Source: Pseudomonas sp. WJP1 (GTDB lineage Bacteria; Pseudomonadota; Gammaproteobacteria; Pseudomonadales; Pseudomonadaceae). Taken from it: DNA of 64,000 nt. Both the position numbers and the translations under genes were made by a program. The stretch is taken from the NCBI RefSeq assembly GCF_028471945.1, contig NZ_CP110128.1, forward strand, positions 2,158,501-2,222,500, in the 5' to 3' direction. The notes beneath the pieces were generated by a model, which saw only the letters and a program-made list of their open reading frames with translations, was not told the DNA's origin and made no database searches. Every line of letters starts with the position of its first letter. The first letter of the stretch is position 1. Positions 1 to 64,000 of this stretch are shown piece after piece.

Positions 1-1156
1 TGCGCAGACCCTGGTAGTCGACCTGCCACAGCCGACCGACCCATTGCTGGTGATCGACTCGCTGGCGATTTCGCCCAGCGCCGTGGTGGTCGACCGACAG
101 GAAGCCTTGAAGCACGAGAAGAACGGCGACCTGGGCGCTGCCTGGCTGGTCACCCATGAAGCCGGCAGCGGCCCGTTCACCCTGAGCAAATGGAGCGCCA
201 ACGATTCGCTGGTGATGAGCCGTTTCGATGCTTACTGGGCTGGGCCGGCCAAGATGAAGCGGGTGCTGGTGCGCCACATGACCGAGTCGCAATCGCTGCG
301 CCTGATGCTCGAACGCGGTGACCTGGACCTGGTCTACGGCATGGCCGCGCCCGACATCAAGGCCATCGAGCACTCCGACAAGCTTCAGGTGCAGTCGCTG
401 CAACGCGGCACCATGTATTACGTGGCGATGAGCATGAAGCAGCCCGAATTCGCCAACCAGAAAGTCCGCGAAGCGGTGCGTAACCTGATCGACTACCAGG
501 GCCTGGACGAACAGGTGATGCCGCATTACGGCAAGCTCAACCAGCAGCCGATGCAGCTGGGCCTGGAGGCGCGCCTGCCGGACCCTGGCTACAAAATGGA
601 CGTGGCCAAGGCCAAGGCGCTGCTGGCCGAGGCCGGCTACCCCCAAGGTTTCAGCACCACCATTCGCACCCTGTCCGAGCCGCCCTTCATCGACATTGCC
701 GCGCGCATGCAATCGACCCTGGCCGAAGGCGGGATCAAGGCCAGCATCGTCACCGGCACCGGCAACCAGGTGTATGGCGCCATGCGCGCGCGTAACTTCG
801 AGATGATCGTGGCGCGCGGTGCCGAGCGCTACCCGCACCCGTACTTCAGCCTGCGCACTTTCATCTACAACCCGGACAACGGCGACGCCGCCGGCTTGCC
901 CAACTTCCAGGGCTGGCGGGCGTCGTTCTTCAATCGCCAGCTCAATGAGCTGATCGACCAGGTCGGTGTCGAGCGCGACGCAGGCAAGCGCCTGAGTTTG
1001 TACCACCAGGCGCAGAAGCTGTACGACGAGCAGGTCGGCCCGATCATGATGATTTCGCAGATGACCGACACTGCCGTGAGCGCGGTGGACGTCAAGGGCT
1101 TCGTCGACGATGACGCCGAGGCGACCCGTTACCTGGGTGTCTACAAGCAACGCTGA
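1..1156 (+). CDS. ABC transporter substrate-binding protein, family 5 (C-terminal part)
   Basis: The frame is open from base 2, so the true start lies left of the window; an internal TTG at 44 is not the start. The roughly 385 visible residues match the C-terminal lobe of SBP_bac_5 (DppA/OppA-type) proteins: a GSGPFTLSKW-type segment, then FDAYW, then the DLVYGM region typical of peptide/oligosaccharide binding proteins. It would act in the periplasm and deliver ligand to the permease encoded next. The 57-nt gap to that permease gene fits one operon. Only one permease lies in the window, so the DppB-type partner is probably upstream. The ligand is not readable from sequence; the downstream GH28 gene hints at an oligosaccharide rather than a peptide. 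Confidence 0.9.
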   Translation, partial: AQTLVVDLPQPTDPLLVIDSLAISPSAVVVDRQEALKHEKNGDLGAAWLVTHEAGSGPFTLSKWSANDSLVMSRFDAYWAGPAKMKRVLVRHMTESQSLRLMLERGDLDLVYGMAAPDIKAIEHSDKLQVQSLQRGTMYYVAMSMKQPEFANQKVREAVRNLIDYQGLDEQVMPHYGKLNQQPMQLGLEARLPDPGYKMDVAKAKALLAEAGYPQGFSTTIRTLSEPPFIDIAARMQSTLAEGGIKASIVTGTGNQVYGAMRARNFEMIVARGAERYPHPYFSLRTFIYNPDNGDAAGLPNFQGWRASFFNRQLNELIDQVGVERDAGKRLSLYHQAQKLYDEQVGPIMMISQMTDTAVSAVDVKGFVDDDAEATRYLGVYKQR

Positions 1157-1213
1157 ACACCGCCTGGGAGCGTCTGCGGGCGCCCCGGGTGGCCATGATT
1201 TCACATCGAGAGC

Positions 1214-2137
1214 ATGCCGATGATTGCCAACCTGTCTTCTACCGATTCAACCGCCGGGCGGCCGGCCGACAAGACGCCAGCCTCCAGCCTCGACGCGCTG
1301 TACAAAAGCAGCCTGCGGGTGCTGCGTCACCTGTTGCGCAACCCGATGACCCTGGCCGGGGTGCTGGTGGCCTTGTTGCTCATGGTGGTTGCCGCCTTCG
1401 CGCCCTGGATCGCCACCCACGACCCGGTGGTGCAGAACCTCGCCAATGCCCTGCAGGCCCCCGGCTCTGCGCACTGGTTCGGCACCGACGAATACGGCCG
1501 CGACATCTTCAGCCGGTTGGTCTACGGTTCACGCATCACCCTGTACATCATTGCCCTGGTGACGATTATCGTCGGCCCGATCGGGCTGTTCATCGGCACC
1601 GTCTCCGGCTATTTCGGCGGCATCGTCGACACGGTGTTCATGCGCATCACCGACATCTTCATCTCGTTCCCGAGCCTGGTGCTGGCCCTGGCGTTCATCG
1701 CAGCCCTTGGCCCTGGCCTGGAGCATGCCGTGGTCGCCATCGCGCTGACTTCATGGCCACCGATCGCACGCCTGGCCCGGGCCGAGACTTTGTCGCTGCG
1801 CAAGGCCGACTTCGTCGTCGCGGTGGAGCTGCAGGGGGCGTCCTCGAGCCGCATCATCCTGCGCCACATCGTGCCCATGTGCCTGTCGTCGGTGATCATC
1901 CGCCTGACCATGAACATGGCCGGCATCATCCTCACCGCCGCGGCCCTGGGCTTCCTCGGCCTGGGCGCGCAGGCGCCGCTGCCGGAGTGGGGCGCGATGA
2001 TCTCCACCGGCCGGCGCTACATGCTCGAGTGCTGGTGGCTGGTCGCGGTACCGGGTGCGGCAATCATGCTGGTGAGCCTGGCGTTCAACCTGTTGGGCGA
2101 TGGCCTGCGGGACATTCTCGATCCGCGTAGCGAGTAA
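1214..2137 (+). CDS. ABC transporter permease, DppC/OppC type
   Basis: 307 residues with a long cytoplasmic N-terminus, about six hydrophobic segments and a binding-protein-dependent-transport EAA-like loop around residues 204-221 (ELQGASSSRIILRHIVP). The segment HWFGTDEYGRDIFSRLVYG near residues 90-108 is characteristic of DppC-type permeases. Start at ATG 1214 is chosen because it gives the standard N-terminus; a second ATG two codons on is possible. It forms half of the inner-membrane channel of the importer and is followed after 11 nt by the first ATPase gene. The overlapping reading frame at 1189-2130 is a shadow. Confidence 0.92.
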   Translation: MPMIANLSSTDSTAGRPADKTPASSLDALYKSSLRVLRHLLRNPMTLAGVLVALLLMVVAAFAPWIATHDPVVQNLANALQAPGSAHWFGTDEYGRDIFSRLVYGSRITLYIIALVTIIVGPIGLFIGTVSGYFGGIVDTVFMRITDIFISFPSLVLALAFIAALGPGLEHAVVAIALTSWPPIARLARAETLSLRKADFVVAVELQGASSSRIILRHIVPMCLSSVIIRLTMNMAGIILTAAALGFLGLGAQAPLPEWGAMISTGRRYMLECWWLVAVPGAAIMLVSLAFNLLGDGLRDILDPRSE

Positions 2138-2148
2138 CTGGAGGCTTT

Positions 2149-2988
2149 ATGTCGACGCTCAAACTCAATGTCGATTCGCTCAATGTGCGCTTCGTCAACG
2201 GCAAGAAAGAAATGCACGCGGTGCGCGATGTGTCGTTCACCCTGGGCCGCGAAAAGCTCGCCATCGTCGGTGAGTCCGGCTCGGGCAAGTCCACCGTCGG
2301 GCGCAGCTTGCTCAAGCTGCACCCGGCGAGCACGCAGATCAGCGTCAAGGCCATGCAGTTCGGCGAAGTCGACCTGCTCGGCGCCAGCGAAAAGGCCATG
2401 CAGAAGATCCGTGGCCAGCGCATCTCGATGATCATGCAAGACCCCAAGTACTCGCTCAACCCGGTGGTCAAGGTTGGCGACCAGATCGCCGAGGCTTACC
2501 TGGCGCACCACAAGGCCAGTCGCAGTGAAGCCCGCGATCGGGTGCTGCTGATGCTGGAAAAGGTCCACATCCGCGACCCGCAGCGGGTCTACAACCTGTA
2601 TCCCCATGAAGTCAGCGGCGGCATGGGCCAGCGCATCATGATCGCCATGATGGTGATCACCAACCCGGAAGTGATCATCGCCGACGAGCCGACTTCGGCG
2701 CTCGACGTGTCGGTGCGCCAGCAAGTGCTGAACGTGCTCGAAGAGCTGGTGGTCGAGCAGCAGATGGGGCTGATCTTCGTCAGCCACGACCTCAACCTGG
2801 TGCGCAACTACTGTGACCGCGTGCTGGTGATGTACGCAGGAAGAGTGGTCGAGTCGCTTGCCGCCTGCGACCTGCAGTACGCCGAACATCCCTATACCCG
2901 TGGCCTGCTGGCAGCCTTGCCGAGCATGGACAACCGCCGTCCGCGCTTGCCGGTGTTGCAACGCGACCCACTCTGGCTCACCTGCTGA
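2149..2988 (+). CDS. ABC transporter ATP-binding protein, DppD/OppD type
   Basis: 279 residues. Walker A (GESGSGKST) lies at about residue 40, the ABC signature is VSGGMGQR near 154 with Gly-Gly retained, and Walker B is VIIADEPTSALD near 174-185. A C-terminal HPYTRGLLAALPSMD segment matches the extension found in oligopeptide/dipeptide ATPases. It is one of two non-identical ATPases powering the importer; the next gene begins 10 nt after its stop. The signature has Met-Gly in place of the usual Gln-Arg, a variation often seen in DppD-like subunits. Confidence 0.93.
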   Translation: MSTLKLNVDSLNVRFVNGKKEMHAVRDVSFTLGREKLAIVGESGSGKSTVGRSLLKLHPASTQISVKAMQFGEVDLLGASEKAMQKIRGQRISMIMQDPKYSLNPVVKVGDQIAEAYLAHHKASRSEARDRVLLMLEKVHIRDPQRVYNLYPHEVSGGMGQRIMIAMMVITNPEVIIADEPTSALDVSVRQQVLNVLEELVVEQQMGLIFVSHDLNLVRNYCDRVLVMYAGRVVESLAACDLQYAEHPYTRGLLAALPSMDNRRPRLPVLQRDPLWLTC

Positions 2989-2998
2989 GGTAATTGAC

Positions 2999-3775
2999 AT
3001 GTCCATGATCCAGGCACAATCGCTGAACCTGAGCTTCGGCATCGGCCCTGCGCTCAACCAGGTGCTGCACGACGTCAACCTGAGTGTCGAGGACGGCGAG
3101 TCGTTCGGCCTGGTGGGCGAGTCGGGTTCCGGCAAGACCACCGTGCTGCGCTGCCTGGCCGGCCAGTACCGGCACTGGAGCGGAGCGCTGAGCATTGCCG
3201 GCGTACCGCTGCAGCACAAGATCCCCAAGGAGCACTTTCGCAAGGTGCAGATGGTCTTCCAGGACCCGTACGGCTCGCTGCATCCGCGCCATACCATCGA
3301 CACCGCGTTGCGCGAGCCGCTGACCATCCACGGGATGGACGAGCGTGACGATCGCATCAACGACATCCTGCTCAAGGTCGGCCTCAACGACAGCTTCCGC
3401 TACCGCTATCCGCACCAGTTGTCCGGCGGCCAGCGTCAGCGCGTGGCGATTGCCCGGGCGCTGATTCTGCAGCCGCGGGTGTTGCTGCTGGATGAGCCGA
3501 CCTCGGCCCTCGACGTTTCGGTGCAGGCGGAAATTCTCAACCTGCTGGCGGATCTGCGTCAGCGCGAGAAGCTCACCTACCTGATGGTGACCCACGACCT
3601 CGGCGTGGTCAGCCACCTGTGCGACAAGGTCGCGGTGATGCAGCAGGGACGGATTGTCGAGCGCCTGGACAGCCAGGCGTTGAGTCAGGACCTGGCCCGT
3701 CACGAATACACCCGCATGCTGGTGCAGGCCAGCCGCGATTTCAGTGCCGAGTCGCCGCGGGTCGCGACGGTCTGA
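2999..3775 (+). CDS. ABC transporter ATP-binding protein, DppF/OppF type
   Basis: 258 residues from ATG 2999, preceded by a TGAGG ribosome-binding sequence that overlaps the end of the previous gene; an upstream in-frame ATG at 2858 would overlap that gene by 130 nt and is rejected. Walker A (GESGSGKTT) lies near residue 39, signature LSGGQRQR near 140, Walker B VLLLDEPTSALD near 160, and the H-loop is in MVTHDLGVV. It pairs with the preceding ATPase. The shorter C-terminus ends in a TRMLVQASRDF stretch. Ligand unknown. Confidence 0.93.
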   Translation: MSMIQAQSLNLSFGIGPALNQVLHDVNLSVEDGESFGLVGESGSGKTTVLRCLAGQYRHWSGALSIAGVPLQHKIPKEHFRKVQMVFQDPYGSLHPRHTIDTALREPLTIHGMDERDDRINDILLKVGLNDSFRYRYPHQLSGGQRQRVAIARALILQPRVLLLDEPTSALDVSVQAEILNLLADLRQREKLTYLMVTHDLGVVSHLCDKVAVMQQGRIVERLDSQALSQDLARHEYTRMLVQASRDFSAESPRVATV

Positions 3776-3804
3776 ACCCTGCGTTTTCACTCAAGGAATT
3801 CAAC

Positions 3805-4173
3805 ATGCCCCATTGCATCATTGATTGCCCGGCTGCCCTCGCTCATCGGGTCGGAGAACAGAAGTTGCTGGCCGCCGTGCATGACGCCATCGACGCCAGC
3901 GGCTTGTTCAAGCCCGGCGATATCAAGGCGCGACTGAACAGCTTCGAGCATTACCGCTGTGGTGCCACCCAGGATGATTTTGTCCACGTGGCGCTGTACC
4001 TGTTTGCCGGGCGCAGCGCTGAACAACGGCGCAGCCTCGCGTCAGCGACCATGGCGGCGCTGGTCGCCTTGCTGCCAGAGGTCGAGGCGTTGTCCATGGA
4101 CGTGCGGGAAATGCCGCGGGAAACCTTCGTCAATCGCAGCCAATACCTCGAACAGGCTGCGCTGGCGATCTGA
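3805..4173 (+). CDS. 5-carboxymethyl-2-hydroxymuconate isomerase-like (tautomerase fold)
   Basis: 122 residues starting Met-Pro-His; removal of Met would expose the N-terminal Pro used as catalytic base in the tautomerase superfamily. Length and the FKPGDIKAR...HYRCG segment resemble CHMI/HpaF-type isomerases, which act in homoprotocatechuate degradation. No other homoprotocatechuate gene is visible here, so the role may be a different keto-enol isomerisation. An AAGGA ribosome-binding sequence lies about 10 nt before ATG 3805. It sits 29 nt after the importer ATPase and 39 nt before the GH28 gene, consistent with the same transcript. Confidence 0.75.
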   Translation: MPHCIIDCPAALAHRVGEQKLLAAVHDAIDASGLFKPGDIKARLNSFEHYRCGATQDDFVHVALYLFAGRSAEQRRSLASATMAALVALLPEVEALSMDVREMPRETFVNRSQYLEQAALAI

Positions 4174-4212
4174 GTCGTTTGGTTCAGGTGCACAATCAAG
4201 GAAAACCAGAAC

Positions 4213-6036
4213 ATGCCGTATGCGAGTCCTGCCGTTGCTTCAACCCGACACCTTTTGGCGCAGTCGGTGCTGGCTGTCCTGGCCGTGGGCTGCAGTCTGC
4301 CGCTCTGGGCACTGGAGGCGCCCACCAGGGTCCAGGTGCCGACCCTGGCGTATGACGACCAGCAGATTATTCTGGTATGGGAAAAGCCGGCAGGGCACGC
4401 CGCTATCGCCGATTACCATGTGTACGCCAATGGCAAGCTGCTGGGTGGTGCCAACGCCAACAATGCCCGGGTGTCGCCGGCCAGGCCTTACATCGACAGG
4501 TTCTACGATCAGGACACCCGGCACTTCCATCACCGCATCGCCATCCACAGTTTCACCGCGCTTGGCCTTGTACCCGACACCGAATACCGTTTCACGGTGC
4601 GTTCGGTGGGAAGCGACGGCAAGGAGTCGGCCGACAGCCCGGCGGTGGTCCAGCGCACCACCGCCGTGCCAGCACTATTTGATGTAAGAGAGCAGGGTGC
4701 CAAGGGCGATGGCAGCACGCTGGACACCGCCGCGATCCAGCGCGCCATCGATGCCTGCACCCCGGGCTGCAAGGTGCTCTTGCCGGCCGGTACGTACAAG
4801 AGCGGCGCGCTGTACCTCAAGAGCAACATGACCCTCGAGATCGCCGAGGGTGCGACCTTGCTTGGCTCCGAGCGTGCCGAGGACTACCCGCGTGATGGCT
4901 ACGTCCAGTACCCGTATTCCACCACCGTGCGCCCGGCCTCGCTGATCAACGCCTTGCCCCGTGACCCGCGCAAGCACCAGGCTTTCGAGAACATCCGCAT
5001 CGTCGGCAAGGGCACCCTCGACGGCAATGGCTGGAAACGCCAGGCCGATGCTATCGACGAACGTGGCCAGCCTTTGCCGGTCTATGTGCCGAGCGACAAC
5101 ACGCGCTACATGCACGATGGTGTGCTGGCCAAGGCCCAGGTAGAACGTGCGGTGGCCGAAGGCATGAACGTCAAGGACGCCTACGGACAGATGCGCTCGT
5201 CGCTGATCACCCTGCGCGATGTGACGAACGTCTTCTACGGTGGCTTCACGGTGCTCAATCCCGCTTATCACGGCATCATGAACCTGGAAAACCACAACGT
5301 GGTGCTGGCCAACATCACGCACAAGACCTTTGATGCCAATAACGGTGACGGTGTCGAATTCGCCAACAGCCGCGGCGCGATGGTGTTCAACAACTTCTTC
5401 GACACCGGTGATGACTGCGTCAACTTTGCAGCCGGCACTGGCGCCGAAGCGACGCAGCAAAAGCCTCAGGAAGACGCCTGGATCTTCAACAACTTCTTTC
5501 GCAAAGGCCACGGCATGGTCGTCGCCGGCAGCCATACCGGGGCGTGGATCCAGGACATCCTGGCCGAGGACAACGTTTCCGACGGCACCGATGCCGGTCT
5601 GCGCATGAAGAGCACCAACTTCATGGGCGGCGGGGCGCGCAACGTCACCTTCCGTGATTCCGCGATTCGCAATACGCTCAAGCAGGCCTTCATCTTCACC
5701 CTTGATTACAACGACCCGAATGCCAAGCTCGACTACAGGAAATCAACCGTGGCAGGGCAGTTCCGCGATGTCCGGGTCAGTGATGTGAGTGTGGAGAACG
5801 CCGGGATGGCGGCGATCGAAGTCAAGGGCGACAGCCAGCACAGCGCCTTTCATCAAGGCCTGGCCTTCGAGCGGGTACGCTTCAGTGGTCCGGCCGGCGT
5901 GAAGATCGATGGCTTGAAGGATTCGCGATTTGACACTGTTCGCTTCAGTGAAGCCGGGGATGCCAATCCATGGCAGGTGAGCGGTAGCCAGGGGCTGGCC
6001 TTCCATGGCGTGGTGCCCGCGCCGCCCGCTCAATAG
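4213..6036 (+). CDS. Exported glycoside hydrolase family 28 (polygalacturonase-type) with N-terminal Fn3-like domain
   Basis: 607 residues: an export signal (hydrophobic core about residues 14-32, ending LWA), a fibronectin-III-like region about 35-150 (VWEKPAGHAAIADYHVYANG, then LVPDTEYRFTVRSV), then a parallel-beta-helix GH28 domain. The GH28 catalytic motifs are present in order: NGDG near 377, TGDDCVNF with the Asp pair near 400, GHGM near 432 and RMK near 464. This predicts hydrolysis of polygalacturonate or related pectic chains, probably in the periplasm or outside the cell. It follows the importer operon and precedes a GntR regulator on the opposite strand, which suggests pectin-oligomer use. 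Endo versus exo action cannot be decided. Confidence 0.9.
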   Translation: MPYASPAVASTRHLLAQSVLAVLAVGCSLPLWALEAPTRVQVPTLAYDDQQIILVWEKPAGHAAIADYHVYANGKLLGGANANNARVSPARPYIDRFYDQDTRHFHHRIAIHSFTALGLVPDTEYRFTVRSVGSDGKESADSPAVVQRTTAVPALFDVREQGAKGDGSTLDTAAIQRAIDACTPGCKVLLPAGTYKSGALYLKSNMTLEIAEGATLLGSERAEDYPRDGYVQYPYSTTVRPASLINALPRDPRKHQAFENIRIVGKGTLDGNGWKRQADAIDERGQPLPVYVPSDNTRYMHDGVLAKAQVERAVAEGMNVKDAYGQMRSSLITLRDVTNVFYGGFTVLNPAYHGIMNLENHNVVLANITHKTFDANNGDGVEFANSRGAMVFNNFFDTGDDCVNFAAGTGAEATQQKPQEDAWIFNNFFRKGHGMVVAGSHTGAWIQDILAEDNVSDGTDAGLRMKSTNFMGGGARNVTFRDSAIRNTLKQAFIFTLDYNDPNAKLDYRKSTVAGQFRDVRVSDVSVENAGMAAIEVKGDSQHSAFHQGLAFERVRFSGPAGVKIDGLKDSRFDTVRFSEAGDANPWQVSGSQGLAFHGVVPAPPAQ

Positions 6037-6046
6037 CCGATAGCGA

Positions 6047-6790
6047 TCATTCGTTGTAGAACGCCTGGCGTTGTTGCGCTTCACGCAGGCGCATGCGGCT
6101 GTTGCTCAAGTGCAGGTACATGGCCGCACGCGCCGCATCCACCTGGCGACTGGCGATGGCGTCGAAGATCTGCTGGTGCTCGCTGTTGATGCCTTGCAGG
6201 TAGGTGCTGCGATTGCTTTGGCCGGTATAGGCGGAGTTCATCCGGGTGCGCGGGATCAGCTTGGTGCCCAGGTGCTTCATGATGTCTATCAGGTAGGGAT
6301 TGCCGCTGGCCTTGGCGATTTTCAGATGGAACTGGAAATCGGCGTTGATGGTGCTGCCGGATTTTTCCGGCCCTTGCAGCAACGCGTGCAAGGCCTGCTC
6401 CAGCTCCTCGAGTGCCTGCGGCGTGGCACGTTCGGCGGCCATGCCGGCGGCCTGCACTTCCAGGCTCAGGCGAAACTGCAACAGGTCGAGCACTTCCGAC
6501 AGTTCAACGATCGTCGACGGGCCCAGGGTGAATCCTTCGGGGGCCGGCATGTCTTTCACGAAGGTACCGACCCCGTGACGGGTTTCGACCAGGCCCGCCG
6601 CCTGCATGCGCGACAGCGCTTCGCGAACCACCGAGCGACTGACCCCTTCGGCCGCCATGATATGCGCTTCGGCAGGCAGCTTTTCGCCACGCTTGAGCTC
6701 GCCTTCACGCATGCGCCGGGCAAAGCGTTCAACCAGTGATTCGGCCATTCGGCGCGGTTTGTTTTGGGCTGCAGAGGAGGAATCCGACAT
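6047..6790 (-). CDS. GntR/FadR-family regulator with FCD ligand domain
   Basis: 247 residues from an ATG at 6790; a longer in-frame start at 6862 is rejected because it crosses the divergent promoter region. The N-terminal winged helix-turn-helix is clear (GEKLPAEAHIMAAEGVSRSVVREALSRMQAAGLVETRHGVGTFV) and the C-terminal FCD all-helical domain carries the HLKIAKASGNPY segment with metal/ligand-binding His residues. It converges on the GH28 gene with 10 nt between stops and is divergent from a second GntR gene. By position it probably regulates the GH28/importer genes, perhaps responding to a sugar acid; this is inference. Confidence 0.85.
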   Translation of the reverse strand: MSDSSSAAQNKPRRMAESLVERFARRMREGELKRGEKLPAEAHIMAAEGVSRSVVREALSRMQAAGLVETRHGVGTFVKDMPAPEGFTLGPSTIVELSEVLDLLQFRLSLEVQAAGMAAERATPQALEELEQALHALLQGPEKSGSTINADFQFHLKIAKASGNPYLIDIMKHLGTKLIPRTRMNSAYTGQSNRSTYLQGINSEHQQIFDAIASRQVDAARAAMYLHLSNSRMRLREAQQRQAFYNE

Positions 6791-6817
6791 CGTCTTGCTC
6801 TTGGCTGATCGGCGGGC

Positions 6818-6854
6818 ATTATAGTGCGTTTTGAGCCAAGGCTGCGGGTATAAT
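6818..6854. promoter_or_regulatory. Divergent promoter region with two back-to-back TATAAT boxes
   Basis: A perfect TATAAT lies at 6849-6854 on the plus strand toward the GntR gene at 6888, and another perfect TATAAT lies on the minus strand (complement of 6818-6823) toward the GntR gene at 6790. Their -35 elements are not convincing. The boxes are 25 bp apart, so polymerases and repressors at the two promoters would compete. Confidence 0.5.
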
Positions 6855-6887
6855 GACGCCATCGTCTGGTATGAAAGGATTTGTTAC

Positions 6888-7601
6888 ATGGTGAGCGCTG
6901 CCCCTGATCGACGCCTGAACCTGGCCCAGCAACTGGTGCTTGATCTGTCGCGCAAAATTCTCGCCGGCGAGCTGCCAGCGGGGACCAAGCTCCCTACCGA
7001 ACAAGTCATCACCCAGGAGCGCGGCGTCAGCCGGACCGTGGTTCGCGAAGCCTTGTCGCGACTGCAGGCAGAGGGGCTGGTAGAGACCCGGCGTGGCATC
7101 GGCACCTTCGTTGTCGACACCATTCGGCCCGGCGACTTCCAGGGTAACCAGCATGAAAAGGGCAGCGCCTACGACGCGGTGGCGATCATCGAGCTGCGCT
7201 TGAGCCTGGAGGTGGAGGCCGCCGCCATCGCTGCGCAATGCGCCACCCCCAGCCAGTTGTTGGCCATGCGTTACGCACTGGATGAGGCCCACGCGCTGGA
7301 TCCGGCCAATGAGCAAAGTACGCGCATGGACTTCGAGTTCCACCTGCAGATTGCCCAGTGCACCGCGAACGGTTTCTTCATCGATGCCATGACCCACCTG
7401 GGCAGCATGCTGCTGTCTGCCACGCAGCAGCCCACCCCGGCGGTGACGGAGCAACTGCGCAGCTTGCAGGTACGTGAGCGCGAACAGATCTACGCCGCGG
7501 TGGCGCGCCAGGACGTCGAAGCCGCACGCGCGGCCATGCGCCTGCACCTGACCAATGGCTTGCACCGCGCGCGTAGCGTCGTTCAGTCAGCCGCTGAATA
7601 A
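6888..7601 (+). CDS. GntR/FadR-family regulator with FCD ligand domain (second copy)
   Basis: 237 residues from ATG 6888 (MVSAAPDRRLN); an upstream in-frame TTG/ATG run from 6831 would pass through the promoter and is rejected. The winged HTH reads GTKLPTEQVITQERGVSRTVVREALSRLQAEGLVETRRGIGTFV, closely related to the divergent regulator. The FCD domain includes FEFHLQIAQCTANGFF. It converges on pcaG with a 20-nt gap. Its target cannot be read from sequence: it may act on the shared divergent promoter or on the importer/GH28 operon. Confidence 0.85.
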   Translation: MVSAAPDRRLNLAQQLVLDLSRKILAGELPAGTKLPTEQVITQERGVSRTVVREALSRLQAEGLVETRRGIGTFVVDTIRPGDFQGNQHEKGSAYDAVAIIELRLSLEVEAAAIAAQCATPSQLLAMRYALDEAHALDPANEQSTRMDFEFHLQIAQCTANGFFIDAMTHLGSMLLSATQQPTPAVTEQLRSLQVREREQIYAAVARQDVEAARAAMRLHLTNGLHRARSVVQSAAE

Positions 7602-7621
7602 CGGCTTTGCGTACCGCGTCC

Positions 7622-8224
7622 TCAGAAGTCGAAGAACACGGTTTCCGCTTCACCTTGAAGATGAATGTCGAAGCGGTACGCCAGCTTGCCGTCCACCGTG
7701 CAGCGCCGGGCGACCAGGGATTCGCGGCGATGGGGCTGCTCGATCAGGTTCAGCACCGGATCTGCGGCATTCGCCTCGGGTTCGTCGTCGAAGTACAGGC
7801 GGGTGTGCAGGTGGATGTTGATGCCCCGGGCAAACAGCGCCACGTTGATATGCGCCGCCATGGTCACGCCCGAGGCGTTTTTCAGCCGGCCGGGCTTGAC
7901 GGTCTTGATCGTCCATTCACCGGTATCGGTGGTCGCGGTACGGCCAAAGCAATTGAAGGGTTTTTCCAGGTCGAACGCGCTGTCGTAGACGCCGTCGTGA
8001 TTGGCTTGCCAGCACTCCAGGAACGCGTCGCGAATCAAGTGGCCATTGCCGTCATAGACGTGGCCCAACACTAGAATGTGCTCGCCTGGCGCGCCAGGTT
8101 TAGCCATCTCATTCCAGATTTCCTGCTCGCGCGGCGCATTGCCGGCAGCTTCCAGCGCCAGGCCGATGTGCACGTAAGGGCCGGCGGTTTGCGACGGGGT
8201 TTCAGGCAGAAGTTGAACGGGCAT
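7622..8224 (-). CDS. pcaG: Protocatechuate 3,4-dioxygenase alpha subunit
   Basis: 200 residues, matching PcaG throughout: start MPVQLLPETPSQTAGPYVHIGL, intradiol dioxygenase fold with GHVYDGNGHLIRDAFLECWQAN and the AHINVALFARGINIHLHTRLYF segment. Alpha and beta subunits assemble with non-heme Fe(III), which cuts protocatechuate to 3-carboxy-cis,cis-muconate. It lies 12 nt downstream of pcaH on the same strand, the usual pcaHG order. The alpha subunit lacks the complete Tyr2His2 iron set, as expected. It is the entry to the beta-ketoadipate pathway and takes the product of VanAB encoded nearby. Confidence 0.97.
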   Translation of the reverse strand: MPVQLLPETPSQTAGPYVHIGLALEAAGNAPREQEIWNEMAKPGAPGEHILVLGHVYDGNGHLIRDAFLECWQANHDGVYDSAFDLEKPFNCFGRTATTDTGEWTIKTVKPGRLKNASGVTMAAHINVALFARGINIHLHTRLYFDDEPEANAADPVLNLIEQPHRRESLVARRCTVDGKLAYRFDIHLQGEAETVFFDF

Positions 8225-8236
8225 ACGCAGGCCTCC

Positions 8237-8956
8237 TCAGCAGTTTTCGAAGTGGGTCTTGCGCTGGCCGCGCAGGACGATATCAAAACGATAAGCCAGG
8301 CAATCCATGGGATTGGCCATGCCCATGTCCAGCCGCGCGATCAAGCTCTGCACCGCGTCCGGGTTGGCGATCGACTTGACGATCGGGCACATGGGGATGA
8401 GCGGATCACCTTCGAAATACAGCTGGGTAATCAAGCGCGTAGCAATCGACGGGCCACTGATGGAGACGTGGATATGCGCAGGGCGCCAATCGTTGGGACC
8501 GTTGCGCCATGGGTAGGGGCCGGGCTTGACGGTGCGGAAGCTGTAGTTGCCATCGCGGTCGGTCAACGCACGACCAACGCCGCCGAAGTTCGGGTCGAGG
8601 GGGGCCAGGTAACTGTCCTTCTTGTGCCGGTAGCGACCACCGGCATTGGCTTGCCACATTTCCACCAGGGTGTGGGGAATCGGCTTGCCGTACTGATCGC
8701 AAACCCGGCCCGCGACGATGATGCGTTCGCCGATGGGCAGGCCGCCGTGATTGAAGTTCAACAGCAGGTCGTTGTCATGGCGCCCCATCTGCAGATGGGA
8801 AAAATCCGGGCCGCTGGTCTCGGATGCAGACTGGGGGATGCTCACCAGTGCCTGGCGGGGAGAGCGCAGGATCGAGGTCTTGTAGTCAGGCGTCAGGGCT
8901 TTTGGATGCCAATTACGGTCACGAATGACGAAGCGGCTGTCGTGCGCATCAGACAT
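8237..8956 (-). CDS. pcaH: Protocatechuate 3,4-dioxygenase beta subunit
   Basis: 239 residues. The four Fe(III) ligands of the catalytic subunit can be read: Tyr109 (in GGRYRHKK), Tyr148 (PGPYPW), His161 and His163 (RPAHIHVS), each one position off the P. putida mature numbering as remembered. The intradiol signature [19 protein letters not shown] is complete. It is the first gene of pcaHG and ends 12 nt before pcaG. The 127-nt upstream gap to pcaQ carries a PcaQ-like site. Confidence 0.97.
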
Positions 8957-9071
8957 GTCGTTTTTCCTATTGTTATGGTGGGACGGAGGCAGTCACTGGG
9001 GTTGGCAGCGACTGGTAGCCCAGTGTCCTCTTGTATGTCCCACCGTAAAATTGAAAAAATCGACCTTATGC

Positions 9072-9087
9072 ATATCCAGATGGTTAT
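9072..9087 (-). promoter_or_regulatory. Candidate PcaQ-binding site upstream of pcaH
   Basis: On the minus strand the site reads ATAACCATCTGGATAT, i.e. ATAACC-N4-GGATAT. The PcaQ box I recall from rhizobia is ATAACC-N4-GGTTAA: left arm identical, right arm 4 of 6. It is about 115 nt upstream of the pcaH start and overlaps the 3' end of pcaQ, a suitable place for a LysR-type activator. Confidence 0.55.
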
Positions 9088-10013
9088 GGATACTGGCCTT
9101 CGCGATACTCCTGCCCGACCTCGCGCAGTGCCTCCACGCACCACTGCGCCGCCGGTGTCACCGGCAACGCAGGATTGGTGCACAGCCCCACGGAGCCACC
9201 CGGCTCACGCATGCCCAGGTCCAGCTCGACCAATTCACCCTGGCGCAAGTCCTGCCTGACCGCATCGAAAGGGGCGACCCAGATGGCCTGGCTGCACAGT
9301 ACGTAGCGCCGACTCAGGGCTACCGACAGGGTTTCCAGGCGTTGGCGTGACGGCGTTATCCCGTGCTGCACGAACAGGCTGTCGGCGAATTTGCGGATCG
9401 TGGTCCCCGCCGATGGCAATACCAGCGGATAGTCTTCGAGGTTTTTATTGCCCGACGGATCGGCGAGCACCGGATGGCCGCTGCGGACCACCAGGGTCAT
9501 GGATTCGCTGTACAGGTGTTCGAACGCCAACCCGAGGATCAGTGGGCTATCGGTCATGCGGCCGACCACCAGGTCCAGCTCGCCCACACGCAGTCGGGAC
9601 AGCAGATAGGCACTCGGACCGGTCACGATACTGACCACCAGCGCAGGGTGGCGGTCGTGCAGACGGCAGACCACTTCAGGTACCAACAGGCTTTCGACGG
9701 TGGACAGCACGCCGAGCTGCACGGTAATCGGCTCATGCACACCCGAGCGCAAACTGTTGACCCCGTCGCGCAGCGATTGCACGCTCGGCCCTGCGTATCG
9801 CAAGAAGGCCACGCCGGCTTCGGTCAGCGTCGAGCCCTTTTTCCCCCGTTCAAACAGCTTGGTATCGAGCAGGGTTTCCAGTTCCTTCAGGGTCTTGGAC
9901 AGCGCCGGCTGGCTGATCGCCAATTTGTCGCAGGCACGCGCCAGGCTGCCCTGGCGTGCCACCTCGAGAAAACACAGCAGATGACGGAATTTGATTCGGT
10001 TATCGATGTTCAA
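9084..10013 (-). CDS. pcaQ: LysR-type activator of the pca operon
   Basis: 309 residues. The N-terminal HTH (GSLARACDKLAISQPALSKTLKELE, about residues 22-46) and the inducer domain match PcaQ, including the RIKFRHLLCFLEV start and the LGVLSTVESLLVPEVVCRLH segment. PcaQ activates pcaHG in response to the beta-carboxymuconate/carboxymuconolactone intermediates in characterised relatives. It lies immediately upstream of and in the same direction as pcaHG, 127 nt apart, rather than divergent. Confidence 0.88.
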   Translation of the reverse strand: MNIDNRIKFRHLLCFLEVARQGSLARACDKLAISQPALSKTLKELETLLDTKLFERGKKGSTLTEAGVAFLRYAGPSVQSLRDGVNSLRSGVHEPITVQLGVLSTVESLLVPEVVCRLHDRHPALVVSIVTGPSAYLLSRLRVGELDLVVGRMTDSPLILGLAFEHLYSESMTLVVRSGHPVLADPSGNKNLEDYPLVLPSAGTTIRKFADSLFVQHGITPSRQRLETLSVALSRRYVLCSQAIWVAPFDAVRQDLRQGELVELDLGMREPGGSVGLCTNPALPVTPAAQWCVEALREVGQEYREGQYP

Positions 10014-10092
10014 TCGGGGGCTGCCTTTAGGGTTTGGCCTCTATTATTGTTGGATTTGCAGTGGTTGTGTGGTTGCTCCGGCCATTTTTTGG

Positions 10093-10400
10093 GGTACATA
10101 TCCATTGCTGGGGTAACGGCGGCTTATGGTTTCGCCCTTACGGCGACTCACTTTTTCAAACGCCAAAAAGTAAGCAAAAGGCTTTGCCCCACCACTCGGT
10201 GCCTCGCTAAGGCTCGGCATGCCCTCTCTCCGGCATTGCTCCGTGGGTCGCCGCGATGGGCCGTCCCTGGCCCAGCGCGGCTAAACCGGCGTCCTGCCGG
10301 TTTCCCCACTGCGCAATGCCTGCGTTCGGCCATCGTGGTTAACGGGGCACCCAAAATCTAAAGCCAAAGCGAGGCGGCCTTAAAGCCGACCTGAACTTTA
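10093..10400 (+). repeat. Dispersed intergenic repeat, copy 1
   Basis: About 308 bp beginning GTACATATCCATTGC and ending near the CCTTAAAGCCGACCTGA block. The same series of blocks (TAACGGC...CTTATGGTTTCGCCCTTACGGCGA; GGGTCGCCGCGATGGGCC; GCGGCTAAACCGGC; GCGAGGCGGCCTTAAAGCC) recurs near 48.4 kb and, inverted, near 48.85-49.15 kb. Small reading frames inside it are not genes. No transposase or terminal repeats are visible, so it is probably a non-autonomous or non-coding element. Confidence 0.85.
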
Positions 10401-10415
10401 CGGCTGTACCTGTTC

Positions 10416-10522
10416 CCCTGTGGGAGCCAGCCTGCTGGCGATGGGCTTCCAGGCAACGCGTTCATCCAGACAGGACGCGTTATCGTTGACGTCCATCGCG
10501 AGCAGGCTCGCTCCTACATGGG
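10416..10522. repeat. REPIN (pair of inverted REP palindromes)
   Basis: A REP-like arm GTGGGAGCCAGCCTGCTGG near 10420 and the opposite-orientation arm CGAGCAGGCTCGCTCCTAC near 10499 flank about 60 bp. This is the usual Pseudomonas REP doublet, mobilised in trans by a RAYT transposase that is not in this window. With copy 1 of the dispersed repeat it fills the 527-bp gap between pcaQ and the broken transporter; no gene is seen there. Confidence 0.8.
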
Positions 10523-10540
10523 ATCGGGGACAATCTGCGA

Positions 10541-11879
10541 TCAGGCCACAGCCCGCACACCTGCACCTTTCCCCTGCGCCTGCACATCATGCAGGGAAAT
10601 CCTCGACGTCTCCGGCAATGCCAGCCCACCCGCCAGAGCCAGCAATGCAATCGCGATCAGGTAGAACGCCGGCGACAAATTGCTGCCAGTAGTGCTGATC
10701 AGCCACGTCGCCACCAGCGGTGCCGTGCCGCCGAAAATCGTATACGCCATGTTGTAGGTGATCGCCGAGGCGGTGTAGCGCGTGCGGGTGGGGAAGGTTT
10801 CCGAGAGCAAGGCCGCCGTGACCACGCCACACAACACCGCGCCAACCGCCAGGAGCATGACACCCGCGACGGACGCCGCGAACGAGCCGGAGCTGGCCAT
10901 CAGGAACGAGGGATACACGGCCACGATCAACAGGGCGCAAGCGCTCATCACCGTCATTCGACGCCCGACCCGATCCGAATACAGCCCGGCCAGCGGGCAG
11001 ATCGCCGCGGCGAACAGCAAGGCAATCAGCGACACCAGCAACGCGGTGGCGCGGCTCAGGCCACCGGCGACTTGCAGGTAGGTCGCGAAGTAGGTGGTGA
11101 ACATGTAGAACGACAGCGCCGTGAGCGACACGAAGGCGCCCAGGCAACAGATGGCCGCGCCATGGTTGCGCAAGGTTTCCTTGAGGGGGGAATGGGCCAC
11201 GGCATGTTCCTCGGTCACCGCCTGGAAGGCCGGTGTCTCATCGAGCTTCCAGCGCAGGTAAAGGCCCACCAGGCCCAGCGGCGCGGCAATCAGGAACGGC
11301 AGGCGCCAGCCCCAGCTGCCCATTGCTTCGGCCGATAAGGACGCCTCGAGTGCGTAGGCCACCACGGCTGCGGCGGCGAAGGCGGAAAAGGTCGATACCG
11401 GTATGAAACTGCCGTACCAGGCGCGTTTATCGCTCGGGGCATGCTCCATCAGATAGGCACAGGCACCTGCGTATTCACCCCCGGCGGAAAAAACCCTGGG
11501 CGCAGCGGATCAGGGACAGAAGGATCGGCGCCGTGACGCCGATCGCGGCATAGGTTGGGAGCAGGCCGATCAAGGTCGTCGCACCGGCCATCAACAGGAT
11601 CGTCATCGCCAGGGTGCGCTTGCGGCCGATCCTGTCGCCCAGCATGCCGAAGAAAATCCCGCCAAGGGGCCGGAACGCAAAGGCCACGGCGAATACCGCA
11701 AAGGTCTTGAGCAGCGCGGCACTGGCATCGCCGCTGGGGAAAAACTGCTGGGCGATGGTCGTGGCCAAGAAGCCATAGACGGCGAAGTCGAACCATTCGA
11801 CGAAATTGCCGATGCCGGCAGCCACGATCACTCTTCTCAGTGTTTTCGGGCTGACTTGTTCCGTAGTTGTGCTCGTCAT
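10541..11879 (-). pseudogene. MHS-family (MFS) metabolite:proton symporter, interrupted by a +1 frameshift
   Basis: The N-terminal part reads from ATG 11879 ([22 protein letters not shown], then [21 protein letters not shown]), typical of the metabolite:H+ symporter family. At a run of six A (11488-11493 on the plus strand) the frame changes. With five A the protein would continue [20 protein letters not shown], the conserved family sequence, into the downstream frame at 10541-11449. As written, translation stops a few codons after the run. The restored product would be about 445 residues with 12 membrane segments. It lies between pcaQ and vanA, so an aromatic or dicarboxylic acid is a plausible substrate, but ProP-like relatives carry other solutes. 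A sequencing error in the homopolymer cannot be excluded. Confidence 0.85.
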
Positions 11880-12058
11880 GCTTGACCTCGACAGTTCGTC
11901 AGTGAGCTATCGATTATCGAGGCAGGCGCTGCAGCGGTTCACTTCAAAAGTGTCATCCACGTAGTCAGTACCGACGCCGCGCAGCAATCGGCGAGGTCAG
12001 CCAGAGGGCTTCGCCTGCACAAGGATTCGAAAGGTTGGATAAGACTGTTTTTGGCTTT

Positions 12059-12070
12059 AATGGATCCATT
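12059..12070. promoter_or_regulatory. VanR-type operator 1 of vanAB
   Basis: Perfect 12-bp palindrome AATGGATCCATT. The Caulobacter VanR operator I recall (ATTGGATCCAAT) has the same GGATCC core. It sits 36 bp upstream of a TTGACT -35 element at 12095-12100. Confidence 0.75.
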
Positions 12071-12121
12071 AAAATCCGTTTATCGGTAAAAAGCTTGACT
12101 GATATTGGATTATTCCGATTC

Positions 12122-12133
12122 AATGGATCCATA
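12122..12133. promoter_or_regulatory. VanR-type operator 2 of vanAB
   Basis: AATGGATCCATA, differing from operator 1 at one end base. It overlaps the likely -10 (TTCAAT, 12119-12124), 18 bp after TTGACT, and lies 26 bp before the vanA start. The centre-to-centre distance to operator 1 is 63 bp, six helical turns, so dimers would face the same side of DNA. Confidence 0.75.
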
Positions 12134-12159
12134 AAAACAAGCCTGTCCCGGAGATTCCT

Positions 12160-13218
12160 ATGTATCCGAAAAACACCTGGTATGTCGCCTGCACCCCCGA
12201 CGAGATTGCTTCCAAGCCCCTGGGGCGGCAAATATGCGGTGAGAAAATCGTCTTCTATCGCGGCCATGAAGGGCGCGTTGCCGCCGTCGAGGATTTTTGC
12301 CCGCATCGCGGTGCCCCCCTTTCGCTGGGGTATGTGGAGAATGGCAACCTGGTCTGTGGCTACCACGGCCTGGTGATGGGCTGTGACGGCAAGACCGTCG
12401 AAATGCCAGGTCAGCGCGTACGGGGTTTTCCGTGCAACAAGACTTACGCCGTTGAAGAGCGTTACGGATTCATCTGGGTCTGGCCCGGGGAACAGGACAA
12501 GGCCGATCCTGCGCTGATCCATCATCTGGAATGGGCGGTCAGCGATGAGTGGGCCTACGGCGGTGGGCTGTTCCACATCAATTGCGACTATCGACTGATG
12601 ATCGATAACCTGATGGACCTCACCCACGAAACCTACGTGCACGCCTCGAGCATCGGCCAGAAAGAGATCGATGAAGCGGCGCCGGTCACCACCGTCGAGG
12701 GTGACGAGGTGGTCACCGCGCGGCACATGGAAAACATCATGGCACCGCCGTTCTGGCGCATGGCCCTGCGTGGCAACAACCTGGCCGACGACGTGCCGGT
12801 GGACCGTTGGCAGATCTGCCGCTTCAGTCCACCCAGTCACGTGCTGATCGAGGTGGGGGTGGCCCACGCCGGCAAGGGCGGGTACAACGCCGAGCCGCAA
12901 CACAAGGCCGCGAGCATCGTGGTCGACTTCATTACCCCGGAAACCGAGACGTCGATCTGGTACTTCTGGGGCATGGCACGCAATTTCAATCCCCACGACG
13001 AAGCCCTGACCGCCACCATCCGCGAGGGCCAGGGCAAGATTTTCAGCGAAGACCTCGACATGCTCGAACAGCAGCAGAAAAACCTGCTGGCCAATCCCGA
13101 GCGTAACCTGCTCAAGCTCAATATCGATGCCGGTGGCGTGCAGTCCCGGCGCGTGCTGGAACGCCTCATCGCCCGAGAGCGGGCACCGGCAGTCGAGCTG
13201 ATTGCCGCGGTCAAGTAG
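12160..13218 (+). CDS. vanA: Vanillate O-demethylase, oxygenase subunit
   Basis: 352 residues. The Rieske [2Fe-2S] ligands are Cys47-His49 (CPHRG) and Cys66-His69 (CGYHG). The mononuclear Fe site is in DNLMDLTHETYVH with His156 and His161 and bridging Asp153. The overall sequence, from MYPKNTWYVACTPDEI onward, is that of VanA, which with VanB demethylates vanillate to protocatechuate and formaldehyde in the cytoplasm. Start at ATG 12160, after a GGAGA sequence. vanB follows after 87 nt. Protocatechuate formed feeds PcaHG. Confidence 0.96.
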   Translation: MYPKNTWYVACTPDEIASKPLGRQICGEKIVFYRGHEGRVAAVEDFCPHRGAPLSLGYVENGNLVCGYHGLVMGCDGKTVEMPGQRVRGFPCNKTYAVEERYGFIWVWPGEQDKADPALIHHLEWAVSDEWAYGGGLFHINCDYRLMIDNLMDLTHETYVHASSIGQKEIDEAAPVTTVEGDEVVTARHMENIMAPPFWRMALRGNNLADDVPVDRWQICRFSPPSHVLIEVGVAHAGKGGYNAEPQHKAASIVVDFITPETETSIWYFWGMARNFNPHDEALTATIREGQGKIFSEDLDMLEQQQKNLLANPERNLLKLNIDAGGVQSRRVLERLIARERAPAVELIAAVK

Positions 13219-13305
13219 CGAGGGCAGCGCCCTCGAGCGCTACGCCAGTCCACCCCCATTGATCCTGTTCGCGGCCACTGCGGTGGCCGGTCTTGAAGGT
13301 GCGCC

Positions 13306-14256
13306 ATGATTGAAGTCGTCGTGACATCCCGCAACAACGAAGCCTTGGATATTTGCAGCTACGAGTTGACCTGTGCCCAAGGCGGGGCATTGCCCGGCTT
13401 CAGTGCCGGGGCGCATATCGACGTGCACCTGCCCGGCGGATTGATTCGCCAGTACTCGCTGTGCAATCACCCGCAAGAGCGCCATCGCTACCTGATCGGC
13501 GTGCTCAAGGATGCCGCCTCGCGCGGTGGTTCCCAGAGCCTGCATGAGCACATCAGCAGTGGCGATCGGCTGTTCATCAGTGAACCGCGCAACCTTTTTC
13601 CGCTGGTGGCCGAGGGGCGGCGCAGCCTGTTGTTCGCCGGTGGCATCGGCATCACGCCGATTCTGTGCATGGCCGAGCAACTGGCCCACAGCGGTGCCGA
13701 TTTCGAACTGCATTACTGCGCTCGTTCCAGTGAGCGTGCGGCGTTTGTCGAGCGACTCAAAGGCGCATCCTTTGCCGATCGCGTGCACCTGCATTTCGAT
13801 GAAGAGGCTGATTCGCGCCTGGACGCCGCCAGGGTGCTGGCCAATCCTGAGCCGGACTTGCACTTGTATGTCTGCGGCCCATCAGGGTTCATGCAGCACG
13901 TGCTCGACAGCGCCAGGGCCCAGGGCTGGAGCGAGGGGCAGTTGCACCGTGAGTACTTCGCCGCGGCACCGGTGGACACCGCTGCCGATGGCGCGTTCCA
14001 GGTCAAGCTAGGCAGTAGCGGCCAGGTGTTCGACATTCCGGCCGACAAGACGGTGGTCCAGGTGCTGGAAAGTCACGGTGTCGAGATTGCGCTTTCCTGT
14101 GAGCAGGGCATCTGCGGAACCTGCCTGACCCGTGTGCTCGAAGGGGTGCCCGATCACCGTGACCTGTTCCTGACCGAGGAAGAGCAGGCGGCCAATGATC
14201 AGTTCACGCCGTGCTGTTCGAGGTCTCGCTCGGCGCTGTTGGTGCTGGATCTTTAA
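13306..14256 (+). CDS. vanB: Vanillate O-demethylase, oxidoreductase subunit
   Basis: 316 residues: N-terminal FMN-binding/ferredoxin-reductase barrel (GGLIRQYSLCNHP, RNLFPLV), NAD-binding domain (LLFAGGIGITPILCMAEQL, CGPSGFMQHV) and a C-terminal plant-type [2Fe-2S] domain with Cys265, Cys270, Cys273 and Cys303/304. This is the phthalate-dioxygenase-reductase architecture of VanB, which passes electrons from NADH to VanA. It is the second gene of vanAB and converges on vanR with a 9-nt gap. Confidence 0.96.
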   Translation: MIEVVVTSRNNEALDICSYELTCAQGGALPGFSAGAHIDVHLPGGLIRQYSLCNHPQERHRYLIGVLKDAASRGGSQSLHEHISSGDRLFISEPRNLFPLVAEGRRSLLFAGGIGITPILCMAEQLAHSGADFELHYCARSSERAAFVERLKGASFADRVHLHFDEEADSRLDAARVLANPEPDLHLYVCGPSGFMQHVLDSARAQGWSEGQLHREYFAAAPVDTAADGAFQVKLGSSGQVFDIPADKTVVQVLESHGVEIALSCEQGICGTCLTRVLEGVPDHRDLFLTEEEQAANDQFTPCCSRSRSALLVLDL

Positions 14257-14265
14257 GCCAGCCGA

Positions 14266-14979
14266 TCATTCGCCGCGTGAGATCACTTTCACCCGCTCGC
14301 CATGGCTGATTGCGCCGAAGACCTCGGCGTAACGCAGTGTCGCATTGGCGTGTTCGCGCATGATGGCTTCAGCGCGTGCACCCTGGCGGCTGACCAGCGC
14401 GTCGAAGACCGAGTGGTGCTGCATGTGGGCAAAGTTGAAGCGCCGGTATTCGCGCGCCATGTCTTCACGATCGATCGCCAGCGCCGACACTGAAGCGAAG
14501 GGGCGGTGGTCGTTGCGCGCCAGGGCTTCGGCAATGGCCGGGTTGGCGCTGCTTTCGACGATCACCTGATGAAAGCGCATGTTGAGGTCATGGAATGCCT
14601 CAAGGTCTTCTTCGGTCACGTAGCCTTTGTCGAACAGCGCATCGCCTTGCACCAGGCATTCGCGCAACGCCGCCTGCGCCTGTTCACTCAAGCCGCGTTC
14701 GGCGCTCTGCCGCGCCGCCAATCCCTCCAGCACCCCGCGCACCTCGACGGCTCCGGCGATATCGTCGGCACTCACCGAGCGTACCTGATAGCCCCGTCCG
14801 CCATGGCGCACCAGCAAGCCTTCCTGTTCCAGGGTGACGAAGGCCATGCGCACCGGCATGCGCGAGACGCCGAAACGTTCCGCCGTCGGAATTTCCATCA
14901 GCCGTTCGCCCGCCGCCAGCTCGCCCGAGGCGATCATTTTGCGCAGTGCGACCAGCACCATTTGACCCGGTTTGCTCAT
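14266..14979 (-). CDS. vanR: GntR/FCD-family repressor of vanillate genes
   Basis: 237 residues from the ATG at 14979, which has GGAAG upstream; an ATG at 15009 (MANHSLEVAC extension) is an alternative. Winged HTH: GERLMEIPTAERFGVSRMPVRMAFVTLEQEGLLVRHGGRGYQV. The FCD domain follows (FHDLNMRFHQVIVESSANPAI). It lies directly between vanB and the porin gene, and the ATGGATCCAT palindromes upstream of vanA and vanK are its likely operators; vanillate would relieve repression, as known for VanR in other proteobacteria. The substrate assignment rests on neighbours. Confidence 0.85.
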   Translation of the reverse strand: MSKPGQMVLVALRKMIASGELAAGERLMEIPTAERFGVSRMPVRMAFVTLEQEGLLVRHGGRGYQVRSVSADDIAGAVEVRGVLEGLAARQSAERGLSEQAQAALRECLVQGDALFDKGYVTEEDLEAFHDLNMRFHQVIVESSANPAIAEALARNDHRPFASVSALAIDREDMAREYRRFNFAHMQHHSVFDALVSRQGARAEAIMREHANATLRYAEVFGAISHGERVKVISRGE

Positions 14980-15033
14980 GCAGGCGACTTCCAGAGAGTG
15001 GTTCGCCATAGTAACGCAAGGAGGGGGCGGATG

Positions 15034-15054
15034 CAGGGGCGACAAGCGCCCCTG
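15034..15054 (-). terminator. GC-rich hairpin downstream of the porin gene
   Basis: Perfect 8-bp stem CAGGGGCG/CGCCCCTG with a 5-nt loop, 11 nt past the porin stop. No U tract follows on the minus strand, so termination strength is uncertain. Confidence 0.45.
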
Positions 15055-15064
15055 GTGGGGAGGG

Positions 15065-16315
15065 TCAGAGTGACAGTGGGTAGCTGACGATCACGCGGGT
15101 CTGATCGAAGTCGCTGTTGAAACTGCGACGGTTGGTGGCGTTGTTGATTCGCACGCTGAGGTTTTTCAGCGCGCCACTTTGCAGGGTGTAGCTGACCTCG
15201 GTGTCGCGTTCCCATTCCTTGCCGTTGCTGCCGGCCTTGGTGGTGGCGTCGTCGCCGTGGCCGTAGCGGGTCATCAGCAGCAAGCCGGGGATGCCGACGG
15301 CGACGAAGTTGTAATCGTAGCGAGCCTGCCACGAACGCTCATCGGCGTTACTGAAGTTGCCGTTGAACATGTCATTGCCCAGGGTGCGGCCACTGCTGCC
15401 ATACACGGACATCCAGCCGGTGTCGCCGCTGACCTTTTGCAGCCCCAGGTACAGGGTGTGGCCCCCCAGGTTGGCCGAGAACAGCCCGTAGGCGGTATGG
15501 CTTTGCACGTTGCCGATAAGGGCGCTGCCGTCATCCTTGTCGACGAAATAGCCCAGGTTCGCGCCGAGGGTCCAGTCACCGAATTTCTGTTTATGCAGCA
15601 GGTTCAGATAGCTTTGCTGATAGATGTCTTCGAGCTGCGAATACCAGGCGCCGACCAGGGTCTGTTGTTCGTTGAAGCGGTACTCGGCGCCCGCATAGTT
15701 GAAACCGTCCGACATGACGGTAGGCGCCGCCCAGGCCGAGAGGTCTTGCATGTTCGAGGAGTTGCGCAGGCTCACGTCGGTGTATCGACCTGCCTGCAGG
15801 TTCAGGCCAGGGAGCTCGCGGGACACCAGCATGGTGCCCTGGAAGGTCTGTGGCAGCAGGCGCCCGTCGTCGTAGCGCAACAGCGGAATATCCGGCATCA
15901 GCTCACCCAGCATCAGCTCCGTCTCGGACAAGCGCATTTTTGCCGCCACCCCGGCGCGCCCGTAGTTGTCGGCGGAGTGACCATCGTCGTGCACCGGTAG
16001 CAGCTCCGAACCGCTGCGTTGCGGGCCGCTGTCGAGCTTGACGCCAAGCATCGCTATGCCGTCCAGGCCAAAACCGAGCAAGCCGGGGGTGTAACCGGAA
16101 CTGAATTTGAGAATCGCGCCCTGGGCCCATTCTTCGATCTTGCTCTTGCTGGCGCCAGGATCGTTGAAGTCACGATTGAAGTAGTAATTGCGCAGCAGCA
16201 GGCTGGTCTTGGAGTCTTCGAAAAAGCCGCCGCTTTCGGCTTGCGCCGAAGGTAACAGGGCAAGCGCCATTGCACCGCCGAGCAGGGCCCGGGGAGGGAG
16301 GGGGAAGCTGGTCAT
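15065..16315 (-). CDS. OprD-family outer-membrane porin, OpdK-like (probable vanillate channel)
   Basis: 416 residues with a signal peptide (ALLGGAMALALLPSAQA, cleavage before ESGGFFED) and OprD-family features: early SKTSLLLRNYYFNRDF, the EEWAQG segment, SSNMQDLSAWA, and a final beta strand ending in SYPLSL. It forms an 18-strand substrate-selective barrel for carboxylates. Placement between vanR and the VanK-type symporter gene on the same strand indicates vanillate or related aromatic acids, as for OpdK of P. aeruginosa. It is transcribed after the symporter gene, with a hairpin between them. Confidence 0.9.
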   Translation of the reverse strand: MTSFPLPPRALLGGAMALALLPSAQAESGGFFEDSKTSLLLRNYYFNRDFNDPGASKSKIEEWAQGAILKFSSGYTPGLLGFGLDGIAMLGVKLDSGPQRSGSELLPVHDDGHSADNYGRAGVAAKMRLSETELMLGELMPDIPLLRYDDGRLLPQTFQGTMLVSRELPGLNLQAGRYTDVSLRNSSNMQDLSAWAAPTVMSDGFNYAGAEYRFNEQQTLVGAWYSQLEDIYQQSYLNLLHKQKFGDWTLGANLGYFVDKDDGSALIGNVQSHTAYGLFSANLGGHTLYLGLQKVSGDTGWMSVYGSSGRTLGNDMFNGNFSNADERSWQARYDYNFVAVGIPGLLLMTRYGHGDDATTKAGSNGKEWERDTEVSYTLQSGALKNLSVRINNATNRRSFNSDFDQTRVIVSYPLSL

Positions 16316-16345
16316 TATTGTTATTTTCCTGGGAGGATGTAGTCA

Positions 16346-16368
16346 GTAGCGGGGGCGGCCCCCGCTAC
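16346..16368 (-). terminator. Intercistronic hairpin between vanK-type and porin genes
   Basis: 11-bp perfect stem GTAGCGGGGGC/GCCCCCGCTAC, 15 nt past the symporter stop and 31 nt before the porin start. There is no U tract. It may lower porin expression or stabilise the upstream message rather than fully terminate. Confidence 0.45.
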
Positions 16369-16383
16369 CTCTTTGCAAAGGTG

Positions 16384-17718
16384 TCAGGCCTGGCTGAGTT
16401 GGGCGCCAGGCTGTGGTTGGGCACCAGGCCGCAGTGCCAAAAGCACAGCGGCGGCGATGACGAAAACCACGGCAAACACCCCATACAGGTGCAGGGGTTG
16501 CCAGCCACTGTCCAGCAACAGACCGGCGACGGTCGGCGAAAGAATCGCGCCGATGCGCCCGATACCGATGCCCCAACCGACCCCCGTCGTGCGCACCGAA
16601 GCGTCGTAGACAATCGGCGACAGTGCGTACAAACCCGCCACGCAACCGTTGGAGAACAGCCCGATCAACAGGCCCAGGCCGAGTGCCATTGCTACCGATG
16701 AAGCGGAGCCGACGAACAGTACCAACAGCCCCGCGGTGATCAGCATGAACAGCGACAGCACCCGGGTCAGCCGCCAGCGTGAGGCGAGGCCGCCAATCAG
16801 CGCGGCGCCGAAGATACCACCGACGCTCAGCAGCACACCGCCGCTGATGCCTTGCTGTGCCGACAGCCCTGCCGAGACCAGCAGCTTGGGCGTCCAGCTC
16901 ATCACGAAGTAAAAACCGAACATCACCAGGAAGAACAACAGCCAGATCAGCAGCGTGGTGCGCCGCGAATCAGGCGAGAGCAACTGCGCCAGGCGCCCAC
17001 GGCCTGAAGTCGGCGCAGAGAGGGCGACGGGCAGTTCGCGCAGTGCCGGCTGGCCGAGGCGAGCGGCCAGTCGATTGATGCGCGCCAGGGCGTTCGCCGG
17101 GCGGCGGGCGATCAGGAAATCCAGGGATTCCGGCAAATACAGCAGCACCAGGGGAATGACCGCCAGGGTCACGGCGCCACCGAACAGGAACACCGAGCGC
17201 CAGCCAAAGTGCGTCAGCAACCACACCGACAACAGCCCGCCCAAGGTCGCACCCAAGGCATAACCGGTCGATTGCAGGCTTACCGCCAGCCCGCGCCAGC
17301 GCTTGTTGGCGTATTCACTGGCAATCACGTTGCTGCTGGCCAGGATCCCGCCGATACCCAAGCCGGTCAGCCCGCGCAGTAGCGCCAGTTGCAGCGGCGT
17401 CTGGCTCAGCGCCGACAACAGCATGCCGATCCCCGAGAGCAGCAAGCAAAACAGGATCAGAGGGCGACGACCAAAGCGATCCGCCCATGGCGCGATGAAC
17501 AAAGAGCCCGCCGCCATGCCAAACAGCCCGGCACTCAACAGCAGCCCGATCTGCGCGCCGTTCAAGCCCCATTCGGCGGACACCGAGGAGGCCGTGAAGG
17601 CCATCACCAGCACGTCGAAGCCATCGATCATGTTCAGGACAATACAGATGCCCACGGCCAACCATTGGAAGTGCGCCATGGGGCGTTCATCTACCACGCT
17701 CTTGAGATCGACACTCAT
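16384..17718 (-). CDS. vanK: Aromatic acid:H+ symporter (AAHS family), VanK/PcaK-like
   Basis: 444 residues from the ATG at 17718 (MSVDLKSVVDERP); a longer in-frame start at 17766 is less likely. Twelve hydrophobic segments. The AAHS hallmark DGFD is in the first membrane helix and the loop 2-3 motif reads GRRP. The inner-membrane protein would import aromatic acids with protons. Its upstream region carries ATGGATCCAT palindromes like those of vanA and its neighbours are vanR and the OpdK-like porin, so vanillate is the likely substrate; protocatechuate is the alternative. Confidence 0.87.
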   Translation of the reverse strand: MSVDLKSVVDERPMAHFQWLAVGICIVLNMIDGFDVLVMAFTASSVSAEWGLNGAQIGLLLSAGLFGMAAGSLFIAPWADRFGRRPLILFCLLLSGIGMLLSALSQTPLQLALLRGLTGLGIGGILASSNVIASEYANKRWRGLAVSLQSTGYALGATLGGLLSVWLLTHFGWRSVFLFGGAVTLAVIPLVLLYLPESLDFLIARRPANALARINRLAARLGQPALRELPVALSAPTSGRGRLAQLLSPDSRRTTLLIWLLFFLVMFGFYFVMSWTPKLLVSAGLSAQQGISGGVLLSVGGIFGAALIGGLASRWRLTRVLSLFMLITAGLLVLFVGSASSVAMALGLGLLIGLFSNGCVAGLYALSPIVYDASVRTTGVGWGIGIGRIGAILSPTVAGLLLDSGWQPLHLYGVFAVVFVIAAAVLLALRPGAQPQPGAQLSQA

Positions 17719-17888
17719 GGCTGCCCCTCGAGAAGAGGCTGGGAAAAGGCAAAGCGAGAAAGGCACGCGTTGGTGGGTGCAAGCCGAAGCTTGAGCCCGA
17801 TTGAGAAGTCATTCATCCCGACACCCTTGTTATTTTTATGAGCGGGCAGGCGCTGTACCTGACACCGTGCAGTGCCAGTCAATCAATA

Positions 17889-17900
17889 TATGGATCCATT
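17889..17900. promoter_or_regulatory. VanR-type operator upstream of vanK
   Basis: TATGGATCCATT, sharing the 10-bp ATGGATCCAT core with the vanA sites. It lies about 170 bp upstream of the symporter start. The surrounding 17719-18086 region has no gene and is AT-rich around 17930-18000. Confidence 0.7.
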
Positions 17901-18025
17901 GAAAAGTGCTTTTGATCGGGGTTTTATCGATGGATTTCTTGTTTGTTAATAAATTCGTTAAAAATCAATAAGTTAATATAGTTTATAAAGTGTTCGATTA
18001 TCGGCCGTGTTTTTTGTGTTTGAGT

Positions 18026-18037
18026 AAAGGATCCATT
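18026..18037. promoter_or_regulatory. Second, weaker VanR-type operator upstream of vanK
   Basis: AAAGGATCCATT: half-site GGATCCATT identical to the vanA operators, left end degenerate. It is 137 bp (about 13 helical turns) from the 17889 site and 50 bp from the end of the neighbouring lipoprotein gene. Confidence 0.45.
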
Positions 18038-18086
18038 GTTGATGGAATTGAATTTGGCCGACACTGGGCCTGTCCGGCCGCAACGC

Positions 18087-18368
18087 CTATTTCACCGGCG
18101 ATTTCATTTCCGTTCTTATTTGCGTCTCAGGCCCGAAAAACTGACTGGGATCATCAGCCTTCTTCAGGTCGACCCAGGCCCGGCAAACGCAATGTGAGAA
18201 TTGTTCCCGCACCGTATCGGGGTCTTGCCAGTCCATGGGTGATGCTTGGGTTTTCTGCCCCTCGACCGTTTTATAGCAAACACAATTGTCGAGTCGGGTG
18301 ACGCCGTTATCGCTCTGGCAAGCAGTGGTAAGCAAAGAGATCGCGATGAGCATGACGATGCGTTTCAT
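18087..18368 (-). CDS. Small putative lipoprotein, unknown function
   Basis: 93 residues with a lipoprotein signal (hydrophobic MLIAISLLTTAC, lipobox Cys at residue 17). The mature part has three further Cys (CVC at 29-31 region and HCVCR near 60-63 include paired Cys), suggesting disulfides or metal binding in the periplasm. I recognise no domain. Its stop at 18087 is close to the vanK regulatory region; it is unlikely to be related to vanillate use. Confidence 0.65.
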   Translation of the reverse strand: MKRIVMLIAISLLTTACQSDNGVTRLDNCVCYKTVEGQKTQASPMDWQDPDTVREQFSHCVCRAWVDLKKADDPSQFFGPETQIRTEMKSPVK

Positions 18369-18504
18369 TGGCTCCTCTCCGAGGCTGTAGTGAAGGGCTG
18401 AGCCTGAACAGACCGCCCGACAGTAGAAGAAGCTTAGCTGTCATTTTGCATCGCTCCATCCACTGCCAGCCTTTGGTTGAGGATTCAACCGGTGCCCATT
18501 GAAC

Positions 18505-19128
18505 TCACTGCTCTCGAGGATGCCCCGGCGGGTCCGCGCTGGCTCTCAGCGCCTTGGCGACCTGGGTTTGAATCTCGTAGGCGGGCGCCTCGACGGCGGA
18601 GTAGTCACGGGTGTAGCGAGTGGCAAACTCGCCGACGCCCCATTGCTGGTACTGCTGCACGTGCTTCAACTCATGGGCCCATAGCGCGACGTTGTTCAGC
18701 GCATCGTCCTGACTGCGAAAGACGATGATGTCGACAAGGGTGACGGCATTCACATCGGGGTTCTGCAGCATGGTGTTCGCGGCGTTCAGCTCTTCGTCAT
18801 CGCCGACCTTGTAGCGGGCGGAATCGAGCACCTGGATGTCATAGTAGGGTTCGAGCTGGGCGCGGATATTCAGCGGGATGGTTTGAACATCGCCGGCTGC
18901 CGCGGTGTTGCGCGACTGAACGATCCAGTTCTGCAGTCCAACGGCCGCTATCTGGTTCATGTTTTCGAAGAGCTCCCCGGTGTCCTCTTTGGAGCCTGGT
19001 GCACAAAAACAGGCGACCACACACACCTGGTACTGACCTTGCGGGCAGGCCAAGGCAGCAGACGAAGTGCCAACGCACAAAAGTGGAATCGCCAAGCGCA
19101 AGACTTGACGTAGAAAGACGGCTGACAA
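18505..19128 (-). CDS. Exported DUF4157-like protein with HELKH motif
   Basis: 207 residues with a signal peptide (IPLLCVGTSSAALA, about residues 14-28). The mature start is Cys-rich (CPQGQYQVCVVACFCAPG). An HExxH zinc-protease-type motif, His152-Glu-Leu-Lys-His156, lies in VALWAHELKHVQQYQQWG, followed by EFATRYTRDYSAVEAPAYE, resembling the DUF4157 family associated with extracellular injection systems and toxins. No such system is nearby. Whether it is an active protease is unknown. Gap 19129-19363 upstream holds the TonB receptor promoter. Confidence 0.7.
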   Translation of the reverse strand: MSAVFLRQVLRLAIPLLCVGTSSAALACPQGQYQVCVVACFCAPGSKEDTGELFENMNQIAAVGLQNWIVQSRNTAAAGDVQTIPLNIRAQLEPYYDIQVLDSARYKVGDDEELNAANTMLQNPDVNAVTLVDIIVFRSQDDALNNVALWAHELKHVQQYQQWGVGEFATRYTRDYSAVEAPAYEIQTQVAKALRASADPPGHPREQ

Positions 19129-19363
19129 AGGGAGCTCCCGCAGGCAATGGCTATTTGGCAGGAGTATCTCGCGCCGATTTCCTGCCAGGGGTTCGACCGC
19201 TGTAACGACGTTCGATTCCCTGGGACCTCGGTTTTTTCAGACCATTGACCGCGAAAATACAAATGAGAACGCCTATCAAAAGCTGGTGATACGGTATACC
19301 ATGCGCGGCGAATTTATTGGCATGTATGCCGTCCCATTTGGCTATTCTCTCAAGGCTTCCTAG

Positions 19364-21490
19364 ATGCGTCGTACCCTGCTGTCTATCTGTGTGCTTCAGG
19401 CGTTTTCCACTTCCTCCTGGGCGGAGCAAGCGACAACCGCTAAAACCGGTCTGGAGTTGCAGGCGACCGACATCGTTGGCACCGCGGACCTTGAAACCGC
19501 CACGGGGCCAGTGGACGGCTATCGCGCCACCCGTTCTGCCAGTGCAACGCGTACCGACACGGCTATCCACGAAACCCCACAGTCCATCAGCGTGGTGCCC
19601 AAGGATGTCGTCGAGGACATCAGTGCGACAAGGCTGCAGGACGCGCTCGATTACGCCGGCGGTGTGGGACGGGCCAATAATTTCGGTGGCCAGGGGCTGA
19701 CCACCTTCACCGTGCGTGGCTTTACCACCGGCGAGTTCTATCGCAACGGATTCCCGATCAACCGTGGTTATCCGAACATGCCGGATGCGAACACCATCGA
19801 GCGCCTTGAAGTGTTGCGCGGCCCGGCGACCACGCTTTACGGCCGAGGCGATCCTGGCGGCACGTTCAACGTGGTCTCCAAGCAACCGCTGGCCGAGCGC
19901 ACGGTGACACTGGGCAGCCAGCTCGATGATCAGGGAATGAAGCGTGGCACGCTGGACGCCTCTGGCCCGCTCGATGAAGAGGGTCGCCTGGCCTATCGCC
20001 TGAATGTGGTGGGAGAGGGCGGAGATACTTTCCGCGATCATGTGGAAACCGAACGCTATGGCGTGACGCCGGTTATTTCGTGGCAGGCCAACGACGACAC
20101 CAAGGTGATCTTCGAAGGCGATTTCATGCGCAACAATCACCCGCTGGATCGCGGCCTGACACGCTATCCGAACCAGATTGGCACCGCCTCGCGCGACACG
20201 TTCTTCGGTGAGAAAGACGTGGGCAAGTTGCACAACGACAACAACATGGCCCAGTTGCGTTTCGAGCACTTCCTCAATGACGACTGGACACTGGGCGGTG
20301 GTTTCCAGTGGCTCGATGGCACCTTGCAGGGCAACGCCGTTGAAGCCAATGGTGTCGCTGCCGACGGGCGCACCCTGGGGCGCAACTTCAACTACCGCAA
20401 GCTGGAGTGGACGGACAAGGACACCCAACTCAATCTCACCGGGCATTTCACGGCGGGCGGTTTCGATCACACCTTGTTGACCGGCATCGAGTACGAGGAT
20501 TACGACTACAAGTCGATCATCCAGCGCTCCAGCGGTGCGGTGAGTGCCTACCCGATCGATATCTTCAACCCGGTGTATGGCCAGCCTCGTCCGGCCCTGA
20601 CCCGCACGCCGACCAACGACAAGGAAAACCTCAAGACCTACGCCGCCTTCGTCCAGGATCAGGTGGCATTGACCGAGCGCTTGAAAGTCCTGGCGGGCGC
20701 CCGTTTCGAGCGCTTCGAGCATGACTACGAAACCTTCGTGCCGGGTGGCAGGAGTTGGGAGGCGAGCGACAACGCGGTGACGCCGCGTCTCGGCGTGCTG
20801 TATGACCTGACCGATACCGTGGCGGTGTATGCCAATACCGCACGCTCTTTCAAGCCCAATAGCGGGGCCAGCCGCGAGGGTGGCGGTTTTGACCCGGAAA
20901 AGGGCAAGTCCTATGAGCTGGGGCTCAAGTGGGAAGCGCTGGATCGCCAGCTGAGTGTGGACGCGGCGATCTACCAGATCGAAAAACGCAATGTCCTGAC
21001 CACCGACCCCGTGGACTCGACCTTCAGCGTGGCGGCGGGCGAAGTACGCAGCCGTGGCTTTGACCTGAACGTGGCTGGCAATGTAACCCCCGAATGGCGG
21101 GTGATTGGCGGCTATGCCTATGTCGATGCCGAGGTCACCCAGGACAACGTGATCGAGTCGGGCACCCGGTTGATGAACATTCCGAAGAACAGCTTCAGCC
21201 TGCTCAACGTCTACGAGTTCCAGGATGGCGCGCTCAGGGGGCTGGGGCTTGGCACCGGGCTCAAGTACGTCGATGAGCGTGCAGGGCAGACGGCTAATAC
21301 GGCGTTTTCGATGGGCAGCTACACCGTTGTCGATCTACTCGGCTTCTACCAGGTCAACGACAAGGTCAGGCTGAATCTCGATGTGAAGAACGTGTTCGAC
21401 CGGGATTATGAAGAAGGCGCCTTTGGTAATGTCTATGCCTACCCGGGTGCGCCGAGGACGGTTCAGGTCGGTATTTCCTACACCTTGTAG
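19364..21490 (+). CDS. TonB-dependent siderophore receptor, FhuA/FoxA type
   Basis: 708 residues. Signal peptide ends near residue 20 (SSWA). The plug domain contains IHETPQSISVVPKDV and the LEVLRGPATTLYGRGDPGGTFNVVSKQPL segment common to ferrichrome-type receptors. A long 22-strand barrel follows and the last residues GISYTL fit outer-membrane assembly. It lacks the N-terminal signalling domain of FpvA-type transducers, and no sigma/anti-sigma pair is adjacent, so control is probably by Fur. A degenerate Fur-like sequence (about 11 of 19) lies at 19259-19277. Substrate unknown: hydroxamate xenosiderophore is likely. Confidence 0.9.
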   Translation: MRRTLLSICVLQAFSTSSWAEQATTAKTGLELQATDIVGTADLETATGPVDGYRATRSASATRTDTAIHETPQSISVVPKDVVEDISATRLQDALDYAGGVGRANNFGGQGLTTFTVRGFTTGEFYRNGFPINRGYPNMPDANTIERLEVLRGPATTLYGRGDPGGTFNVVSKQPLAERTVTLGSQLDDQGMKRGTLDASGPLDEEGRLAYRLNVVGEGGDTFRDHVETERYGVTPVISWQANDDTKVIFEGDFMRNNHPLDRGLTRYPNQIGTASRDTFFGEKDVGKLHNDNNMAQLRFEHFLNDDWTLGGGFQWLDGTLQGNAVEANGVAADGRTLGRNFNYRKLEWTDKDTQLNLTGHFTAGGFDHTLLTGIEYEDYDYKSIIQRSSGAVSAYPIDIFNPVYGQPRPALTRTPTNDKENLKTYAAFVQDQVALTERLKVLAGARFERFEHDYETFVPGGRSWEASDNAVTPRLGVLYDLTDTVAVYANTARSFKPNSGASREGGGFDPEKGKSYELGLKWEALDRQLSVDAAIYQIEKRNVLTTDPVDSTFSVAAGEVRSRGFDLNVAGNVTPEWRVIGGYAYVDAEVTQDNVIESGTRLMNIPKNSFSLLNVYEFQDGALRGLGLGTGLKYVDERAGQTANTAFSMGSYTVVDLLGFYQVNDKVRLNLDVKNVFDRDYEEGAFGNVYAYPGAPRTVQVGISYTL

Positions 21491-21508
21491 CTCGATGGGA
21501 TGTAGCGC

Positions 21509-21547
21509 GTTCACTCGCCCGCCGCGTTGCAGGGCGGGCGAGTGAAC
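21509..21547. terminator. Bidirectional hairpin between convergent genes
   Basis: 15-bp perfect stem (arms 21509-21523 and 21533-21547) with a 9-nt loop, between the receptor stop at 21490 and the DUF1289 stop at 21551. No T tract on either side, but position and stem strength suit a shared terminator. Confidence 0.6.
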
Positions 21548-21550
21548 GGG

Positions 21551-21730
21551 TCACTGGGTCTTCTTCAGGCCTTTCAAACGTATATTCGCCCGTTGCACGG
21601 CGGCCATTTTTTCCGGCCGCTTCATGCGTTTCCACTTCTTGATGTCTTCCTTGCTGCGCCCGCAGCTCACGCACAGGTCGCCGCTCAACTGGCAAACGGC
21701 AATGCAGGGGTTTTCGATTTCCTTGGCCAT
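21551..21730 (-). CDS. DUF1289 small Cys-motif protein
   Basis: 59 residues from ATG 21730 (MAKEIENPCIAVCQLSGDLCVSCGRS). The four-Cys pattern CxxxC...CxxC and the following WKRMKRPEK segment are those of DUF1289 proteins, probable zinc-binding small proteins of unknown role. A longer in-frame start at 21799 overlaps the upstream gene and is rejected. Its start is 2 nt from the stop of the next upstream gene, so the two are co-transcribed. Confidence 0.8.
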   Translation of the reverse strand: MAKEIENPCIAVCQLSGDLCVSCGRSKEDIKKWKRMKRPEKMAAVQRANIRLKGLKKTQ

Positions 21731-21732
21731 CG

Positions 21733-22101
21733 TCAATGGCCCCGGGTCGCGCTTGATGCCAGGCGTTTTTGCCAATCGCCGCCATGGGCGCGTTGGCACT
21801 CCTCCTCAGAGTCGAATCGGACGGTGTGATCCGAAGCCTCCAGATCGATGTTTGCCTCGTTCAGCGCTATGGCCGTCAGCTCAAGAATCCGCGCTTTCGC
21901 GTTAGCCTGGGCGAGCTGTTTGTCGGCCAGCGTTTCGAATACCCAGGTCACCTTCAGTGTTTGCGCAAGCGCGTTCAAGTCAGCCGTATGGGTGAGCCAG
22001 GTAAAGCCCTTGATTTCAGATTTTGCCGTTTCGCAGGCGTCGGTCAGTGTCGCTATCAAGCGGCGCTCGATCCGTGCAAGTTCACGTTTGCCCAAGGGCA
22101 T
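21733..22101 (-). CDS. Conserved hypothetical protein
   Basis: 122 residues, cytoplasmic, rich in charged helices (RELARIERRLIATLTDACETAKSEIKGF; LADKQLAQANAKARILELTAIALNEA). No signal peptide, membrane segment or recognised domain. It ends in DSEEECQRAHGGDWQKR. It ends 2 nt before the DUF1289 gene, which implies translational coupling. Function unknown. Confidence 0.65.
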   Translation of the reverse strand: MPLGKRELARIERRLIATLTDACETAKSEIKGFTWLTHTADLNALAQTLKVTWVFETLADKQLAQANAKARILELTAIALNEANIDLEASDHTVRFDSEEECQRAHGGDWQKRLASSATRGH

Positions 22102-22196
22102 GGCGGGTTCCTTTGGAGATAAAAGTGGGGGGCGCTCTGCACCAGGTGGATTGGGCGACAGTAACGAGAGTTCATGGCAGAACCTTGTCGTGGAAA

Positions 22197-23120
22197 TCAG
22201 GCAGATCGAAACTCGACAGTCAGATGGCTGATTTCGTGAACAGGCTGCAGGCGTTCACGAATGCTTTCGGTGTTCGCAGTGGCTTCGCCAATGACGCTGA
22301 CGATCGCTGCATGCGCTTGCGGCCCAACCCTCCAGACATGCAGGTCTGTGATGGTTACATCGCCGGGCCTCTCGACCAACTCGCGAATTTCCTCTGCAAC
22401 GTGCTCATCCGTTTGATCCAGCAGTACACCCGAGGTGACCCCCATCAATTTCCACGCCCAACGTGCGATGACAATGGCGCCCACGATGCCCATTACAGGA
22501 TCCAGCCATACCCATCCGAGGTATCGTCCAGCGAGTAGCGCCACAATGGCCAGGACGGACGTCAGCGCGTCCGCGATGACGTGAGCGTAGGCTGAGCGCA
22601 GGTTATTATCGTTGCCGTGATGTCCGTGGCCATGATGATCGTGATCGTGGCCATGACTGTGACCATGGCCAAGCAGAAGTGCACTCACGATGTTGACGAT
22701 CAGGCCGACAATCGCAATGAGCGTGGCGGTGCCGAACTGAACCGCTGTTGGTTGCAACAGCCGCATCACTGACTCTACGCCGATTGCCAGGGATACCAGG
22801 GCGAGAATGAGCGCCGATGCGAACCCGCCCAGGTCCCCGACCTTTCCGGTACCAAAGCTGTAGCGCTTGTTCGAGGCGTGGCGCTTCGCGTACCCGTAAG
22901 CCGCCGCCGCGATACCCAAGGCGCCGACATGGGTCGCCATGTGAAAGCCATCGGCAAGTAAGGCCATGGAGCCCGTGATATAGCCTACGGTGATTTCGCC
23001 CACCATCATCACCAGTGTAAGCGCCACGACCCAAAGCGTGCGTTTGGCATTTTGTTCGTGCGCAGACCCAAGGAACAGGTGGTCGTGTACATGCTTGATC
23101 TTGGTGTCGGTGCTGCTCAT
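22197..23120 (-). CDS. CDF-family divalent cation exporter, DmeF-like (Co/Ni)
   Basis: 307 residues from ATG 23120 (MSSTDTK). Six membrane segments and a His-rich cytoplasmic loop (GHGHSHGHDHDHHGHGHHG) between helices 4 and 5. The helix-2 site reads DGFHMATH, with His where zinc CDFs have Asp, and helix 5 has HVIADALTS (HxxxD). These and the N-terminal HVHDHLFLG fit DmeF-type Co2+/Ni2+ exporters. It follows an RcnR/CsoR-family repressor gene after 19 nt, the known dmeRF arrangement. It would protect against Co/Ni excess. Confidence 0.85.
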   Translation of the reverse strand: MSSTDTKIKHVHDHLFLGSAHEQNAKRTLWVVALTLVMMVGEITVGYITGSMALLADGFHMATHVGALGIAAAAYGYAKRHASNKRYSFGTGKVGDLGGFASALILALVSLAIGVESVMRLLQPTAVQFGTATLIAIVGLIVNIVSALLLGHGHSHGHDHDHHGHGHHGNDNNLRSAYAHVIADALTSVLAIVALLAGRYLGWVWLDPVMGIVGAIVIARWAWKLMGVTSGVLLDQTDEHVAEEIRELVERPGDVTITDLHVWRVGPQAHAAIVSVIGEATANTESIRERLQPVHEISHLTVEFRSA

Positions 23121-23139
23121 GAGCCGGTACCTGTCGAGT

Positions 23140-23415
23140 TCACTTGGCGTAGCGGCGAATGGCTTCAAGCAGCTCTTCAACACCCTTGTTGCGCTCAGCT
23201 TCACTGAGGGCAGGGTTCGCTACATGCTCCCGGGCATGATCCTCGATGATTTCTTCCATCAAGCCATTGATAGCTCCGCGTGTGGCAGCGACAAGGTGCA
23301 ATGTTTTCGCGCAGTCGAGCTCCGATTCCAGCGCACGCTCAACGGCCTGGATTTGTCCGGCGATGCGTTTAACGCGTTTTAGAAGATCGTCTTTGTTGGA
23401 AGCAATATGGCCCAC
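23140..23415 (-). CDS. RcnR/CsoR-family metal-responsive repressor, DmeR-like
   Basis: 91 residues, all-helical CsoR/RcnR fold. The nickel/cobalt ligand set of RcnR is reproduced at identical positions: His3, Cys35, His60 and His64. This predicts Ni(II)/Co(II) sensing rather than Cu(I) or formaldehyde. It is the first gene of a two-gene operon with the CDF exporter and has a palindrome with a C-rich centre immediately upstream as operator. Confidence 0.88.
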   Translation of the reverse strand: MGHIASNKDDLLKRVKRIAGQIQAVERALESELDCAKTLHLVAATRGAINGLMEEIIEDHAREHVANPALSEAERNKGVEELLEAIRRYAK

Positions 23416-23442
23416 GGGATACCCCTTACGTTTGTGTACGCA

Positions 23443-23469
23443 GTATAGGTATACCCCCTATGCCTATAC
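23443..23469. promoter_or_regulatory. RcnR/DmeR-type operator
   Basis: 27-bp inverted repeat: left arm GTATAGGTATA, centre CCCCC, right arm TATGCCTATAC; 10 of 11 arm positions pair. The layout (AT-rich arms around a C run) is that of RcnR and Rhizobium DmeR operators. It lies 28 bp upstream of the repressor start. Confidence 0.8.
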
Positions 23470-23526
23470 AAGAGATGTAAAGGGGACGGAGTTATTTTTC
23501 TGATGTTTAAGTGGCGCCTGACAAAT

Positions 23527-23622
23527 CGCAATCGCGAGCAAGCCCGCTCCCACAGGGTTTCGGTTGATTGCCAGTTTTGTGGACGACTCAAATCCGTAGG
23601 AGTGAGGCTTGCCCGCGAAGAG
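23527..23622. repeat. REPIN between the metal operon and acs
   Basis: Inverted REP-like arms: CGCGAGCAAGCCCGCTCCC near 23533 and GTAGGAGTGAGGCTTGCCC near 23596. Together with the acs terminator it fills the gap 23470-23709; no gene is seen. Confidence 0.75.
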
Positions 23623-23654
23623 GCCCGAATGGCCAACACAAAACCGTCAGGCAA

Positions 23655-23690
23655 CAAAAAGCCCCACCAGGCTCACACCCGGCAGGGCTT
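23655..23690 (-). terminator. Rho-independent terminator of acs
   Basis: On the minus strand, AAGCCC and GGGCTT arms enclose a second partial stem and are followed by TTTTTG, 20 nt past the acs stop. Confidence 0.75.
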
Positions 23691-23709
23691 CGATGACGCC
23701 GAGCGCTAC

Positions 23710-25665
<1,956 letters not shown>

Positions 25666-25805
25666 GTTGCTTACCTCGACAACGATCGTTTTGGTTTGAA
25701 GTGTATGTATTCAGCGATGGTGGCGATCCGGGTTCCAGGCCTCTCGACGCAAGGCTTGCCGTTGAGGTGCCTGACCCGGTTTGCTACTTGGGAAGTGACT
25801 GAGCG

Positions 25806-27326
25806 TTAAAAGAAGCCCAGCGGATTGATGTCGTAGCTCACCAGCAAATTCTTGGTCTGCTGATAGTGGTCAAGCATCATCTTGTGGGTTTCACGGCCGA
25901 CGCCGGACTTCTTGTAGCCACCGAACGCGGCGTGCGCCGGGTACAGGTGGTAGCAGTTGGTCCACACACGACCGGCCTTGATCGCCCGGCCCATGCGGTA
26001 GGCGCGGTTGATGTCGCGGGTCCAGAGACCGGCGCCCAGGCCGAACTCGGTGTCGTTGGCGATGGCCAGGGCTTCGGCTTCGTCCTTGAAGGTGGTGATG
26101 CTCACCACCGGCCCGAAGATTTCTTCCTGGAACACGCGCATTTTGTTGGTGCCCTTGAGCAGCGTCGGCTGGATGTAATACCCGCTCGCCAGGTTGCCTT
26201 CGAGTTGTTCCACCTTGCCGCCGGTCAGCAGTTCGGCGCCTTCGCCCTTGGCGATTTCCAGGTAGGACAGGATCTTGTCGAACTGCTGCTCGGAGGCCTG
26301 GGCGCCGACCATGGTGTCGGTGTCCAGCGGGTCGCCGCGTTTGATCTGCAGGACCTTCTTCATCACCACTTGCATGAATTCGTCGTAGATCGACTCCTGC
26401 ACCAAAGCGCGGGAAGGGCAGGTGCAGACTTCGCCCTGGTTGAAGAACGCCAGCACCAGGCCTTCGGCGGCTTTCTCGATGAAGGACGGTTCGGCCTGCA
26501 TGATGTCTTCGAAGAAGATGTTCGGCGACTTGCCGCCCAGCTCTACGGTGGACGGAATGATGTTCTCGGCCGCGCATTTCATGATGTGCGAGCCGACCGG
26601 GGTCGAGCCGGTGAAGGCGATCTTGGCGATGCGCTTGCTGGTGGCCAGGGCTTCGCCGGCTTCACGACCGAAACCCTGCACGATGTTCAGCACGCCGGGC
26701 GGCAGCAGGTCGCCGATCAGCTCGACCAGCACGGTGATGCCCAGTGGGGTTTGCTCGGCGGGCTTGAGCACCACGCAGTTGCCGGCAGCCAGTGCCGGGG
26801 CGAGTTTCCACGCGGCCATCAGGATCGGGAAGTTCCACGGGATGATCTGCCCGACCACGCCCAGGGGTTCATGGATGTGATAGGCCACGGTGTTACCGTC
26901 AATTTCGGCGGCACTGCCTTCCTGGGCGCGCAGGCAACCGGCGAAGTAGCGGAAGTGGTCGGCGGCCAGCGGGATGTCGGCGTTGAGGGTTTCGCGCACG
27001 GCTTTGCCGTTGTCCCAGGATTCGGTGATTGCCAGCAGTTCCAGGTTTTGTTCGATGCGGTCGGCGATTTTCAGCAGGATCAGGGAGCGTGCCTGGACGG
27101 ACGTGGCGCCCCAGGCATCGGCAGCGGCGTGGGCAGCGTCCAAAGCCTTCTCGATGTCTTCGGCACTGGAGCGCGGGAATTCGGCAATCGGTTGGCCATT
27201 CACGGGCGAGGTATTGGTGAAGTATTGGCCTTTGACCGGCGCGACGAACTCGCCGCCGATGTAGTTACCGTATTTGGCTTTGAACGAAACGATAGCGCCT
27301 TCAGTGCCAGGATGGGCGTAGATCAT
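25806..27326 (-). CDS. exaC: NAD+-dependent acetaldehyde/aldehyde dehydrogenase, ExaC/AcoD type
   Basis: 506 residues from ATG 27326 ([27 protein letters not shown]), the ExaC/AcoD N-terminus. Class-3 ALDH features: [21 protein letters not shown], the catalytic Glu in VELGGKSP, and the nucleophilic Cys in [11 protein letters not shown]. It oxidises acetaldehyde to acetate in the cytoplasm. It lies 79 nt downstream of phnX, whose product releases acetaldehyde, and 140 nt upstream of acs. The DUF779 gene that often accompanies AcoD is absent. Confidence 0.92.
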
Positions 27327-27405
27327 GATGCTGTTCTCTTGTTGTTTTGGGTGGTGACCGTCCTGGGGACGGCCACTGTCAGTTCGTTGCACAAACCCGA
27401 GAGGC

Positions 27406-28233
27406 TCAGCAGCCCTGTGGGGTTTCCCCACGGGCCAGACGCGCATTGATGTCTTCGATGACCGCCGGCAAATCGACGATGGTGTCGATCAGGTAGTGCG
27501 GGCGCGAACCTTCGAACATCTTGACGATGCGCGCACGTTCCTCGGCCAGTTGCTCCAGGGATAAACGCTTGAACTCTTCATAGGTCAGGCCCAGCGCGTT
27601 GCCGGAGCAGGTCAGCGCGACGGTCCACATGCCCGCGCTGCGTCCTTCGAGAATGCCCGGCCAGGTGTCATCGACCTTCACGCAGGCGGCGACGTCGCTG
27701 ATGCCCAGTGCGATGACGTTGGCCAAGGCTTGAGCCGGGTGCGGGCGCCCGTTAGGCACTTCGTCGGTCGCCACCACGTGGTCGGTGACATAGCCGTTCT
27801 TGCGTGCCAGCTCCACGACTTTCTCCATGACCACGGCCGGGTAGCCGGAGCAAGAGCCGATTTTCAGACCCTTGTCGCGCAAGCCGTTGATGGTCTCCAG
27901 CGCGCCGGGAATCAGCGCCGAGTGCAGCGCGATCTTCTCGATCTGCAGCGGCATGAAGCGCTCGTAGAGGGCGGTGACATCATCGTCCGTAGGCAACCGG
28001 CCGAAGACGGCATGGTAGCGGTCGGCAATCTGCGGCTCGTTGCACAGCGTGCGGATGTGGTCCCACTTGCCCATGCCCATCGGCCCGCGGGCTTCTTGCA
28101 GGGACACCGCGACGCCGAACTCGGCAAAGGCTTCGACGAAAATCTGCGTCGGTGCGAAAGAACCGAAATCCACGACGGTGCCCGCCCAGTCCAGAACCAC
28201 GGCTTGCAATTGCGAAGGTTGTTTGTAATTCAT
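27406..28233 (-). CDS. phnX: Phosphonoacetaldehyde hydrolase (phosphonatase)
   Basis: 275 residues, HAD fold. Nucleophile Asp15 is in DWAGTVVD and the Schiff-base Lys56 in GMGKWDH; both correspond to Asp12/Lys53 of the Bacillus enzyme with a constant offset. [18 protein letters not shown] is the conserved HAD motif 3 region. It cleaves phosphonoacetaldehyde to acetaldehyde and phosphate. It follows the OPA-type transporter gene after 39 nt and precedes exaC, forming an aminoethylphosphonate utilisation operon. Confidence 0.96.
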
Positions 28234-28272
28234 GATGATTGCTCCAGTGATCAGTGTTTAAGGGGGTCGGGT

Positions 28273-29616
28273 TCAGGAATTGGTGCCGAGGATGACCGGC
28301 TGTACGGGCGTCGAGGCCAACACCGTGTTTTCCACCGTTTTCGGGCGGCTGTTCCAGAATGGCACCAGCATCAGGCTGGCCAGCAGTGCGGCGCCGGTGA
28401 ACACCAGGAACACGGTGATGGTGTCGAAGTAACCCGGCAGCAGGCCGCCGAGCACCGCACCTACCGAGCCGCAGCCATTGACGAAACCGGCAGCGGAGGC
28501 CGCGCCATCTTTGCTGCCGAAGTCGATCGCCGCCGAGCCGCTGAGCATTGAGTCCGGCCCGTAGAGCGACAGGCCCATCATGAACAGCAGGCCGACCACG
28601 ATGTAGAGGCTGCCGCTTTGCATGGCCGGAACGAACAGCGCAAGGCAAACGGTGAGAACCACCAGGCTCAGGACACAGACGGGAATGCGACGGGCGCCGA
28701 AGTACTTGTCCGAGGCGATACCGATGAGGATCGGACCGATCAGGCCAGCCAGCTCAAACGAGGTGGGGACGATGGCGGAGGCTACCTTGCCGATTTCGGG
28801 CATGCGTTCGTAGATGATCACCGGCCCCCACAGCAGGATGGCGTAGCGCGCCGGCTTGAGCATGAAGTAGGCGAGGCCCAGCACCAGTACGGTTCGATTT
28901 TTCATCACCGTGCGCAAGCCGGCCCACATGCTTTCGCGCGGCACCACGACATTGCTGACGGGTTCGATTTCGATCTCGACAGGCGGCAGGCCGACGTCTT
29001 CTGGCTTGTTGCGTTGCAGGAAGAAGAACAACACCGCCACCACCAGTACCACCACGGCACTGCTGATGAACGCGAGGCGCCAGTCGTGGTAGTGGTTGTA
29101 GGCCCACCACCCGGCAAACGGGGTGGCGACCAGGCCACCGAAGGCGTAGGAGGTGCTCCACAAACCCAGTACACGGCCACGTTCGCCCGTGCTGAAGAAA
29201 CTGCCGACGTTCTTGCACAGCCCCGACCAGCCGGTGGACTGGGCAAGGCCCTGGACCAGCATGCAGGAGGCGAAAATCGGCAGGGTGGCGTAGGTACCCA
29301 TGAGCAACGCGGCCAACGCCGAGATGACCAGCCCGCTCAAGACCACGACCCTGGGGCCGAAGCGATCGGAGAAGTTACCCCACAGGAACTGCCCCACGGC
29401 ATACGCCGTCAGGTAGAGGGCGTCGAGATTGGCCATCATGGCTTTTTCGAGCATGAAGTCCGGGTCTTCACCAATGCCCAGTTTCGCGACGGAAAACGCC
29501 TTGCGGGTGAAGTAGAAGGCGGCATACGCCACCCAGGTAATCAGGAAAACTTGCACGCGCCAACGCTGGAGCGATTTCCAGCCGGTTGCGAGAGGACTTG
29601 TAGCGTTCTTGTTCAT
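28273..29616 (-). CDS. OPA-family MFS transporter, probable phosphonate importer
   Basis: 447 residues from ATG 29616 (MNKNATSPLATGWKSLQRW); an upstream extension to 29748 lacks support. Twelve membrane segments and GlpT/UhpT-family features: YAAFYFTRKAFSVAK in helix 1 (Arg near substrate site) and QSTGWSGLCKNVGSFFS. The organophosphate:phosphate antiporter family and position between phnW and phnX indicate uptake of 2-aminoethylphosphonate or phosphonoacetaldehyde-type compounds, instead of the usual ABC importer. Substrate is inferred from context. The 269-nt gap upstream to phnW shows no gene. Confidence 0.85.
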   Translation of the reverse strand: MNKNATSPLATGWKSLQRWRVQVFLITWVAYAAFYFTRKAFSVAKLGIGEDPDFMLEKAMMANLDALYLTAYAVGQFLWGNFSDRFGPRVVVLSGLVISALAALLMGTYATLPIFASCMLVQGLAQSTGWSGLCKNVGSFFSTGERGRVLGLWSTSYAFGGLVATPFAGWWAYNHYHDWRLAFISSAVVVLVVAVLFFFLQRNKPEDVGLPPVEIEIEPVSNVVVPRESMWAGLRTVMKNRTVLVLGLAYFMLKPARYAILLWGPVIIYERMPEIGKVASAIVPTSFELAGLIGPILIGIASDKYFGARRIPVCVLSLVVLTVCLALFVPAMQSGSLYIVVGLLFMMGLSLYGPDSMLSGSAAIDFGSKDGAASAAGFVNGCGSVGAVLGGLLPGYFDTITVFLVFTGAALLASLMLVPFWNSRPKTVENTVLASTPVQPVILGTNS

Positions 29617-29885
29617 GGTGTTCTGATCCCGTATGTGGTGCCAGACAGCGCAAAGTAATGGGTTTTGTTTTTGTTTTCGGTACAGAAAGTCAGTCCACGC
29701 ACACGACATCGATGAGGCGGCCGTGAGGTGGCATCCAGCTTTAAGCATTAACTTGACGCGGTCGCTGACACTTGCCCGGCTGTGCCTGGCGCTCGGTCAG
29801 CGAGTCCATGTTGAAAAAAAGATCCCTGTCCAAAGGTGCTACCCATTGCACCTGTGCTCGAATGACAAAGACCTTTAAAGGACGA

Positions 29886-31052
29886 TCAGCCTGCCGGCAG
29901 ATGCATGTCGACGTTCATCGCCACAAGACTGTCGGCGATGGCGCGCAGCAATTGATGGACGATGTATTCGTCGATCTGGCCGATGCAGCCGATACGGAAA
30001 CTGTCGGCAACGGTGAGTTTGCCGGGGTAGATGATGAATTGGCGGGCCTTGAGTTCATCGTAGAAACGCTTGAACTCGAAGTTCGGATGTTCCGGGCTGA
30101 AGAACGTGGTGATGATCGGCGACAGCCAACGGTCCTCGAGCAACGTCTTGAAGCCAAGCTTGCGCATGCCCGCGACCAGCACATCGCGATTGCGCGTGTA
30201 GCGCGCCAGACGACCATGCACGCCACCTTCGGCAGAGTGTTGCTCCAGGGCTTTATGGAACGCCACGACACTGTGGGTCGGCGGGGTGAAGCGCCATTGG
30301 CCGGTGCGCTCCATGTACACCCACTGCTCGTAAAGGTCCAGGCTCAGTGAGTTGGCGCGGCCTTTGGCGGCCTCCAGCACGGAGCGGCGGATGATGACGA
30401 AACCGAACCCCGGGATACCCTCGATGCATTTGTTGGCAGAGGACACCACCACGTCGAACGCTATGTCATTGACCGTCAAAGGCACGGCGCCGAAGGAGCT
30501 CATGGCATCGATGATCAGGCTCTTGCCATGCGCCTTCACCACATCGGCGATTTCGCGCAGCGGGTTGAGAATGCCGGAGCTGGTTTCGCAATGGACGATG
30601 AAGACGTTGGTGACGTCCGGATTGTCCCTGAGCAGGGCGTCGACTTCCTCGGGCTGCGGTGGCAGGTAATCGCCTTTGTCCAGGGTGATGAAGGCGCGAC
30701 CGAGGTATTCCAGGGTCTTGGTGGCGCGTTGGCCGTAGGCGCCATTCATCAGCACCAGTGCCTTACCGTCACGCGGGATGGCCGTGGCCAGGGCCGCTTC
30801 CACCGAGTAGCTGCCGCTGCCTTGCAACGGCACGCAGGCGAAGCTGTCATCCGTTACGCCGGCCATGCCCAGCAGGTTCTGGCGAACCTCGGCGGTGACT
30901 TGATTGAAGGCAACGTCCCATGACCCCCAGTCGCGCAGCATGGCTTCCTTGGTGGCCCTGGAAGTGGTCAATGGCCCTGGGGTCAGCAGGTAGGGTTCAC
31001 CCAAGGCGGGGGTAGCCAGTGCCTGCGGGGTCGGAAATTCAGCTTTGGTCAT
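29886..31052 (-). CDS. phnW: 2-aminoethylphosphonate:pyruvate transaminase
   Basis: 388 residues from ATG 31052 ([12 protein letters not shown]). Class-V aminotransferase with the PLP Lys208 in [13 protein letters not shown] and Asp182 in [19 protein letters not shown] near residue 21 is the PhnW signature. It transfers the amino group of 2-aminoethylphosphonate to pyruvate, giving phosphonoacetaldehyde and alanine. First gene of the transcript; a pair of motifs shared with the ridA promoter lies 76-125 bp upstream. An N-terminal extension to 31142 has no ribosome-binding support. Confidence 0.96.
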
Positions 31053-31127
31053 GATCTTCTCCGGCGGTGTTGTTTTTGTGGGGGAGTGATGCATGGAGTG
31101 ATCAAAACATCTGCGCAAAAATAACTG

Positions 31128-31176
31128 AAATCGATTTATCACATGTCACAAACAAGCTGAGCTTATAAGTTGAAAC
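31128..31176 (-). promoter_or_regulatory. Paired motifs upstream of phnW (candidate LysR site)
   Basis: Two motifs occur here and again upstream of ridA: AAATCGATTTATC (31128-31140) and ATAAGTTGAAAC (31165-31176), in the same order and orientation relative to the minus-strand genes. They are 24 bp apart here. Likely target of the LysR regulator at 33220. Confidence 0.6.
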
Positions 31177-31226
31177 GGGTCGCGTTGATTGATATCGGCG
31201 CGATTTGGACGGTTGAAACTCAGAAG

Positions 31227-31252
31227 CCCCGCCTGGCAAGCGCCAGGCGGGG
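31227..31252 (-). terminator. Hairpin terminator after the FAD oxidoreductase gene
   Basis: 11-bp perfect stem CCCCGCCTGGC/GCCAGGCGGGG with a 4-nt loop, 38 nt past the oxidoreductase stop, separating it from the phnW promoter. Confidence 0.65.
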
Positions 31253-31289
31253 TTGATCATCAAGCCAGTATCGAAGACTTGGCGTTTCG

Positions 31290-32681
31290 CTAAGCCTTGT
31301 CCGACTTGCCAGCCGCCGCGGCGAATTTCGCCAGGCGCACATCCAGTCGACGGGGGCGCAGGTTGTGGTCCTCGGCATGCTCCTTGCGCCGGATGGCGTT
31401 GCGCACCATCAGCGAACCCAGGTAGCGGATCGGTTCTGGCGGGAAGTGACCGAGGGGGCCTTGTACCAGTGGCGAGCGTGTCCAGGGGTTGTCCACCCCC
31501 AGCACCAACGACGAGAGGATTTGCCCGCCCATGTGACAGGGACCGACCCCGCTGCCGGAATAGCCGAAGCCATAAAACACGTTGCCGCTGGCGCCCATGC
31601 GGCCGAAGAACGGCAGCCCGGTGACGGAGCGATCTGACGGGCCGTTCCAGGTGGCGGCAATGCCGACATCGGCAAAGTCCGGAAAGAACTCGCTCAGGGT
31701 ATTGCGCAACAACCCTTTGTACGGCGAAGGCTGGTCAAACACCGGCAGGATGCGCCCGCCATACGCGAAGGTATTGCCGCCTTTGCCGAGCATGATCCGG
31801 CCGTCCGGGGTGTTGTGGTAGTAGTGCACGAAGATGCGCGAATCGAGCACGGTGACCCCGCTGGTCAGGCCGATTTTTTCGAGCAGGTCGGGACGTGGCT
31901 CGGTGATGATCATGTCGCTGGAGACAATCGCCACCGAGCGCGAAAACTCCGGGAAAGCACGGGCCATCCAGGCGTTGATGGCCAGGACCACGCGCTTTGC
32001 GACGACGCGCCCGCCCGGCGTCTTGACGGTAGCCGGCGTCCCGTGTTCGAGGCCGGTCATCGGCGAACCTTCGTGGATTCGCACACCCAGTTCGAGCGCC
32101 ACCCGGCGCAGGCCGCGCACCAGCTTGCCCGGTTGCACACTGGCCGCCGCTGGGGAGAACCAGCCTTCAACGTGCCGGGTTGAACCCGACATCCGTTGCA
32201 CCTCAGGGAGCGCGTGTTTGCTGAAGGAGTTGATGCCATGGCGCTCCAGCGCCGCGATCACCCCGTCCGTCGAGCCGACCTGGGCGCGGTTGGTCGCGGT
32301 GTAGAGCGTGCCATCGAGACGGTAATCGGCGTCCACCGCGTATTTTTTGCAAAAGTCGCCGATGGCGTAAATGCTCTGTTCCGACTCCTTGACCAGGCGC
32401 ACTGCCTCCTCGACGCCGAACAAGCGCTCCAGGGTGAAGAACTTGGCCGACCAGGACAGCGCACAGCCGCCATTGCGCCCACTGGCACCGGCGCCGCAGA
32501 TATCTGCTTCGACGATGACAACGTCCAGCTCGGGGTTCTGTTCCTTGAGCATGATGGCGGTCCACAAACCGGTGTAGCCGCCGCCGACGATGCAGACGTC
32601 GGCGTGGGTGTCCTGGCGCAATGGCGGGCAGGGCGTGTCGGATTGGCTTTTCAGGGCCTGGTCGAGCCAGTAGGGGCGCAT
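31290..32681 (-). CDS. FAD-dependent aminophosphonate oxidoreductase (DAO family)
   Basis: 463 residues. N-terminal FAD-binding GxGxxG-type motif VCIVGGGYTGLWTAIMLKEQNP (about residues 30-50), then ADICGAGASGRNGGC typical of DadA/PuuB-like oxidases, and a C-terminal FYGFGYSGSGVGPCHMGGQIL. A branch of this family is known to travel with 2-aminoethylphosphonate genes (putative aminophosphonate oxidoreductase), and related enzymes act on N-methylated aminoethylphosphonate. It would release an imine or aldehyde, in line with the RidA gene 52 nt upstream. The exact substrate is not determinable here. Confidence 0.82.
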   Translation of the reverse strand: MRPYWLDQALKSQSDTPCPPLRQDTHADVCIVGGGYTGLWTAIMLKEQNPELDVVIVEADICGAGASGRNGGCALSWSAKFFTLERLFGVEEAVRLVKESEQSIYAIGDFCKKYAVDADYRLDGTLYTATNRAQVGSTDGVIAALERHGINSFSKHALPEVQRMSGSTRHVEGWFSPAAASVQPGKLVRGLRRVALELGVRIHEGSPMTGLEHGTPATVKTPGGRVVAKRVVLAINAWMARAFPEFSRSVAIVSSDMIITEPRPDLLEKIGLTSGVTVLDSRIFVHYYHNTPDGRIMLGKGGNTFAYGGRILPVFDQPSPYKGLLRNTLSEFFPDFADVGIAATWNGPSDRSVTGLPFFGRMGASGNVFYGFGYSGSGVGPCHMGGQILSSLVLGVDNPWTRSPLVQGPLGHFPPEPIRYLGSLMVRNAIRRKEHAEDHNLRPRRLDVRLAKFAAAAGKSDKA

Positions 32682-32733
32682 GGGGTGTCTCCGTCAGGGG
32701 ATCGGGGGTAGGGCGGGGGGATTGAGGAAGCGA

Positions 32734-33084
32734 TCAGCCGCACGCGGCGACCACGATCATTTCCACGCGCCAACCGGGGTCGATCAGGTTGGCCAGGGTA
32801 CAAGCGCGTGCGGGGGCATGGCCTTCGGGGAAAAATTCGTCCCAGACCCTGTTCAGCCCTTCGTAGTCCTCGCGATGGGCCAGCAGGATGCGCACCGACA
32901 GCACCCGGCTGCGGTGGCTGCCGGCACTGAGCAACAGCTGCTCGATGGCGCAAAGAACCTCGTGGGTCTGTGCCTCGATACCGCCACTGAGGTCCGAGGC
33001 AACCTGGCCCCCGATGTAGAGGACGTTGTCATGCCGGACCATGTCCGAACGGCGTTTTACCGTGGCGAAACGTTCGATTTCCAT
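32734..33084 (-). CDS. RidA-family enamine/imine deaminase
   Basis: 116 residues, YjgF/RidA fold. VLYIGGQVASDLSGGIEAQTHEVLCAIEQLL and the C-terminal PARACTLANLIDPGWRVEMIVVAA segment carry the conserved Arg (ARACT) and Glu (VEM) used by RidA proteins to hydrolyse reactive enamines/imines. It is the first gene of a two-gene unit with the FAD oxidoreductase, whose product is probably an imine. It belongs to one of the divergent Rid subgroups rather than housekeeping RidA. Confidence 0.88.
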   Translation of the reverse strand: MEIERFATVKRRSDMVRHDNVLYIGGQVASDLSGGIEAQTHEVLCAIEQLLLSAGSHRSRVLSVRILLAHREDYEGLNRVWDEFFPEGHAPARACTLANLIDPGWRVEMIVVAACG

Positions 33085-33168
33085 TAGGCATTCCTGATTG
33101 ATCAGCGCTGCGGGTCAGCGGCTAAAGCATTTGCGAAATCCATCCTTGCAGTTCATTGTTCATAAATA

Positions 33169-33203
33169 AAATCGATTTATCGTATGCGTGAATAAGTTGA
33201 AAC
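33169..33203 (-). promoter_or_regulatory. Paired motifs upstream of ridA and the divergent LysR gene
   Basis: AAATCGATTTATC (33169-33181) and ATAAGTTGAAAC (33192-33203), identical to the pair upstream of phnW, here 10 bp apart. The region lies 85-120 bp upstream of ridA and 16 bp before the divergent LysR start, placing it well for coupled activation and autoregulation. Confidence 0.6.
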
Positions 33204-33219
33204 TATAGGAAGGCCACCC

Positions 33220-34095
33220 ATGACCATCTCCCATACCCAGCTCAAGGCTTTCCACGCCGTGGCCACCCATGGCAGTTTCACCCGCGCGGCCGAGCAGCTG
33301 TGCCTGTCGCAGCCGGCGGTGTCCGACCAGGTGCGCAAGCTCGAGGATTACTACGGTGTGATGGTGTTCTACCGTGACAAACGCCTGGTGCGCCTGACGG
33401 AAGTGGGCGAGCGCTTGTTCGGCCTGACCCAGCGCCTGTTCGATATCAGTGTCGATGCCCACGACATGCTGATGGACTACCGCACCCTGTCGACGGGTAC
33501 CCTCAACCTGGCCGTGGACGCGCCGGTGCATGTACTGCCCTATGTCGCGCGCTTCTGTGCGCGATACCCGGGGGTGGATGTGAAAGTTGAAACGGCCAAT
33601 ACCGATGAGGTGCTGCAGCGGTTGTTCGGCCACCAGGCCGACATCGCCCTGCTGGGGCGCAATATCGAAGATGAGCGGCTGCTCAAGCTGCCGTTGCGCA
33701 GTGATCCGATGCTCGCCTTCGTCGCCCACGACCATCCCTGGGCACAACGAACATCCATCTGTCTCGCCGACCTGGACAACACGCCCCTGGTGTTGCGCGA
33801 GCAGGGCTCTGTGACGCGGCTATCCCTGGAAGAGGCGATGGCGGCGGCGGGCTTGCGCATTCGCAAGGCCATCGAGGTGGAAGGGCGTGAAGCGGCGCGC
33901 GAGGCCGTGGCCATCGGCATGGGTGTGGGCGTCGTCTCGGCGGCCGAGCTCGGTTCGGATTCGCGCATTCGCGGATTGCCGATCGTCGATTGCCAGCATC
34001 GCTTCACCGAGACCCTGGTTTGCCTTCGGGCACAGAGTTCCCGGCGCATCCTGACGACCTTCTTTGACATTGTCAGGGAGGTGGCAGGGGAGTGA
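33220..34095 (+). CDS. LysR-type regulator of aminoethylphosphonate catabolism
   Basis: 291 residues. HTH: GSFTRAAEQLCLSQPAVSDQVRKLEDYYGVMVFYR. The inducer domain follows (LSTGTLNLAVDAPVHVLPYVARFCARYPGVDVKV). The sequence and position match the LysR family associated with aminoethylphosphonate catabolism genes. It is divergent from ridA and likely activates ridA-oxidoreductase and phnW-transporter-phnX through the shared motif pair; the inducer is probably the phosphonate or its aldehyde. Confidence 0.85.
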   Translation: MTISHTQLKAFHAVATHGSFTRAAEQLCLSQPAVSDQVRKLEDYYGVMVFYRDKRLVRLTEVGERLFGLTQRLFDISVDAHDMLMDYRTLSTGTLNLAVDAPVHVLPYVARFCARYPGVDVKVETANTDEVLQRLFGHQADIALLGRNIEDERLLKLPLRSDPMLAFVAHDHPWAQRTSICLADLDNTPLVLREQGSVTRLSLEEAMAAAGLRIRKAIEVEGREAAREAVAIGMGVGVVSAAELGSDSRIRGLPIVDCQHRFTETLVCLRAQSSRRILTTFFDIVREVAGE

Positions 34096-34160
34096 TGTTC
34101 ATGAGTACTTGAACTCTTCAGTGGACGCGTTCCAGCACTGACCGCACCTGGGGTATTAGC

Positions 34161-34187
34161 TGTACAAAATAATAATTTGGTATAGCT
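34161..34187 (+). promoter_or_regulatory. TGTACA-type promoter region of the chalcone-isomerase-like gene
   Basis: TGTACAA at 34161-34167 and GGTATAGCT at 34179-34187 precede the gene at 34231. The same word pair appears in the promoter of the convergent fatty-acid operon near 40.36 kb, suggesting common control by a MerR/LitR-type regulator. Confidence 0.5.
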
Positions 34188-34230
34188 TTTAGAGGCGTCC
34201 CTTGAGTCTTGTCGAGGCCTTTGCACCTTT

Positions 34231-34776
34231 ATGAAGACAGACCGCTTTATCCGCCACGTTGTCTGTCTTGTTCTGATGCTCCAGAGTCCAGGACTCTTTG
34301 CTGATTGGCGCGAGGCCCTGCCCGATGCGCGTCGGATGGGGGGCGGGGAGATGCGCGTATTCGGTTTCTCCATCTATAGCGCGCAACTGTGGAGCCCGCG
34401 CCTGCTTGCCGGTAATCCGCCAGGCGCGGATGTGCCTTTTGCGCTGGAGCTGACCTACCGTCGCTCGATCAGTCGCGAGGATCTGGTCGAGGCCAGCATC
34501 AAGGAAATGCGGCGCCTGTCGCCCACCCCGCCGAATTCGCAATTGATGGCCCGTTGGGAGCGGGAGATGCACAAGGCGTTTGTCGATGTGCGCGCCGGTG
34601 ACCGCATCACAGGCGTCTATTTGCCCGGAGAGGGCGCACGTTTTTACGTCGCAGAGACTCTGCAGCATGTGGTGAGGGACAGTGCGTTCGCCGAAGCCTT
34701 TTTCGCCATCTGGCTTGACCCCCGAACCCGCGACCCGCAGCTACGCGCCCAATTGCTGGGCGCCCCGAACCCCTGA
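34231..34776 (+). CDS. Exported chalcone-isomerase-like protein
   Basis: 181 residues with a signal peptide (CLVLMLQSPGLFA, about residues 12-24). The core MRVFGFSIYSAQLWSPR and FALELTYRRSISREDLVEASIKEMRRL matches the bacterial chalcone-isomerase-like domain, a fatty-acid-binding fold in related proteins. It is probably periplasmic. It precedes a DUF3833 lipoprotein gene by 19 nt; both converge on the unusual-fatty-acid operon. Enzymatic activity is not established for this family. Confidence 0.8.
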   Translation: MKTDRFIRHVVCLVLMLQSPGLFADWREALPDARRMGGGEMRVFGFSIYSAQLWSPRLLAGNPPGADVPFALELTYRRSISREDLVEASIKEMRRLSPTPPNSQLMARWEREMHKAFVDVRAGDRITGVYLPGEGARFYVAETLQHVVRDSAFAEAFFAIWLDPRTRDPQLRAQLLGAPNP

Positions 34777-34795
34777 AACCGTTGAGGAAATGCCC

Positions 34796-35320
34796 ATGCT
34801 GAGGATATGGCTACTGTTGCTGTGCATCGGCCTTGCAAGTTGCAGTCGGGTGGATGTGCAGACCTACAGCCAGGAATCGCCCAAGCTTGATTTGCGCGAA
34901 TTTTTCGAGGGGCGGGTTGAAGCCTGGGGTATGTTTCAAAAGCGCTCTGGCGAGGTCACCAAACGCTTCCACGTAGAGGTCATTGGCCACTCCGAAGGTA
35001 ACCGGCTGATCCTCGACGAGTCATTTACGTACAGCGACGGTACTCGGCAAAAACGGGTGTGGACGTTAACCCCGGCCGGACCTGGCCAATGGCGTGGAAC
35101 CGCTGGCGACGTGGTGGGCGAGGCGCGTGGTGAGGTGGCAGGTAATACATTGCGCTGGCGCTATGTGCTGAGGTTGCCGGTGGATGGCAAGGAGTATGAG
35201 GTTCATCTGGACGACTGGATGTACTTGATGGACAAGAACACCCTGATCAATCGCTCGTTCATGACCAAGTTCAACGTGGAGGTTGGCCAGATCACCTTGT
35301 TCTTTCGCAAGCAGCCGTGA
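34796..35320 (+). CDS. DUF3833 lipoprotein
   Basis: 174 residues from ATG 34796, chosen because the GAGG ribosome-binding sequence is 8 nt upstream; the ATG at 34790 is only 2-3 nt from it. Lipobox GLASC at residues 12-16. The mature region YSQESPKLDLREFFEGRVEAWGMFQKRSGEVTKRFHVEV is typical of DUF3833. Its function is unknown, but the family commonly sits with CFA-type methyltransferase and DUF2878 genes, as here. It ends 1 nt before the convergent DUF2878 stop. Confidence 0.85.
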   Translation: MLRIWLLLLCIGLASCSRVDVQTYSQESPKLDLREFFEGRVEAWGMFQKRSGEVTKRFHVEVIGHSEGNRLILDESFTYSDGTRQKRVWTLTPAGPGQWRGTAGDVVGEARGEVAGNTLRWRYVLRLPVDGKEYEVHLDDWMYLMDKNTLINRSFMTKFNVEVGQITLFFRKQP

Positions 35321-35321
35321 G

Positions 35322-35825
35322 TCAACGAGCAGGCTGTCTGGCCATCCAGTGCAATGCCGGCATCAACATCGCCCAAATCAATGCGAGTATCAGAACGCTG
35401 GGCCAGACACCCAGCGGCAGGCCTACGTCTGCCAGACTGGCCCCGCCCCAGTAAGAGAGAGGCCCGCCAGCAGCCCCCAGTAGGCTACCCAGCCACCAGG
35501 GACGCCTTGTCCAGCTCAGGCTGTGACGCAACGTGCTGGCGAACAGTGGCCAGAGTATTGCCAACCAGAGCGGCAGAACGAGCGTGGCACCGGGAAACTG
35601 CAATACCCCGAAGTGCAATAGCGCACTGTCCAGAACCCAGCCGCAGGCGGACACCTTGAACAGACAACGCCACTCCTCAGGGGTGTTGGAAATCCACAGC
35701 AGGTGTATGGCCAGGCAGGTCATTGCAATCAGCAACAGCCACGGCCGTTGCGCCCCCAGCACGCAGGCGAACCAGCCGATCTGGAACAGTCCTGCGTTGA
35801 GCAACAACCGGCCTCGCACGCTCAC
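35322..35825 (-). CDS. DUF2878 membrane protein
   Basis: 167 residues from GTG 35825, which overlaps the TGA of the upstream methyltransferase gene (GTGA), a translational-coupling arrangement. About five hydrophobic segments (LLLNAGLFQIGWFACVLGA, LLLIAMTCLAIHLLWI and others) fit DUF2878 inner-membrane proteins. Last gene of the six-gene operon 40286-35322. Function unknown. The longer reading frame to 36242 is out of frame with the methyltransferase and is rejected. Confidence 0.8.
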   Translation of the reverse strand: MSVRGRLLLNAGLFQIGWFACVLGAQRPWLLLIAMTCLAIHLLWISNTPEEWRCLFKVSACGWVLDSALLHFGVLQFPGATLVLPLWLAILWPLFASTLRHSLSWTRRPWWLGSLLGAAGGPLSYWGGASLADVGLPLGVWPSVLILALIWAMLMPALHWMARQPAR

Positions 35826-37087
35826 GCCTCCAGGCCGAACGGCTGCGGCCGTGCCCCGGGTTTGGCGAGTAGAAGGTGCGCGGTGCCGATGCTTCGTTCC
35901 AGAAAGCCGCCCTCGCAGTAGCACAGGTAAAATTCCCACAGGCGGAAAAACGCCTGGTCGTAGCCTAACGCTTCCAGGTTGTGCCGGCTGCGCCTCAGGT
36001 TGTCGTGCCACAGGCGAAGCGTGCGTGCGTAATGCAGGCCGAAATCTTCCATGTGATGAAGGTTCAGGTCGGTGTCGCGACTGATGGTGTGCAGCAGGGC
36101 GCTCACCGAAGGCAAGGCGCCACCCGGGAAGATGTAGCGCTGGATGAAGTCGACGGTTTTTTTCGCCTGCTCGTAGCGTTGGTCCCGAATGGTGATGACC
36201 TGCAAAAGCATGAGCCCGTGGTCCTTGAGCAGGTGGGCGCACTGTTTGAAGTAAGTGGGCAGGAAGCGGTGGCCGACGGCCTCGACCATCTCGATCGACA
36301 CCAGCTTGTCGTATTTGCCCGTCAGGTCACGATAGTCCTGCAACAGCAGGGTGATGCGATCTTCCAGGGACTGCTCTTCGATCAGGCGCCGGGTGTAGGC
36401 GAACTGCTCACGCGACAGCGTGGTGGTCGTGACCTTGCAGCCGTAGCGGGTGGCCGCATAAATGGCCATGGCGCCCCAGCCCGTGCCGATCTCCAGCAGG
36501 TGGTCACCGGGTTTGAGATCGAGCTTTTGGCAGATGCGCTCCAGCTTGTACATCTGGGCTTGTTCGAGGCTATCGCTGTTAGAGCGGAACATGGCTGCCG
36601 AGTACATCATGCTGGGGTCCAGCAGGTGTTCAAACAGCGTGTTGCCCAGGTCGTAATGCGCGCGAATGTTGCGTTGCGAGCCTTGGCGGGTGTTGCGGTT
36701 GAGCCAGTGCAGTGCTTTTACCAGTGGACGGCGTAAACGTGCCAGGCCGCGCTCCATTCCATCCAGCACCTCGAGGTTGGCAACGAATACCCGGACCACG
36801 GCCGTCAGGTCGGGGCTGCTCCAGTACCCATGGATATAGGCCTCGCCAGCGCCAATTGAGCCATTCACCGCCACCATGGGCCAGAGCGCTGCATTGTGCA
36901 CTTCGATTTCGCCATGGGGTGCCGCGCCAGGCTGGCCGAAGCTCAGTGGCTCCCCGTCGACGATGATGACCAGATGCCCGTGGCGCAGGTGCGCGAGTTG
37001 ACGCAAGACGCCTTTCTTAAGCATACGGGCGCTTATCCCGTTGGCCGCAGCGCCACACGTTATCGGGGTCAGGCTAGGATTCGTCAT
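35822..37087 (-). CDS. Cyclopropane-fatty-acyl-phospholipid synthase-family methyltransferase
   Basis: 421 residues from ATG 37087 (MTNPSLTPITCG), overlapping the upstream gene by 14 nt. SAM-binding motif LEIGTGWGAMAIYAATRYG, then EAVGHRFLPTYFKQCAHLLKDHG and FIFPGG-type IFPGGALPS typical of CFA synthases. It methylates unsaturated acyl chains of phospholipids. In the operon it is accompanied by a flavoprotein and DUF1365, as in the furan/methyl fatty-acid (Ufa) systems of Rhodobacter, so its product may be a methylated rather than cyclopropane fatty acid. Confidence 0.88.
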   Translation of the reverse strand: MTNPSLTPITCGAAANGISARMLKKGVLRQLAHLRHGHLVIIVDGEPLSFGQPGAAPHGEIEVHNAALWPMVAVNGSIGAGEAYIHGYWSSPDLTAVVRVFVANLEVLDGMERGLARLRRPLVKALHWLNRNTRQGSQRNIRAHYDLGNTLFEHLLDPSMMYSAAMFRSNSDSLEQAQMYKLERICQKLDLKPGDHLLEIGTGWGAMAIYAATRYGCKVTTTTLSREQFAYTRRLIEEQSLEDRITLLLQDYRDLTGKYDKLVSIEMVEAVGHRFLPTYFKQCAHLLKDHGLMLLQVITIRDQRYEQAKKTVDFIQRYIFPGGALPSVSALLHTISRDTDLNLHHMEDFGLHYARTLRLWHDNLRRSRHNLEALGYDQAFFRLWEFYLCYCEGGFLERSIGTAHLLLAKPGARPQPFGLEA

Positions 37088-37865
37088 GGCGAGACTCCAG
37101 GTTCGCGGTGCGATATTCACCGGCGGCGGCTTTATGGGAGAACAGCGGCAGACGCTTGAGCAGGAGTCGCAGGGCCTGCGAGTAAATGCCGAGCAGGGTC
37201 TTGCCGGTCATCCAGGGAAAGTCCAGAAGGTGGCGATGCAGGCTTTGGCGCGTCAGTTCGACACGCTCCAGGCCCAGGCCGGCTTCAAATATTTTTTGCT
37301 CACCGTGCCAATCCTGCATGGTCACGTGCAGCGTTTGCCCGGGAGCGGAAAAGCGCATGCGGTACTCCAGGTCAGGAGGCAGGAAGGGCGAGACGTGAAA
37401 GCCCTTGGCGACCCGGTGGCATGACTCACCGGTTGCATGGGTCGGCAGTACATAGTGGTAACGCTCGCGCCAGGGGGTATTGCTGATTTCGCAGAGAATG
37501 GCGGCCAGGCTGCCGTCGGACTCGAAGCAATAAAACAGGCTGATCGGATTGAAGGACAGCCCCCAGCTGCGCGGCTGGGTGAGCAGGCAGATCCGCCCCT
37601 GCGGCGCGTGACCAAGTGCCTGTTCCACGCGCTGGCGCACTGCATCGCTCAGGGTCATGCCCTGACGCGTTGCAAGCGGCAGGTAGTCAGTTTCGCGGAA
37701 GGCGAAGGCGGCCCAGCGCGAATGCCCGGCGAACCAGGATAAGCCCAGCACCTGCGGTTGTTCCGCCAGATCGAGGTAGAGCATGCCCATGCGGTAGCGA
37801 AACCCATGGGCGCGCGGCAGCAGCCGTCGGTGGCTGACCCAGCCGCGGTACAACGCGCTGTTCAC
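37074..37865 (-). CDS. DUF1365 protein
   Basis: 263 residues (MNSALYRGWVSHRRLLPRAHGFRYRMGMLYLDL). The RSWGLSFNPISLFYCFESDGSLAAILCEISNTPWRERYHYVLP segment is diagnostic of DUF1365. It overlaps the upstream flavoprotein gene by 4 nt (ATGA) and the downstream methyltransferase start by 14 nt. In alpha-proteobacterial furan-fatty-acid clusters the corresponding proteins work on methylated acyl chains; a similar role is inferred here. Confidence 0.87.
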   Translation of the reverse strand: MNSALYRGWVSHRRLLPRAHGFRYRMGMLYLDLAEQPQVLGLSWFAGHSRWAAFAFRETDYLPLATRQGMTLSDAVRQRVEQALGHAPQGRICLLTQPRSWGLSFNPISLFYCFESDGSLAAILCEISNTPWRERYHYVLPTHATGESCHRVAKGFHVSPFLPPDLEYRMRFSAPGQTLHVTMQDWHGEQKIFEAGLGLERVELTRQSLHRHLLDFPWMTGKTLLGIYSQALRLLLKRLPLFSHKAAAGEYRTANLESRHDES

Positions 37866-39109
37866 AACTGTTCTCCGAAAGCGGCTGCCACTCGCAAGGC
37901 GCTGACCACCCCATCCTCGTGGAACCCGTTGGCCCAGTAGGCGCCGCAGTAGTAGCTGAACCGGGCGCCCTGCAATTCTTGCCAGCGTGCCTGTGCGACC
38001 AGGCCGGCCTGGCTGTATTGCGGATGGGCGTAGCGAAAGCGCTCGAGGATTTTACCCGGGTCGATGGCCGCGGTCTGGTTCAGGCTGACGCAGAAGGTGG
38101 TGTTGCTCGAAAGCCCCTGGAGGATGTTCATGTTGTAGGTGACAGCGGCCAGGTGCCGGGCTGAGCCGCCGAGGCGGTAATTCCAGCTCGCCCACGCTCG
38201 GCGACGGTTCGGCAACAGGCGGGTATCGCTGTGCAGCACCACATCGTTCTCGGCGTAATGCAGTGCGCCGAGTATCTCCCGCTCGGCCTGGCTGGGAGCG
38301 GCCAACAGCCGTAGCGCCTGGTCGCTGTGACAGGCGAATACGACGTTGTCAAAACGCGTGCTGCCTGTCGCACAGTGCAGGGTGACCCCACCCACGTCAC
38401 GCTCCACCCGATACACCGGGCAATTGAGGTGGATACGCTCGACAAAGCCTTCGCTCAGCGCGGCTACGTAACGACGCGAACCGCCGCTGACCACACGCCA
38501 TTGCGGCCGATGGGTGACTGACAGGAGCCCGTGATTTTTGCAAAAGCGCACGAAGAATTGCAGCGGAAAACGCTGCATGTCGCCCAGTGACATCGACCAG
38601 ATAGCCGACCCCATGGGCACTATGTAATGTTCGATAAAACGCTGGCCGTAGCCGTTTTGCCGCAGATAGTCTCCCAACGTGGTGTCGGCAGTCATGCGCT
38701 GTTCGTCGAGGTCACGCAGGGCCTGGCGGTTGAAGCGCACAATCTCGCACAACATGCCCCAGAATCCAGGTGAAAGCAGATTGCGTCGCTGGGCAAACAC
38801 CTGGTTGAGGTTGCCGCCATTGTATTCGAGGCCGGTCTGCGGATCCTGAACCGAGAAGCTCATCTCGGTGGGTTGCGAGGCCACGCCGAGTTGATCCAGC
38901 AGACGGATGAAGTTGGGATAGGTCCAGTCGTTGAAGACGATAAAACCTGTATCGATGGCATGGCGTTCGCCCTGAACCTCAACGTCAACGGTATGGCTAT
39001 GGCCACCGATCCAGTCACTGGCCTCGAATACCGTGACATCGTGCCGACGGTTGAGCAGGTGGGCGCAGGTCAGGCCGGAAATGCCGCTGCCGATGATGGC
39101 GATTTTCAT
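37862..39109 (-). CDS. FAD-dependent amine-oxidase-like protein (fatty-acid desaturation candidate)
   Basis: 415 residues from ATG 39109 (MKIAIIGSGISGLTCAHLLNRRHDVTVFEAS), a classic N-terminal dinucleotide fold, followed by WIGGHSHTVDVEVQG and ETAMINE-type conserved DTGFIVFNDWTYPNF. The family (NAD(P)-binding/amine oxidase) accompanies CFA and DUF1365 genes in many proteobacteria. It overlaps neighbours by 4 nt on both sides. It may introduce or shift a double bond in methylated acyl chains, by analogy with UfaD/UfaO proteins; this is inference. Confidence 0.85.
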   Translation of the reverse strand: MKIAIIGSGISGLTCAHLLNRRHDVTVFEASDWIGGHSHTVDVEVQGERHAIDTGFIVFNDWTYPNFIRLLDQLGVASQPTEMSFSVQDPQTGLEYNGGNLNQVFAQRRNLLSPGFWGMLCEIVRFNRQALRDLDEQRMTADTTLGDYLRQNGYGQRFIEHYIVPMGSAIWSMSLGDMQRFPLQFFVRFCKNHGLLSVTHRPQWRVVSGGSRRYVAALSEGFVERIHLNCPVYRVERDVGGVTLHCATGSTRFDNVVFACHSDQALRLLAAPSQAEREILGALHYAENDVVLHSDTRLLPNRRRAWASWNYRLGGSARHLAAVTYNMNILQGLSSNTTFCVSLNQTAAIDPGKILERFRYAHPQYSQAGLVAQARWQELQGARFSYYCGAYWANGFHEDGVVSALRVAAAFGEQL

Positions 39110-39867
39110 GACGGCTCTTCTGCGGCCGGACGCACCATGCGTCTGCCCAGCGTCAGTTGCAGGCGTTGAGGCAATAACGCCAGTGCGCGCAGGGCGGCAA
39201 TGAATGGCCCGGGAAAGGCAATTTCCAGGGGTCGTTTTTCCAGGCGGGTGGTGATGTAGACGGCAGCTTTGCCGACCGGCCAACGCATCGGCATCGGAAA
39301 ATCGTTCTGTCGCGTGAGTGGCGTATCGACGAAGCCCGGGCTGACGAGCGTGACGTCGATACCCTCGTGTGCCAGGTCGATGCGCAACGATTGAAACAGG
39401 TAACGCATTGCCGCCTTGGAGGCGCCGTACGCTTCGGCGCGCGGTAACGGCAGGTAGGTCACCGAGCTGCACACGGCCACCAGATGCGGCCGCGCAGCCT
39501 TGCGCAACAGCGGTAGGGCAGCTTCCACGCAGTAGGCGGCGGAAAACAGATTGGCCCGCATCACACGTTCGATCATGTTGGCTTCAAAGACGCCGGCGTC
39601 CACATACTCGCAGGTGCCAGCGTTGAGGATGACCTGGTCCAGATGGCCCCAGGCTTGCCCGATTCGCTCACCCATGGCTTGAACTTCGCCTGGCTCGGTC
39701 AGGTCGCCGGGCAAAAGCAGTACCTGCTGCGGATAACCCCTGTGTAGTCTTTCCAGGGCCTCTACATTGCGGGCGCTGACGGCCAGGAAATGACCTTGGG
39801 TCAATAAGATCTCCGCCAGGGCCGCACCTATGCCGCTGCTGGCTCCGGTGAGCCAGATGCGTTTCAT
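39106..39867 (-). CDS. Short-chain dehydrogenase/reductase
   Basis: 253 residues. NAD(P) motif TGASSGIGAALAEIL at about residues 7-21, NAG in LDQVILNAGTCEY, catalytic Ser in VCSSVTYL and YxxxK as YGASK. It overlaps both neighbouring genes by 4 nt. Substrate unknown; within this operon a lipid-derived hydroxy or keto group is plausible. Confidence 0.9.
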   Translation of the reverse strand: MKRIWLTGASSGIGAALAEILLTQGHFLAVSARNVEALERLHRGYPQQVLLLPGDLTEPGEVQAMGERIGQAWGHLDQVILNAGTCEYVDAGVFEANMIERVMRANLFSAAYCVEAALPLLRKAARPHLVAVCSSVTYLPLPRAEAYGASKAAMRYLFQSLRIDLAHEGIDVTLVSPGFVDTPLTRQNDFPMPMRWPVGKAAVYITTRLEKRPLEIAFPGPFIAALRALALLPQRLQLTLGRRMVRPAAEEPS

Positions 39868-40286
39868 GCCAGCCTCCCTTTCAGCCAGCCAATCGCCGTT
39901 CCCATCAGGGGCAAGTGCTCATAGAGCAGGGCGCCTGCATCAAAGTAGTCGCGATGCTGATACACCTTCTCGTGCCACAGCAGGTACGAACAGCCAACGA
40001 CCTCTATGGGTTGGCCATGGCGCAAGCGGGGATGGCAGTAATGCAGGGTCCAGCGTAGATAACCGACGCCGTCCTGCACCTGGTCATGGCCGTGGAACGT
40101 GAAGCCAAGCTCGCTGACGTTGGCGTATAGCTCAGTGAAATATTCCTGCAGCGCTGCCAGGCCCTGGATCTCATGGAGCGGATCACTGAAGCGTACGTCG
40201 TGACTGTACAGTTGCTCGAGCCTGTGCAGATTGCTCTCGTCCAGCGCTGCAAATTCGCTGGCGAAACATCGCAAGAAATCAGCCAC
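39864..40286 (-). CDS. NTF2/SnoaL-like protein
   Basis: 140 residues, cone-shaped SnoaL/NTF2 fold (LYSHDVRFSDPLHEIQGLAALQEYFTELYANVSELGFTFHG; HYCHPRLRHGQPIEVVGCSYLLWHEKVYQHRDYFDAGALLYEHLP). First gene of the six-gene operon; overlaps the SDR gene by 4 nt. Proteins of this type often bind hydrophobic ligands or act as isomerases/cyclases. Its specific role is unknown. Confidence 0.82.
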   Translation of the reverse strand: MADFLRCFASEFAALDESNLHRLEQLYSHDVRFSDPLHEIQGLAALQEYFTELYANVSELGFTFHGHDQVQDGVGYLRWTLHYCHPRLRHGQPIEVVGCSYLLWHEKVYQHRDYFDAGALLYEHLPLMGTAIGWLKGRLA

Positions 40287-40335
40287 GTCGTGTCTCCATT
40301 GCTGGTAGGAATGGAAGTTCCCCCACCTCTTTTTC

Positions 40336-40411
40336 TTGTACAGGTATAGGAGTTTTGTATAGCTATTTGAAGAATAGGATGCAGCCTGTACAAGTCAATT
40401 TTTTTGTACAA
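40336..40411 (-). promoter_or_regulatory. Promoter of the unusual-fatty-acid operon with four TGTACA/TGTATA boxes
   Basis: On the minus strand, -35 TTGACT (complement of 40393-40398) and -10 TATTCT (complement of 40371-40376) are 16 bp apart. Boxes TTGTACA occur at 40336, TTGTATA at 40355, TGTACAA at 40387 and the 8-bp palindrome TTGTACAA at 40404, flanking and overlapping the -35/-10. This density of TGTACA words resembles LitR/CarH-type MerR light-responsive promoters. No regulator of that type is nearby. The rest of 40287-40545 shows no gene. Confidence 0.6.
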
Positions 40412-40545
40412 CTATTTCCAAGGTGGGCGGGTGAGAATTGGTTCTTCGCATTCCCTGTTGGGTATGATCGATGAGATGGATCAGGGTGTTGGAGGGGCTG
40501 AAAAGGGGGCGGAGCTATTTAGACTGTAGGATTTGCCTGCAGCGG

Positions 40546-41487
40546 CTACGGTTCTGCATGTTTCACCGGGACCACGCGGTGACGCTTCGCCGCCCAGACC
40601 ACGCCACCCACCAGCAACACGATCGAGGTGACCTCCATCAAGCCAGGCACCCGCTGGCTGAACAGAAAACCGTAGACACAGGCAAACAGCGTTTCAAACA
40701 CGATCATCTGCCCGCTCAACGACGTGGCCATTCGACGCGAGCAGGCATTCCACAGCCCATTGGCCAACCACGAACCACACAGCGCAAGGAACAGGCAGAC
40801 CCACAGCAAAGCCATCCAGCGGCTGCTTTCAACCTGAGCCGGTACCAGGTTGGGGAACAACATCAAGGCAGCGATGCCGAATACGACCGCCACGATACCC
40901 GTCACGATGCCCAGCAGTGTCGACCATTCGCTGCTGTTGAAATGGCTTTGCTTGAGATAACGGGCATTGTGGGTGGCGTACCACGACCAGCAGACAACCC
41001 CGCTGAAGCCGCAGGCCAGGCCCAGCAACTGGGTCGAAAGTGACGTACCCGCCGCCCGCGCCCCTGAGTGTTCCAGACTGACCGATACGATGCCCAGGAA
41101 TACCAGTAACAGGGGCAGCTTGAGCTTTGTCAGGGGCAGGGACCCTGCATCACGACGCCCCAGAAAGGTAATGGCGACCGGCATCATGCCGTTGATAAGA
41201 GCGGCCGCCGTCACCCCGCTCAGTTGTACGGAGGCGCCCAACAGCGCGTAGTTCAGGACATTACCGGTCAATGACAAACGCAGCAGGATAAAGACGTCTT
41301 TACGCGTCAATCGGGCGAGCAGGCGCGATGCAATGGGCAAAGCCAGGAGGAGCGAGATCAACCCATAGAGGGCAAACCGCACACTGCTGATCAGCACGGC
41401 ATTGAATTCGGGCAGCAACGAAGGGCCGATAATCACCCCACCCCAGATGGCGCCTGCCAATATCGCAAATACAATCCCACTGTTCAT
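40546..41487 (-). CDS. EamA/DMT-family membrane exporter
   Basis: 313 residues with ten hydrophobic segments in two EamA repeats (ILAGAIWGGVIIGPSLLP at the start; AGLLG-like LLGLACGFSGVVCWSWYATHNARYL in the second half; EVTSIVLLVGGVVWAAKR at the end). Such transporters export amino acids or small metabolites. It is divergent from a LysR gene 150 nt away, the usual arrangement for a substrate-induced exporter. Substrate unknown. Confidence 0.85.
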   Translation of the reverse strand: MNSGIVFAILAGAIWGGVIIGPSLLPEFNAVLISSVRFALYGLISLLLALPIASRLLARLTRKDVFILLRLSLTGNVLNYALLGASVQLSGVTAAALINGMMPVAITFLGRRDAGSLPLTKLKLPLLLVFLGIVSVSLEHSGARAAGTSLSTQLLGLACGFSGVVCWSWYATHNARYLKQSHFNSSEWSTLLGIVTGIVAVVFGIAALMLFPNLVPAQVESSRWMALLWVCLFLALCGSWLANGLWNACSRRMATSLSGQMIVFETLFACVYGFLFSQRVPGLMEVTSIVLLVGGVVWAAKRHRVVPVKHAEP

Positions 41488-41637
41488 CTTCTCGGCTCTG
41501 ACAGGCTGTTTAGCGGCATTCTAGCCATGCTATATAAGCGCCACCTGCGATAAATATTCGCTCACCCATTCCGCAGCGGAATGTCGGGATGAAGTCGCCG
41601 AGCCAGGAGAATCCTAATCAACCGTTACCTGCGTACC

Positions 41638-42516
41638 TTGCCCCCCTTGGAAACCCTGATCACGTTCGAGGCTGTGGGCCGGCACAAAAGCTTCACGGCT
41701 GCCGCTGGCGAACTGTTCCTGACCCAGAGCGCCGTGAGCAAACAGATGCGCCAGCTCGAGGATTGCATGGGCGTTGCGCTGTTCGAGCGCAAACCACGGG
41801 GTGTCACCTTGACCGGCGCGGCAGAGGAGCTGCTGATGACGGTCAACATGCTACTTACCACGATGTACCAAAGCGTCACGCGAATTCGCAATGTCCATCA
41901 ATCCAACGCCGTCTCGGTGCTGGCGACCCATGCCCTGGCCCAGTTCTGGTTGTTCCCCAAGTTGATCGAATTCAACAAGGCGTACCCCGACATCGCCGTG
42001 CACGTGCATGCGATCAACGAGTTCGACGAGGCCAGCCTGAATGATTTCGACGTGGGCATTCTCTACGGTTCTGGCGAATGGCCCTCGCTGGACAGCGATT
42101 TCCTGCTGCCGGAAATCGTCTATGCCGTGGCGCATCCTTCACTGGATGTCTCGGCGATCAAGACGCTGGAGCAGTTGTCGCAAGCCAACCTGGTGCAGAT
42201 CGACACCTGCGCCTGGCAATGCCTGGACTGGCGCCAATGGTTCGGCCACTTTGGCATCGACTTTGTCGCGCGGGACAAAGCCCCGGTCTTCAACCAGCTG
42301 ACACTGGCCTATCGTGCCGTTCAGCAAGGCATGGGCATCGGCCTGGCGTGGACGTTCATGGCGGATGAGGCGCTGGCCAAGGGAGAATTGCAGCGGGTGA
42401 CACCTTTCGAATGCGTGACAGGCAATGGCGAATTCCTTGTGTCGCTAAAGCATCGCAAGCGCTCTGCTTCTGCCGAGATCTTTTGCCAGTGGCTTTTGGG
42501 GTCGATGGGCGACTGA
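41638..42516 (+). CDS. LysR-type (GcvA-like) regulator with non-canonical start
   Basis: 292 residues if started at TTG 41638; HTH KSFTAAAGELFLTQSAVSKQMRQLED. GcvA-like relatives normally begin NRYLRTLPPLETL, which is encoded in frame from 41617, but the codon there is ATC, five bases after a good AGGAGA ribosome-binding sequence; ATG is expected. So the gene starts at ATC 41617, CTG 41629 or TTG 41638, or its start has been lost. Divergent from the EamA exporter, which it probably controls. Confidence 0.8.
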   Translation: MPPLETLITFEAVGRHKSFTAAAGELFLTQSAVSKQMRQLEDCMGVALFERKPRGVTLTGAAEELLMTVNMLLTTMYQSVTRIRNVHQSNAVSVLATHALAQFWLFPKLIEFNKAYPDIAVHVHAINEFDEASLNDFDVGILYGSGEWPSLDSDFLLPEIVYAVAHPSLDVSAIKTLEQLSQANLVQIDTCAWQCLDWRQWFGHFGIDFVARDKAPVFNQLTLAYRAVQQGMGIGLAWTFMADEALAKGELQRVTPFECVTGNGEFLVSLKHRKRSASAEIFCQWLLGSMGD

Positions 42517-42543
42517 GCAACCGCAGAAGGTGAGGCCGGCCGT

Positions 42544-42577
42544 GAAAAAAAAGGTGCTCAGCTCACGCTGGCACCTT
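42544..42577 (-). terminator. Rho-independent terminator after the AraC gene
   Basis: On the minus strand, AAGGTGC and GCACCTT arms enclose a 13-nt loop and are followed by eight T. It lies about 100 nt past the AraC stop. Confidence 0.8.
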
Positions 42578-42677
42578 GAAAGGAGTTTCGCCACCTGGGT
42601 AGTGTTTTCCGGGATAAGCGCTACAGCAGGCAGGTGGATTATTCACCGATGCCCCGCAGTCTTTCGGACAATCCACG

Positions 42678-43721
42678 TCAGGTATTTGATAGTTGATGAC
42701 GCCGTTGCGGATTTCCTGGCTTGCCGACCAATTGCTTGCGCCAATCCCGTGGGCTCTGTCCGTACCAACGGTGGAACGCCCGGGTGAAAGCGCTTTGGTC
42801 GCTGTAGCCGAGCAGGTCGGCCAATTGCGAAATCTTGATGGTCGAGTCTTGCAGGTAGTGGCAAGCCATGGCCTGGCGAGCATCGGACAGCAAGTCCTGG
42901 AAGGTGAATCCTTCGAGTTCCAGTTGGCGCTGGAGCTTGCGCGTGCTCAGGCGCATGAACGCGGCGATGTACTCGATATTGGCGCGGCCTTCGGGCATGA
43001 AGTTTCGAATCAGTTGCTGGACCAGCGCCGGCAATTCTTCGGCGGACATCTGCGTCAGGTGGTCGAGGTGCTTGCGAATCAGCCGGTGCAAGGCCGGGTC
43101 TGCCGACTCCAGCGGCGTATCGAGCGAACTTGCGTCGAACATCAGGCCGTTGTAGGTCGTATTGAAGCTGGGGACCATGCCGATGAGGCGACGGAATTGC
43201 CCGGGTTCGGCAACCGGCGTGTGCCGGAACAACATCGCCTGGGGTTGCCAGCGTTTGCCCAGCAACGTGCGCAGCAACTGCACGCCGACGCCCAGGGCCA
43301 GTTCCGATCCCTGGCGGTAGCCGGGCATTGACGTGTCGGAGATGGTGTAGGACAGGATCGCGTGCTTGCCCTGTTCGTCGAGGGTGATTTTCGCGGCGCC
43401 GGAATGGATGTGGTAGTAGGCGGTCAGACCGGTCAGTGCTTCGCGCACATCCCTGGCATTGCGAAACAGGTAGAGCAGGGGGCCGAAAATGCTCACGCCC
43501 TGGGCCAGGCCGTACTGCATGGCGAACAGGCGGTTCTGCGATTCCATTTCGCACAGCACCAGCAGGTCGAGCATTTTGCTGTAGGAAATCAGGCTGTCGG
43601 GAAGCTCTTCCAGGTCCGGCGGCAAGCCGGCGCGTTTCAGCATTTTTTCCGGATTTAGCCCTTGTTTTGCCGCGAATTCAGAGAAGTTTGCCAGCCCCGC
43701 AGCGCGAACGAAGTCGATCAT
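42678..43721 (-). CDS. AraC-family regulator (Arabinose_bd/OruR type)
   Basis: 347 residues. An N-terminal sensor domain of the AraC arabinose-binding-like type (SISYSKMLDLLVLCEMESQNRLFAMQYGL) precedes a C-terminal double HTH: YIAAFMRLSTRKLQRQLELEGFTFQDLLSDARQAMACHYL then ISQLADLLGYSDQSAFTRAFHRWYGQSPRDWR. It is divergent from the cupin gene, 184 nt apart. A 13-bp motif at 43816-43828 recurs before the DUF1302 gene, suggesting that it activates both operons. The ligand is probably a catabolic intermediate of the encoded pathway. Confidence 0.9.
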   Translation of the reverse strand: MIDFVRAAGLANFSEFAAKQGLNPEKMLKRAGLPPDLEELPDSLISYSKMLDLLVLCEMESQNRLFAMQYGLAQGVSIFGPLLYLFRNARDVREALTGLTAYYHIHSGAAKITLDEQGKHAILSYTISDTSMPGYRQGSELALGVGVQLLRTLLGKRWQPQAMLFRHTPVAEPGQFRRLIGMVPSFNTTYNGLMFDASSLDTPLESADPALHRLIRKHLDHLTQMSAEELPALVQQLIRNFMPEGRANIEYIAAFMRLSTRKLQRQLELEGFTFQDLLSDARQAMACHYLQDSTIKISQLADLLGYSDQSAFTRAFHRWYGQSPRDWRKQLVGKPGNPQRRHQLSNT

Positions 43722-43815
43722 TTTGAGCCCATTTATTGTTTTTGTAGGTCATGCAAGGCCTGGAAAAACAGCTGTCGGCTCCCCCTCGCTTTGTCGCGTA
43801 TTGAAAGATTGCAGG

Positions 43816-43828
43816 CGTCAAATGTCAA
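43816..43828 (+). promoter_or_regulatory. 13-bp motif shared with the DUF1302 promoter (candidate AraC site)
   Basis: CGTCAAATGTCAA, 77 bp upstream of the cupin start. It contains a tandem repeat (GTCAAAT GTCAAAT with the next base), a typical AraC-family half-site layout. The identical 13-mer lies at 49331-49343. Confidence 0.55.
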
Positions 43829-43905
43829 ATTTTCACCAAGCGCCTGATGCAGCATGTGGACTGATCCGATCGTGATCCGAAGCCAATCATCAGGAGAACA
43901 AGAAA

Positions 43906-44427
43906 ATGGCGATGCCCCATCAAGTCCACGAACACAAAGACCTGTTGACCCTGAACACCAACGAGCTGCCGATGTACAAAGACGCCTTGCCGGGCGTGCC
44001 GGGCGTTGACGTGCAGCCACTGTTTCTCGACCCAAGCGCCGGCATCTGGGTGCTGCGCGTGGTGTTCCAGCCGGGCGTAGTCCTGCCGCGTCACTATCAC
44101 ACCGGCACCGTGCACTTTTTCACCCTCACCGGCCGATGGAACTACGTCGAGTATCCGGACCAGCCGCAGACGGCCGGCAGCTACCTGTTCGAGCCGGGTG
44201 GTTCGATCCACCAGTTCATGGTCCCGACCACCAACACCGAGCCGACCGATACCGTCATGGTGGTCCACGGCGCCAATGTGAATTTCGACAGCGAAGGCAA
44301 CTACCTCGGCCTGATGGACGCCAGCGACATCATGCATCTGTTCGATCACCTGGTGCGCGAACGCGGCCTGGAACCTGCGAAGTACATCACGCCACGCGCC
44401 GCCGACTACACCACGCGCGCGCGATAA
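43906..44427 (+). CDS. Cupin protein of the 2,4'-dihydroxyacetophenone dioxygenase family
   Basis: 173 residues. Single cupin barrel with metal ligands in RHYHTGTVHFFTLTGRWNYVE (motif 1) and a second motif around GSIHQF. The family includes a C-C bond-cleaving iron dioxygenase of hydroxyacetophenone degradation. First gene of a four-gene unit with an epimerase, an alcohol dehydrogenase and a sulfatase. Oxidative cleavage of a hydroxyketone intermediate is a reasonable but unproved role. Confidence 0.78.
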   Translation: MAMPHQVHEHKDLLTLNTNELPMYKDALPGVPGVDVQPLFLDPSAGIWVLRVVFQPGVVLPRHYHTGTVHFFTLTGRWNYVEYPDQPQTAGSYLFEPGGSIHQFMVPTTNTEPTDTVMVVHGANVNFDSEGNYLGLMDASDIMHLFDHLVRERGLEPAKYITPRAADYTTRAR

Positions 44428-44541
44428 CCACCCTGGTCACCTGCCTTGGGCGGGTGACACTTCTTATCCGGTCGTTCCCACCTGCACGGTATTCAGCGCG
44501 GTTGGCGCCTGTGCGCGTGGGTCATTGCCCAAGGACATTTT

Positions 44542-45564
44542 ATGACTGACGTCACGATGCCCACCGGTAGCGCGGGACAAACCCCCGAGGTTCCACGCTC
44601 CGTTTTCATCACCGGGGCCAGCGGTTTCATCGGCCGTGCCCTGGCGGCGCGCTACAAGGCGCTCGGCGCGCAAGTACGCGGCATGGACCTGATTGCCGAC
44701 CCGGCCAACGACATCGTGGCCGGTGACCTGACCCGGCCGAAAGGCTGGGCCGGGCACGCCGCCGGTTGCGAGCTGTTCATCAACACCGCCGCGGTGGTGT
44801 CGCTCGCCGCGTCCTGGAAGCTGTACCGCGACGTCTCGGTGCAAGGCGTACGCAACTGCCTGGATGTCGCCATTGCCGGTGGCGCCAAGCGGTTCGTGCA
44901 GTTTTCCTCGATCGCCGCCCTCGGCTGGGACTACCAGGGCGAGGCCGATGAGCGCAGCGACGTGGTGATCGGCAATCACTATCGCTATGGCGTGGCCAAG
45001 GGCGCGAGCGAGCACGTGGTGCTGGCGGCGCATGCGGCGGGGGAGATCGATTGCACCATCGTGCGTCCGGGCGATGTCTATGGCCCAGGTTCGCGAGCCT
45101 GGCTCAGTGAGCCGATGAAGATGGCCAAGGCCGGCGCGCTGATCCTGCCCAATGGCGGCAAGGGCATCTTCACCCCGGTGTACATCGACGACCTGCTCGA
45201 TGGCGTCATGTTGGCCGCCGGTTTGCCTCAAGCCATCGGCCAGATCTTCCATATCAGCGCCAGCCATGCCGTCAGCTGCAAGACGTTTTTCTCCAGCCAC
45301 TGGCGCTGGGCCGGGCGCAACGGCACGCCACACACCTTGCCACTGTGCGTGGCAGTGGCAATCACCCATGTGCTCTGGACGGTGAATCGCCTGCTCAAGA
45401 AGCAGGGCGAAGTCGCGCCGGACACCATGTACATGTTCGCCCGCAAAGGTGGCGTGTCCATCGCCAAGGCTCAACAGGTGCTCGGTTACCAACCCAAGGT
45501 CGATCTGGAGGAAGGCTTGCGCCGCTCCGAAGCCTGGTTGCGTGAAAGCGGCCAGATCAGCTGA
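44542..45564 (+). CDS. NAD-dependent epimerase/dehydratase, 3-beta-hydroxysteroid-dehydrogenase-like
   Basis: 340 residues, extended SDR. NAD motif TGASGFIGRALA near residue 24-35, Ser in FVQFSSIAALG, and catalytic YxxxK as YGVAK (HYRYGVAKG). The INTAAVVSLAASWKLYRDVSVQGVRNCLDVA region and RPGDVYGPGSR match the 3-beta-HSD-like branch. It would oxidise a secondary alcohol of a hydrophobic molecule. 114 nt after the cupin gene and 50 nt before the alcohol dehydrogenase gene. Confidence 0.83.
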   Translation: MTDVTMPTGSAGQTPEVPRSVFITGASGFIGRALAARYKALGAQVRGMDLIADPANDIVAGDLTRPKGWAGHAAGCELFINTAAVVSLAASWKLYRDVSVQGVRNCLDVAIAGGAKRFVQFSSIAALGWDYQGEADERSDVVIGNHYRYGVAKGASEHVVLAAHAAGEIDCTIVRPGDVYGPGSRAWLSEPMKMAKAGALILPNGGKGIFTPVYIDDLLDGVMLAAGLPQAIGQIFHISASHAVSCKTFFSSHWRWAGRNGTPHTLPLCVAVAITHVLWTVNRLLKKQGEVAPDTMYMFARKGGVSIAKAQQVLGYQPKVDLEEGLRRSEAWLRESGQIS

Positions 45565-45614
45565 CGGCCAGGCCCAGGTCAATCCCACCCCGATAATGAC
45601 AAGAGAGACGCCCC

Positions 45615-46694
45615 ATGAAAGCGGTAGTGATGCGCGACAAACAACTGCTGGTCGACACGCTCAAGGCGCCAACGCCTGCGGCCGGCGAAGTGCTGGTCAA
45701 GACCCTGGCCTGCGGCATCTGTGGCTCGGACTTGCACATGTTCCACCATTGCGAGCATGTGCTCGGCAACTTCAAGCGCAGCGGTATTCCGGTCGACTTC
45801 GACGCCGGCCAGGACGTGGTGTTCGGCCACGAGTTCTGTGGCGAAATCCTCGACCATGGACCGGGCAGCGACAAACAGCTCAAGGTCGGCACGCGTGTGT
45901 GTTCGATGCCGTTCATCTTCAACCGCAACGGCTTTGAGCATGTCGGTTTTTCCAATGGTTATCCGGGCGGCTATGGCGAGCAGATGCTGCTTGCCGAAGG
46001 CTTGCTGGTGCCGGTGCCGGGTGATTTACCGGCGCACCTGGCGGCGCTGACAGAGCCGATGTCGGTTGCCGTTCACGCGGTCAACCGGGCCCGGCTGGAA
46101 GGTGATGAAGTGCCGATCGTGATCGGTTGCGGCCCGATTGGCCTGGCCATGATCGCCGTGCTCAAGTCCCGTGGCATAGGGCCGGTGGTGGCTTCCGACT
46201 TCTCGCCGAAACGTCGTGCACTGGCGGAAAAAATGGGCGCCGACCTGGTGGTCAATCCCGCCGAGCAGTCCCCGTACCAGTCCTGGGTCGAGGTGGCGGC
46301 GCCGGCCGGTTATGACATCAAGGGCCCGCAGGCCATGTACGGCCTGGGGCCGCAGCCCAAGCCCTGCGTGATCTTCGAATGCGTCGGCATTCCGGGCCTG
46401 ATCCAGCAAGTGTTGCAGAGCGCACCGCCGCGCAGCCGCCTGATGGTGGTGGGTGTGTGCATGGAGTCGGACCGGATTGAACCGATGGTCGGCATCGCCA
46501 AGGAAATGAACATCAGCTTCGCCTATGGCTACAACGGCGAAGAGTTCGCGCGGACCTTGTACGACCTGGCCGAGCAGAAGTTCGACGCCTCGCCGCTGAT
46601 CACCTCGACCGTCGGGCTCGATGGCGTGGCCGAGGCGTTCGCGGCGCTGAGCAAACCCGATGAACAAGCCAAGGTGATGATCACGTTCGAATGA
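45615..46694 (+). CDS. Medium-chain zinc-type alcohol dehydrogenase
   Basis: 359 residues. Catalytic-zinc segment CGICGSDLHMFHH, GHEFCGEILDHG, and the NAD fold VIGCGPIGLAMIAVLKS. The four-Cys structural-zinc lobe of typical zinc ADHs is missing: the corresponding stretch reads PFIFNRNGFEHVGFSNGYPGGYGEQ, without a CxxCxxC pattern. It acts in the cytoplasm on an unknown alcohol, probably the product of sulfatase action or of the epimerase step. 42 nt before the sulfatase gene. Confidence 0.85.
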   Translation: MKAVVMRDKQLLVDTLKAPTPAAGEVLVKTLACGICGSDLHMFHHCEHVLGNFKRSGIPVDFDAGQDVVFGHEFCGEILDHGPGSDKQLKVGTRVCSMPFIFNRNGFEHVGFSNGYPGGYGEQMLLAEGLLVPVPGDLPAHLAALTEPMSVAVHAVNRARLEGDEVPIVIGCGPIGLAMIAVLKSRGIGPVVASDFSPKRRALAEKMGADLVVNPAEQSPYQSWVEVAAPAGYDIKGPQAMYGLGPQPKPCVIFECVGIPGLIQQVLQSAPPRSRLMVVGVCMESDRIEPMVGIAKEMNISFAYGYNGEEFARTLYDLAEQKFDASPLITSTVGLDGVAEAFAALSKPDEQAKVMITFE

Positions 46695-46736
46695 CCCGCC
46701 AGGGTCGTTCGTTGCAGGTAATTGCGGGAAGCAAAC

Positions 46737-48338
46737 ATGATGAAATTCAAGATCTGTAAAGGCCTGCTGTGGCCCCTGATGGCGGCTGTGTCACTCATCG
46801 TGACGAGCGCTTCGGTGGCGGCGGCCGACAAGAAACCCAACATCCTGGTGATCTGGGGCGACGACATCGGCTGGCAGAACGTCAGTGCCTACGGCATGGG
46901 CACCATGGGCTACACCACGCCGAGCATCGACAGCATCGGCGCCGAAGGCATCCGTTTCACCGATCACTACGGACAACCGTCCTGCACGGCGGGACGCGCC
47001 GCGTTCATCACCGGCCAGTATCCGATTCGTTCCGGGATGACCACGGTCGGCCAGCCGGGGGACAAACTGGGCTTGCAGGCGGCTTCACCGAGCCTGGCCG
47101 AGGTGTTGAAGAAGGCCGGGTATGCCACCGGCCAGTTTGGCAAGAACCACCTGGGCGATCGCAACGAGCATTTGCCCACGGTCCATGGCTTCGATGAATT
47201 CTTCGGCAACCTGTACCACCTCAATACCCAGGAAGAATCCGAGCAGCGTGATTTCCAGAATTTCGCCAAGGCCTATTCCGGGAGCCTTGAAGCCTATGAG
47301 GGCAAGTTCGGTACCCGGGGCGTCCTGCATTCCCATGCCAGCAATACCGATGACGCCACGCAAGATCCGCGCTTCGGCCGGGTCGGCAAACAGACCATCG
47401 AGGACACCGGTCCGCTGACCCAGAAGCGCATGGAGATGTTCGATGAAGAGGAGGTCGCGACCAAGGCCATGGGCTTCATGAAGCAAGCCAAGGCGGCGGA
47501 CAAACCGTTCTTCGTCTGGATGAACACCTCGCGCATGCACCTCTACACGCGCCTCAATGACAAATGGCGCTATGCCGCGGAGAAGTACAGCTCCGAAGGC
47601 GACCTGTATGGCTCAGGCATGCTGCAGCACGATCATGACGTCGGCCAGATTCTCGATTTCCTCAAGGACAACGGCCTGGATGAGAACACCATCGTCTGGT
47701 ACTCCACCGACAACGGCCCCGAGCATTCCTCCTGGCCGCACGGTGGGACGACGCCGTTTCGCAGCGAGAAAATGTCCACCTACGAGGGTGGTGTGCGGGT
47801 CATCTCGATGCTGCGTTGGCCTGGTGTGATCAAGCCTGGCCAGGTGCTCAACGGTATCCAGGCGCACATGGACATGTTCACCAGCCTGGCGGCCGCGGCC
47901 GGCGTCAAGGATGTCGCTGCCGACCTCAAGCAGGAGAAAAAGCAGTACATCGACGGGGTCAACAACCTGCCTTACTGGAAGGGCGAAGCCAAGGACTCGG
48001 CACGCAACAGCCTGTTTTACTATTACGAAAGCAAGTTGACCGCCGTCCGCCTGGGGCCCTGGAAATTCCACCTGTCGACCAAGGAAGACTATTACGCCAA
48101 CCTGGTGCCGCGCACCGTGCCGCTGGTGTTCAACCTGCGCATGGACCCGTTCGAGAGCTACGACAACAAGGATTCCTACGGGCATCTGCTGCAAAAGGTC
48201 TCGTGGCTGATTCAGCCCGTGGGCGAAATCATCGGCGCGCACTTGAAGACCCTCGCCGAGTACCCGCCGGTGCAAGGCGGAAAAAGCTACGACATGTCGA
48301 ATCTGGTGCAGGATTTCCTCAATCGCGCCAAGCAATGA
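46737..48338 (+). CDS. Exported arylsulfatase-type sulfatase (CxAxR class)
   Basis: 533 residues from ATG 46737. Signal peptide [16 protein letters not shown]. Sulfatase core [14 protein letters not shown] (metal Asp pair) and the formylglycine site Cys83-Thr-Ala-Gly-Arg87 in [26 protein letters not shown]. The usual pattern is CxPxR; Ala replaces Pro, a variant known for some FGE substrates. It would remove sulfate from an ester outside the cytoplasm after the Cys is converted to formylglycine by FGE; no FGE gene is in the window. Last gene of the cupin operon; followed by repeats. Confidence 0.88.
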
Positions 48339-48352
48339 ACCAGGCGAAACCC

Positions 48353-48377
48353 TGTAGGAGCGAGCCTGTCGCGAAGG
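48353..48377 (+). repeat. Single REP element
   Basis: GTAGGAGCGAGCCTGTCGCG, a REP-type palindrome 14 nt after the sulfatase stop. It abuts copy 2 of the dispersed repeat. Confidence 0.7.
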
Positions 48378-48398
48378 TCAGGCGACCTGTTTTTGGAC

Positions 48399-48715
48399 GG
48401 TGTACATATCCGTTCCTGCGGTAACGGCCACTTATGGTTTCGCCCTTACGGCGAGTCACTTGGAAGAGCCCCAAGTAACCAAGGGCTCTTGCCCCTGGCG
48501 TTCGGTGGCTCGCTATGGCTCGCCATGCCCTCGCTCCGGTCCTGCTCCGTGGGTCGCCGCGATGGGCCATCCATGGCCCAGCGCGGCTAAACCGGCATCC
48601 ATGCCGGTTTACCCACTGCGCAGAACCTCCACTCGGCCTCTCGATGGGGCAAGAAAATCAAAAGCCAGATCAATATCAAACGCAAAAGCGAGGCGGCCTT
48701 AAAGCCGACCTGATC
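48399..48715 (+). repeat. Dispersed intergenic repeat, copy 2
   Basis: Same order of conserved blocks as the copy at 10093, starting GTGTACATATCCGTTCC and ending at the CGGCCTTAAAGCCGACCTGA block. Oriented opposite to copy 3, with a REPIN between. Small frames inside it are not genes. Confidence 0.85.
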
Positions 48716-48732
48716 GGGAGCCGTACGCAATT

Positions 48733-48828
48733 CCCTGTAGGAGCCAGGCTTGCCGGCGAACCAGGCGCTGCGGTGTACCTGTTGTACCGCGTTATCGTTC
48801 TTCGCCGGCAAGCCTGGCTCCTACAGGG
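48733..48828. repeat. REPIN at the centre of the inverted repeat pair
   Basis: Perfectly complementary 28-bp arms (48733-48760 and 48801-48828) carrying the REP core GTAGGAGCCAGGCTTGCCGG, separated by 40 bp. 96 bp in total, a typical REPIN size. Confidence 0.85.
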
Positions 48829-48845
48829 GATCAGGTACACCCGTA

Positions 48846-49150
48846 AAAGTCAGGTCGGCTTTAAGGCCGCCTCGCTTTTGTTTTTGATCTGGGCGCCCCG
48901 TTAAACCACGATGGCCAAACGCAGGCATTGCGCAGTGGGGAAACCGGCAGGACGCCGGTTTAGCCGCGCTGGGCCAAGGATGGCCCATCGCGGCGACCCA
49001 CGGAGCAATGCCTTCGTTACGGCATGCCGAGCCCTAGCGAGGCACCGAGTGGTGGGGCAAGAGCGCTTGGTTACTTGGCGCTTTTCCAAGTAACCCGCTG
49101 TAAAAGCGGAACCAATAGTGGCCGTTATCGCAGCAATGGATATGTACACC
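48846..49150 (-). repeat. Dispersed intergenic repeat, copy 3 (inverted)
   Basis: Reverse orientation of copies 1 and 2: begins with the AGGTCGGCTTTAAGGCCGCC block and ends ATGGATATGTACACC. Its blocks are closer to copy 1 (AAACCGGCAGGACGCCGG) than to adjacent copy 2, so it is probably a separate insertion rather than a local duplication. Confidence 0.82.
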
Positions 49151-49232
49151 GCGCACGAGCATCCCGACGATGGAGGTAGTCACAGGTTGACGGACAGCCG
49201 ACCCGGGTTTGCAGATTGATCCAATCCAGTAC

Positions 49233-49272
49233 AGGCCCGCAGTCCATTTCCTTTGGCCTGCGGGCCTTTTTC
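49233..49272 (+). terminator. Strong rho-independent terminator upstream of DUF1302
   Basis: 10-bp perfect stem AGGCCCGCAG/CTGCGGGCCT followed by TTTTT. No gene ends nearby on this strand; the closest is the sulfatase, about 890 bp upstream across the repeats. It may be that operon's original terminator, moved away by repeat insertion. Confidence 0.85.
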
Positions 49273-49330
49273 GTTCCGTTGCCCGCTCGGCAGTCTTTTT
49301 CGCCGCACGCGTGTAAAGCCAAATTCCTGT

Positions 49331-49343
49331 CGTCAAATGTCAA
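49331..49343 (+). promoter_or_regulatory. 13-bp motif shared with the cupin promoter (candidate AraC site)
   Basis: CGTCAAATGTCAA, identical to 43816-43828 and in the same orientation to its gene, 109 bp upstream of the DUF1302 start and just downstream of the terminator. Confidence 0.55.
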
Positions 49344-49452
49344 GAATGGCTTCTCTGACTTCCCATAATCATCTCAACAATAAAGCTCTGCCGACGTGCC
49401 GTGGACACCGCCACACACGCCGGCAAAAGGGCGATTCCCATAGAGGTCAGCG

Positions 49453-51291
49453 ATGCCGCATAACAACAATAAGCTTGTGTCTCGTTTGAAACCGTTGGCG
49501 ATTGCAGTGTCTGTGTCTGCCGCCGCCAGTGCACACGCCGTCACCTTCGACGTCGGTGAAGCGTGGCAAGGGGAGTGGAACACCACGCTGTCGGTCGGTT
49601 CGCAATGGCGGGCCGAAGACGCCGACAACAAATTGTATTCCGGCGCCAACGGGCGCTCGGTCGGCAAGCAGGGCGGGCTTGCCGGGCGGATTGATCCGGG
49701 CAACCTGAACTACGACAAGGGCGACCGTTTTTCCAGCATTGGCAAGTTCGTCACCGATGTCTCGCTGCGCAACGGCGACATGGGTGGGCTGGTGCGGGTC
49801 AAGGGTTGGTATGACCAAGCGCTGGAAGACGAAGACGTCAACCTGGGCAGCATCTCCAACGGCTACAAGAAGGACTCGCCGCTGTCGGATCGCGGTTATG
49901 AGGACCTGCAAAAGTACAAGGGCATCTACCTGCTCGACGCCTACGTCTACAACACCTTCTACATCGATGAATCACCGCTGCAGGTGCGCCTGGGTCGCCA
50001 GGTGGTGAACTGGGGTGAAAGCCTCTACATCCAGGGCCTGAACCAGATCAACCCGCTGGACGTTCCGGCCTTGCGTCGCCCGGGCACCGAACTCAAGGAA
50101 GCGCTGATTCCACTGTGGATGGGCTACTTCAACCTTGGCTTGCCGGCGGGCATTTCCATGGAAGGTTTCTATCAGCTCAAGTACGAAAATACGGCAGTGG
50201 AAGGGTGCGGCCATTACTGGTCGGTGACTGAAACCGCGATTGCCCGGGATGGGGGCAGTTGTGATGTCGGCATCACCCTGGGCAATCCCAATACGTTGAC
50301 CTCGGCCCAGGCGATCAACGCCGGCGCCTACTTGCCCTTGAACAAAGGCAAGGACCCCAAGGACAGCGGCCAATGGGGCCTGGCCTTCCGCATTCCGGTG
50401 GACGCGCTGGATGGCGAGCTGGGCATTTACTACATGAACTACCACTCGCGCACGCCGTACCTGGCCATTCGCAACAGCGCGCCAAAAGTGCCTGATGAGT
50501 TCCCCAACGCTCCGGCCGGCGGTGCATTGCGCGGCATCGGTCCGAGCTGGGAGTACCCGGAAGACATCCGCCTGTACGGCATCAGTTTCACCACCACGGT
50601 CAAAGGCTGGTCGCTGGCCGGTGAGCTGAGCCACTCGCCCAACCAGCCCGTGCAACTCAACGGTGCCGACCTGCTCAACGGCGCGCTGGGCGGTGTGGGT
50701 CCGCTGGCGCAACTGCAGCAGTCGGTGGTCGGTCAGCGCGTGGCCTTCACCGAAGGCTGGAACCGCTTCGAGAAAACCCAGCTGCAATTCAACGCCGTGA
50801 ACCTGATCCCCAACGTGCTGGGTGCAGAGAACCTGACGGTGGTCGGTGAAGTGGGCTTCCAGTGGAACAACGTGCCCGACTTCAAGGACAACGAGCGTTA
50901 CGGTCGCGCCTTCATCTTCGGCTTCGGTGCCTCGCCGAGCACCGGTGCCCTGGGGTCGCTGGGCAACACCCAACCCGATGGCGCGAAGAACGATGGCTAC
51001 ATCACCGATTTCTCGTGGGGTTATCGCCTGCGTGGACAACTGGACTACTCCAACTTCCTTGGCACCTCGGTGACCGCGTCGCCGTTCGTGTTCCTCGGTC
51101 AGGACGTGGAAGGGGTGTCCATGGACGGGCAGTTCAACGAAGGCCGCCTCACCGAAAGTGTCGGCGTGAGCTTCGACTACAACAAGCAGCACAAGGTCGA
51201 CCTGAGCTACGTCACGTTCGACAACGCCGCTGAATACGACCCGCTGCGCGACCACGATTTCTTCGCCGCCAGTTACAGCTACAGCTTCTAA
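49453..51291 (+). CDS. DUF1302 outer-membrane-type protein
   Basis: 612 residues with a signal peptide (ALAVSVSAAASAHA region). The mature protein is beta-rich with WNTTLSVGSQWRAED, LDAYVYNTFYIDESPLQVRLGRQVVNWGES and a terminal aromatic residue (SYSYSF), consistent with DUF1302 outer-membrane barrels. The family regularly precedes DUF1329, YCF48-like and MMPL genes, as here. Probably a channel or binding protein for a hydrophobic compound. First gene of the second operon. Confidence 0.87.
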   Translation: MPHNNNKLVSRLKPLAIAVSVSAAASAHAVTFDVGEAWQGEWNTTLSVGSQWRAEDADNKLYSGANGRSVGKQGGLAGRIDPGNLNYDKGDRFSSIGKFVTDVSLRNGDMGGLVRVKGWYDQALEDEDVNLGSISNGYKKDSPLSDRGYEDLQKYKGIYLLDAYVYNTFYIDESPLQVRLGRQVVNWGESLYIQGLNQINPLDVPALRRPGTELKEALIPLWMGYFNLGLPAGISMEGFYQLKYENTAVEGCGHYWSVTETAIARDGGSCDVGITLGNPNTLTSAQAINAGAYLPLNKGKDPKDSGQWGLAFRIPVDALDGELGIYYMNYHSRTPYLAIRNSAPKVPDEFPNAPAGGALRGIGPSWEYPEDIRLYGISFTTTVKGWSLAGELSHSPNQPVQLNGADLLNGALGGVGPLAQLQQSVVGQRVAFTEGWNRFEKTQLQFNAVNLIPNVLGAENLTVVGEVGFQWNNVPDFKDNERYGRAFIFGFGASPSTGALGSLGNTQPDGAKNDGYITDFSWGYRLRGQLDYSNFLGTSVTASPFVFLGQDVEGVSMDGQFNEGRLTESVGVSFDYNKQHKVDLSYVTFDNAAEYDPLRDHDFFAASYSYSF

Positions 51292-51313
51292 CAAGAATAA
51301 GAGGTACTCAACG

Positions 51314-52669
51314 ATGAAAATATCGAACCGGGGCGTTCTCCTGACCGCCCTTGCCAGTGCAGTGATGTTCAGCCTCAGTGGTCCGGCCAGCGCCAAGATC
51401 AGCGCCGACGAAGCCGCGAAACTGGGTTCCGACCTGACGCCGCTGGGTGGCGAAATGAAAGGCAACGCCGACGGTACTATCCCGGCCTACACCGGTGGCC
51501 TTGCACAACCGCCGGCCGGTTGGTCGGCGGACAAGGGCTACACCGACCCGTTCGCCGCGGAAAAACCGCTGTTCACCATCACCGCGCAGAACCTTGGCCA
51601 ATACAAGGACAAGGTCACCCCCGGCATGCAGGCGTTGTTCGCCAAATACCCGAACTTCCAGATGCCCGTGTACCCGACGCATCGCACCGCGACCGTGCCG
51701 GCCGGCATCGCCGCCAAGGTCAAGGCTGAAGCGGTCAATGCCGAACTCAATGGTTTTGGCCTGGCCAACCTCAATGGCACGACCACGCCGTTCCCGATCC
51801 CGAAGAACGGCCTCGAAGCGATCTGGAACCACACCGTGCGCTACCTCGGTGGTGGCCTGGAACGCACCTACAGCTCGTTCCCGGTTCGCCCCAGCGGTGA
51901 CTTCTACGACGTGAAGGTGCTCGAGAGCCGGGTGTTCGACACCAACATGGACAAGTCGTCGCCCAACCGGCTGCTCAACTACACCGCGCGCTTCCTGTCG
52001 CCAGCCACCCTGGCCGGCACCATTCAACTGGTCCAGGAACCCATCGACCAGGTCGCGGAAGTGCGTTCGGCCTGGATCTACAACGTCGGCCAGCGCCGTG
52101 TGCGGCGTGCCCCGGACCTGGCCTACGACAACGTCAACGACGGTACCGAAGGCCTGCGCGTGACCGACGATTTCGACGCCTTCAACGGGGCTCCGGATCG
52201 CTTTGACTGGAAGCTGGTGGGCAAGAAGGAAATGTACGTTGCCTACAACGACTACAAGCTGGGCAACAAACAGATCCCGTACAAGGACATCCTGACCCCC
52301 GGCACGCCCAATCCGGACCTGATGCGCTATGAACTGCACCGCGTCTGGGTCGTGGAGGCCACCTTGCGCCCGGACGCCAAGCACGTCTACGGCAAGCGCT
52401 CCTTCTACCTGGACGAGGACTCCTGGTCGGTACTGGCCACTGATGCCTACGACACCCGTGGTTCGTTGTGGCGTGTCGGCGTGCATCCGCTGATCCAGTA
52501 CTACGACGCCCAGGTGCCTTGGTACGCGGCCAACATCTGGCACGACCTGAGCAATGGCAGTTACTACATGGCCGGCTTGTCCAACCAGGAAAAATCCCCC
52601 TGGAAGTTCGGTGCGAAGGGTCGCTTCGTCGACTTCCAGGCCGACGCCCTGCGCCGTCTCGGTCGCTGA
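51314..52669 (+). CDS. DUF1329 exported protein (LolA-like fold family)
   Basis: 451 residues. Signal peptide LLTALASAVMFSLSGPASA. The family markers are present: LGSDLTPLGGEMKGNADGTIPAYTGGL near residue 40, and WVVEATLRPDAKHVYGKRSFYLDEDSWSVLATDAYD toward the C-terminus. DUF1329 proteins are predicted periplasmic lipid-carrier-like proteins. It is 22 nt after DUF1302, so one transcript and probably one envelope complex. Confidence 0.88.
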   Translation: MKISNRGVLLTALASAVMFSLSGPASAKISADEAAKLGSDLTPLGGEMKGNADGTIPAYTGGLAQPPAGWSADKGYTDPFAAEKPLFTITAQNLGQYKDKVTPGMQALFAKYPNFQMPVYPTHRTATVPAGIAAKVKAEAVNAELNGFGLANLNGTTTPFPIPKNGLEAIWNHTVRYLGGGLERTYSSFPVRPSGDFYDVKVLESRVFDTNMDKSSPNRLLNYTARFLSPATLAGTIQLVQEPIDQVAEVRSAWIYNVGQRRVRRAPDLAYDNVNDGTEGLRVTDDFDAFNGAPDRFDWKLVGKKEMYVAYNDYKLGNKQIPYKDILTPGTPNPDLMRYELHRVWVVEATLRPDAKHVYGKRSFYLDEDSWSVLATDAYDTRGSLWRVGVHPLIQYYDAQVPWYAANIWHDLSNGSYYMAGLSNQEKSPWKFGAKGRFVDFQADALRRLGR

Positions 52670-52739
52670 GTCCAGGACCCCGCGCGTGGCGTGAATCGCG
52701 CGCGGGGGCATTCGATTTCTCTCTTGGTGGATACCCCTT

Positions 52740-53705
52740 ATGTTCTCTCATCGCCTGCCTTCACTGGCCCTGGCGCTCTGGGCGCTCGCTGCCTTGCCAG
52801 CGGCATTCGCCCAGGCGCCGGCACTCGACTATCCCATCGCCGCCGACAAAGTGCTGCTGCTCGACCTGGAAAAGGCCGGTGAGCGCCTGGTCGCCGTCGG
52901 CGAGCGTGGCGTGGTGTTGTATTCCGATGACCACGGGCAGGGCTGGCACAGCCTGCGTACCCCGGTGACGCGAACCCTGACGGCGGTGGCGTTTGCCTCC
53001 GCGCAAGAAGGCGCGGCAGTGGGGCATGGCGGTGCGCTGCTGCACACCGGCGATGGCGGGCTGCACTGGCAGGCAGTCGAGGCCGATACCGGCGGTGAGT
53101 CGCTGCTGGGCGTGGCAGCCATGGGTGACCGGCGCATGGTGGCCTGGGGCGCATTCGGGGTGTATCTGGAATCCGACGATGGCGGCGCGAGTTGGCAGCG
53201 GCGGATGATATTGGGTGAAGATTTCGATCGGCACATCGCCCAGGTCCTCAAGGCCCAAGGGCAGTGGCTGCTGGTGGGAGAAAGCGGCACGCTGGCCCGT
53301 TCGCTGGATCAGGGGCAGACCTGGGAAGCCATGGAAAGCCCTTACCAGGGCAGTTTCTTCGGCGCCTTGCAAACGCGCGCCGGCACGCTGCTGGCCTATG
53401 GCATGCGCGGCAATCTCTGGCGCTCGGTGGACCAGGGGCAGAGCTGGAGCAAGATCGAAACGGCAACCACCCTGGCCATCAATGGCAGCCTGCAACAAGA
53501 CAACGGGCGCATTCTCGCCTTGGGTAACGGCGGCATCGTGCTGGCCAGTGACGATGACGGTGCGACGTTCCACGCCATCAACGGTTCGAGCAAGGCCAGC
53601 CTCGCGCAAGGCGTGCAACTGGGCAATGGCCAGGTCCTGGCCGTGGGCGATCATGGCGTCACCTCACTGGCCAAGCTCGTCATCGCCAAGGGAGCGAAGT
53701 CATGA
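52740..53705 (+). CDS. YCF48/BNR-repeat beta-propeller protein, exported
   Basis: 321 residues with a signal peptide (LALALWALAALPAAFA). About six beta-propeller repeats with the DxGxxW pattern: SDDHGQGWHSL, HTGDGGLHWQAV, ESDDGGASWQRR, SLDQGQTWEAM, SVDQGQSWSKI, SDDDGATFHAI. It resembles YCF48/HCF136 assembly factors and the propeller genes found beside MMPL transporters. It overlaps the transporter gene by 4 nt (ATGA), which implies coupled synthesis and a probable physical partnership. Confidence 0.88.
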   Translation: MFSHRLPSLALALWALAALPAAFAQAPALDYPIAADKVLLLDLEKAGERLVAVGERGVVLYSDDHGQGWHSLRTPVTRTLTAVAFASAQEGAAVGHGGALLHTGDGGLHWQAVEADTGGESLLGVAAMGDRRMVAWGAFGVYLESDDGGASWQRRMILGEDFDRHIAQVLKAQGQWLLVGESGTLARSLDQGQTWEAMESPYQGSFFGALQTRAGTLLAYGMRGNLWRSVDQGQSWSKIETATTLAINGSLQQDNGRILALGNGGIVLASDDDGATFHAINGSSKASLAQGVQLGNGQVLAVGDHGVTSLAKLVIAKGAKS

Positions 53706-56131
53706 CTCAGCAAGAACTCATCCGCGACGCCGACCAGCTCGATCGCCAGGACTTTTCCCGGGGCCTGGTGGGCAAGGTCTCGTACTGGATCTTCCACCAG
53801 CGCAAGCCGCTGCTGGCCCTGTTCATTCTGCTGACCCTCGGCCTTGGTTACAGCGCCTCCAACCTCAAGGTGGAAGCCGGATTCTTCAAGATGATCCCGC
53901 TGCACCATGAGTACATGGGCACCTTCCTCAAGTATCAAAAAGACTTCGGCGGGGCCAACAAGATCCTGATCGCAGTGAAGAACAACAAGGGTGAAATCTT
54001 CTCACCGGGGTCCATGTCGGTGTTGCGCAAGGTCTCGGACGAGGTGTTCTTCCTCAACGGTGTGGAGCGCAGTTCGGTGACGTCGCTGTTCACCTCCAAC
54101 GTGCGCTACACGGAAGTGGTGGAGGAGGGCTTCACCGGCGGCAACCTGGTGGCGTCCGACTATGCCGGGCGGCCCGAACAGTTGGCCCAGGTGCGCGAGC
54201 GCACGCTCAAGTCGGACTGGATCGGGCGCATCGTGTCCAATGACCTGTCCTCGGCCATGGTGGTCGCCACGTTGCAAGAAAAAGACCCCGTCACCGGTGA
54301 GCGGCTGGACCTGCAAAACGTCGCGGCGCAGCTGGAAAAAATCCGCCAGGACAACCAGGGCGGCGACGTCAGCATCCACATCATCGGCTTTGCCAAATCC
54401 ATTGGCGATATCGCTGAAGGCGCTTCGGGCGTGCTGCTGTTTTTCGTGGTTGCCTTTGTGATTACGGCCGCACTGCTTTACTGGTACTGCGGTTCGCTGA
54501 TGCTGACCGGTTGGGCGCTGATTTGTGCCGTGGTGCCGGTGGTGTGGCTGCTGGGCATCTTGCCGCTGATCGGCCTGGGGCTGGACCCGATGTCGATTCT
54601 GGTGCCGTTCCTGATCTTCTCCATCGGCGTGTCCCATGCGGTGCAGATGACCAACGCCTGGAAGCTGGAAACCCTCGCCGGGGCCGACGGCGTCACCGCC
54701 TCGCGCAACTGCTTTCAGAAGCTGTTCATCCCCGGCGCCGTGGCGCTGTTGGCCAACGCCCTGGGCTTCATGGTGATTGCGCTGGTGGACATCGAGATGG
54801 TCCGCGAGCTGGCGATCACGGCCACGCTCGGTGTCTCGGTAATGATCATCACCAACAAGATGCTGTTGCCGATCCTGCTGTCCTTCATGCGCCTGTCAGC
54901 AGCGGACGCGCACAAACTGCGCGGCAAGGAAACCCTGGGCAGCGGCTTGTGGGAGCGCCTGGGCCGGCTGGCGACGCGTCGCGGCAGTCTGGTCGCCTTG
55001 TCGGTGGGCGCGCTGTTGATGGTGGGTGGTCTGTACATCGCCCGGGACCTGCACGTCGGCGACCTCGGGGCCGGCGTGCCGGAACTTCGGGAAAATTCGC
55101 GCTACAACCAGGACGTGGCGATGATCACCCGCCACTTCGCAACCGGTGTCGATCTGCTGCAGGTCATCGCCAAGGCCAAGGGTGATGAAACCCCCTGCGT
55201 GAAGCGCGAGGTGCTGGCGCCCCTGGAAGAGTTCGAACTCTACCTGCGCCAGGACGACGGCGTCGCTTCGGTGCGCAGCCTGACGGCGTTCGTCAATAAC
55301 ATCACCCAGGCCTATGCCGAAACTGATCTGAAGTGGCATGTGCTGCCGGAACTGGTTCCACAGATCGCCCAGGGCATCGGCTTTGCCACCCGCAGCGGCA
55401 CCGAGTACATGAACAGCGCCTGCAACGCCATTCCGGTATCGATCTACACCAAGGATCACCAGGCCGGCACCATCAGTGAGCTGATGACCCGGATCAAGGC
55501 CTTCAAGGCCGCCTACGACAGCGACGACATCACCTTTGAACTGGCCTCGGGCAACGTCGGCGTGATGGCGGCGACCAACGAAGTGGTGCATGCCGCCGAC
55601 AAGGTCGTCAACAGCGCACTGTTTGCCTCGGTGGCGTTGTTGTGCCTGTGGATGTTCCGTTCCTGGCGCGTGACCCTGTGCATCATCCTGCCGCTGGCGC
55701 TGGTCACCGTGTTGTGCAATGCGCTGATGGCGACCCTGGGCATCGGTCTCAAGGTGAACACCTTGCCCGTGGTGGCGCTGGGTGTCGGCGTCGGCGTCGA
55801 CTATGGGATCTACCTGTTCGAGCGGATCAAGCACGAGATGCATGAGCGCAACCTGAGCCTGGAGGATGCCTTCGTCGAGGCCCTCAAGCAGCGCGGCACC
55901 GCGTCGGTCTTCACGGCGGTGACCATGACCTTGTCGGTGGCCACCTGGGCTTTCTCGACGCTGAAGTTCCAGGCGGACATGGGCATCCTGCTGGCGTTCA
56001 TGTTCCTGGTGAACATGTTCGGGGCGATCCTGTTGTTGCCGGCGCTGGCGGCGTGGTTGTTGCAGCCAAGGCACAAGGCAGGCGGTTTGACGGAAGCGAA
56101 CCCTGTGCCTAGGGTTCTTGCAGACATTTAG
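53702..56131 (+). CDS. MMPL/RND-superfamily transporter
   Basis: 809 residues with twelve membrane helices in two halves, each after a large periplasmic loop: helix 1 about residues 35-53 (ALFILLTLGLGYSAS), then FLIFSIGVSHAVQMTNAW in the first half and GVGVGVDYGIYLFERIKHEM in the second, the paired sequences of MMPL/HpnN-type proteins. It has no adaptor or TolC partner here; instead it is coupled to a propeller, DUF1329 and DUF1302. Likely moves a lipid-like compound across or out of the inner membrane. Direction unknown. Confidence 0.9.
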   Translation: MTQQELIRDADQLDRQDFSRGLVGKVSYWIFHQRKPLLALFILLTLGLGYSASNLKVEAGFFKMIPLHHEYMGTFLKYQKDFGGANKILIAVKNNKGEIFSPGSMSVLRKVSDEVFFLNGVERSSVTSLFTSNVRYTEVVEEGFTGGNLVASDYAGRPEQLAQVRERTLKSDWIGRIVSNDLSSAMVVATLQEKDPVTGERLDLQNVAAQLEKIRQDNQGGDVSIHIIGFAKSIGDIAEGASGVLLFFVVAFVITAALLYWYCGSLMLTGWALICAVVPVVWLLGILPLIGLGLDPMSILVPFLIFSIGVSHAVQMTNAWKLETLAGADGVTASRNCFQKLFIPGAVALLANALGFMVIALVDIEMVRELAITATLGVSVMIITNKMLLPILLSFMRLSAADAHKLRGKETLGSGLWERLGRLATRRGSLVALSVGALLMVGGLYIARDLHVGDLGAGVPELRENSRYNQDVAMITRHFATGVDLLQVIAKAKGDETPCVKREVLAPLEEFELYLRQDDGVASVRSLTAFVNNITQAYAETDLKWHVLPELVPQIAQGIGFATRSGTEYMNSACNAIPVSIYTKDHQAGTISELMTRIKAFKAAYDSDDITFELASGNVGVMAATNEVVHAADKVVNSALFASVALLCLWMFRSWRVTLCIILPLALVTVLCNALMATLGIGLKVNTLPVVALGVGVGVDYGIYLFERIKHEMHERNLSLEDAFVEALKQRGTASVFTAVTMTLSVATWAFSTLKFQADMGILLAFMFLVNMFGAILLLPALAAWLLQPRHKAGGLTEANPVPRVLADI

Positions 56132-56183
56132 CATCAGGCGGGTGCTTCAGGCCGTCGCACCCCCTCGTGAAAGGACACTCGCC

Positions 56184-57596
56184 ATGAATGCCTCACGCAA
56201 ACTCGTATTTTGTATCCTCCCGCTGTGTGTCGCACTCGGCACCGCAATGCACGCCCAGGCCAGCACGCCGGATTTACTGCTGACCACACCCGCAACACCC
56301 GATGTGGTTGAGAAGGGTATGCACACCGATGGCTACAGCCTCGCGATCTCGGCTTACAACTGGGGCTATCCCTTGGTTCGCATGGAGCGGGTGGCGCGTG
56401 AGTACACCAAGGTTCCATCACCCAAGCCCGATACCAGCTATCGCGCAGGGCTGAACCGGATCGGCTGGGCGACTTCGTTGGCATCGCCGTCCGCCAAGGA
56501 CATGCCCACCGCCAACAATGACACTTACTACATGAGTGCGGTGCTGGATCTCACCGAGCCCTACGTGTTGACCGTGCCCGATACCCACGACCGTTATTAC
56601 GTGGTCGATGTATTCAACATGTGGCAGGAACTTGAGCACTACGTCGGCCGACGCACGACCGGCACCCAGGCCGGGAAGTTCGTGCTGGTGCCGCCGGGCT
56701 GGAAGGGTGAACTGCCCAAGGACGCCAAGCGCCTTGACGTCTCGACCCAAAAAATCTGGCTGTGGGGGCGAATTCACGTCAAGCAGGGCGAAGATGTCGC
56801 GCCGATCCTGGCACTGCAAAAGCAGTTCAGCGTCGAGCCATTGAGTGGCAAGGCGCATACCGATCAGACGCTGGCCGCGTTGCCGCAGACAGGTGATGAT
56901 CCGTTGGGTTTCTTCACGGAGCTGGCCGCGGCGCTCAAGGACAATCCGGTCAAACCGGCTGACGCCGCACTGTTTGCCCAGTTCGCCCGAATCGGCCTGA
57001 CGGACAAGGGCTTTTCACCCGACAAGCTGAACCCGGCCACACGCAAGGGCCTGGAAGACGGTTTGAAAGATGCGCCGTACGTGGCGATTGCGTCGCTGGC
57101 CAGCACATCGTCGATTCGCAACGGCTGGAACTGGGTGACCGGCCTCGACAGCTTCGGCTACAACTACCCGCTGCGCGCCATGGTGGCCGGGCCGTATCTC
57201 GGCGGCCAGGGTGAACATGAGGCGATGTACCCGATCCGCTTCACCGACAGCAAGAACCAAGCGCTGACGGGTGCCAATCATTACGAGGTCAAACTGGCTT
57301 CAGCGCCGCCGGTGAATGCCTTCTGGTCGCTGACCATGTACGACGCCAGCGACAAGATGCTGGTCGACAACGAGATCGGTCGCTACAAGGTCGGCACCGA
57401 TACGCCAGGATTGAAAGTCGCCGCTGACGGTTCGATCACCATTCCCATTTCCCATGAAAAACCGCATGGCGAGAATGCCGCCAACTGGTTGCCGGCACCT
57501 GAAGGCGGGTTCTACGTGCTGTTGCGCCTGTACCAGCCTTCGGAGGACGTGCTGTCGGGCAAGTGGCAGTTACCGCAACTGAACAAGGTCAATTGA
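56184..57596 (+). CDS. DUF1254/DUF1214 exported protein A
   Basis: 470 residues from ATG 56184. Signal peptide FCILPLCVALGTAMHAQA. N-terminal DUF1254 (AYNWGYPLVRMERVAREYT; NNDTYYMSAVLDLTEPYVLTVPDTHDRYYVVDVFNMWQ) and C-terminal DUF1214 (NAFWSLTMYDASDKMLVDNEIGRY). Periplasmic, biochemical function unknown. 53 nt after the transporter gene and 18 nt before its paralogue. Confidence 0.88.
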   Translation: MNASRKLVFCILPLCVALGTAMHAQASTPDLLLTTPATPDVVEKGMHTDGYSLAISAYNWGYPLVRMERVAREYTKVPSPKPDTSYRAGLNRIGWATSLASPSAKDMPTANNDTYYMSAVLDLTEPYVLTVPDTHDRYYVVDVFNMWQELEHYVGRRTTGTQAGKFVLVPPGWKGELPKDAKRLDVSTQKIWLWGRIHVKQGEDVAPILALQKQFSVEPLSGKAHTDQTLAALPQTGDDPLGFFTELAAALKDNPVKPADAALFAQFARIGLTDKGFSPDKLNPATRKGLEDGLKDAPYVAIASLASTSSIRNGWNWVTGLDSFGYNYPLRAMVAGPYLGGQGEHEAMYPIRFTDSKNQALTGANHYEVKLASAPPVNAFWSLTMYDASDKMLVDNEIGRYKVGTDTPGLKVAADGSITIPISHEKPHGENAANWLPAPEGGFYVLLRLYQPSEDVLSGKWQLPQLNKVN

Positions 57597-57613
57597 ACGC
57601 CAGGGGATAGGGC

Positions 57614-59065
57614 ATGAAGACGTGTACTGCGTTCGTCGCGGGCGTAAGCCTGCTGACGGTCATGGCGGGTGCAATGGCCGAAACATTGCCGCAGGGTGGG
57701 CAACCGCCTGCGGACGCCAAGGCATCGGTATCCGACTTCGACTATCAGATCAAATACCAGCGTGCTTTCGAGGCGGTGTTATGGGGAATTCCCGCCAGCG
57801 CCATCTACAGCTTTCGGCGCGCCGCTGTCGATGAGCTTGGGCTCAAGGACAATGACATCATTGCCTATTCGTCCACGGCCACGCCCAAACTCGAAGCGAT
57901 CACCGCCAACAGCACTACCCCCTATATCTCGGCCTTCACCGATTTACGCAAAGGCCCCGTGGTGCTGGAAGTGCCGGTTGCCGGGGCAGAGGGCAGTGTC
58001 TACGGCCAGGTCGTCGATGCCTGGCAACTGACCATTGCCGATGTCGGCCCCTCGGGCGTGGACAAGGGCAAAGGCGGCAAGCTGCTCTTCACGCCACCGG
58101 GTTATCAAGGTGAAATTCCCGAGGGCTACATTCACATCGCTTCGCCCAACTATCGGATTGCCCTGGCCTTTCGTTCTGTTCCCGCCCCGGGCAAGAGCGT
58201 GGCAGATGCCTATCAGTACGCCCAGAAGCTTCGCATGTATTACCTGTCCGAGACTGCAAGCCCGCCGAAGCAACGTTTTTTCGACCCGCTCAACCAGCGT
58301 TATCCGACCCTGCCGCTCTATGACGAGCGTTTTTTTGATGACCTGCATGCCATCGTCAGCGTTGAACCGGTCAAACCGCAGGACAAGGTCATGATGGGCA
58401 TGCTGGCGTCGCTTGGCATCGAGCAAGGCAAACCCTTCACGCCTGACGCAACCACCAAACGAGCCATGCGCCAGGCCGCCATCGATGCCTGGTACTACCT
58501 GCAACAGTGGTTCGACAACCTCCCCAAGGACAGGCTGTATTGGCCGGATCGGCACTACGCGTCATTGCTGATGACCGATGCCAACAAGACGTTCTCGTTC
58601 GTCGATGACAAACGCGTCGACTTGATCAACCGCGCCGCCGAGTATTTCTGGTGCACCTACATGCCCAAGACCCTGAGCGATACGCCTGCAACGCAGTACA
58701 TGATGGCCATGGCCGACAAGGATGGAAAACTGCTGGAGGCGGGCAAGCTGTACAAACTGGATATTCCGGCTCAGATGCCGGTCAAGCAGTTTTGGGCATT
58801 GACAGTGTATGACCGAGCCACGATGTCGTTCATCTACAGCGATAGCAATCGCACCACCTTGTCCTCCTACGACCTGGACAAGATGAAAAAGAACGCCGAT
58901 GGCGGAGTGTCGATCTACGTGGGGCCCAAGGCTCCGGCAGGGCTGGAATCAAACTGGATTCCAACGGCTGGGAAACGCCCTTTGCCGGCCATGCGGTTCT
59001 ATGGGCCGACCGAAGAAATGAACGACAAGACCTTCAAGTTGGCGGATTTTGAATCGGTCAACTAA
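57614..59065 (+). CDS. DUF1254/DUF1214 exported protein B
   Basis: 483 residues; signal peptide AGVSLLTVMAGAMA. Paralogous to the preceding gene but divergent: AFEAVLWGIPASAIYSFRRAAVDELG replaces the first signature, then NSTTPYISAFTDLRKGPVVLEVP, and the C-terminal FWALTVYDRATMSFIYSDSNRTTLSSYD. Last gene of the operon. Two non-identical copies suggest a heteromer or two related ligands. Followed by a strong hairpin. Confidence 0.88.
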   Translation: MKTCTAFVAGVSLLTVMAGAMAETLPQGGQPPADAKASVSDFDYQIKYQRAFEAVLWGIPASAIYSFRRAAVDELGLKDNDIIAYSSTATPKLEAITANSTTPYISAFTDLRKGPVVLEVPVAGAEGSVYGQVVDAWQLTIADVGPSGVDKGKGGKLLFTPPGYQGEIPEGYIHIASPNYRIALAFRSVPAPGKSVADAYQYAQKLRMYYLSETASPPKQRFFDPLNQRYPTLPLYDERFFDDLHAIVSVEPVKPQDKVMMGMLASLGIEQGKPFTPDATTKRAMRQAAIDAWYYLQQWFDNLPKDRLYWPDRHYASLLMTDANKTFSFVDDKRVDLINRAAEYFWCTYMPKTLSDTPATQYMMAMADKDGKLLEAGKLYKLDIPAQMPVKQFWALTVYDRATMSFIYSDSNRTTLSSYDLDKMKKNADGGVSIYVGPKAPAGLESNWIPTAGKRPLPAMRFYGPTEEMNDKTFKLADFESVN

Positions 59066-59122
59066 GTGTGGCGGGTAGGGGCCAGATACCGAGGGTATGT
59101 CCGGTTCTGGCTGTGGATTCAA

Positions 59123-59150
59123 GCCCCACCTTCGGTGACGAAGGTGGGGC
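59123..59150. terminator. Bidirectional hairpin between convergent operons
   Basis: 12-bp perfect stem GCCCCACCTTCG/CGAAGGTGGGGC with a GTGA loop, 57 nt after the DUF1254 gene and 6 nt from the end of the opposing gene. Terminates either side; no long T tract. Confidence 0.6.
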
Positions 59151-59156
59151 GAGTCG

Positions 59157-61457
59157 CTACTGGACCACCAACGGTGCCGTGCGCACGGTTCCAAGCGATG
59201 ATCGGATCGTGACCGTTGGGTTGGCGCTCGGCACTACGGTCGTGGTGGTCGCCGACAGTCGCCAGCGGCCGGTGACCGGCACTGCAGTGCTGCCCAACGT
59301 AACCAGGCCACTGGCAGTGGAGACCTGAACGGTGATGGTGTTTCCGACCACGGCCGAGGTTGTCCCGGACAGGTCCCAGGTGAAGCGGTCGTTAGCGCGC
59401 GCCCTGGCCACGGCGGAGGTCAGCACCAAGTTCTCCTGCGTTACCGAGGGTGTGACCTGCACGGTGACTGTAGCCGGTGCCGAGAGTGCCCCGAGCGAAT
59501 CCCGGACCTGGTAGGTGAAGGTGGTGGAAAAGGCACTCGTGATGTTCTGCGGTGCGGTGTAGGTCACCACCGTGCCGTCGGTACTGACACTGCCCTGGCC
59601 AGCCGCCGGCTGGGTGAGGATGATGACGCTCAAGGGGGCGTTGCCTTCGGGGTCGGCGTCGTTGAGCAATACGTTGAGCGTCAGCGTTCCACCTTGGGTG
59701 GCTGCGGTGTCGTTATTGGCGACAGGTGCCTGGTTCGGGCTCACGTTGACCGTGACCGTTGCTGGCTCCGATGCGAGGCCTTTGTTGTCGAGGGCGATGT
59801 AGCTGAAGGTCGCCTGCAGCGGGACATTGGTCGCCGGTGGCGTGTAGGTCAGGCTGGTGGTGCCATTGAGCGTCACCGTACCCTGGCCTGCCGCCGGCGG
59901 TACGAAGCTGCCGATGGTCAGCGGAGTGTTGTTGTCGGGATCGCTGTCATTGGCCAGCACGTTGATGGTGATCGGTACGCCCGAACTGGTGCTGATGTTA
60001 TCCGCCACGGCCAGGGGTTTTTCGTTGTCGGAAGGGACATCGACGATGCCGGTAACGGTCACCGGTTCACTGTCCGCTCCGCCAGCAGCCGATTTCACTG
60101 TAACGCTTTCCGGTGGCTGGGTCAGATCATTGACCACCAGCGTTCCATCTACTGGCAGAGGACCGTATCCCTGGGCGACGAGGCCGGGATTGAGGACCTT
60201 GTCGCTGGAACTCGCGGTGATGGTCAGGCGGTGATTGGCCGGGTCGTATCGAGCCGTACTGACCTTCACCACATCGACTGGCGTGCGTGATACCGAGGTG
60301 GGTTTGTTCGCTCCACCCAATTCGCTTGCTGTCAGCACCACCACTGATGGCGGGGCGGCGGGTGTCGTAAAGTGGGTGTAGAAATAGCCGTTGTTATCCG
60401 TCAACAAATTCGCGCCAGGCAGGCACGGTCCCGGTGGCGTACCGGTGAGGATGAGAGTGGTGCGGTAACACACTGTCGATGCAGCCGGCGCCACTGCCTG
60501 GGTACTGTTGTTGGTACGGAACGAGTCGGCAAATATTTCGACCTGCGAACCGTTGCTGTCACGCTGGTAGGTGACGCGCTCCACCTCCACCGGCGTCTGG
60601 GTACGGTCGTCGTAGATCTTGCCTGAGATCGAGAGCAGATTGGTGCGCAGTGTGCCCGCAGGACCTGAGATCTCCACATAGTTCTGCGGGTTGCCCTGTT
60701 CATCAAGGATCGGGCTGCCGCGCACCTGGTCAGGGATGTTTGGGTCGCCGACGAATTTTTCCTGCAGGCCGGTTTCCGGGTTGGTTTCGGTGAAGTAGCG
60801 GGCGATCTCTGTGCCGGCTTCATTGGTCAGGCTATTGGGGGCGGTCGCGCTGTACAGGAACGGCCCGAGTGCTCCTTGCAAGGCGCCCGAGTAATTGAGC
60901 GTGGCGATGCCGATATCACTGGTGTCGTTGATCGCCCGCCGCCCGGTCGTGGAGACGACGTACACCTTGGTCCCGTACGGATGGCGCACGGTGTACATAC
61001 CCGCGGTGGGAACGGCGGCGCGGATACGGATGCGGGCGAAGTTGTGCTGTTCCCCATCGACGATCTCGCCTTCGCCGGCCACCGCTTCCAGTGCGGCGAC
61101 GTACTGCTCGATGCCGTAGGTTCTGTCGCCGACGCTGGCGTCAGCGGTGAACCAGAAGCTTTCGCCTGGCCAGTTATTGGGGAAGATGATGGGCTCGGCG
61201 GGATTGAAGCCGCCTTCGGCGGGAATGGTACACATGTAGCCGGGAGCGTCAGGGGTGCCCGGTGCGCGGGAGCTGACTGTCTTGGACAGGCAGAGCTCCA
61301 GCTTCACGCTGTTGAAGTCCTGATACCACATCGGGAACCGGCCGGTGGCGAGGGTGTAGGGTCCTGGATCGAAACTCTGCAGGGCAGCGCTGGCACCGCC
61401 TGCCATGGCGATGGACAGGCTCAGTGTGTTGAATATGAAACGTGGCCACTTGTTCAT
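59157..61457 (-). CDS. Secreted protein with novel N-terminal domain and tandem Ig/cadherin-like repeats
   Basis: 766 residues from ATG 61457, which has a perfect AGGAGGT ribosome-binding sequence. Signal peptide LSLSIAMAGGASA. Residues about 30-450 form an unrecognised domain shared with the next gene (LCLSKTVSSR, FARIRIRAAVPTAGMYTVRHPYGTKVYV, ETNPETGLQEKFVGDPN). Then two Big/cadherin-like modules (VADNIS..INVLANDSDPDNNTPL; VANNDT..LNVLLNDADPEGNAPL) and a final Ig-like module. Likely cell-surface or secreted, perhaps adhesive or matrix-associated. No retention or secretion signal of a known type is seen. Confidence 0.78.
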   Translation of the reverse strand: MNKWPRFIFNTLSLSIAMAGGASAALQSFDPGPYTLATGRFPMWYQDFNSVKLELCLSKTVSSRAPGTPDAPGYMCTIPAEGGFNPAEPIIFPNNWPGESFWFTADASVGDRTYGIEQYVAALEAVAGEGEIVDGEQHNFARIRIRAAVPTAGMYTVRHPYGTKVYVVSTTGRRAINDTSDIGIATLNYSGALQGALGPFLYSATAPNSLTNEAGTEIARYFTETNPETGLQEKFVGDPNIPDQVRGSPILDEQGNPQNYVEISGPAGTLRTNLLSISGKIYDDRTQTPVEVERVTYQRDSNGSQVEIFADSFRTNNSTQAVAPAASTVCYRTTLILTGTPPGPCLPGANLLTDNNGYFYTHFTTPAAPPSVVVLTASELGGANKPTSVSRTPVDVVKVSTARYDPANHRLTITASSSDKVLNPGLVAQGYGPLPVDGTLVVNDLTQPPESVTVKSAAGGADSEPVTVTGIVDVPSDNEKPLAVADNISTSSGVPITINVLANDSDPDNNTPLTIGSFVPPAAGQGTVTLNGTTSLTYTPPATNVPLQATFSYIALDNKGLASEPATVTVNVSPNQAPVANNDTAATQGGTLTLNVLLNDADPEGNAPLSVIILTQPAAGQGSVSTDGTVVTYTAPQNITSAFSTTFTYQVRDSLGALSAPATVTVQVTPSVTQENLVLTSAVARARANDRFTWDLSGTTSAVVGNTITVQVSTASGLVTLGSTAVPVTGRWRLSATTTTVVPSANPTVTIRSSLGTVRTAPLVVQ

Positions 61458-61492
61458 GTTACCTCCTGGCTCTTGATCCGAATTCGGATGGG

Positions 61493-62884
61493 TCACTGGA
61501 CGATGACCACTTCTTCTGTATCGCTGCCGCCGTTCGCCGAAGTCACCCGAATGGTCGCCGGAGGGACTGTGCCGGCGTTAGGCGACAGCGACTTGTCGGC
61601 GCCGCCGGAAAGTTCACCGATCAGCGCACCGCTCTTGCCGGCGTAGGCGGTCAGGTTTGGCGGCGTGATGCGGTCGCTGGTCGAGGCCTCGATGGTCAGT
61701 CGACCGGTACTGCGGCTGTATTCGGCGCGGCTGATGGTGACCAGATCGGTCAGTTGCACGGGGACGGTGGTTGGCGCCAGGAGGGTAGGGACCGCCAGGT
61801 GGTTGTCGGCGGTCACTTGCAGAGTCGCCGGTACCGACGGATTGATTGTCGACTGGCCATACCAGCTGCCGGTCGAATTGGCTTCCGTCATGCTCACGGT
61901 AGCGCCTGTGCTGTCCAGGAAGTTGACCGTACCGGGAGGCGGAGGAGCCATGGTGAAGACATCCTGATGCGCGACCACACCACCGGAGGAGTTGCCCCGT
62001 GAGTAGCTGGCACGCTTGACCAAGGCTGGGGCAGGCAGATCCACGGCGCTGAGTTTGCCGGAAACGGAGAATGTGTCGCTGCGAGTATCGATGCCGTTGG
62101 GACCCTGGATACGCAGGTAGTTGGTATTGAAGGGGCTGCCAGTCACTTGCTCCTGCAGATTCGGGTCGCCGATGAATTTCTCCTGCTGGCCGGTTTCCGG
62201 GTTGGTCTCGGTGTAGGGGCCATTGAGACTGCGCAGGAAGGGGCCGATGTCACCCTTCAGCGCGCCGGTATAGTCCCCGGATGGACCGATGCCGATATCG
62301 CGGGTCATGTTGATTGCCCGGGTGCCGCCGGTGTCGGCGAACTCTTCGGGCGTTACGTTGAACACTTCGACGCCGTAGGGGTGGGTCACCGTGTACACGC
62401 CGGCTACGGGAACATCCACGCGAATGCGGATACGGGCGAAGCTCAGTTGGTGACCGTCCGCGATCTCGCCGTTGAACGCCGCTTCGATGGCCGCAACGTA
62501 GGTCAGGTCGATGCCACTGGCAGCGTCGGTTATGGCGCCGTCCGCGGCGTACCAGAAGGTTTCATCGGGATAGTTGGTCGGAAAGACGACGGGTTGGGTG
62601 TCATCAAACTCCCCGGGTGCCGGGTTGAGGACGCACATGTACGCAGGCGCCCCGGGTGTGGGTGCTGTGCGAGAGCTGACTGCCTTGCTCAGGCACAGGT
62701 CCAGGATCCGGCCATGGGTGTCCTGATACCAGGCGGCGTAGCCGGTCTTGTTCCCACTATCGAGGGGGTAGGGGCGCTCTCCAGGGACACCCGGGTCTAC
62801 AGCGTAGAGTGCTGCCTGCGCCGTGCCGCCACAGAGTGACGCAAGCAGGATCGAACTTGTCAGTAGGGCCAATCTGTTGTGCAT
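61493..62884 (-). CDS. Secreted protein of unknown function, paralogue of the downstream gene
   Basis: 463 residues; signal peptide LLTSSILLASLCGGTAQA. It matches the N-terminal 450 residues of the neighbouring protein: AAWYQDTHGRILDLCLSKAVSSR, FARIRIRVDVPVAGVYTVTHPYGVEVF, ETNPETGQQEKFIGDPNLQEQVTGSPF and the closing SANGGSDTEEVVIVQ; it lacks the cadherin-like tail. 35 nt before that gene, so a tandem duplication in one operon. Conserved Cys pairs may form disulfides. No known family recognised. Confidence 0.75.
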   Translation of the reverse strand: MHNRLALLTSSILLASLCGGTAQAALYAVDPGVPGERPYPLDSGNKTGYAAWYQDTHGRILDLCLSKAVSSRTAPTPGAPAYMCVLNPAPGEFDDTQPVVFPTNYPDETFWYAADGAITDAASGIDLTYVAAIEAAFNGEIADGHQLSFARIRIRVDVPVAGVYTVTHPYGVEVFNVTPEEFADTGGTRAINMTRDIGIGPSGDYTGALKGDIGPFLRSLNGPYTETNPETGQQEKFIGDPNLQEQVTGSPFNTNYLRIQGPNGIDTRSDTFSVSGKLSAVDLPAPALVKRASYSRGNSSGGVVAHQDVFTMAPPPPGTVNFLDSTGATVSMTEANSTGSWYGQSTINPSVPATLQVTADNHLAVPTLLAPTTVPVQLTDLVTISRAEYSRSTGRLTIEASTSDRITPPNLTAYAGKSGALIGELSGGADKSLSPNAGTVPPATIRVTSANGGSDTEEVVIVQ

Positions 62885-63560
62885 GATTCAGTCCTCTCGA
62901 AATGACACTGGCTGGGGGGCAGCCCGGTCGAAGGGTTCTGAATCGGCGTCAGCAATGATCGTGCCTGTTTAATTATCAAAAACGCGCATGAGCAATGTCT
63001 TCAGCGAAATACTCAAGTCGAAGTTGGTGGGTTTGGCGTCCGCTTTGGTAGTGAGTGCTGCCGTATTAAATCGGTGCGCGTTACTCAGTAAATATTGAGG
63101 ATCGATAGCATTTCATGCTGCAACTTTGTACCTGGATTCTCCGATTTTACTGAGCGAAAAAGCGGGCTCGGTAGTTGCTGTGGTGAAAGTGTGTCAAAGT
63201 ATGTCAGGTGCTCGTGGATTCAGCTGGGTTCAGTTTCAAGGGAAGTTAACCCTCGTCGAAACGTAGGCTGGTGGGGAAATGCACCCACTGGTGGGGAACT
63301 TTGTTCGAGGTGGAAGTTCTGCCGTTACAGCTTGTGCGCTGTTTCATAATTGATACTGCTACTTGCTGCAGGCAATAAAATCCCGAGTTTTTGTTGTTGG
63401 GGAAGTATCCGTGACAGTTATTCGCGCGCGCGAGATATGTGGTTTTTTCATACATAATTTGAAATAAGTTAGGGGTGGGTGGTGGAACTAAGTGGGGAAA
63501 AATATTTCCCCGGTTGTGGGTTGTAAATTTCCAACTAATTGAATTAAAACTTGATTTGTT
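62885..63560. other. AT-rich intergenic region, no gene seen
   Basis: About 675 bp, clearly lower in GC than its surroundings. It holds direct repeats CTGGTGGGGAA at 63268-63278 and 63288-63298 (20 bp apart), a related TTGGGGAAG near 63396, and the dyad at 63494-63511. The small frame at 63095-63349 has no ribosome-binding support. It is probably the control region for the two divergent units. Confidence 0.6.
63494..63511. promoter_or_regulatory. GGGGAAA dyad, candidate enhancer site
   Basis: GGGGAAAAATATTTCCCC: 7-bp arms GGGGAAA/TTTCCCC around AATA. Centred about 67 bp upstream of the sigma-54 element; half-sites GTGGGGAA occur twice near 63.27-63.30 kb. Position and symmetry fit a sigma-54 activator such as an NtrC-type response regulator. 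Confidence 0.5.
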
Positions 63561-63561
63561 T

Positions 63562-63577
63562 TTGGCGCGATATTTGC
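63562..63577 (+). promoter_or_regulatory. Sigma-54 (-24/-12) promoter of the multicopper oxidase gene
   Basis: TTGGCGCGATATTTGC agrees with the TTGGCACG-N4-TTGC consensus at all but one fixed position; the invariant GG (63564-63565) and GC (63576-63577) are separated by exactly 10 bp. It is 48 bp before the start codon at 63625. Confidence 0.75.
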
Positions 63578-63624
63578 GAGGCCGAAGTTCGTCTAAGTGT
63601 GTGCTGACTTGGAGGACTATCCAA

Positions 63625-64000
63625 ATGATCTGTTCGCAACTGCACTCTCAAATCGACCTTGATGGCATCCGGCGCTGGTTGAGGAAGCCGCAAGGCTTGG
63701 CCTTGCTCGCTGGCGTATGGCTCGCCGGTGGCGAGCTGGCCGAGGCAGCGGTGCAGTGCCAGCGCACCTTGGTGGCCAATGTCGTGGCCATGGACCAGCC
63801 GTTGATGTTCAACCGGCTCGGTGCGCATAACCCCAACGGCATGATGTTCGCCCTGCGTACGGATGTGGTTGACACCAAGGGGGTATTGATCACCCAGGGC
63901 GGTAGCGCCATGCCAGGTCAAGTCACCTTGCGCCCGGACAAGCGGCCGCGGCCATTGGTACTGCGGGTTGCTGCCGGAGATTGTCTGACGGTCAACCTGC
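63625..64000 (+). CDS. Large multicopper oxidase, Mn(II)-oxidase-like (N-terminal part)
   Basis: Open from ATG 63625, after a GGAGGA ribosome-binding sequence, to the window edge: 125 codons visible. The N-terminus is long and basic (RRWLRK) before a hydrophobic stretch LALLAGVWLAGGELAEAA, an export signal. Then VVAMDQPLMFNRLGAHNPNGMMFALRTDVV and RPRPLVLRVAAGDCLTVNL, the start of a cupredoxin domain as in the large MnxG/McoA-type oxidases of P. putida. No copper ligands are yet reached. Control by sigma-54 fits the known MnxR-dependent regulation of those genes. Family call is from memory. Confidence 0.72.
   Translation, partial: MICSQLHSQIDLDGIRRWLRKPQGLALLAGVWLAGGELAEAAVQCQRTLVANVVAMDQPLMFNRLGAHNPNGMMFALRTDVVDTKGVLITQGGSAMPGQVTLRPDKRPRPLVLRVAAGDCLTVNL

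Follow-up and report, generated by a model that had tools for sequence, protein, structure and literature searches.

In the Pseudomonas sp. WJP1 genome, a set of predicted catabolic genes and an adjoining envelope transport cassette of the AmeABCD type appear to form one AraC regulon that handles a sulfated hydrophobic alcohol, a reading to which we assign somewhat better than even probability. The features computed here are gene content and order, the sharing of a motif by two promoters, co-occurrence in related genomes, membership of the permease in the AmeD clade, and the motif residues kept in the encoded enzymes. These features tie a common but poorly understood envelope cassette to a candidate regulon, for which an operator is predicted and a small set of enzymes is named. 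A defined candidate regulon makes both the substrate and the disputed direction of transport open to induction and deletion tests, and it provides the DUF1254 family with a functional neighborhood.

Organization of the locus

Ten open reading frames and a divergent AraC gene were verified in the window, the whole 64-kb stretch of DNA that was analyzed. Positions and domain calls in the original prediction agreed with the open reading frames and profile matches, and the features are as follows.

42678..43721, minus strand: AraC-type regulator (Arabinose_bd and HTH_18; PF12625, PF12833), divergent from the cupin operon
43812..43830, plus strand: putative operator 5' of the cupin gene, containing CGTCAAATGTCAA at 43816-43828 (motif search)
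43906..44427, plus strand: Cupin_7 protein (Pfam); nearest characterized relative 2,4'-dihydroxyacetophenone dioxygenase
44542..45564, plus strand: extended short-chain dehydrogenase/reductase (SDR), with Epimerase and 3Beta_HSD Pfam matches
45615..46694, plus strand: zinc-type medium-chain dehydrogenase (ADH; ADH_N and ADH_zinc_N); closest to (R,R)-butanediol dehydrogenase among solved structures
46722..48338, plus strand: sulfatase (Sulfatase and Sulfatase_C); signal peptide recognized by eye; probable start at ATG 46737
48398..49151, no strand: dispersed inverted-repeat element outside the system, separating the two halves
49327..49345, plus strand: putative operator 5' of ameA, containing CGTCAAATGTCAA at 49331-49343 (motif search)
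49453..51291, plus strand: AmeA-type protein (DUF1302)
51314..52669, plus strand: AmeB-type protein (DUF1329)
52740..53705, plus strand: AmeC-type YCF48/BNR propeller (PSII_BNR)
53702..56131, plus strand: AmeD-type MMPL/HAE3 permease (MMPL plus Sterol-sensing)
56118..57596, plus strand: first DUF1254 protein (DUF1254 and DUF1214); likely start ATG 56184
57614..59065, plus strand: second DUF1254 protein (DUF1254 and DUF1214)

Inspection of the translations makes the ATG starts of the sulfatase (46737) and the first DUF1254 protein (56184) more likely than the listed TTG codons. The predicted ATGA coupling of the propeller and MMPL genes is present as an overlap at 53702-53705. The genes are co-directional, as had been noted, but a single continuous operon is not upheld: the 1,114-nt gap between the sulfatase and DUF1302 genes contains the inverted-repeat element, which is present in 40 or more copies genome-wide (40 of 162 candidates scored), and two transcripts are therefore likely. 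A terminator-like hairpin lies between the cupin and SDR genes (44436-44458). Across 42-60 kb, the promoter scan found 0 sigma-70 promoter pairs against 4.1 expected, and terminator-like sites numbered 21 against 15.7 expected.

The genes for DUF1302, DUF1329, COG4447/YCF48 and HAE3 permease proteins occur in the AmeABCD order. The DUF1329 match held for the protein called LolA-like in the original prediction, while LolA_like itself scored below its cut-off. The MMPL protein falls, by a quick tree method, in a 35-row clade with the Castellaniella defragrans and T. terpenica proteins (SH-aLRT 100), which places it in the AmeD lineage of HAE3 permeases. MMPL relatives at E 1e-100 or better were found in 146 of 149 genomes of the genus.

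A shared motif and its candidate regulator

The motif CGTCAAATGTCAA has exactly two occurrences in the 7.0 Mb genome, 5' of the cupin gene and 5' of ameA, and the reversed-pattern control has none. It thus precedes each transcription unit and is rare elsewhere in the genome, the pattern that we took to mark a common operator. When the two promoters were shuffled 1000 times with dinucleotides preserved, they shared a word of this length once. Among 20 genomes of relatives, 10 carry a tandem form of the operator with 21-nt spacing, at 15 sites in all (control, 1). Nine of these sites, in 8 genomes, precede the cupin gene, two precede a sulfatase gene, and one each precedes ameA, a detached SDR gene and an ADH homolog, so that 14 of the 15 lie upstream of genes of the system; the remaining one is unclear. 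The strict tandem 21-nt operator had no match in the WJP1 genome itself, where each promoter carries one strong half-site. A matrix trained on sites outside the window placed its two sites first and second among 127,964 positions, a ranking that is not fully independent because the core was first spotted in the window.

Strict cores were present in only 10 of 17 cupin promoters and 7 of 14 ameA promoters, and in relatives the operator was found in 2 of 9 usable upstream regions of separately promoted sulfatase genes. Three rows (SULF2 in L050 and L051, A1302 in L157) were dropped from these counts because the genes run off the locus and leave a false upstream stretch; with them the counts are 4 of 11 for sulfatase and 7 of 15 for ameA. 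One-mismatch forms of the core lie at the same distance 5' of ameA in three further loci (L052, L054, L156), and the detached SDR gene of P. vranovensis retains the operator with one mismatch. The AraC protein of the window is 51% identical to that of the related P. vranovensis locus and 49-53% identical to those adjoining the cupin gene in G042, G148 and G408; in these three genomes, whose AraC proteins are closest to the window's, the strict core was not found in the cupin promoters. The AraC2 regulators behind the matrix sites share only 39-43% of the HTH domain and 26-29% of the ligand domain with the window AraC. Taken together, the promoter sequences suggest that both promoters are likely under the control of one AraC regulator acting through the putative operators; the single half-sites, the incomplete spread of the strict core, the low similarity to the AraC2 regulators and the hairpin and repeat element within the locus weigh against this reading.

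Predicted enzymes

The nearest solved S1-type sulfatase, 7aj0, can be aligned with the window protein across residues 33-518, the motif Cys included, and the window protein combines the sulfatase fold with the C-x-P/A-x-R motif of S1 formylglycine sulfatases in the form CTAGR. CxPxR is the commoner sulfatase consensus, and A is accepted at the third place; in this respect the window protein, with CxAxR, differs from the solved S1-type enzymes. The four NCBIfam sulfatase models that it matched all gave scores short of their cut-offs. A putative maturation enzyme is encoded in the genome (PF03781, 199 bits), its formylglycine-generating activity being predicted from a family match, and a second sulfatase (77%) is encoded elsewhere in the genome.

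The motif residues of the cupin are kept in 18 of 18 proteins in the ortholog comparison. Its core can be aligned with 2,4'-dihydroxyacetophenone dioxygenase (PDB 5bpx, 4p9g), with His-x-His, Glu and a later His kept; these include the His/Glu/His positions that we take to be the metal ligands of the solved enzyme. The similarity is weak (E 1.5e-12), the uncharacterized cupin 3cjx being far closer (E 3e-46), and it appears too slight to assign the protein to the dioxygenase. The motif residues of the ADH are kept in 12 of 12 orthologs. Its best solved match, nearly full length, is (R,R)-butanediol dehydrogenase (PDB 6ie0), at only E 3e-38 and with no named NCBIfam model at cut-off.

Among SDR orthologs, the GxxGxxG glycines and the Y and K of YxxxK are kept in 16 of 16 and the Ser in 15 of 16, as in extended SDRs. 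The 3-beta-HSD-like character originally proposed for this protein stands insofar as 3Beta_HSD scores above its cut-off (54.5 bits; cut-off 22), but Epimerase is the better match at 91.1 bits and no named model reaches cut-off. The protein was accordingly not classed as a 3-beta-hydroxysteroid dehydrogenase, and since the 3-beta-HSD models are not its best match, we did not adopt a steroid pathway as a specific reading; sterol stays one candidate hydrophobe among others. Homology is consistent with the predicted ester desulfation and alcohol oxidation, and C-C cleavage by the gene set is possible.

Co-occurrence in relatives

In a sample of 397 genomes of the genus, the SDR was found in 12, a close AmeD in 6 and both in 5. 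Of the 12 SDR genomes, 6 have a sulfatase gene no more than 4 kb from the SDR gene. A close AmeD is missing from 7 of the 12, and in two of these (G259, G290) the SDR adjoins an ABCD cassette of another lineage. In six loci of relatives, the cupin, SDR and ADH genes lie immediately 5' of ameABCD. Matches with less than 50% query coverage were dropped from the synteny comparison and those below 45% from the sulfatase-proximity and promoter counts, open reading frames of relative loci were called by a simple heuristic, and p values disregard the shared ancestry of the genomes. A separate search for SDR and sulfatase covered seven genomes with AmeD at 65-72%, hand-picked from a list limited to the 80 best-scoring of the 301 stretches confirmed.

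In the class sample, the SDR (E 1e-40 or better) occurs in 4 of 369 genomes, WJP1 included. Outside the genus, the cupin gene adjoins the SDR gene in G450 and in two Pseudoalteromonas plasmid regions examined (three matches listed). No cupin gene was found within about 12 kb of the SDR on an Agrobacterium plasmid or within 1.5 kb around it in G419 and G524, and plasmid searches, in which four regions were examined, yielded no named substrate. The original prediction would have fallen had homologous clusters in other genomes never co-occurred; in relatives they do occur together. Because of this co-occurrence and the motif 5' of both promoters, we retain its view that the two halves belong together.

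A proposed pathway and its alternatives

We propose that the AraC regulator binds both putative operators and controls the cupin and ameA promoters. The exported sulfatase would free an alcohol from its sulfate ester as the first step. As the ADH is nearest to butanediol dehydrogenase, it could then oxidize a vicinal diol to a hydroxyketone, which the cupin dioxygenase perhaps cleaves, its nearest characterized relative being a hydroxyketone-cleaving dioxygenase. AmeABCD would expel the toxic hydrophobe, a direction suggested by C. defragrans. More tentatively, and as a possibility only, the substrates may be sulfated lipophilic vicinal diols, with periplasmic desulfation, formation of an acyloin, a C-C split by the cupin with oxygen, and return of escaped hydrophobe to the outside by AmeABCD. 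If true, no earlier case would be known of an HAE3 tetrapartite pump sharing one operator with a sulfatase.

The original prediction favored import: the DUF1302, DUF1329, propeller and MMPL proteins would admit a sulfated compound resembling a sterol or terpenoid, whose desulfation and breakdown would then supply carbon. The cassette does adjoin catabolic genes in the window and in relatives, and the available portion of PMC13101534 cites a DUF1329 deletion as impairing growth on phenanthrene. In C. defragrans, the closest characterized relative, deletion of ameABCD reduced tolerance and raised dye load, a modest pointer to monoterpene export and tolerance from the sole direct study of that system, although real-time Nile Red efflux was nearly the same in mutant and wild type (PMC6394551). 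The cassette of aromatic regulons is likewise interpreted, in the available part of PMC6449761, as a defense against toxic aromatics. As the sulfatase bears an export signal (by eye), desulfation would precede any inner-membrane uptake, and we consider import rather unlikely.

It is improbable that the locus serves sulfur scavenging, with the sulfatase supplying sulfate and its neighbors merely disposing of the freed alcohol. The sulfatase is the sole sulfate-releasing gene of the set and has its 77% counterpart elsewhere in the genome, but the operator of the catabolic genes recurs upstream of sulfatase genes in relatives (the 2 of 9 above) and the regulator is of the ligand-binding AraC type. 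Least probable, and very much so, is that two unrelated operons are neighbors by chance. The repeat element between the halves and the seven SDR genomes lacking a close AmeD would fit such an arrangement; the common motif, the conserved adjacency, the ABCD cassettes beside the SDR in G259 and G290, and the operator retained by the detached SDR of P. vranovensis argue against it.

Comparison with known systems

Literature searches found no work naming both DUF1302 and MMPL and none joining dihydroxyacetophenone dioxygenase with a sulfatase, and DUF1302 was absent among the matches listed for sulfatase, steroid and Pseudomonas. The arrangement of DUF1302, DUF1329, YCF48/COG4447 and MMPL genes is that of ameABCD in C. 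defragrans 65Phen (PMC6394551), and as the cassette was already named there, the transport half is not the undescribed system it was taken to be. The window matches that cassette in all four proteins and in their order, with identities of 65% for AmeD, 41% for AmeA, 52% for AmeB and 43% for AmeC to locus L074 (C. defragrans DSM 12141, matched to the published cassette by gene order). It differs in that the cassette is preceded by the cupin-SDR-ADH-sulfatase set and followed by two DUF1254 proteins; the C. defragrans genome lacks an SDR ortholog (best match 31%), and its best sulfatase match is partial. The AphS, AphR and AphT regulons, which govern phenol-type aromatic pathways in Betaproteobacteria and for which the available portion of PMC6449761 names no sulfatase, unlike the window, also hold COG4447/COG1033/PF07044/DUF1302 cassettes, so that, as far as that portion goes, the same four families stand under a catabolic regulator there and, by prediction, here.

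Gene organization of the locus

All genes named in the original prediction were found in place by ORF and domain calls within this 64-kb piece of the host genome, a single contig of 7,004,124 bases. The locus is organized as follows:

42678-43721, minus strand: AraC gene
43812-43830: putative operator before the cupin gene
43906-48338, plus strand: cupin, SDR, ADH and sulfatase genes
48398-49151: dispersed large inverted-repeat element between the halves, recognized by arm complementarity and a copy search
49327-49345: putative operator before ameA
49453-56131, plus strand: ameABCD-type pump cassette, its propeller and MMPL genes joined by an ATGA overlap
56118-59065, plus strand: two DUF1254/DUF1214 genes

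The repeat element lies in the 1,114-nt gap between the sulfatase and DUF1302 genes; its arms measure 99 and 98 nt and are 86% complementary. A 301-nt stretch of the element is present at least 40 times in the genome at 90-100% identity, this site counted (40 of 162 candidates scored), and many of the copies are paired with an inverted one at a distance of a few hundred nt. The element is genomic furniture, and because it separates the halves, the set from cupin to sulfatase and the set from DUF1302 onward are likely two transcripts. A terminator-like hairpin also lies between the cupin and SDR genes. Downstream, the minus strand at 59157-62884 encodes a 779-aa protein with Big_9/cadherin-like domains; the reading frame of a 463-aa protein that matches no Pfam family overlaps its own.

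Co-occurrence of the two halves

The prediction that the halves belong together is borne out by their co-occurrence in relatives and by a common promoter motif. Six loci (P. vancouverensis, P. laurylsulfativorans, two of P. alkylphenolica, PB106 and GM84) share the gene order cupin, SDR, ADH, an opposite-strand AraC gene and ameABCD, with identities to the window proteins of 70-73% (cupin), 75-79% (SDR), 74-77% (ADH) and 83-85% (MMPL). In Pseudomonas sp. C2B4 the two halves (93-99%) are split between two contigs, each ending in repeat-element sequence. An SDR ortholog is present in 8 of nine named genomes with AmeD at 82% or more and absent from all seven hand-picked genomes with AmeD at 65-72%. 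In P. vranovensis only the cupin stays beside the pump, with the SDR placed elsewhere in the genome; P. segetis has a cupin (52%) and an ADH (46%), and no SDR ortholog was found in its genome.

In an even sample of 397 genomes of the genus, 12 contain the SDR ortholog, 6 a close AmeD and 5 both (Fisher p 6e-8, relatedness ignored). Among the seven with the SDR and no close AmeD, two (G259, G290) have the SDR beside an ABCD cassette of another lineage, four (G042, G148, G408, G267) have a sulfatase gene no more than 4 kb from the SDR, and G323 has neither within the 20 kb examined. Overall, 6 of the 12 SDR genomes show a sulfatase at this distance or less, compared with a chance of about 0.6% per random site, relatedness ignored, as derived from five full-length sulfatase matches in the WJP1 genome. 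Looser versions occur in P. carbonaria, where DUF1302-DUF1329 adjoin a sulfatase (54%), cupin (36%), SDR (28%) and DUF1254 proteins (61% and 54%), and at a second P. vranovensis locus, where sulfatase (42%), DUF1254 (62%) and AraC (51%) genes are followed by DUF1302, DUF1329 and propeller genes. On two Pseudoalteromonas plasmids (L166, L167; 9890-13540) an AraC gene diverges from adjacent SDR (37%) and cupin (56%) genes; behind the AraC lie another SDR gene and one for an AMP-binding protein, and the 25 kb shown contain neither sulfatase nor pump.

A putative shared operator

Inspection of the two promoters identified a common word, CGTCAAATGTCAA, which precedes the cupin start by 90 nt and the ameA start by 122 nt. 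The genome has these two copies and no others (reversed-pattern control, 0), and in 1000 dinucleotide shuffles of the two sequences a shared word of this length appeared once. Most cupin promoters of relatives with the AraC2 regulator carry a pair of direct repeats with 21-nt spacing, at about -110 and -89. The strict core is found in 10 of the 17 cupin promoters and in 7 of the 14 before ameA (window and near-identical C2B4 included, one artefact row omitted) and is absent before DUF1329 (0/15), propeller (0/14), MMPL (0/13) and DUF1254 genes (0/7, 0/7 and 0/3). The tandem form, searched with at most one mismatch in 20 genomes, gave 15 matches in 10 genomes (control, 1): nine before cupin genes in eight genomes, one before ameA, two before sulfatase genes, one before the detached SDR of P. 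vranovensis and, in P. segetis, one before the ADH homolog and another, of unclear assignment, past its 3' end. The same search did not find the strict tandem form in the WJP1 genome.

A matrix of 23 half-sites from relatives, window excluded, ranked the window sites 1 and 2, with 23.7 and 21.7 bits against 11.7 for the next best among the 127,964 window positions; this ranking is not fully independent, because the core was first spotted in the window. The window AraC shares only 39-43% of its HTH and 26-29% of its ligand domain with the AraC2 proteins, and 54-61% and 48-49%, respectively, with its closest relatives. Three of these adjoin cupin genes (G042, G148, G408), whose promoters lack the strict core, and the fourth, from P. 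vranovensis, lies in another locus.

Proposed chemistry

Homology agrees with the original prediction in implying desulfation and oxidation. The sulfatase has an N-terminal export signal, as judged by eye, its motif Cys aligns with that of a solved sulfatase, and the genome encodes a member of the formylglycine-generating-enzyme family. The nearest relative of the ADH is (R,R)-butanediol dehydrogenase, which converts a vicinal diol to a hydroxyketone, and the cupin is alignable with the hydroxyketone-cleaving enzyme 2,4'-dihydroxyacetophenone dioxygenase; all 18 orthologs examined keep the His/Glu/His positions. In G267 a single gene separates the cupin-SDR-sulfatase-ADH set from a dehydrogenase E1 gene downstream, an arrangement that would suit acyloin chemistry. 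The P. alkylphenolica cluster L050 continues with genes for an SDR, a FadB-type protein, two acyl-CoA dehydrogenases and another sulfatase, which would fit further alkyl-chain oxidation. On the strength of these enzyme likenesses and neighbours, we propose that the sulfatase would remove sulfate, that oxidation would yield a hydroxyketone and that C-C cleavage would follow, while AmeABCD may hold down the level of the hydrophobe.

A 77% sulfatase paralog is encoded elsewhere in the genome (sulfatase at 3720051; locus L128, 7195-15827) in a row of LacI regulator, histidinol-dehydrogenase family, 4HBT thioesterase, sulfatase and thiolase genes, followed by an opposite-strand MBL gene and DUF1329. 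Four of these genes (LacI, dehydrogenase, thioesterase and sulfatase) are also found in P. alkylphenolica, close to its ame cluster.

The pump and comparison with known systems

A search of the MMPL protein against an 84,980-species collection gave 301 confirmed stretches, the best 80 of which begin with nine Pseudomonas loci at 82-97%, followed by a 64-72% set with Thauera terpenica (66%) and Castellaniella defragrans (65%) among its members. In a quick-method tree of 92 permeases, the window AmeD falls in an 11-row Pseudomonas group (SH-aLRT 100) nested in a 35-row clade (SH-aLRT 100) that also contains the proteins of C. defragrans and Thauera. The WJP1 genome carries ten DUF1302 genes and six full-length MMPL relatives of the window protein's type, the envelope cassette being heavily multiplied. 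Around the closest AmeD paralog (52%; L129 and L130, 4855001-4890000) lie genes for an HsaC/biphenyl-diol-type extradiol dioxygenase and a lipid-transfer-type thiolase, together with a further DUF1302 gene; this may be a separate cluster for ring degradation.

The transporter had been taken as undescribed; it corresponds to ameABCD, already named in C. defragrans, where PMC6394551 places it in a monoterpene island and assigns AmeA to DUF1302, AmeB to DUF1329, AmeC to COG4447 and AmeD to the HAE3 permeases. According to the same paper, deletion of ameABCD lowered monoterpene tolerance and slightly raised the Nile Red load of CCCP-treated cells; the claim for export is only modest, since real-time Nile Red efflux of the mutant was almost that of the wild type. 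The import reading of the original prediction is unsupported. The cassette itself was already known; its pairing with a sulfatase and a shared putative operator, a combination that searches of openly licensed PMC papers did not turn up, would be the new part. DUF1302 and DUF1329 proteins have been reported from nanopods, structures whose formation is induced by phenanthrene (PMC3110197), and PMC13101534 cites impaired growth on phenanthrene after deletion of a DUF1329 gene. The same four-gene cassette is reported in phenol-type regulons of Betaproteobacteria, where PMC6449761 gives coping with toxic aromatics as its possible role.
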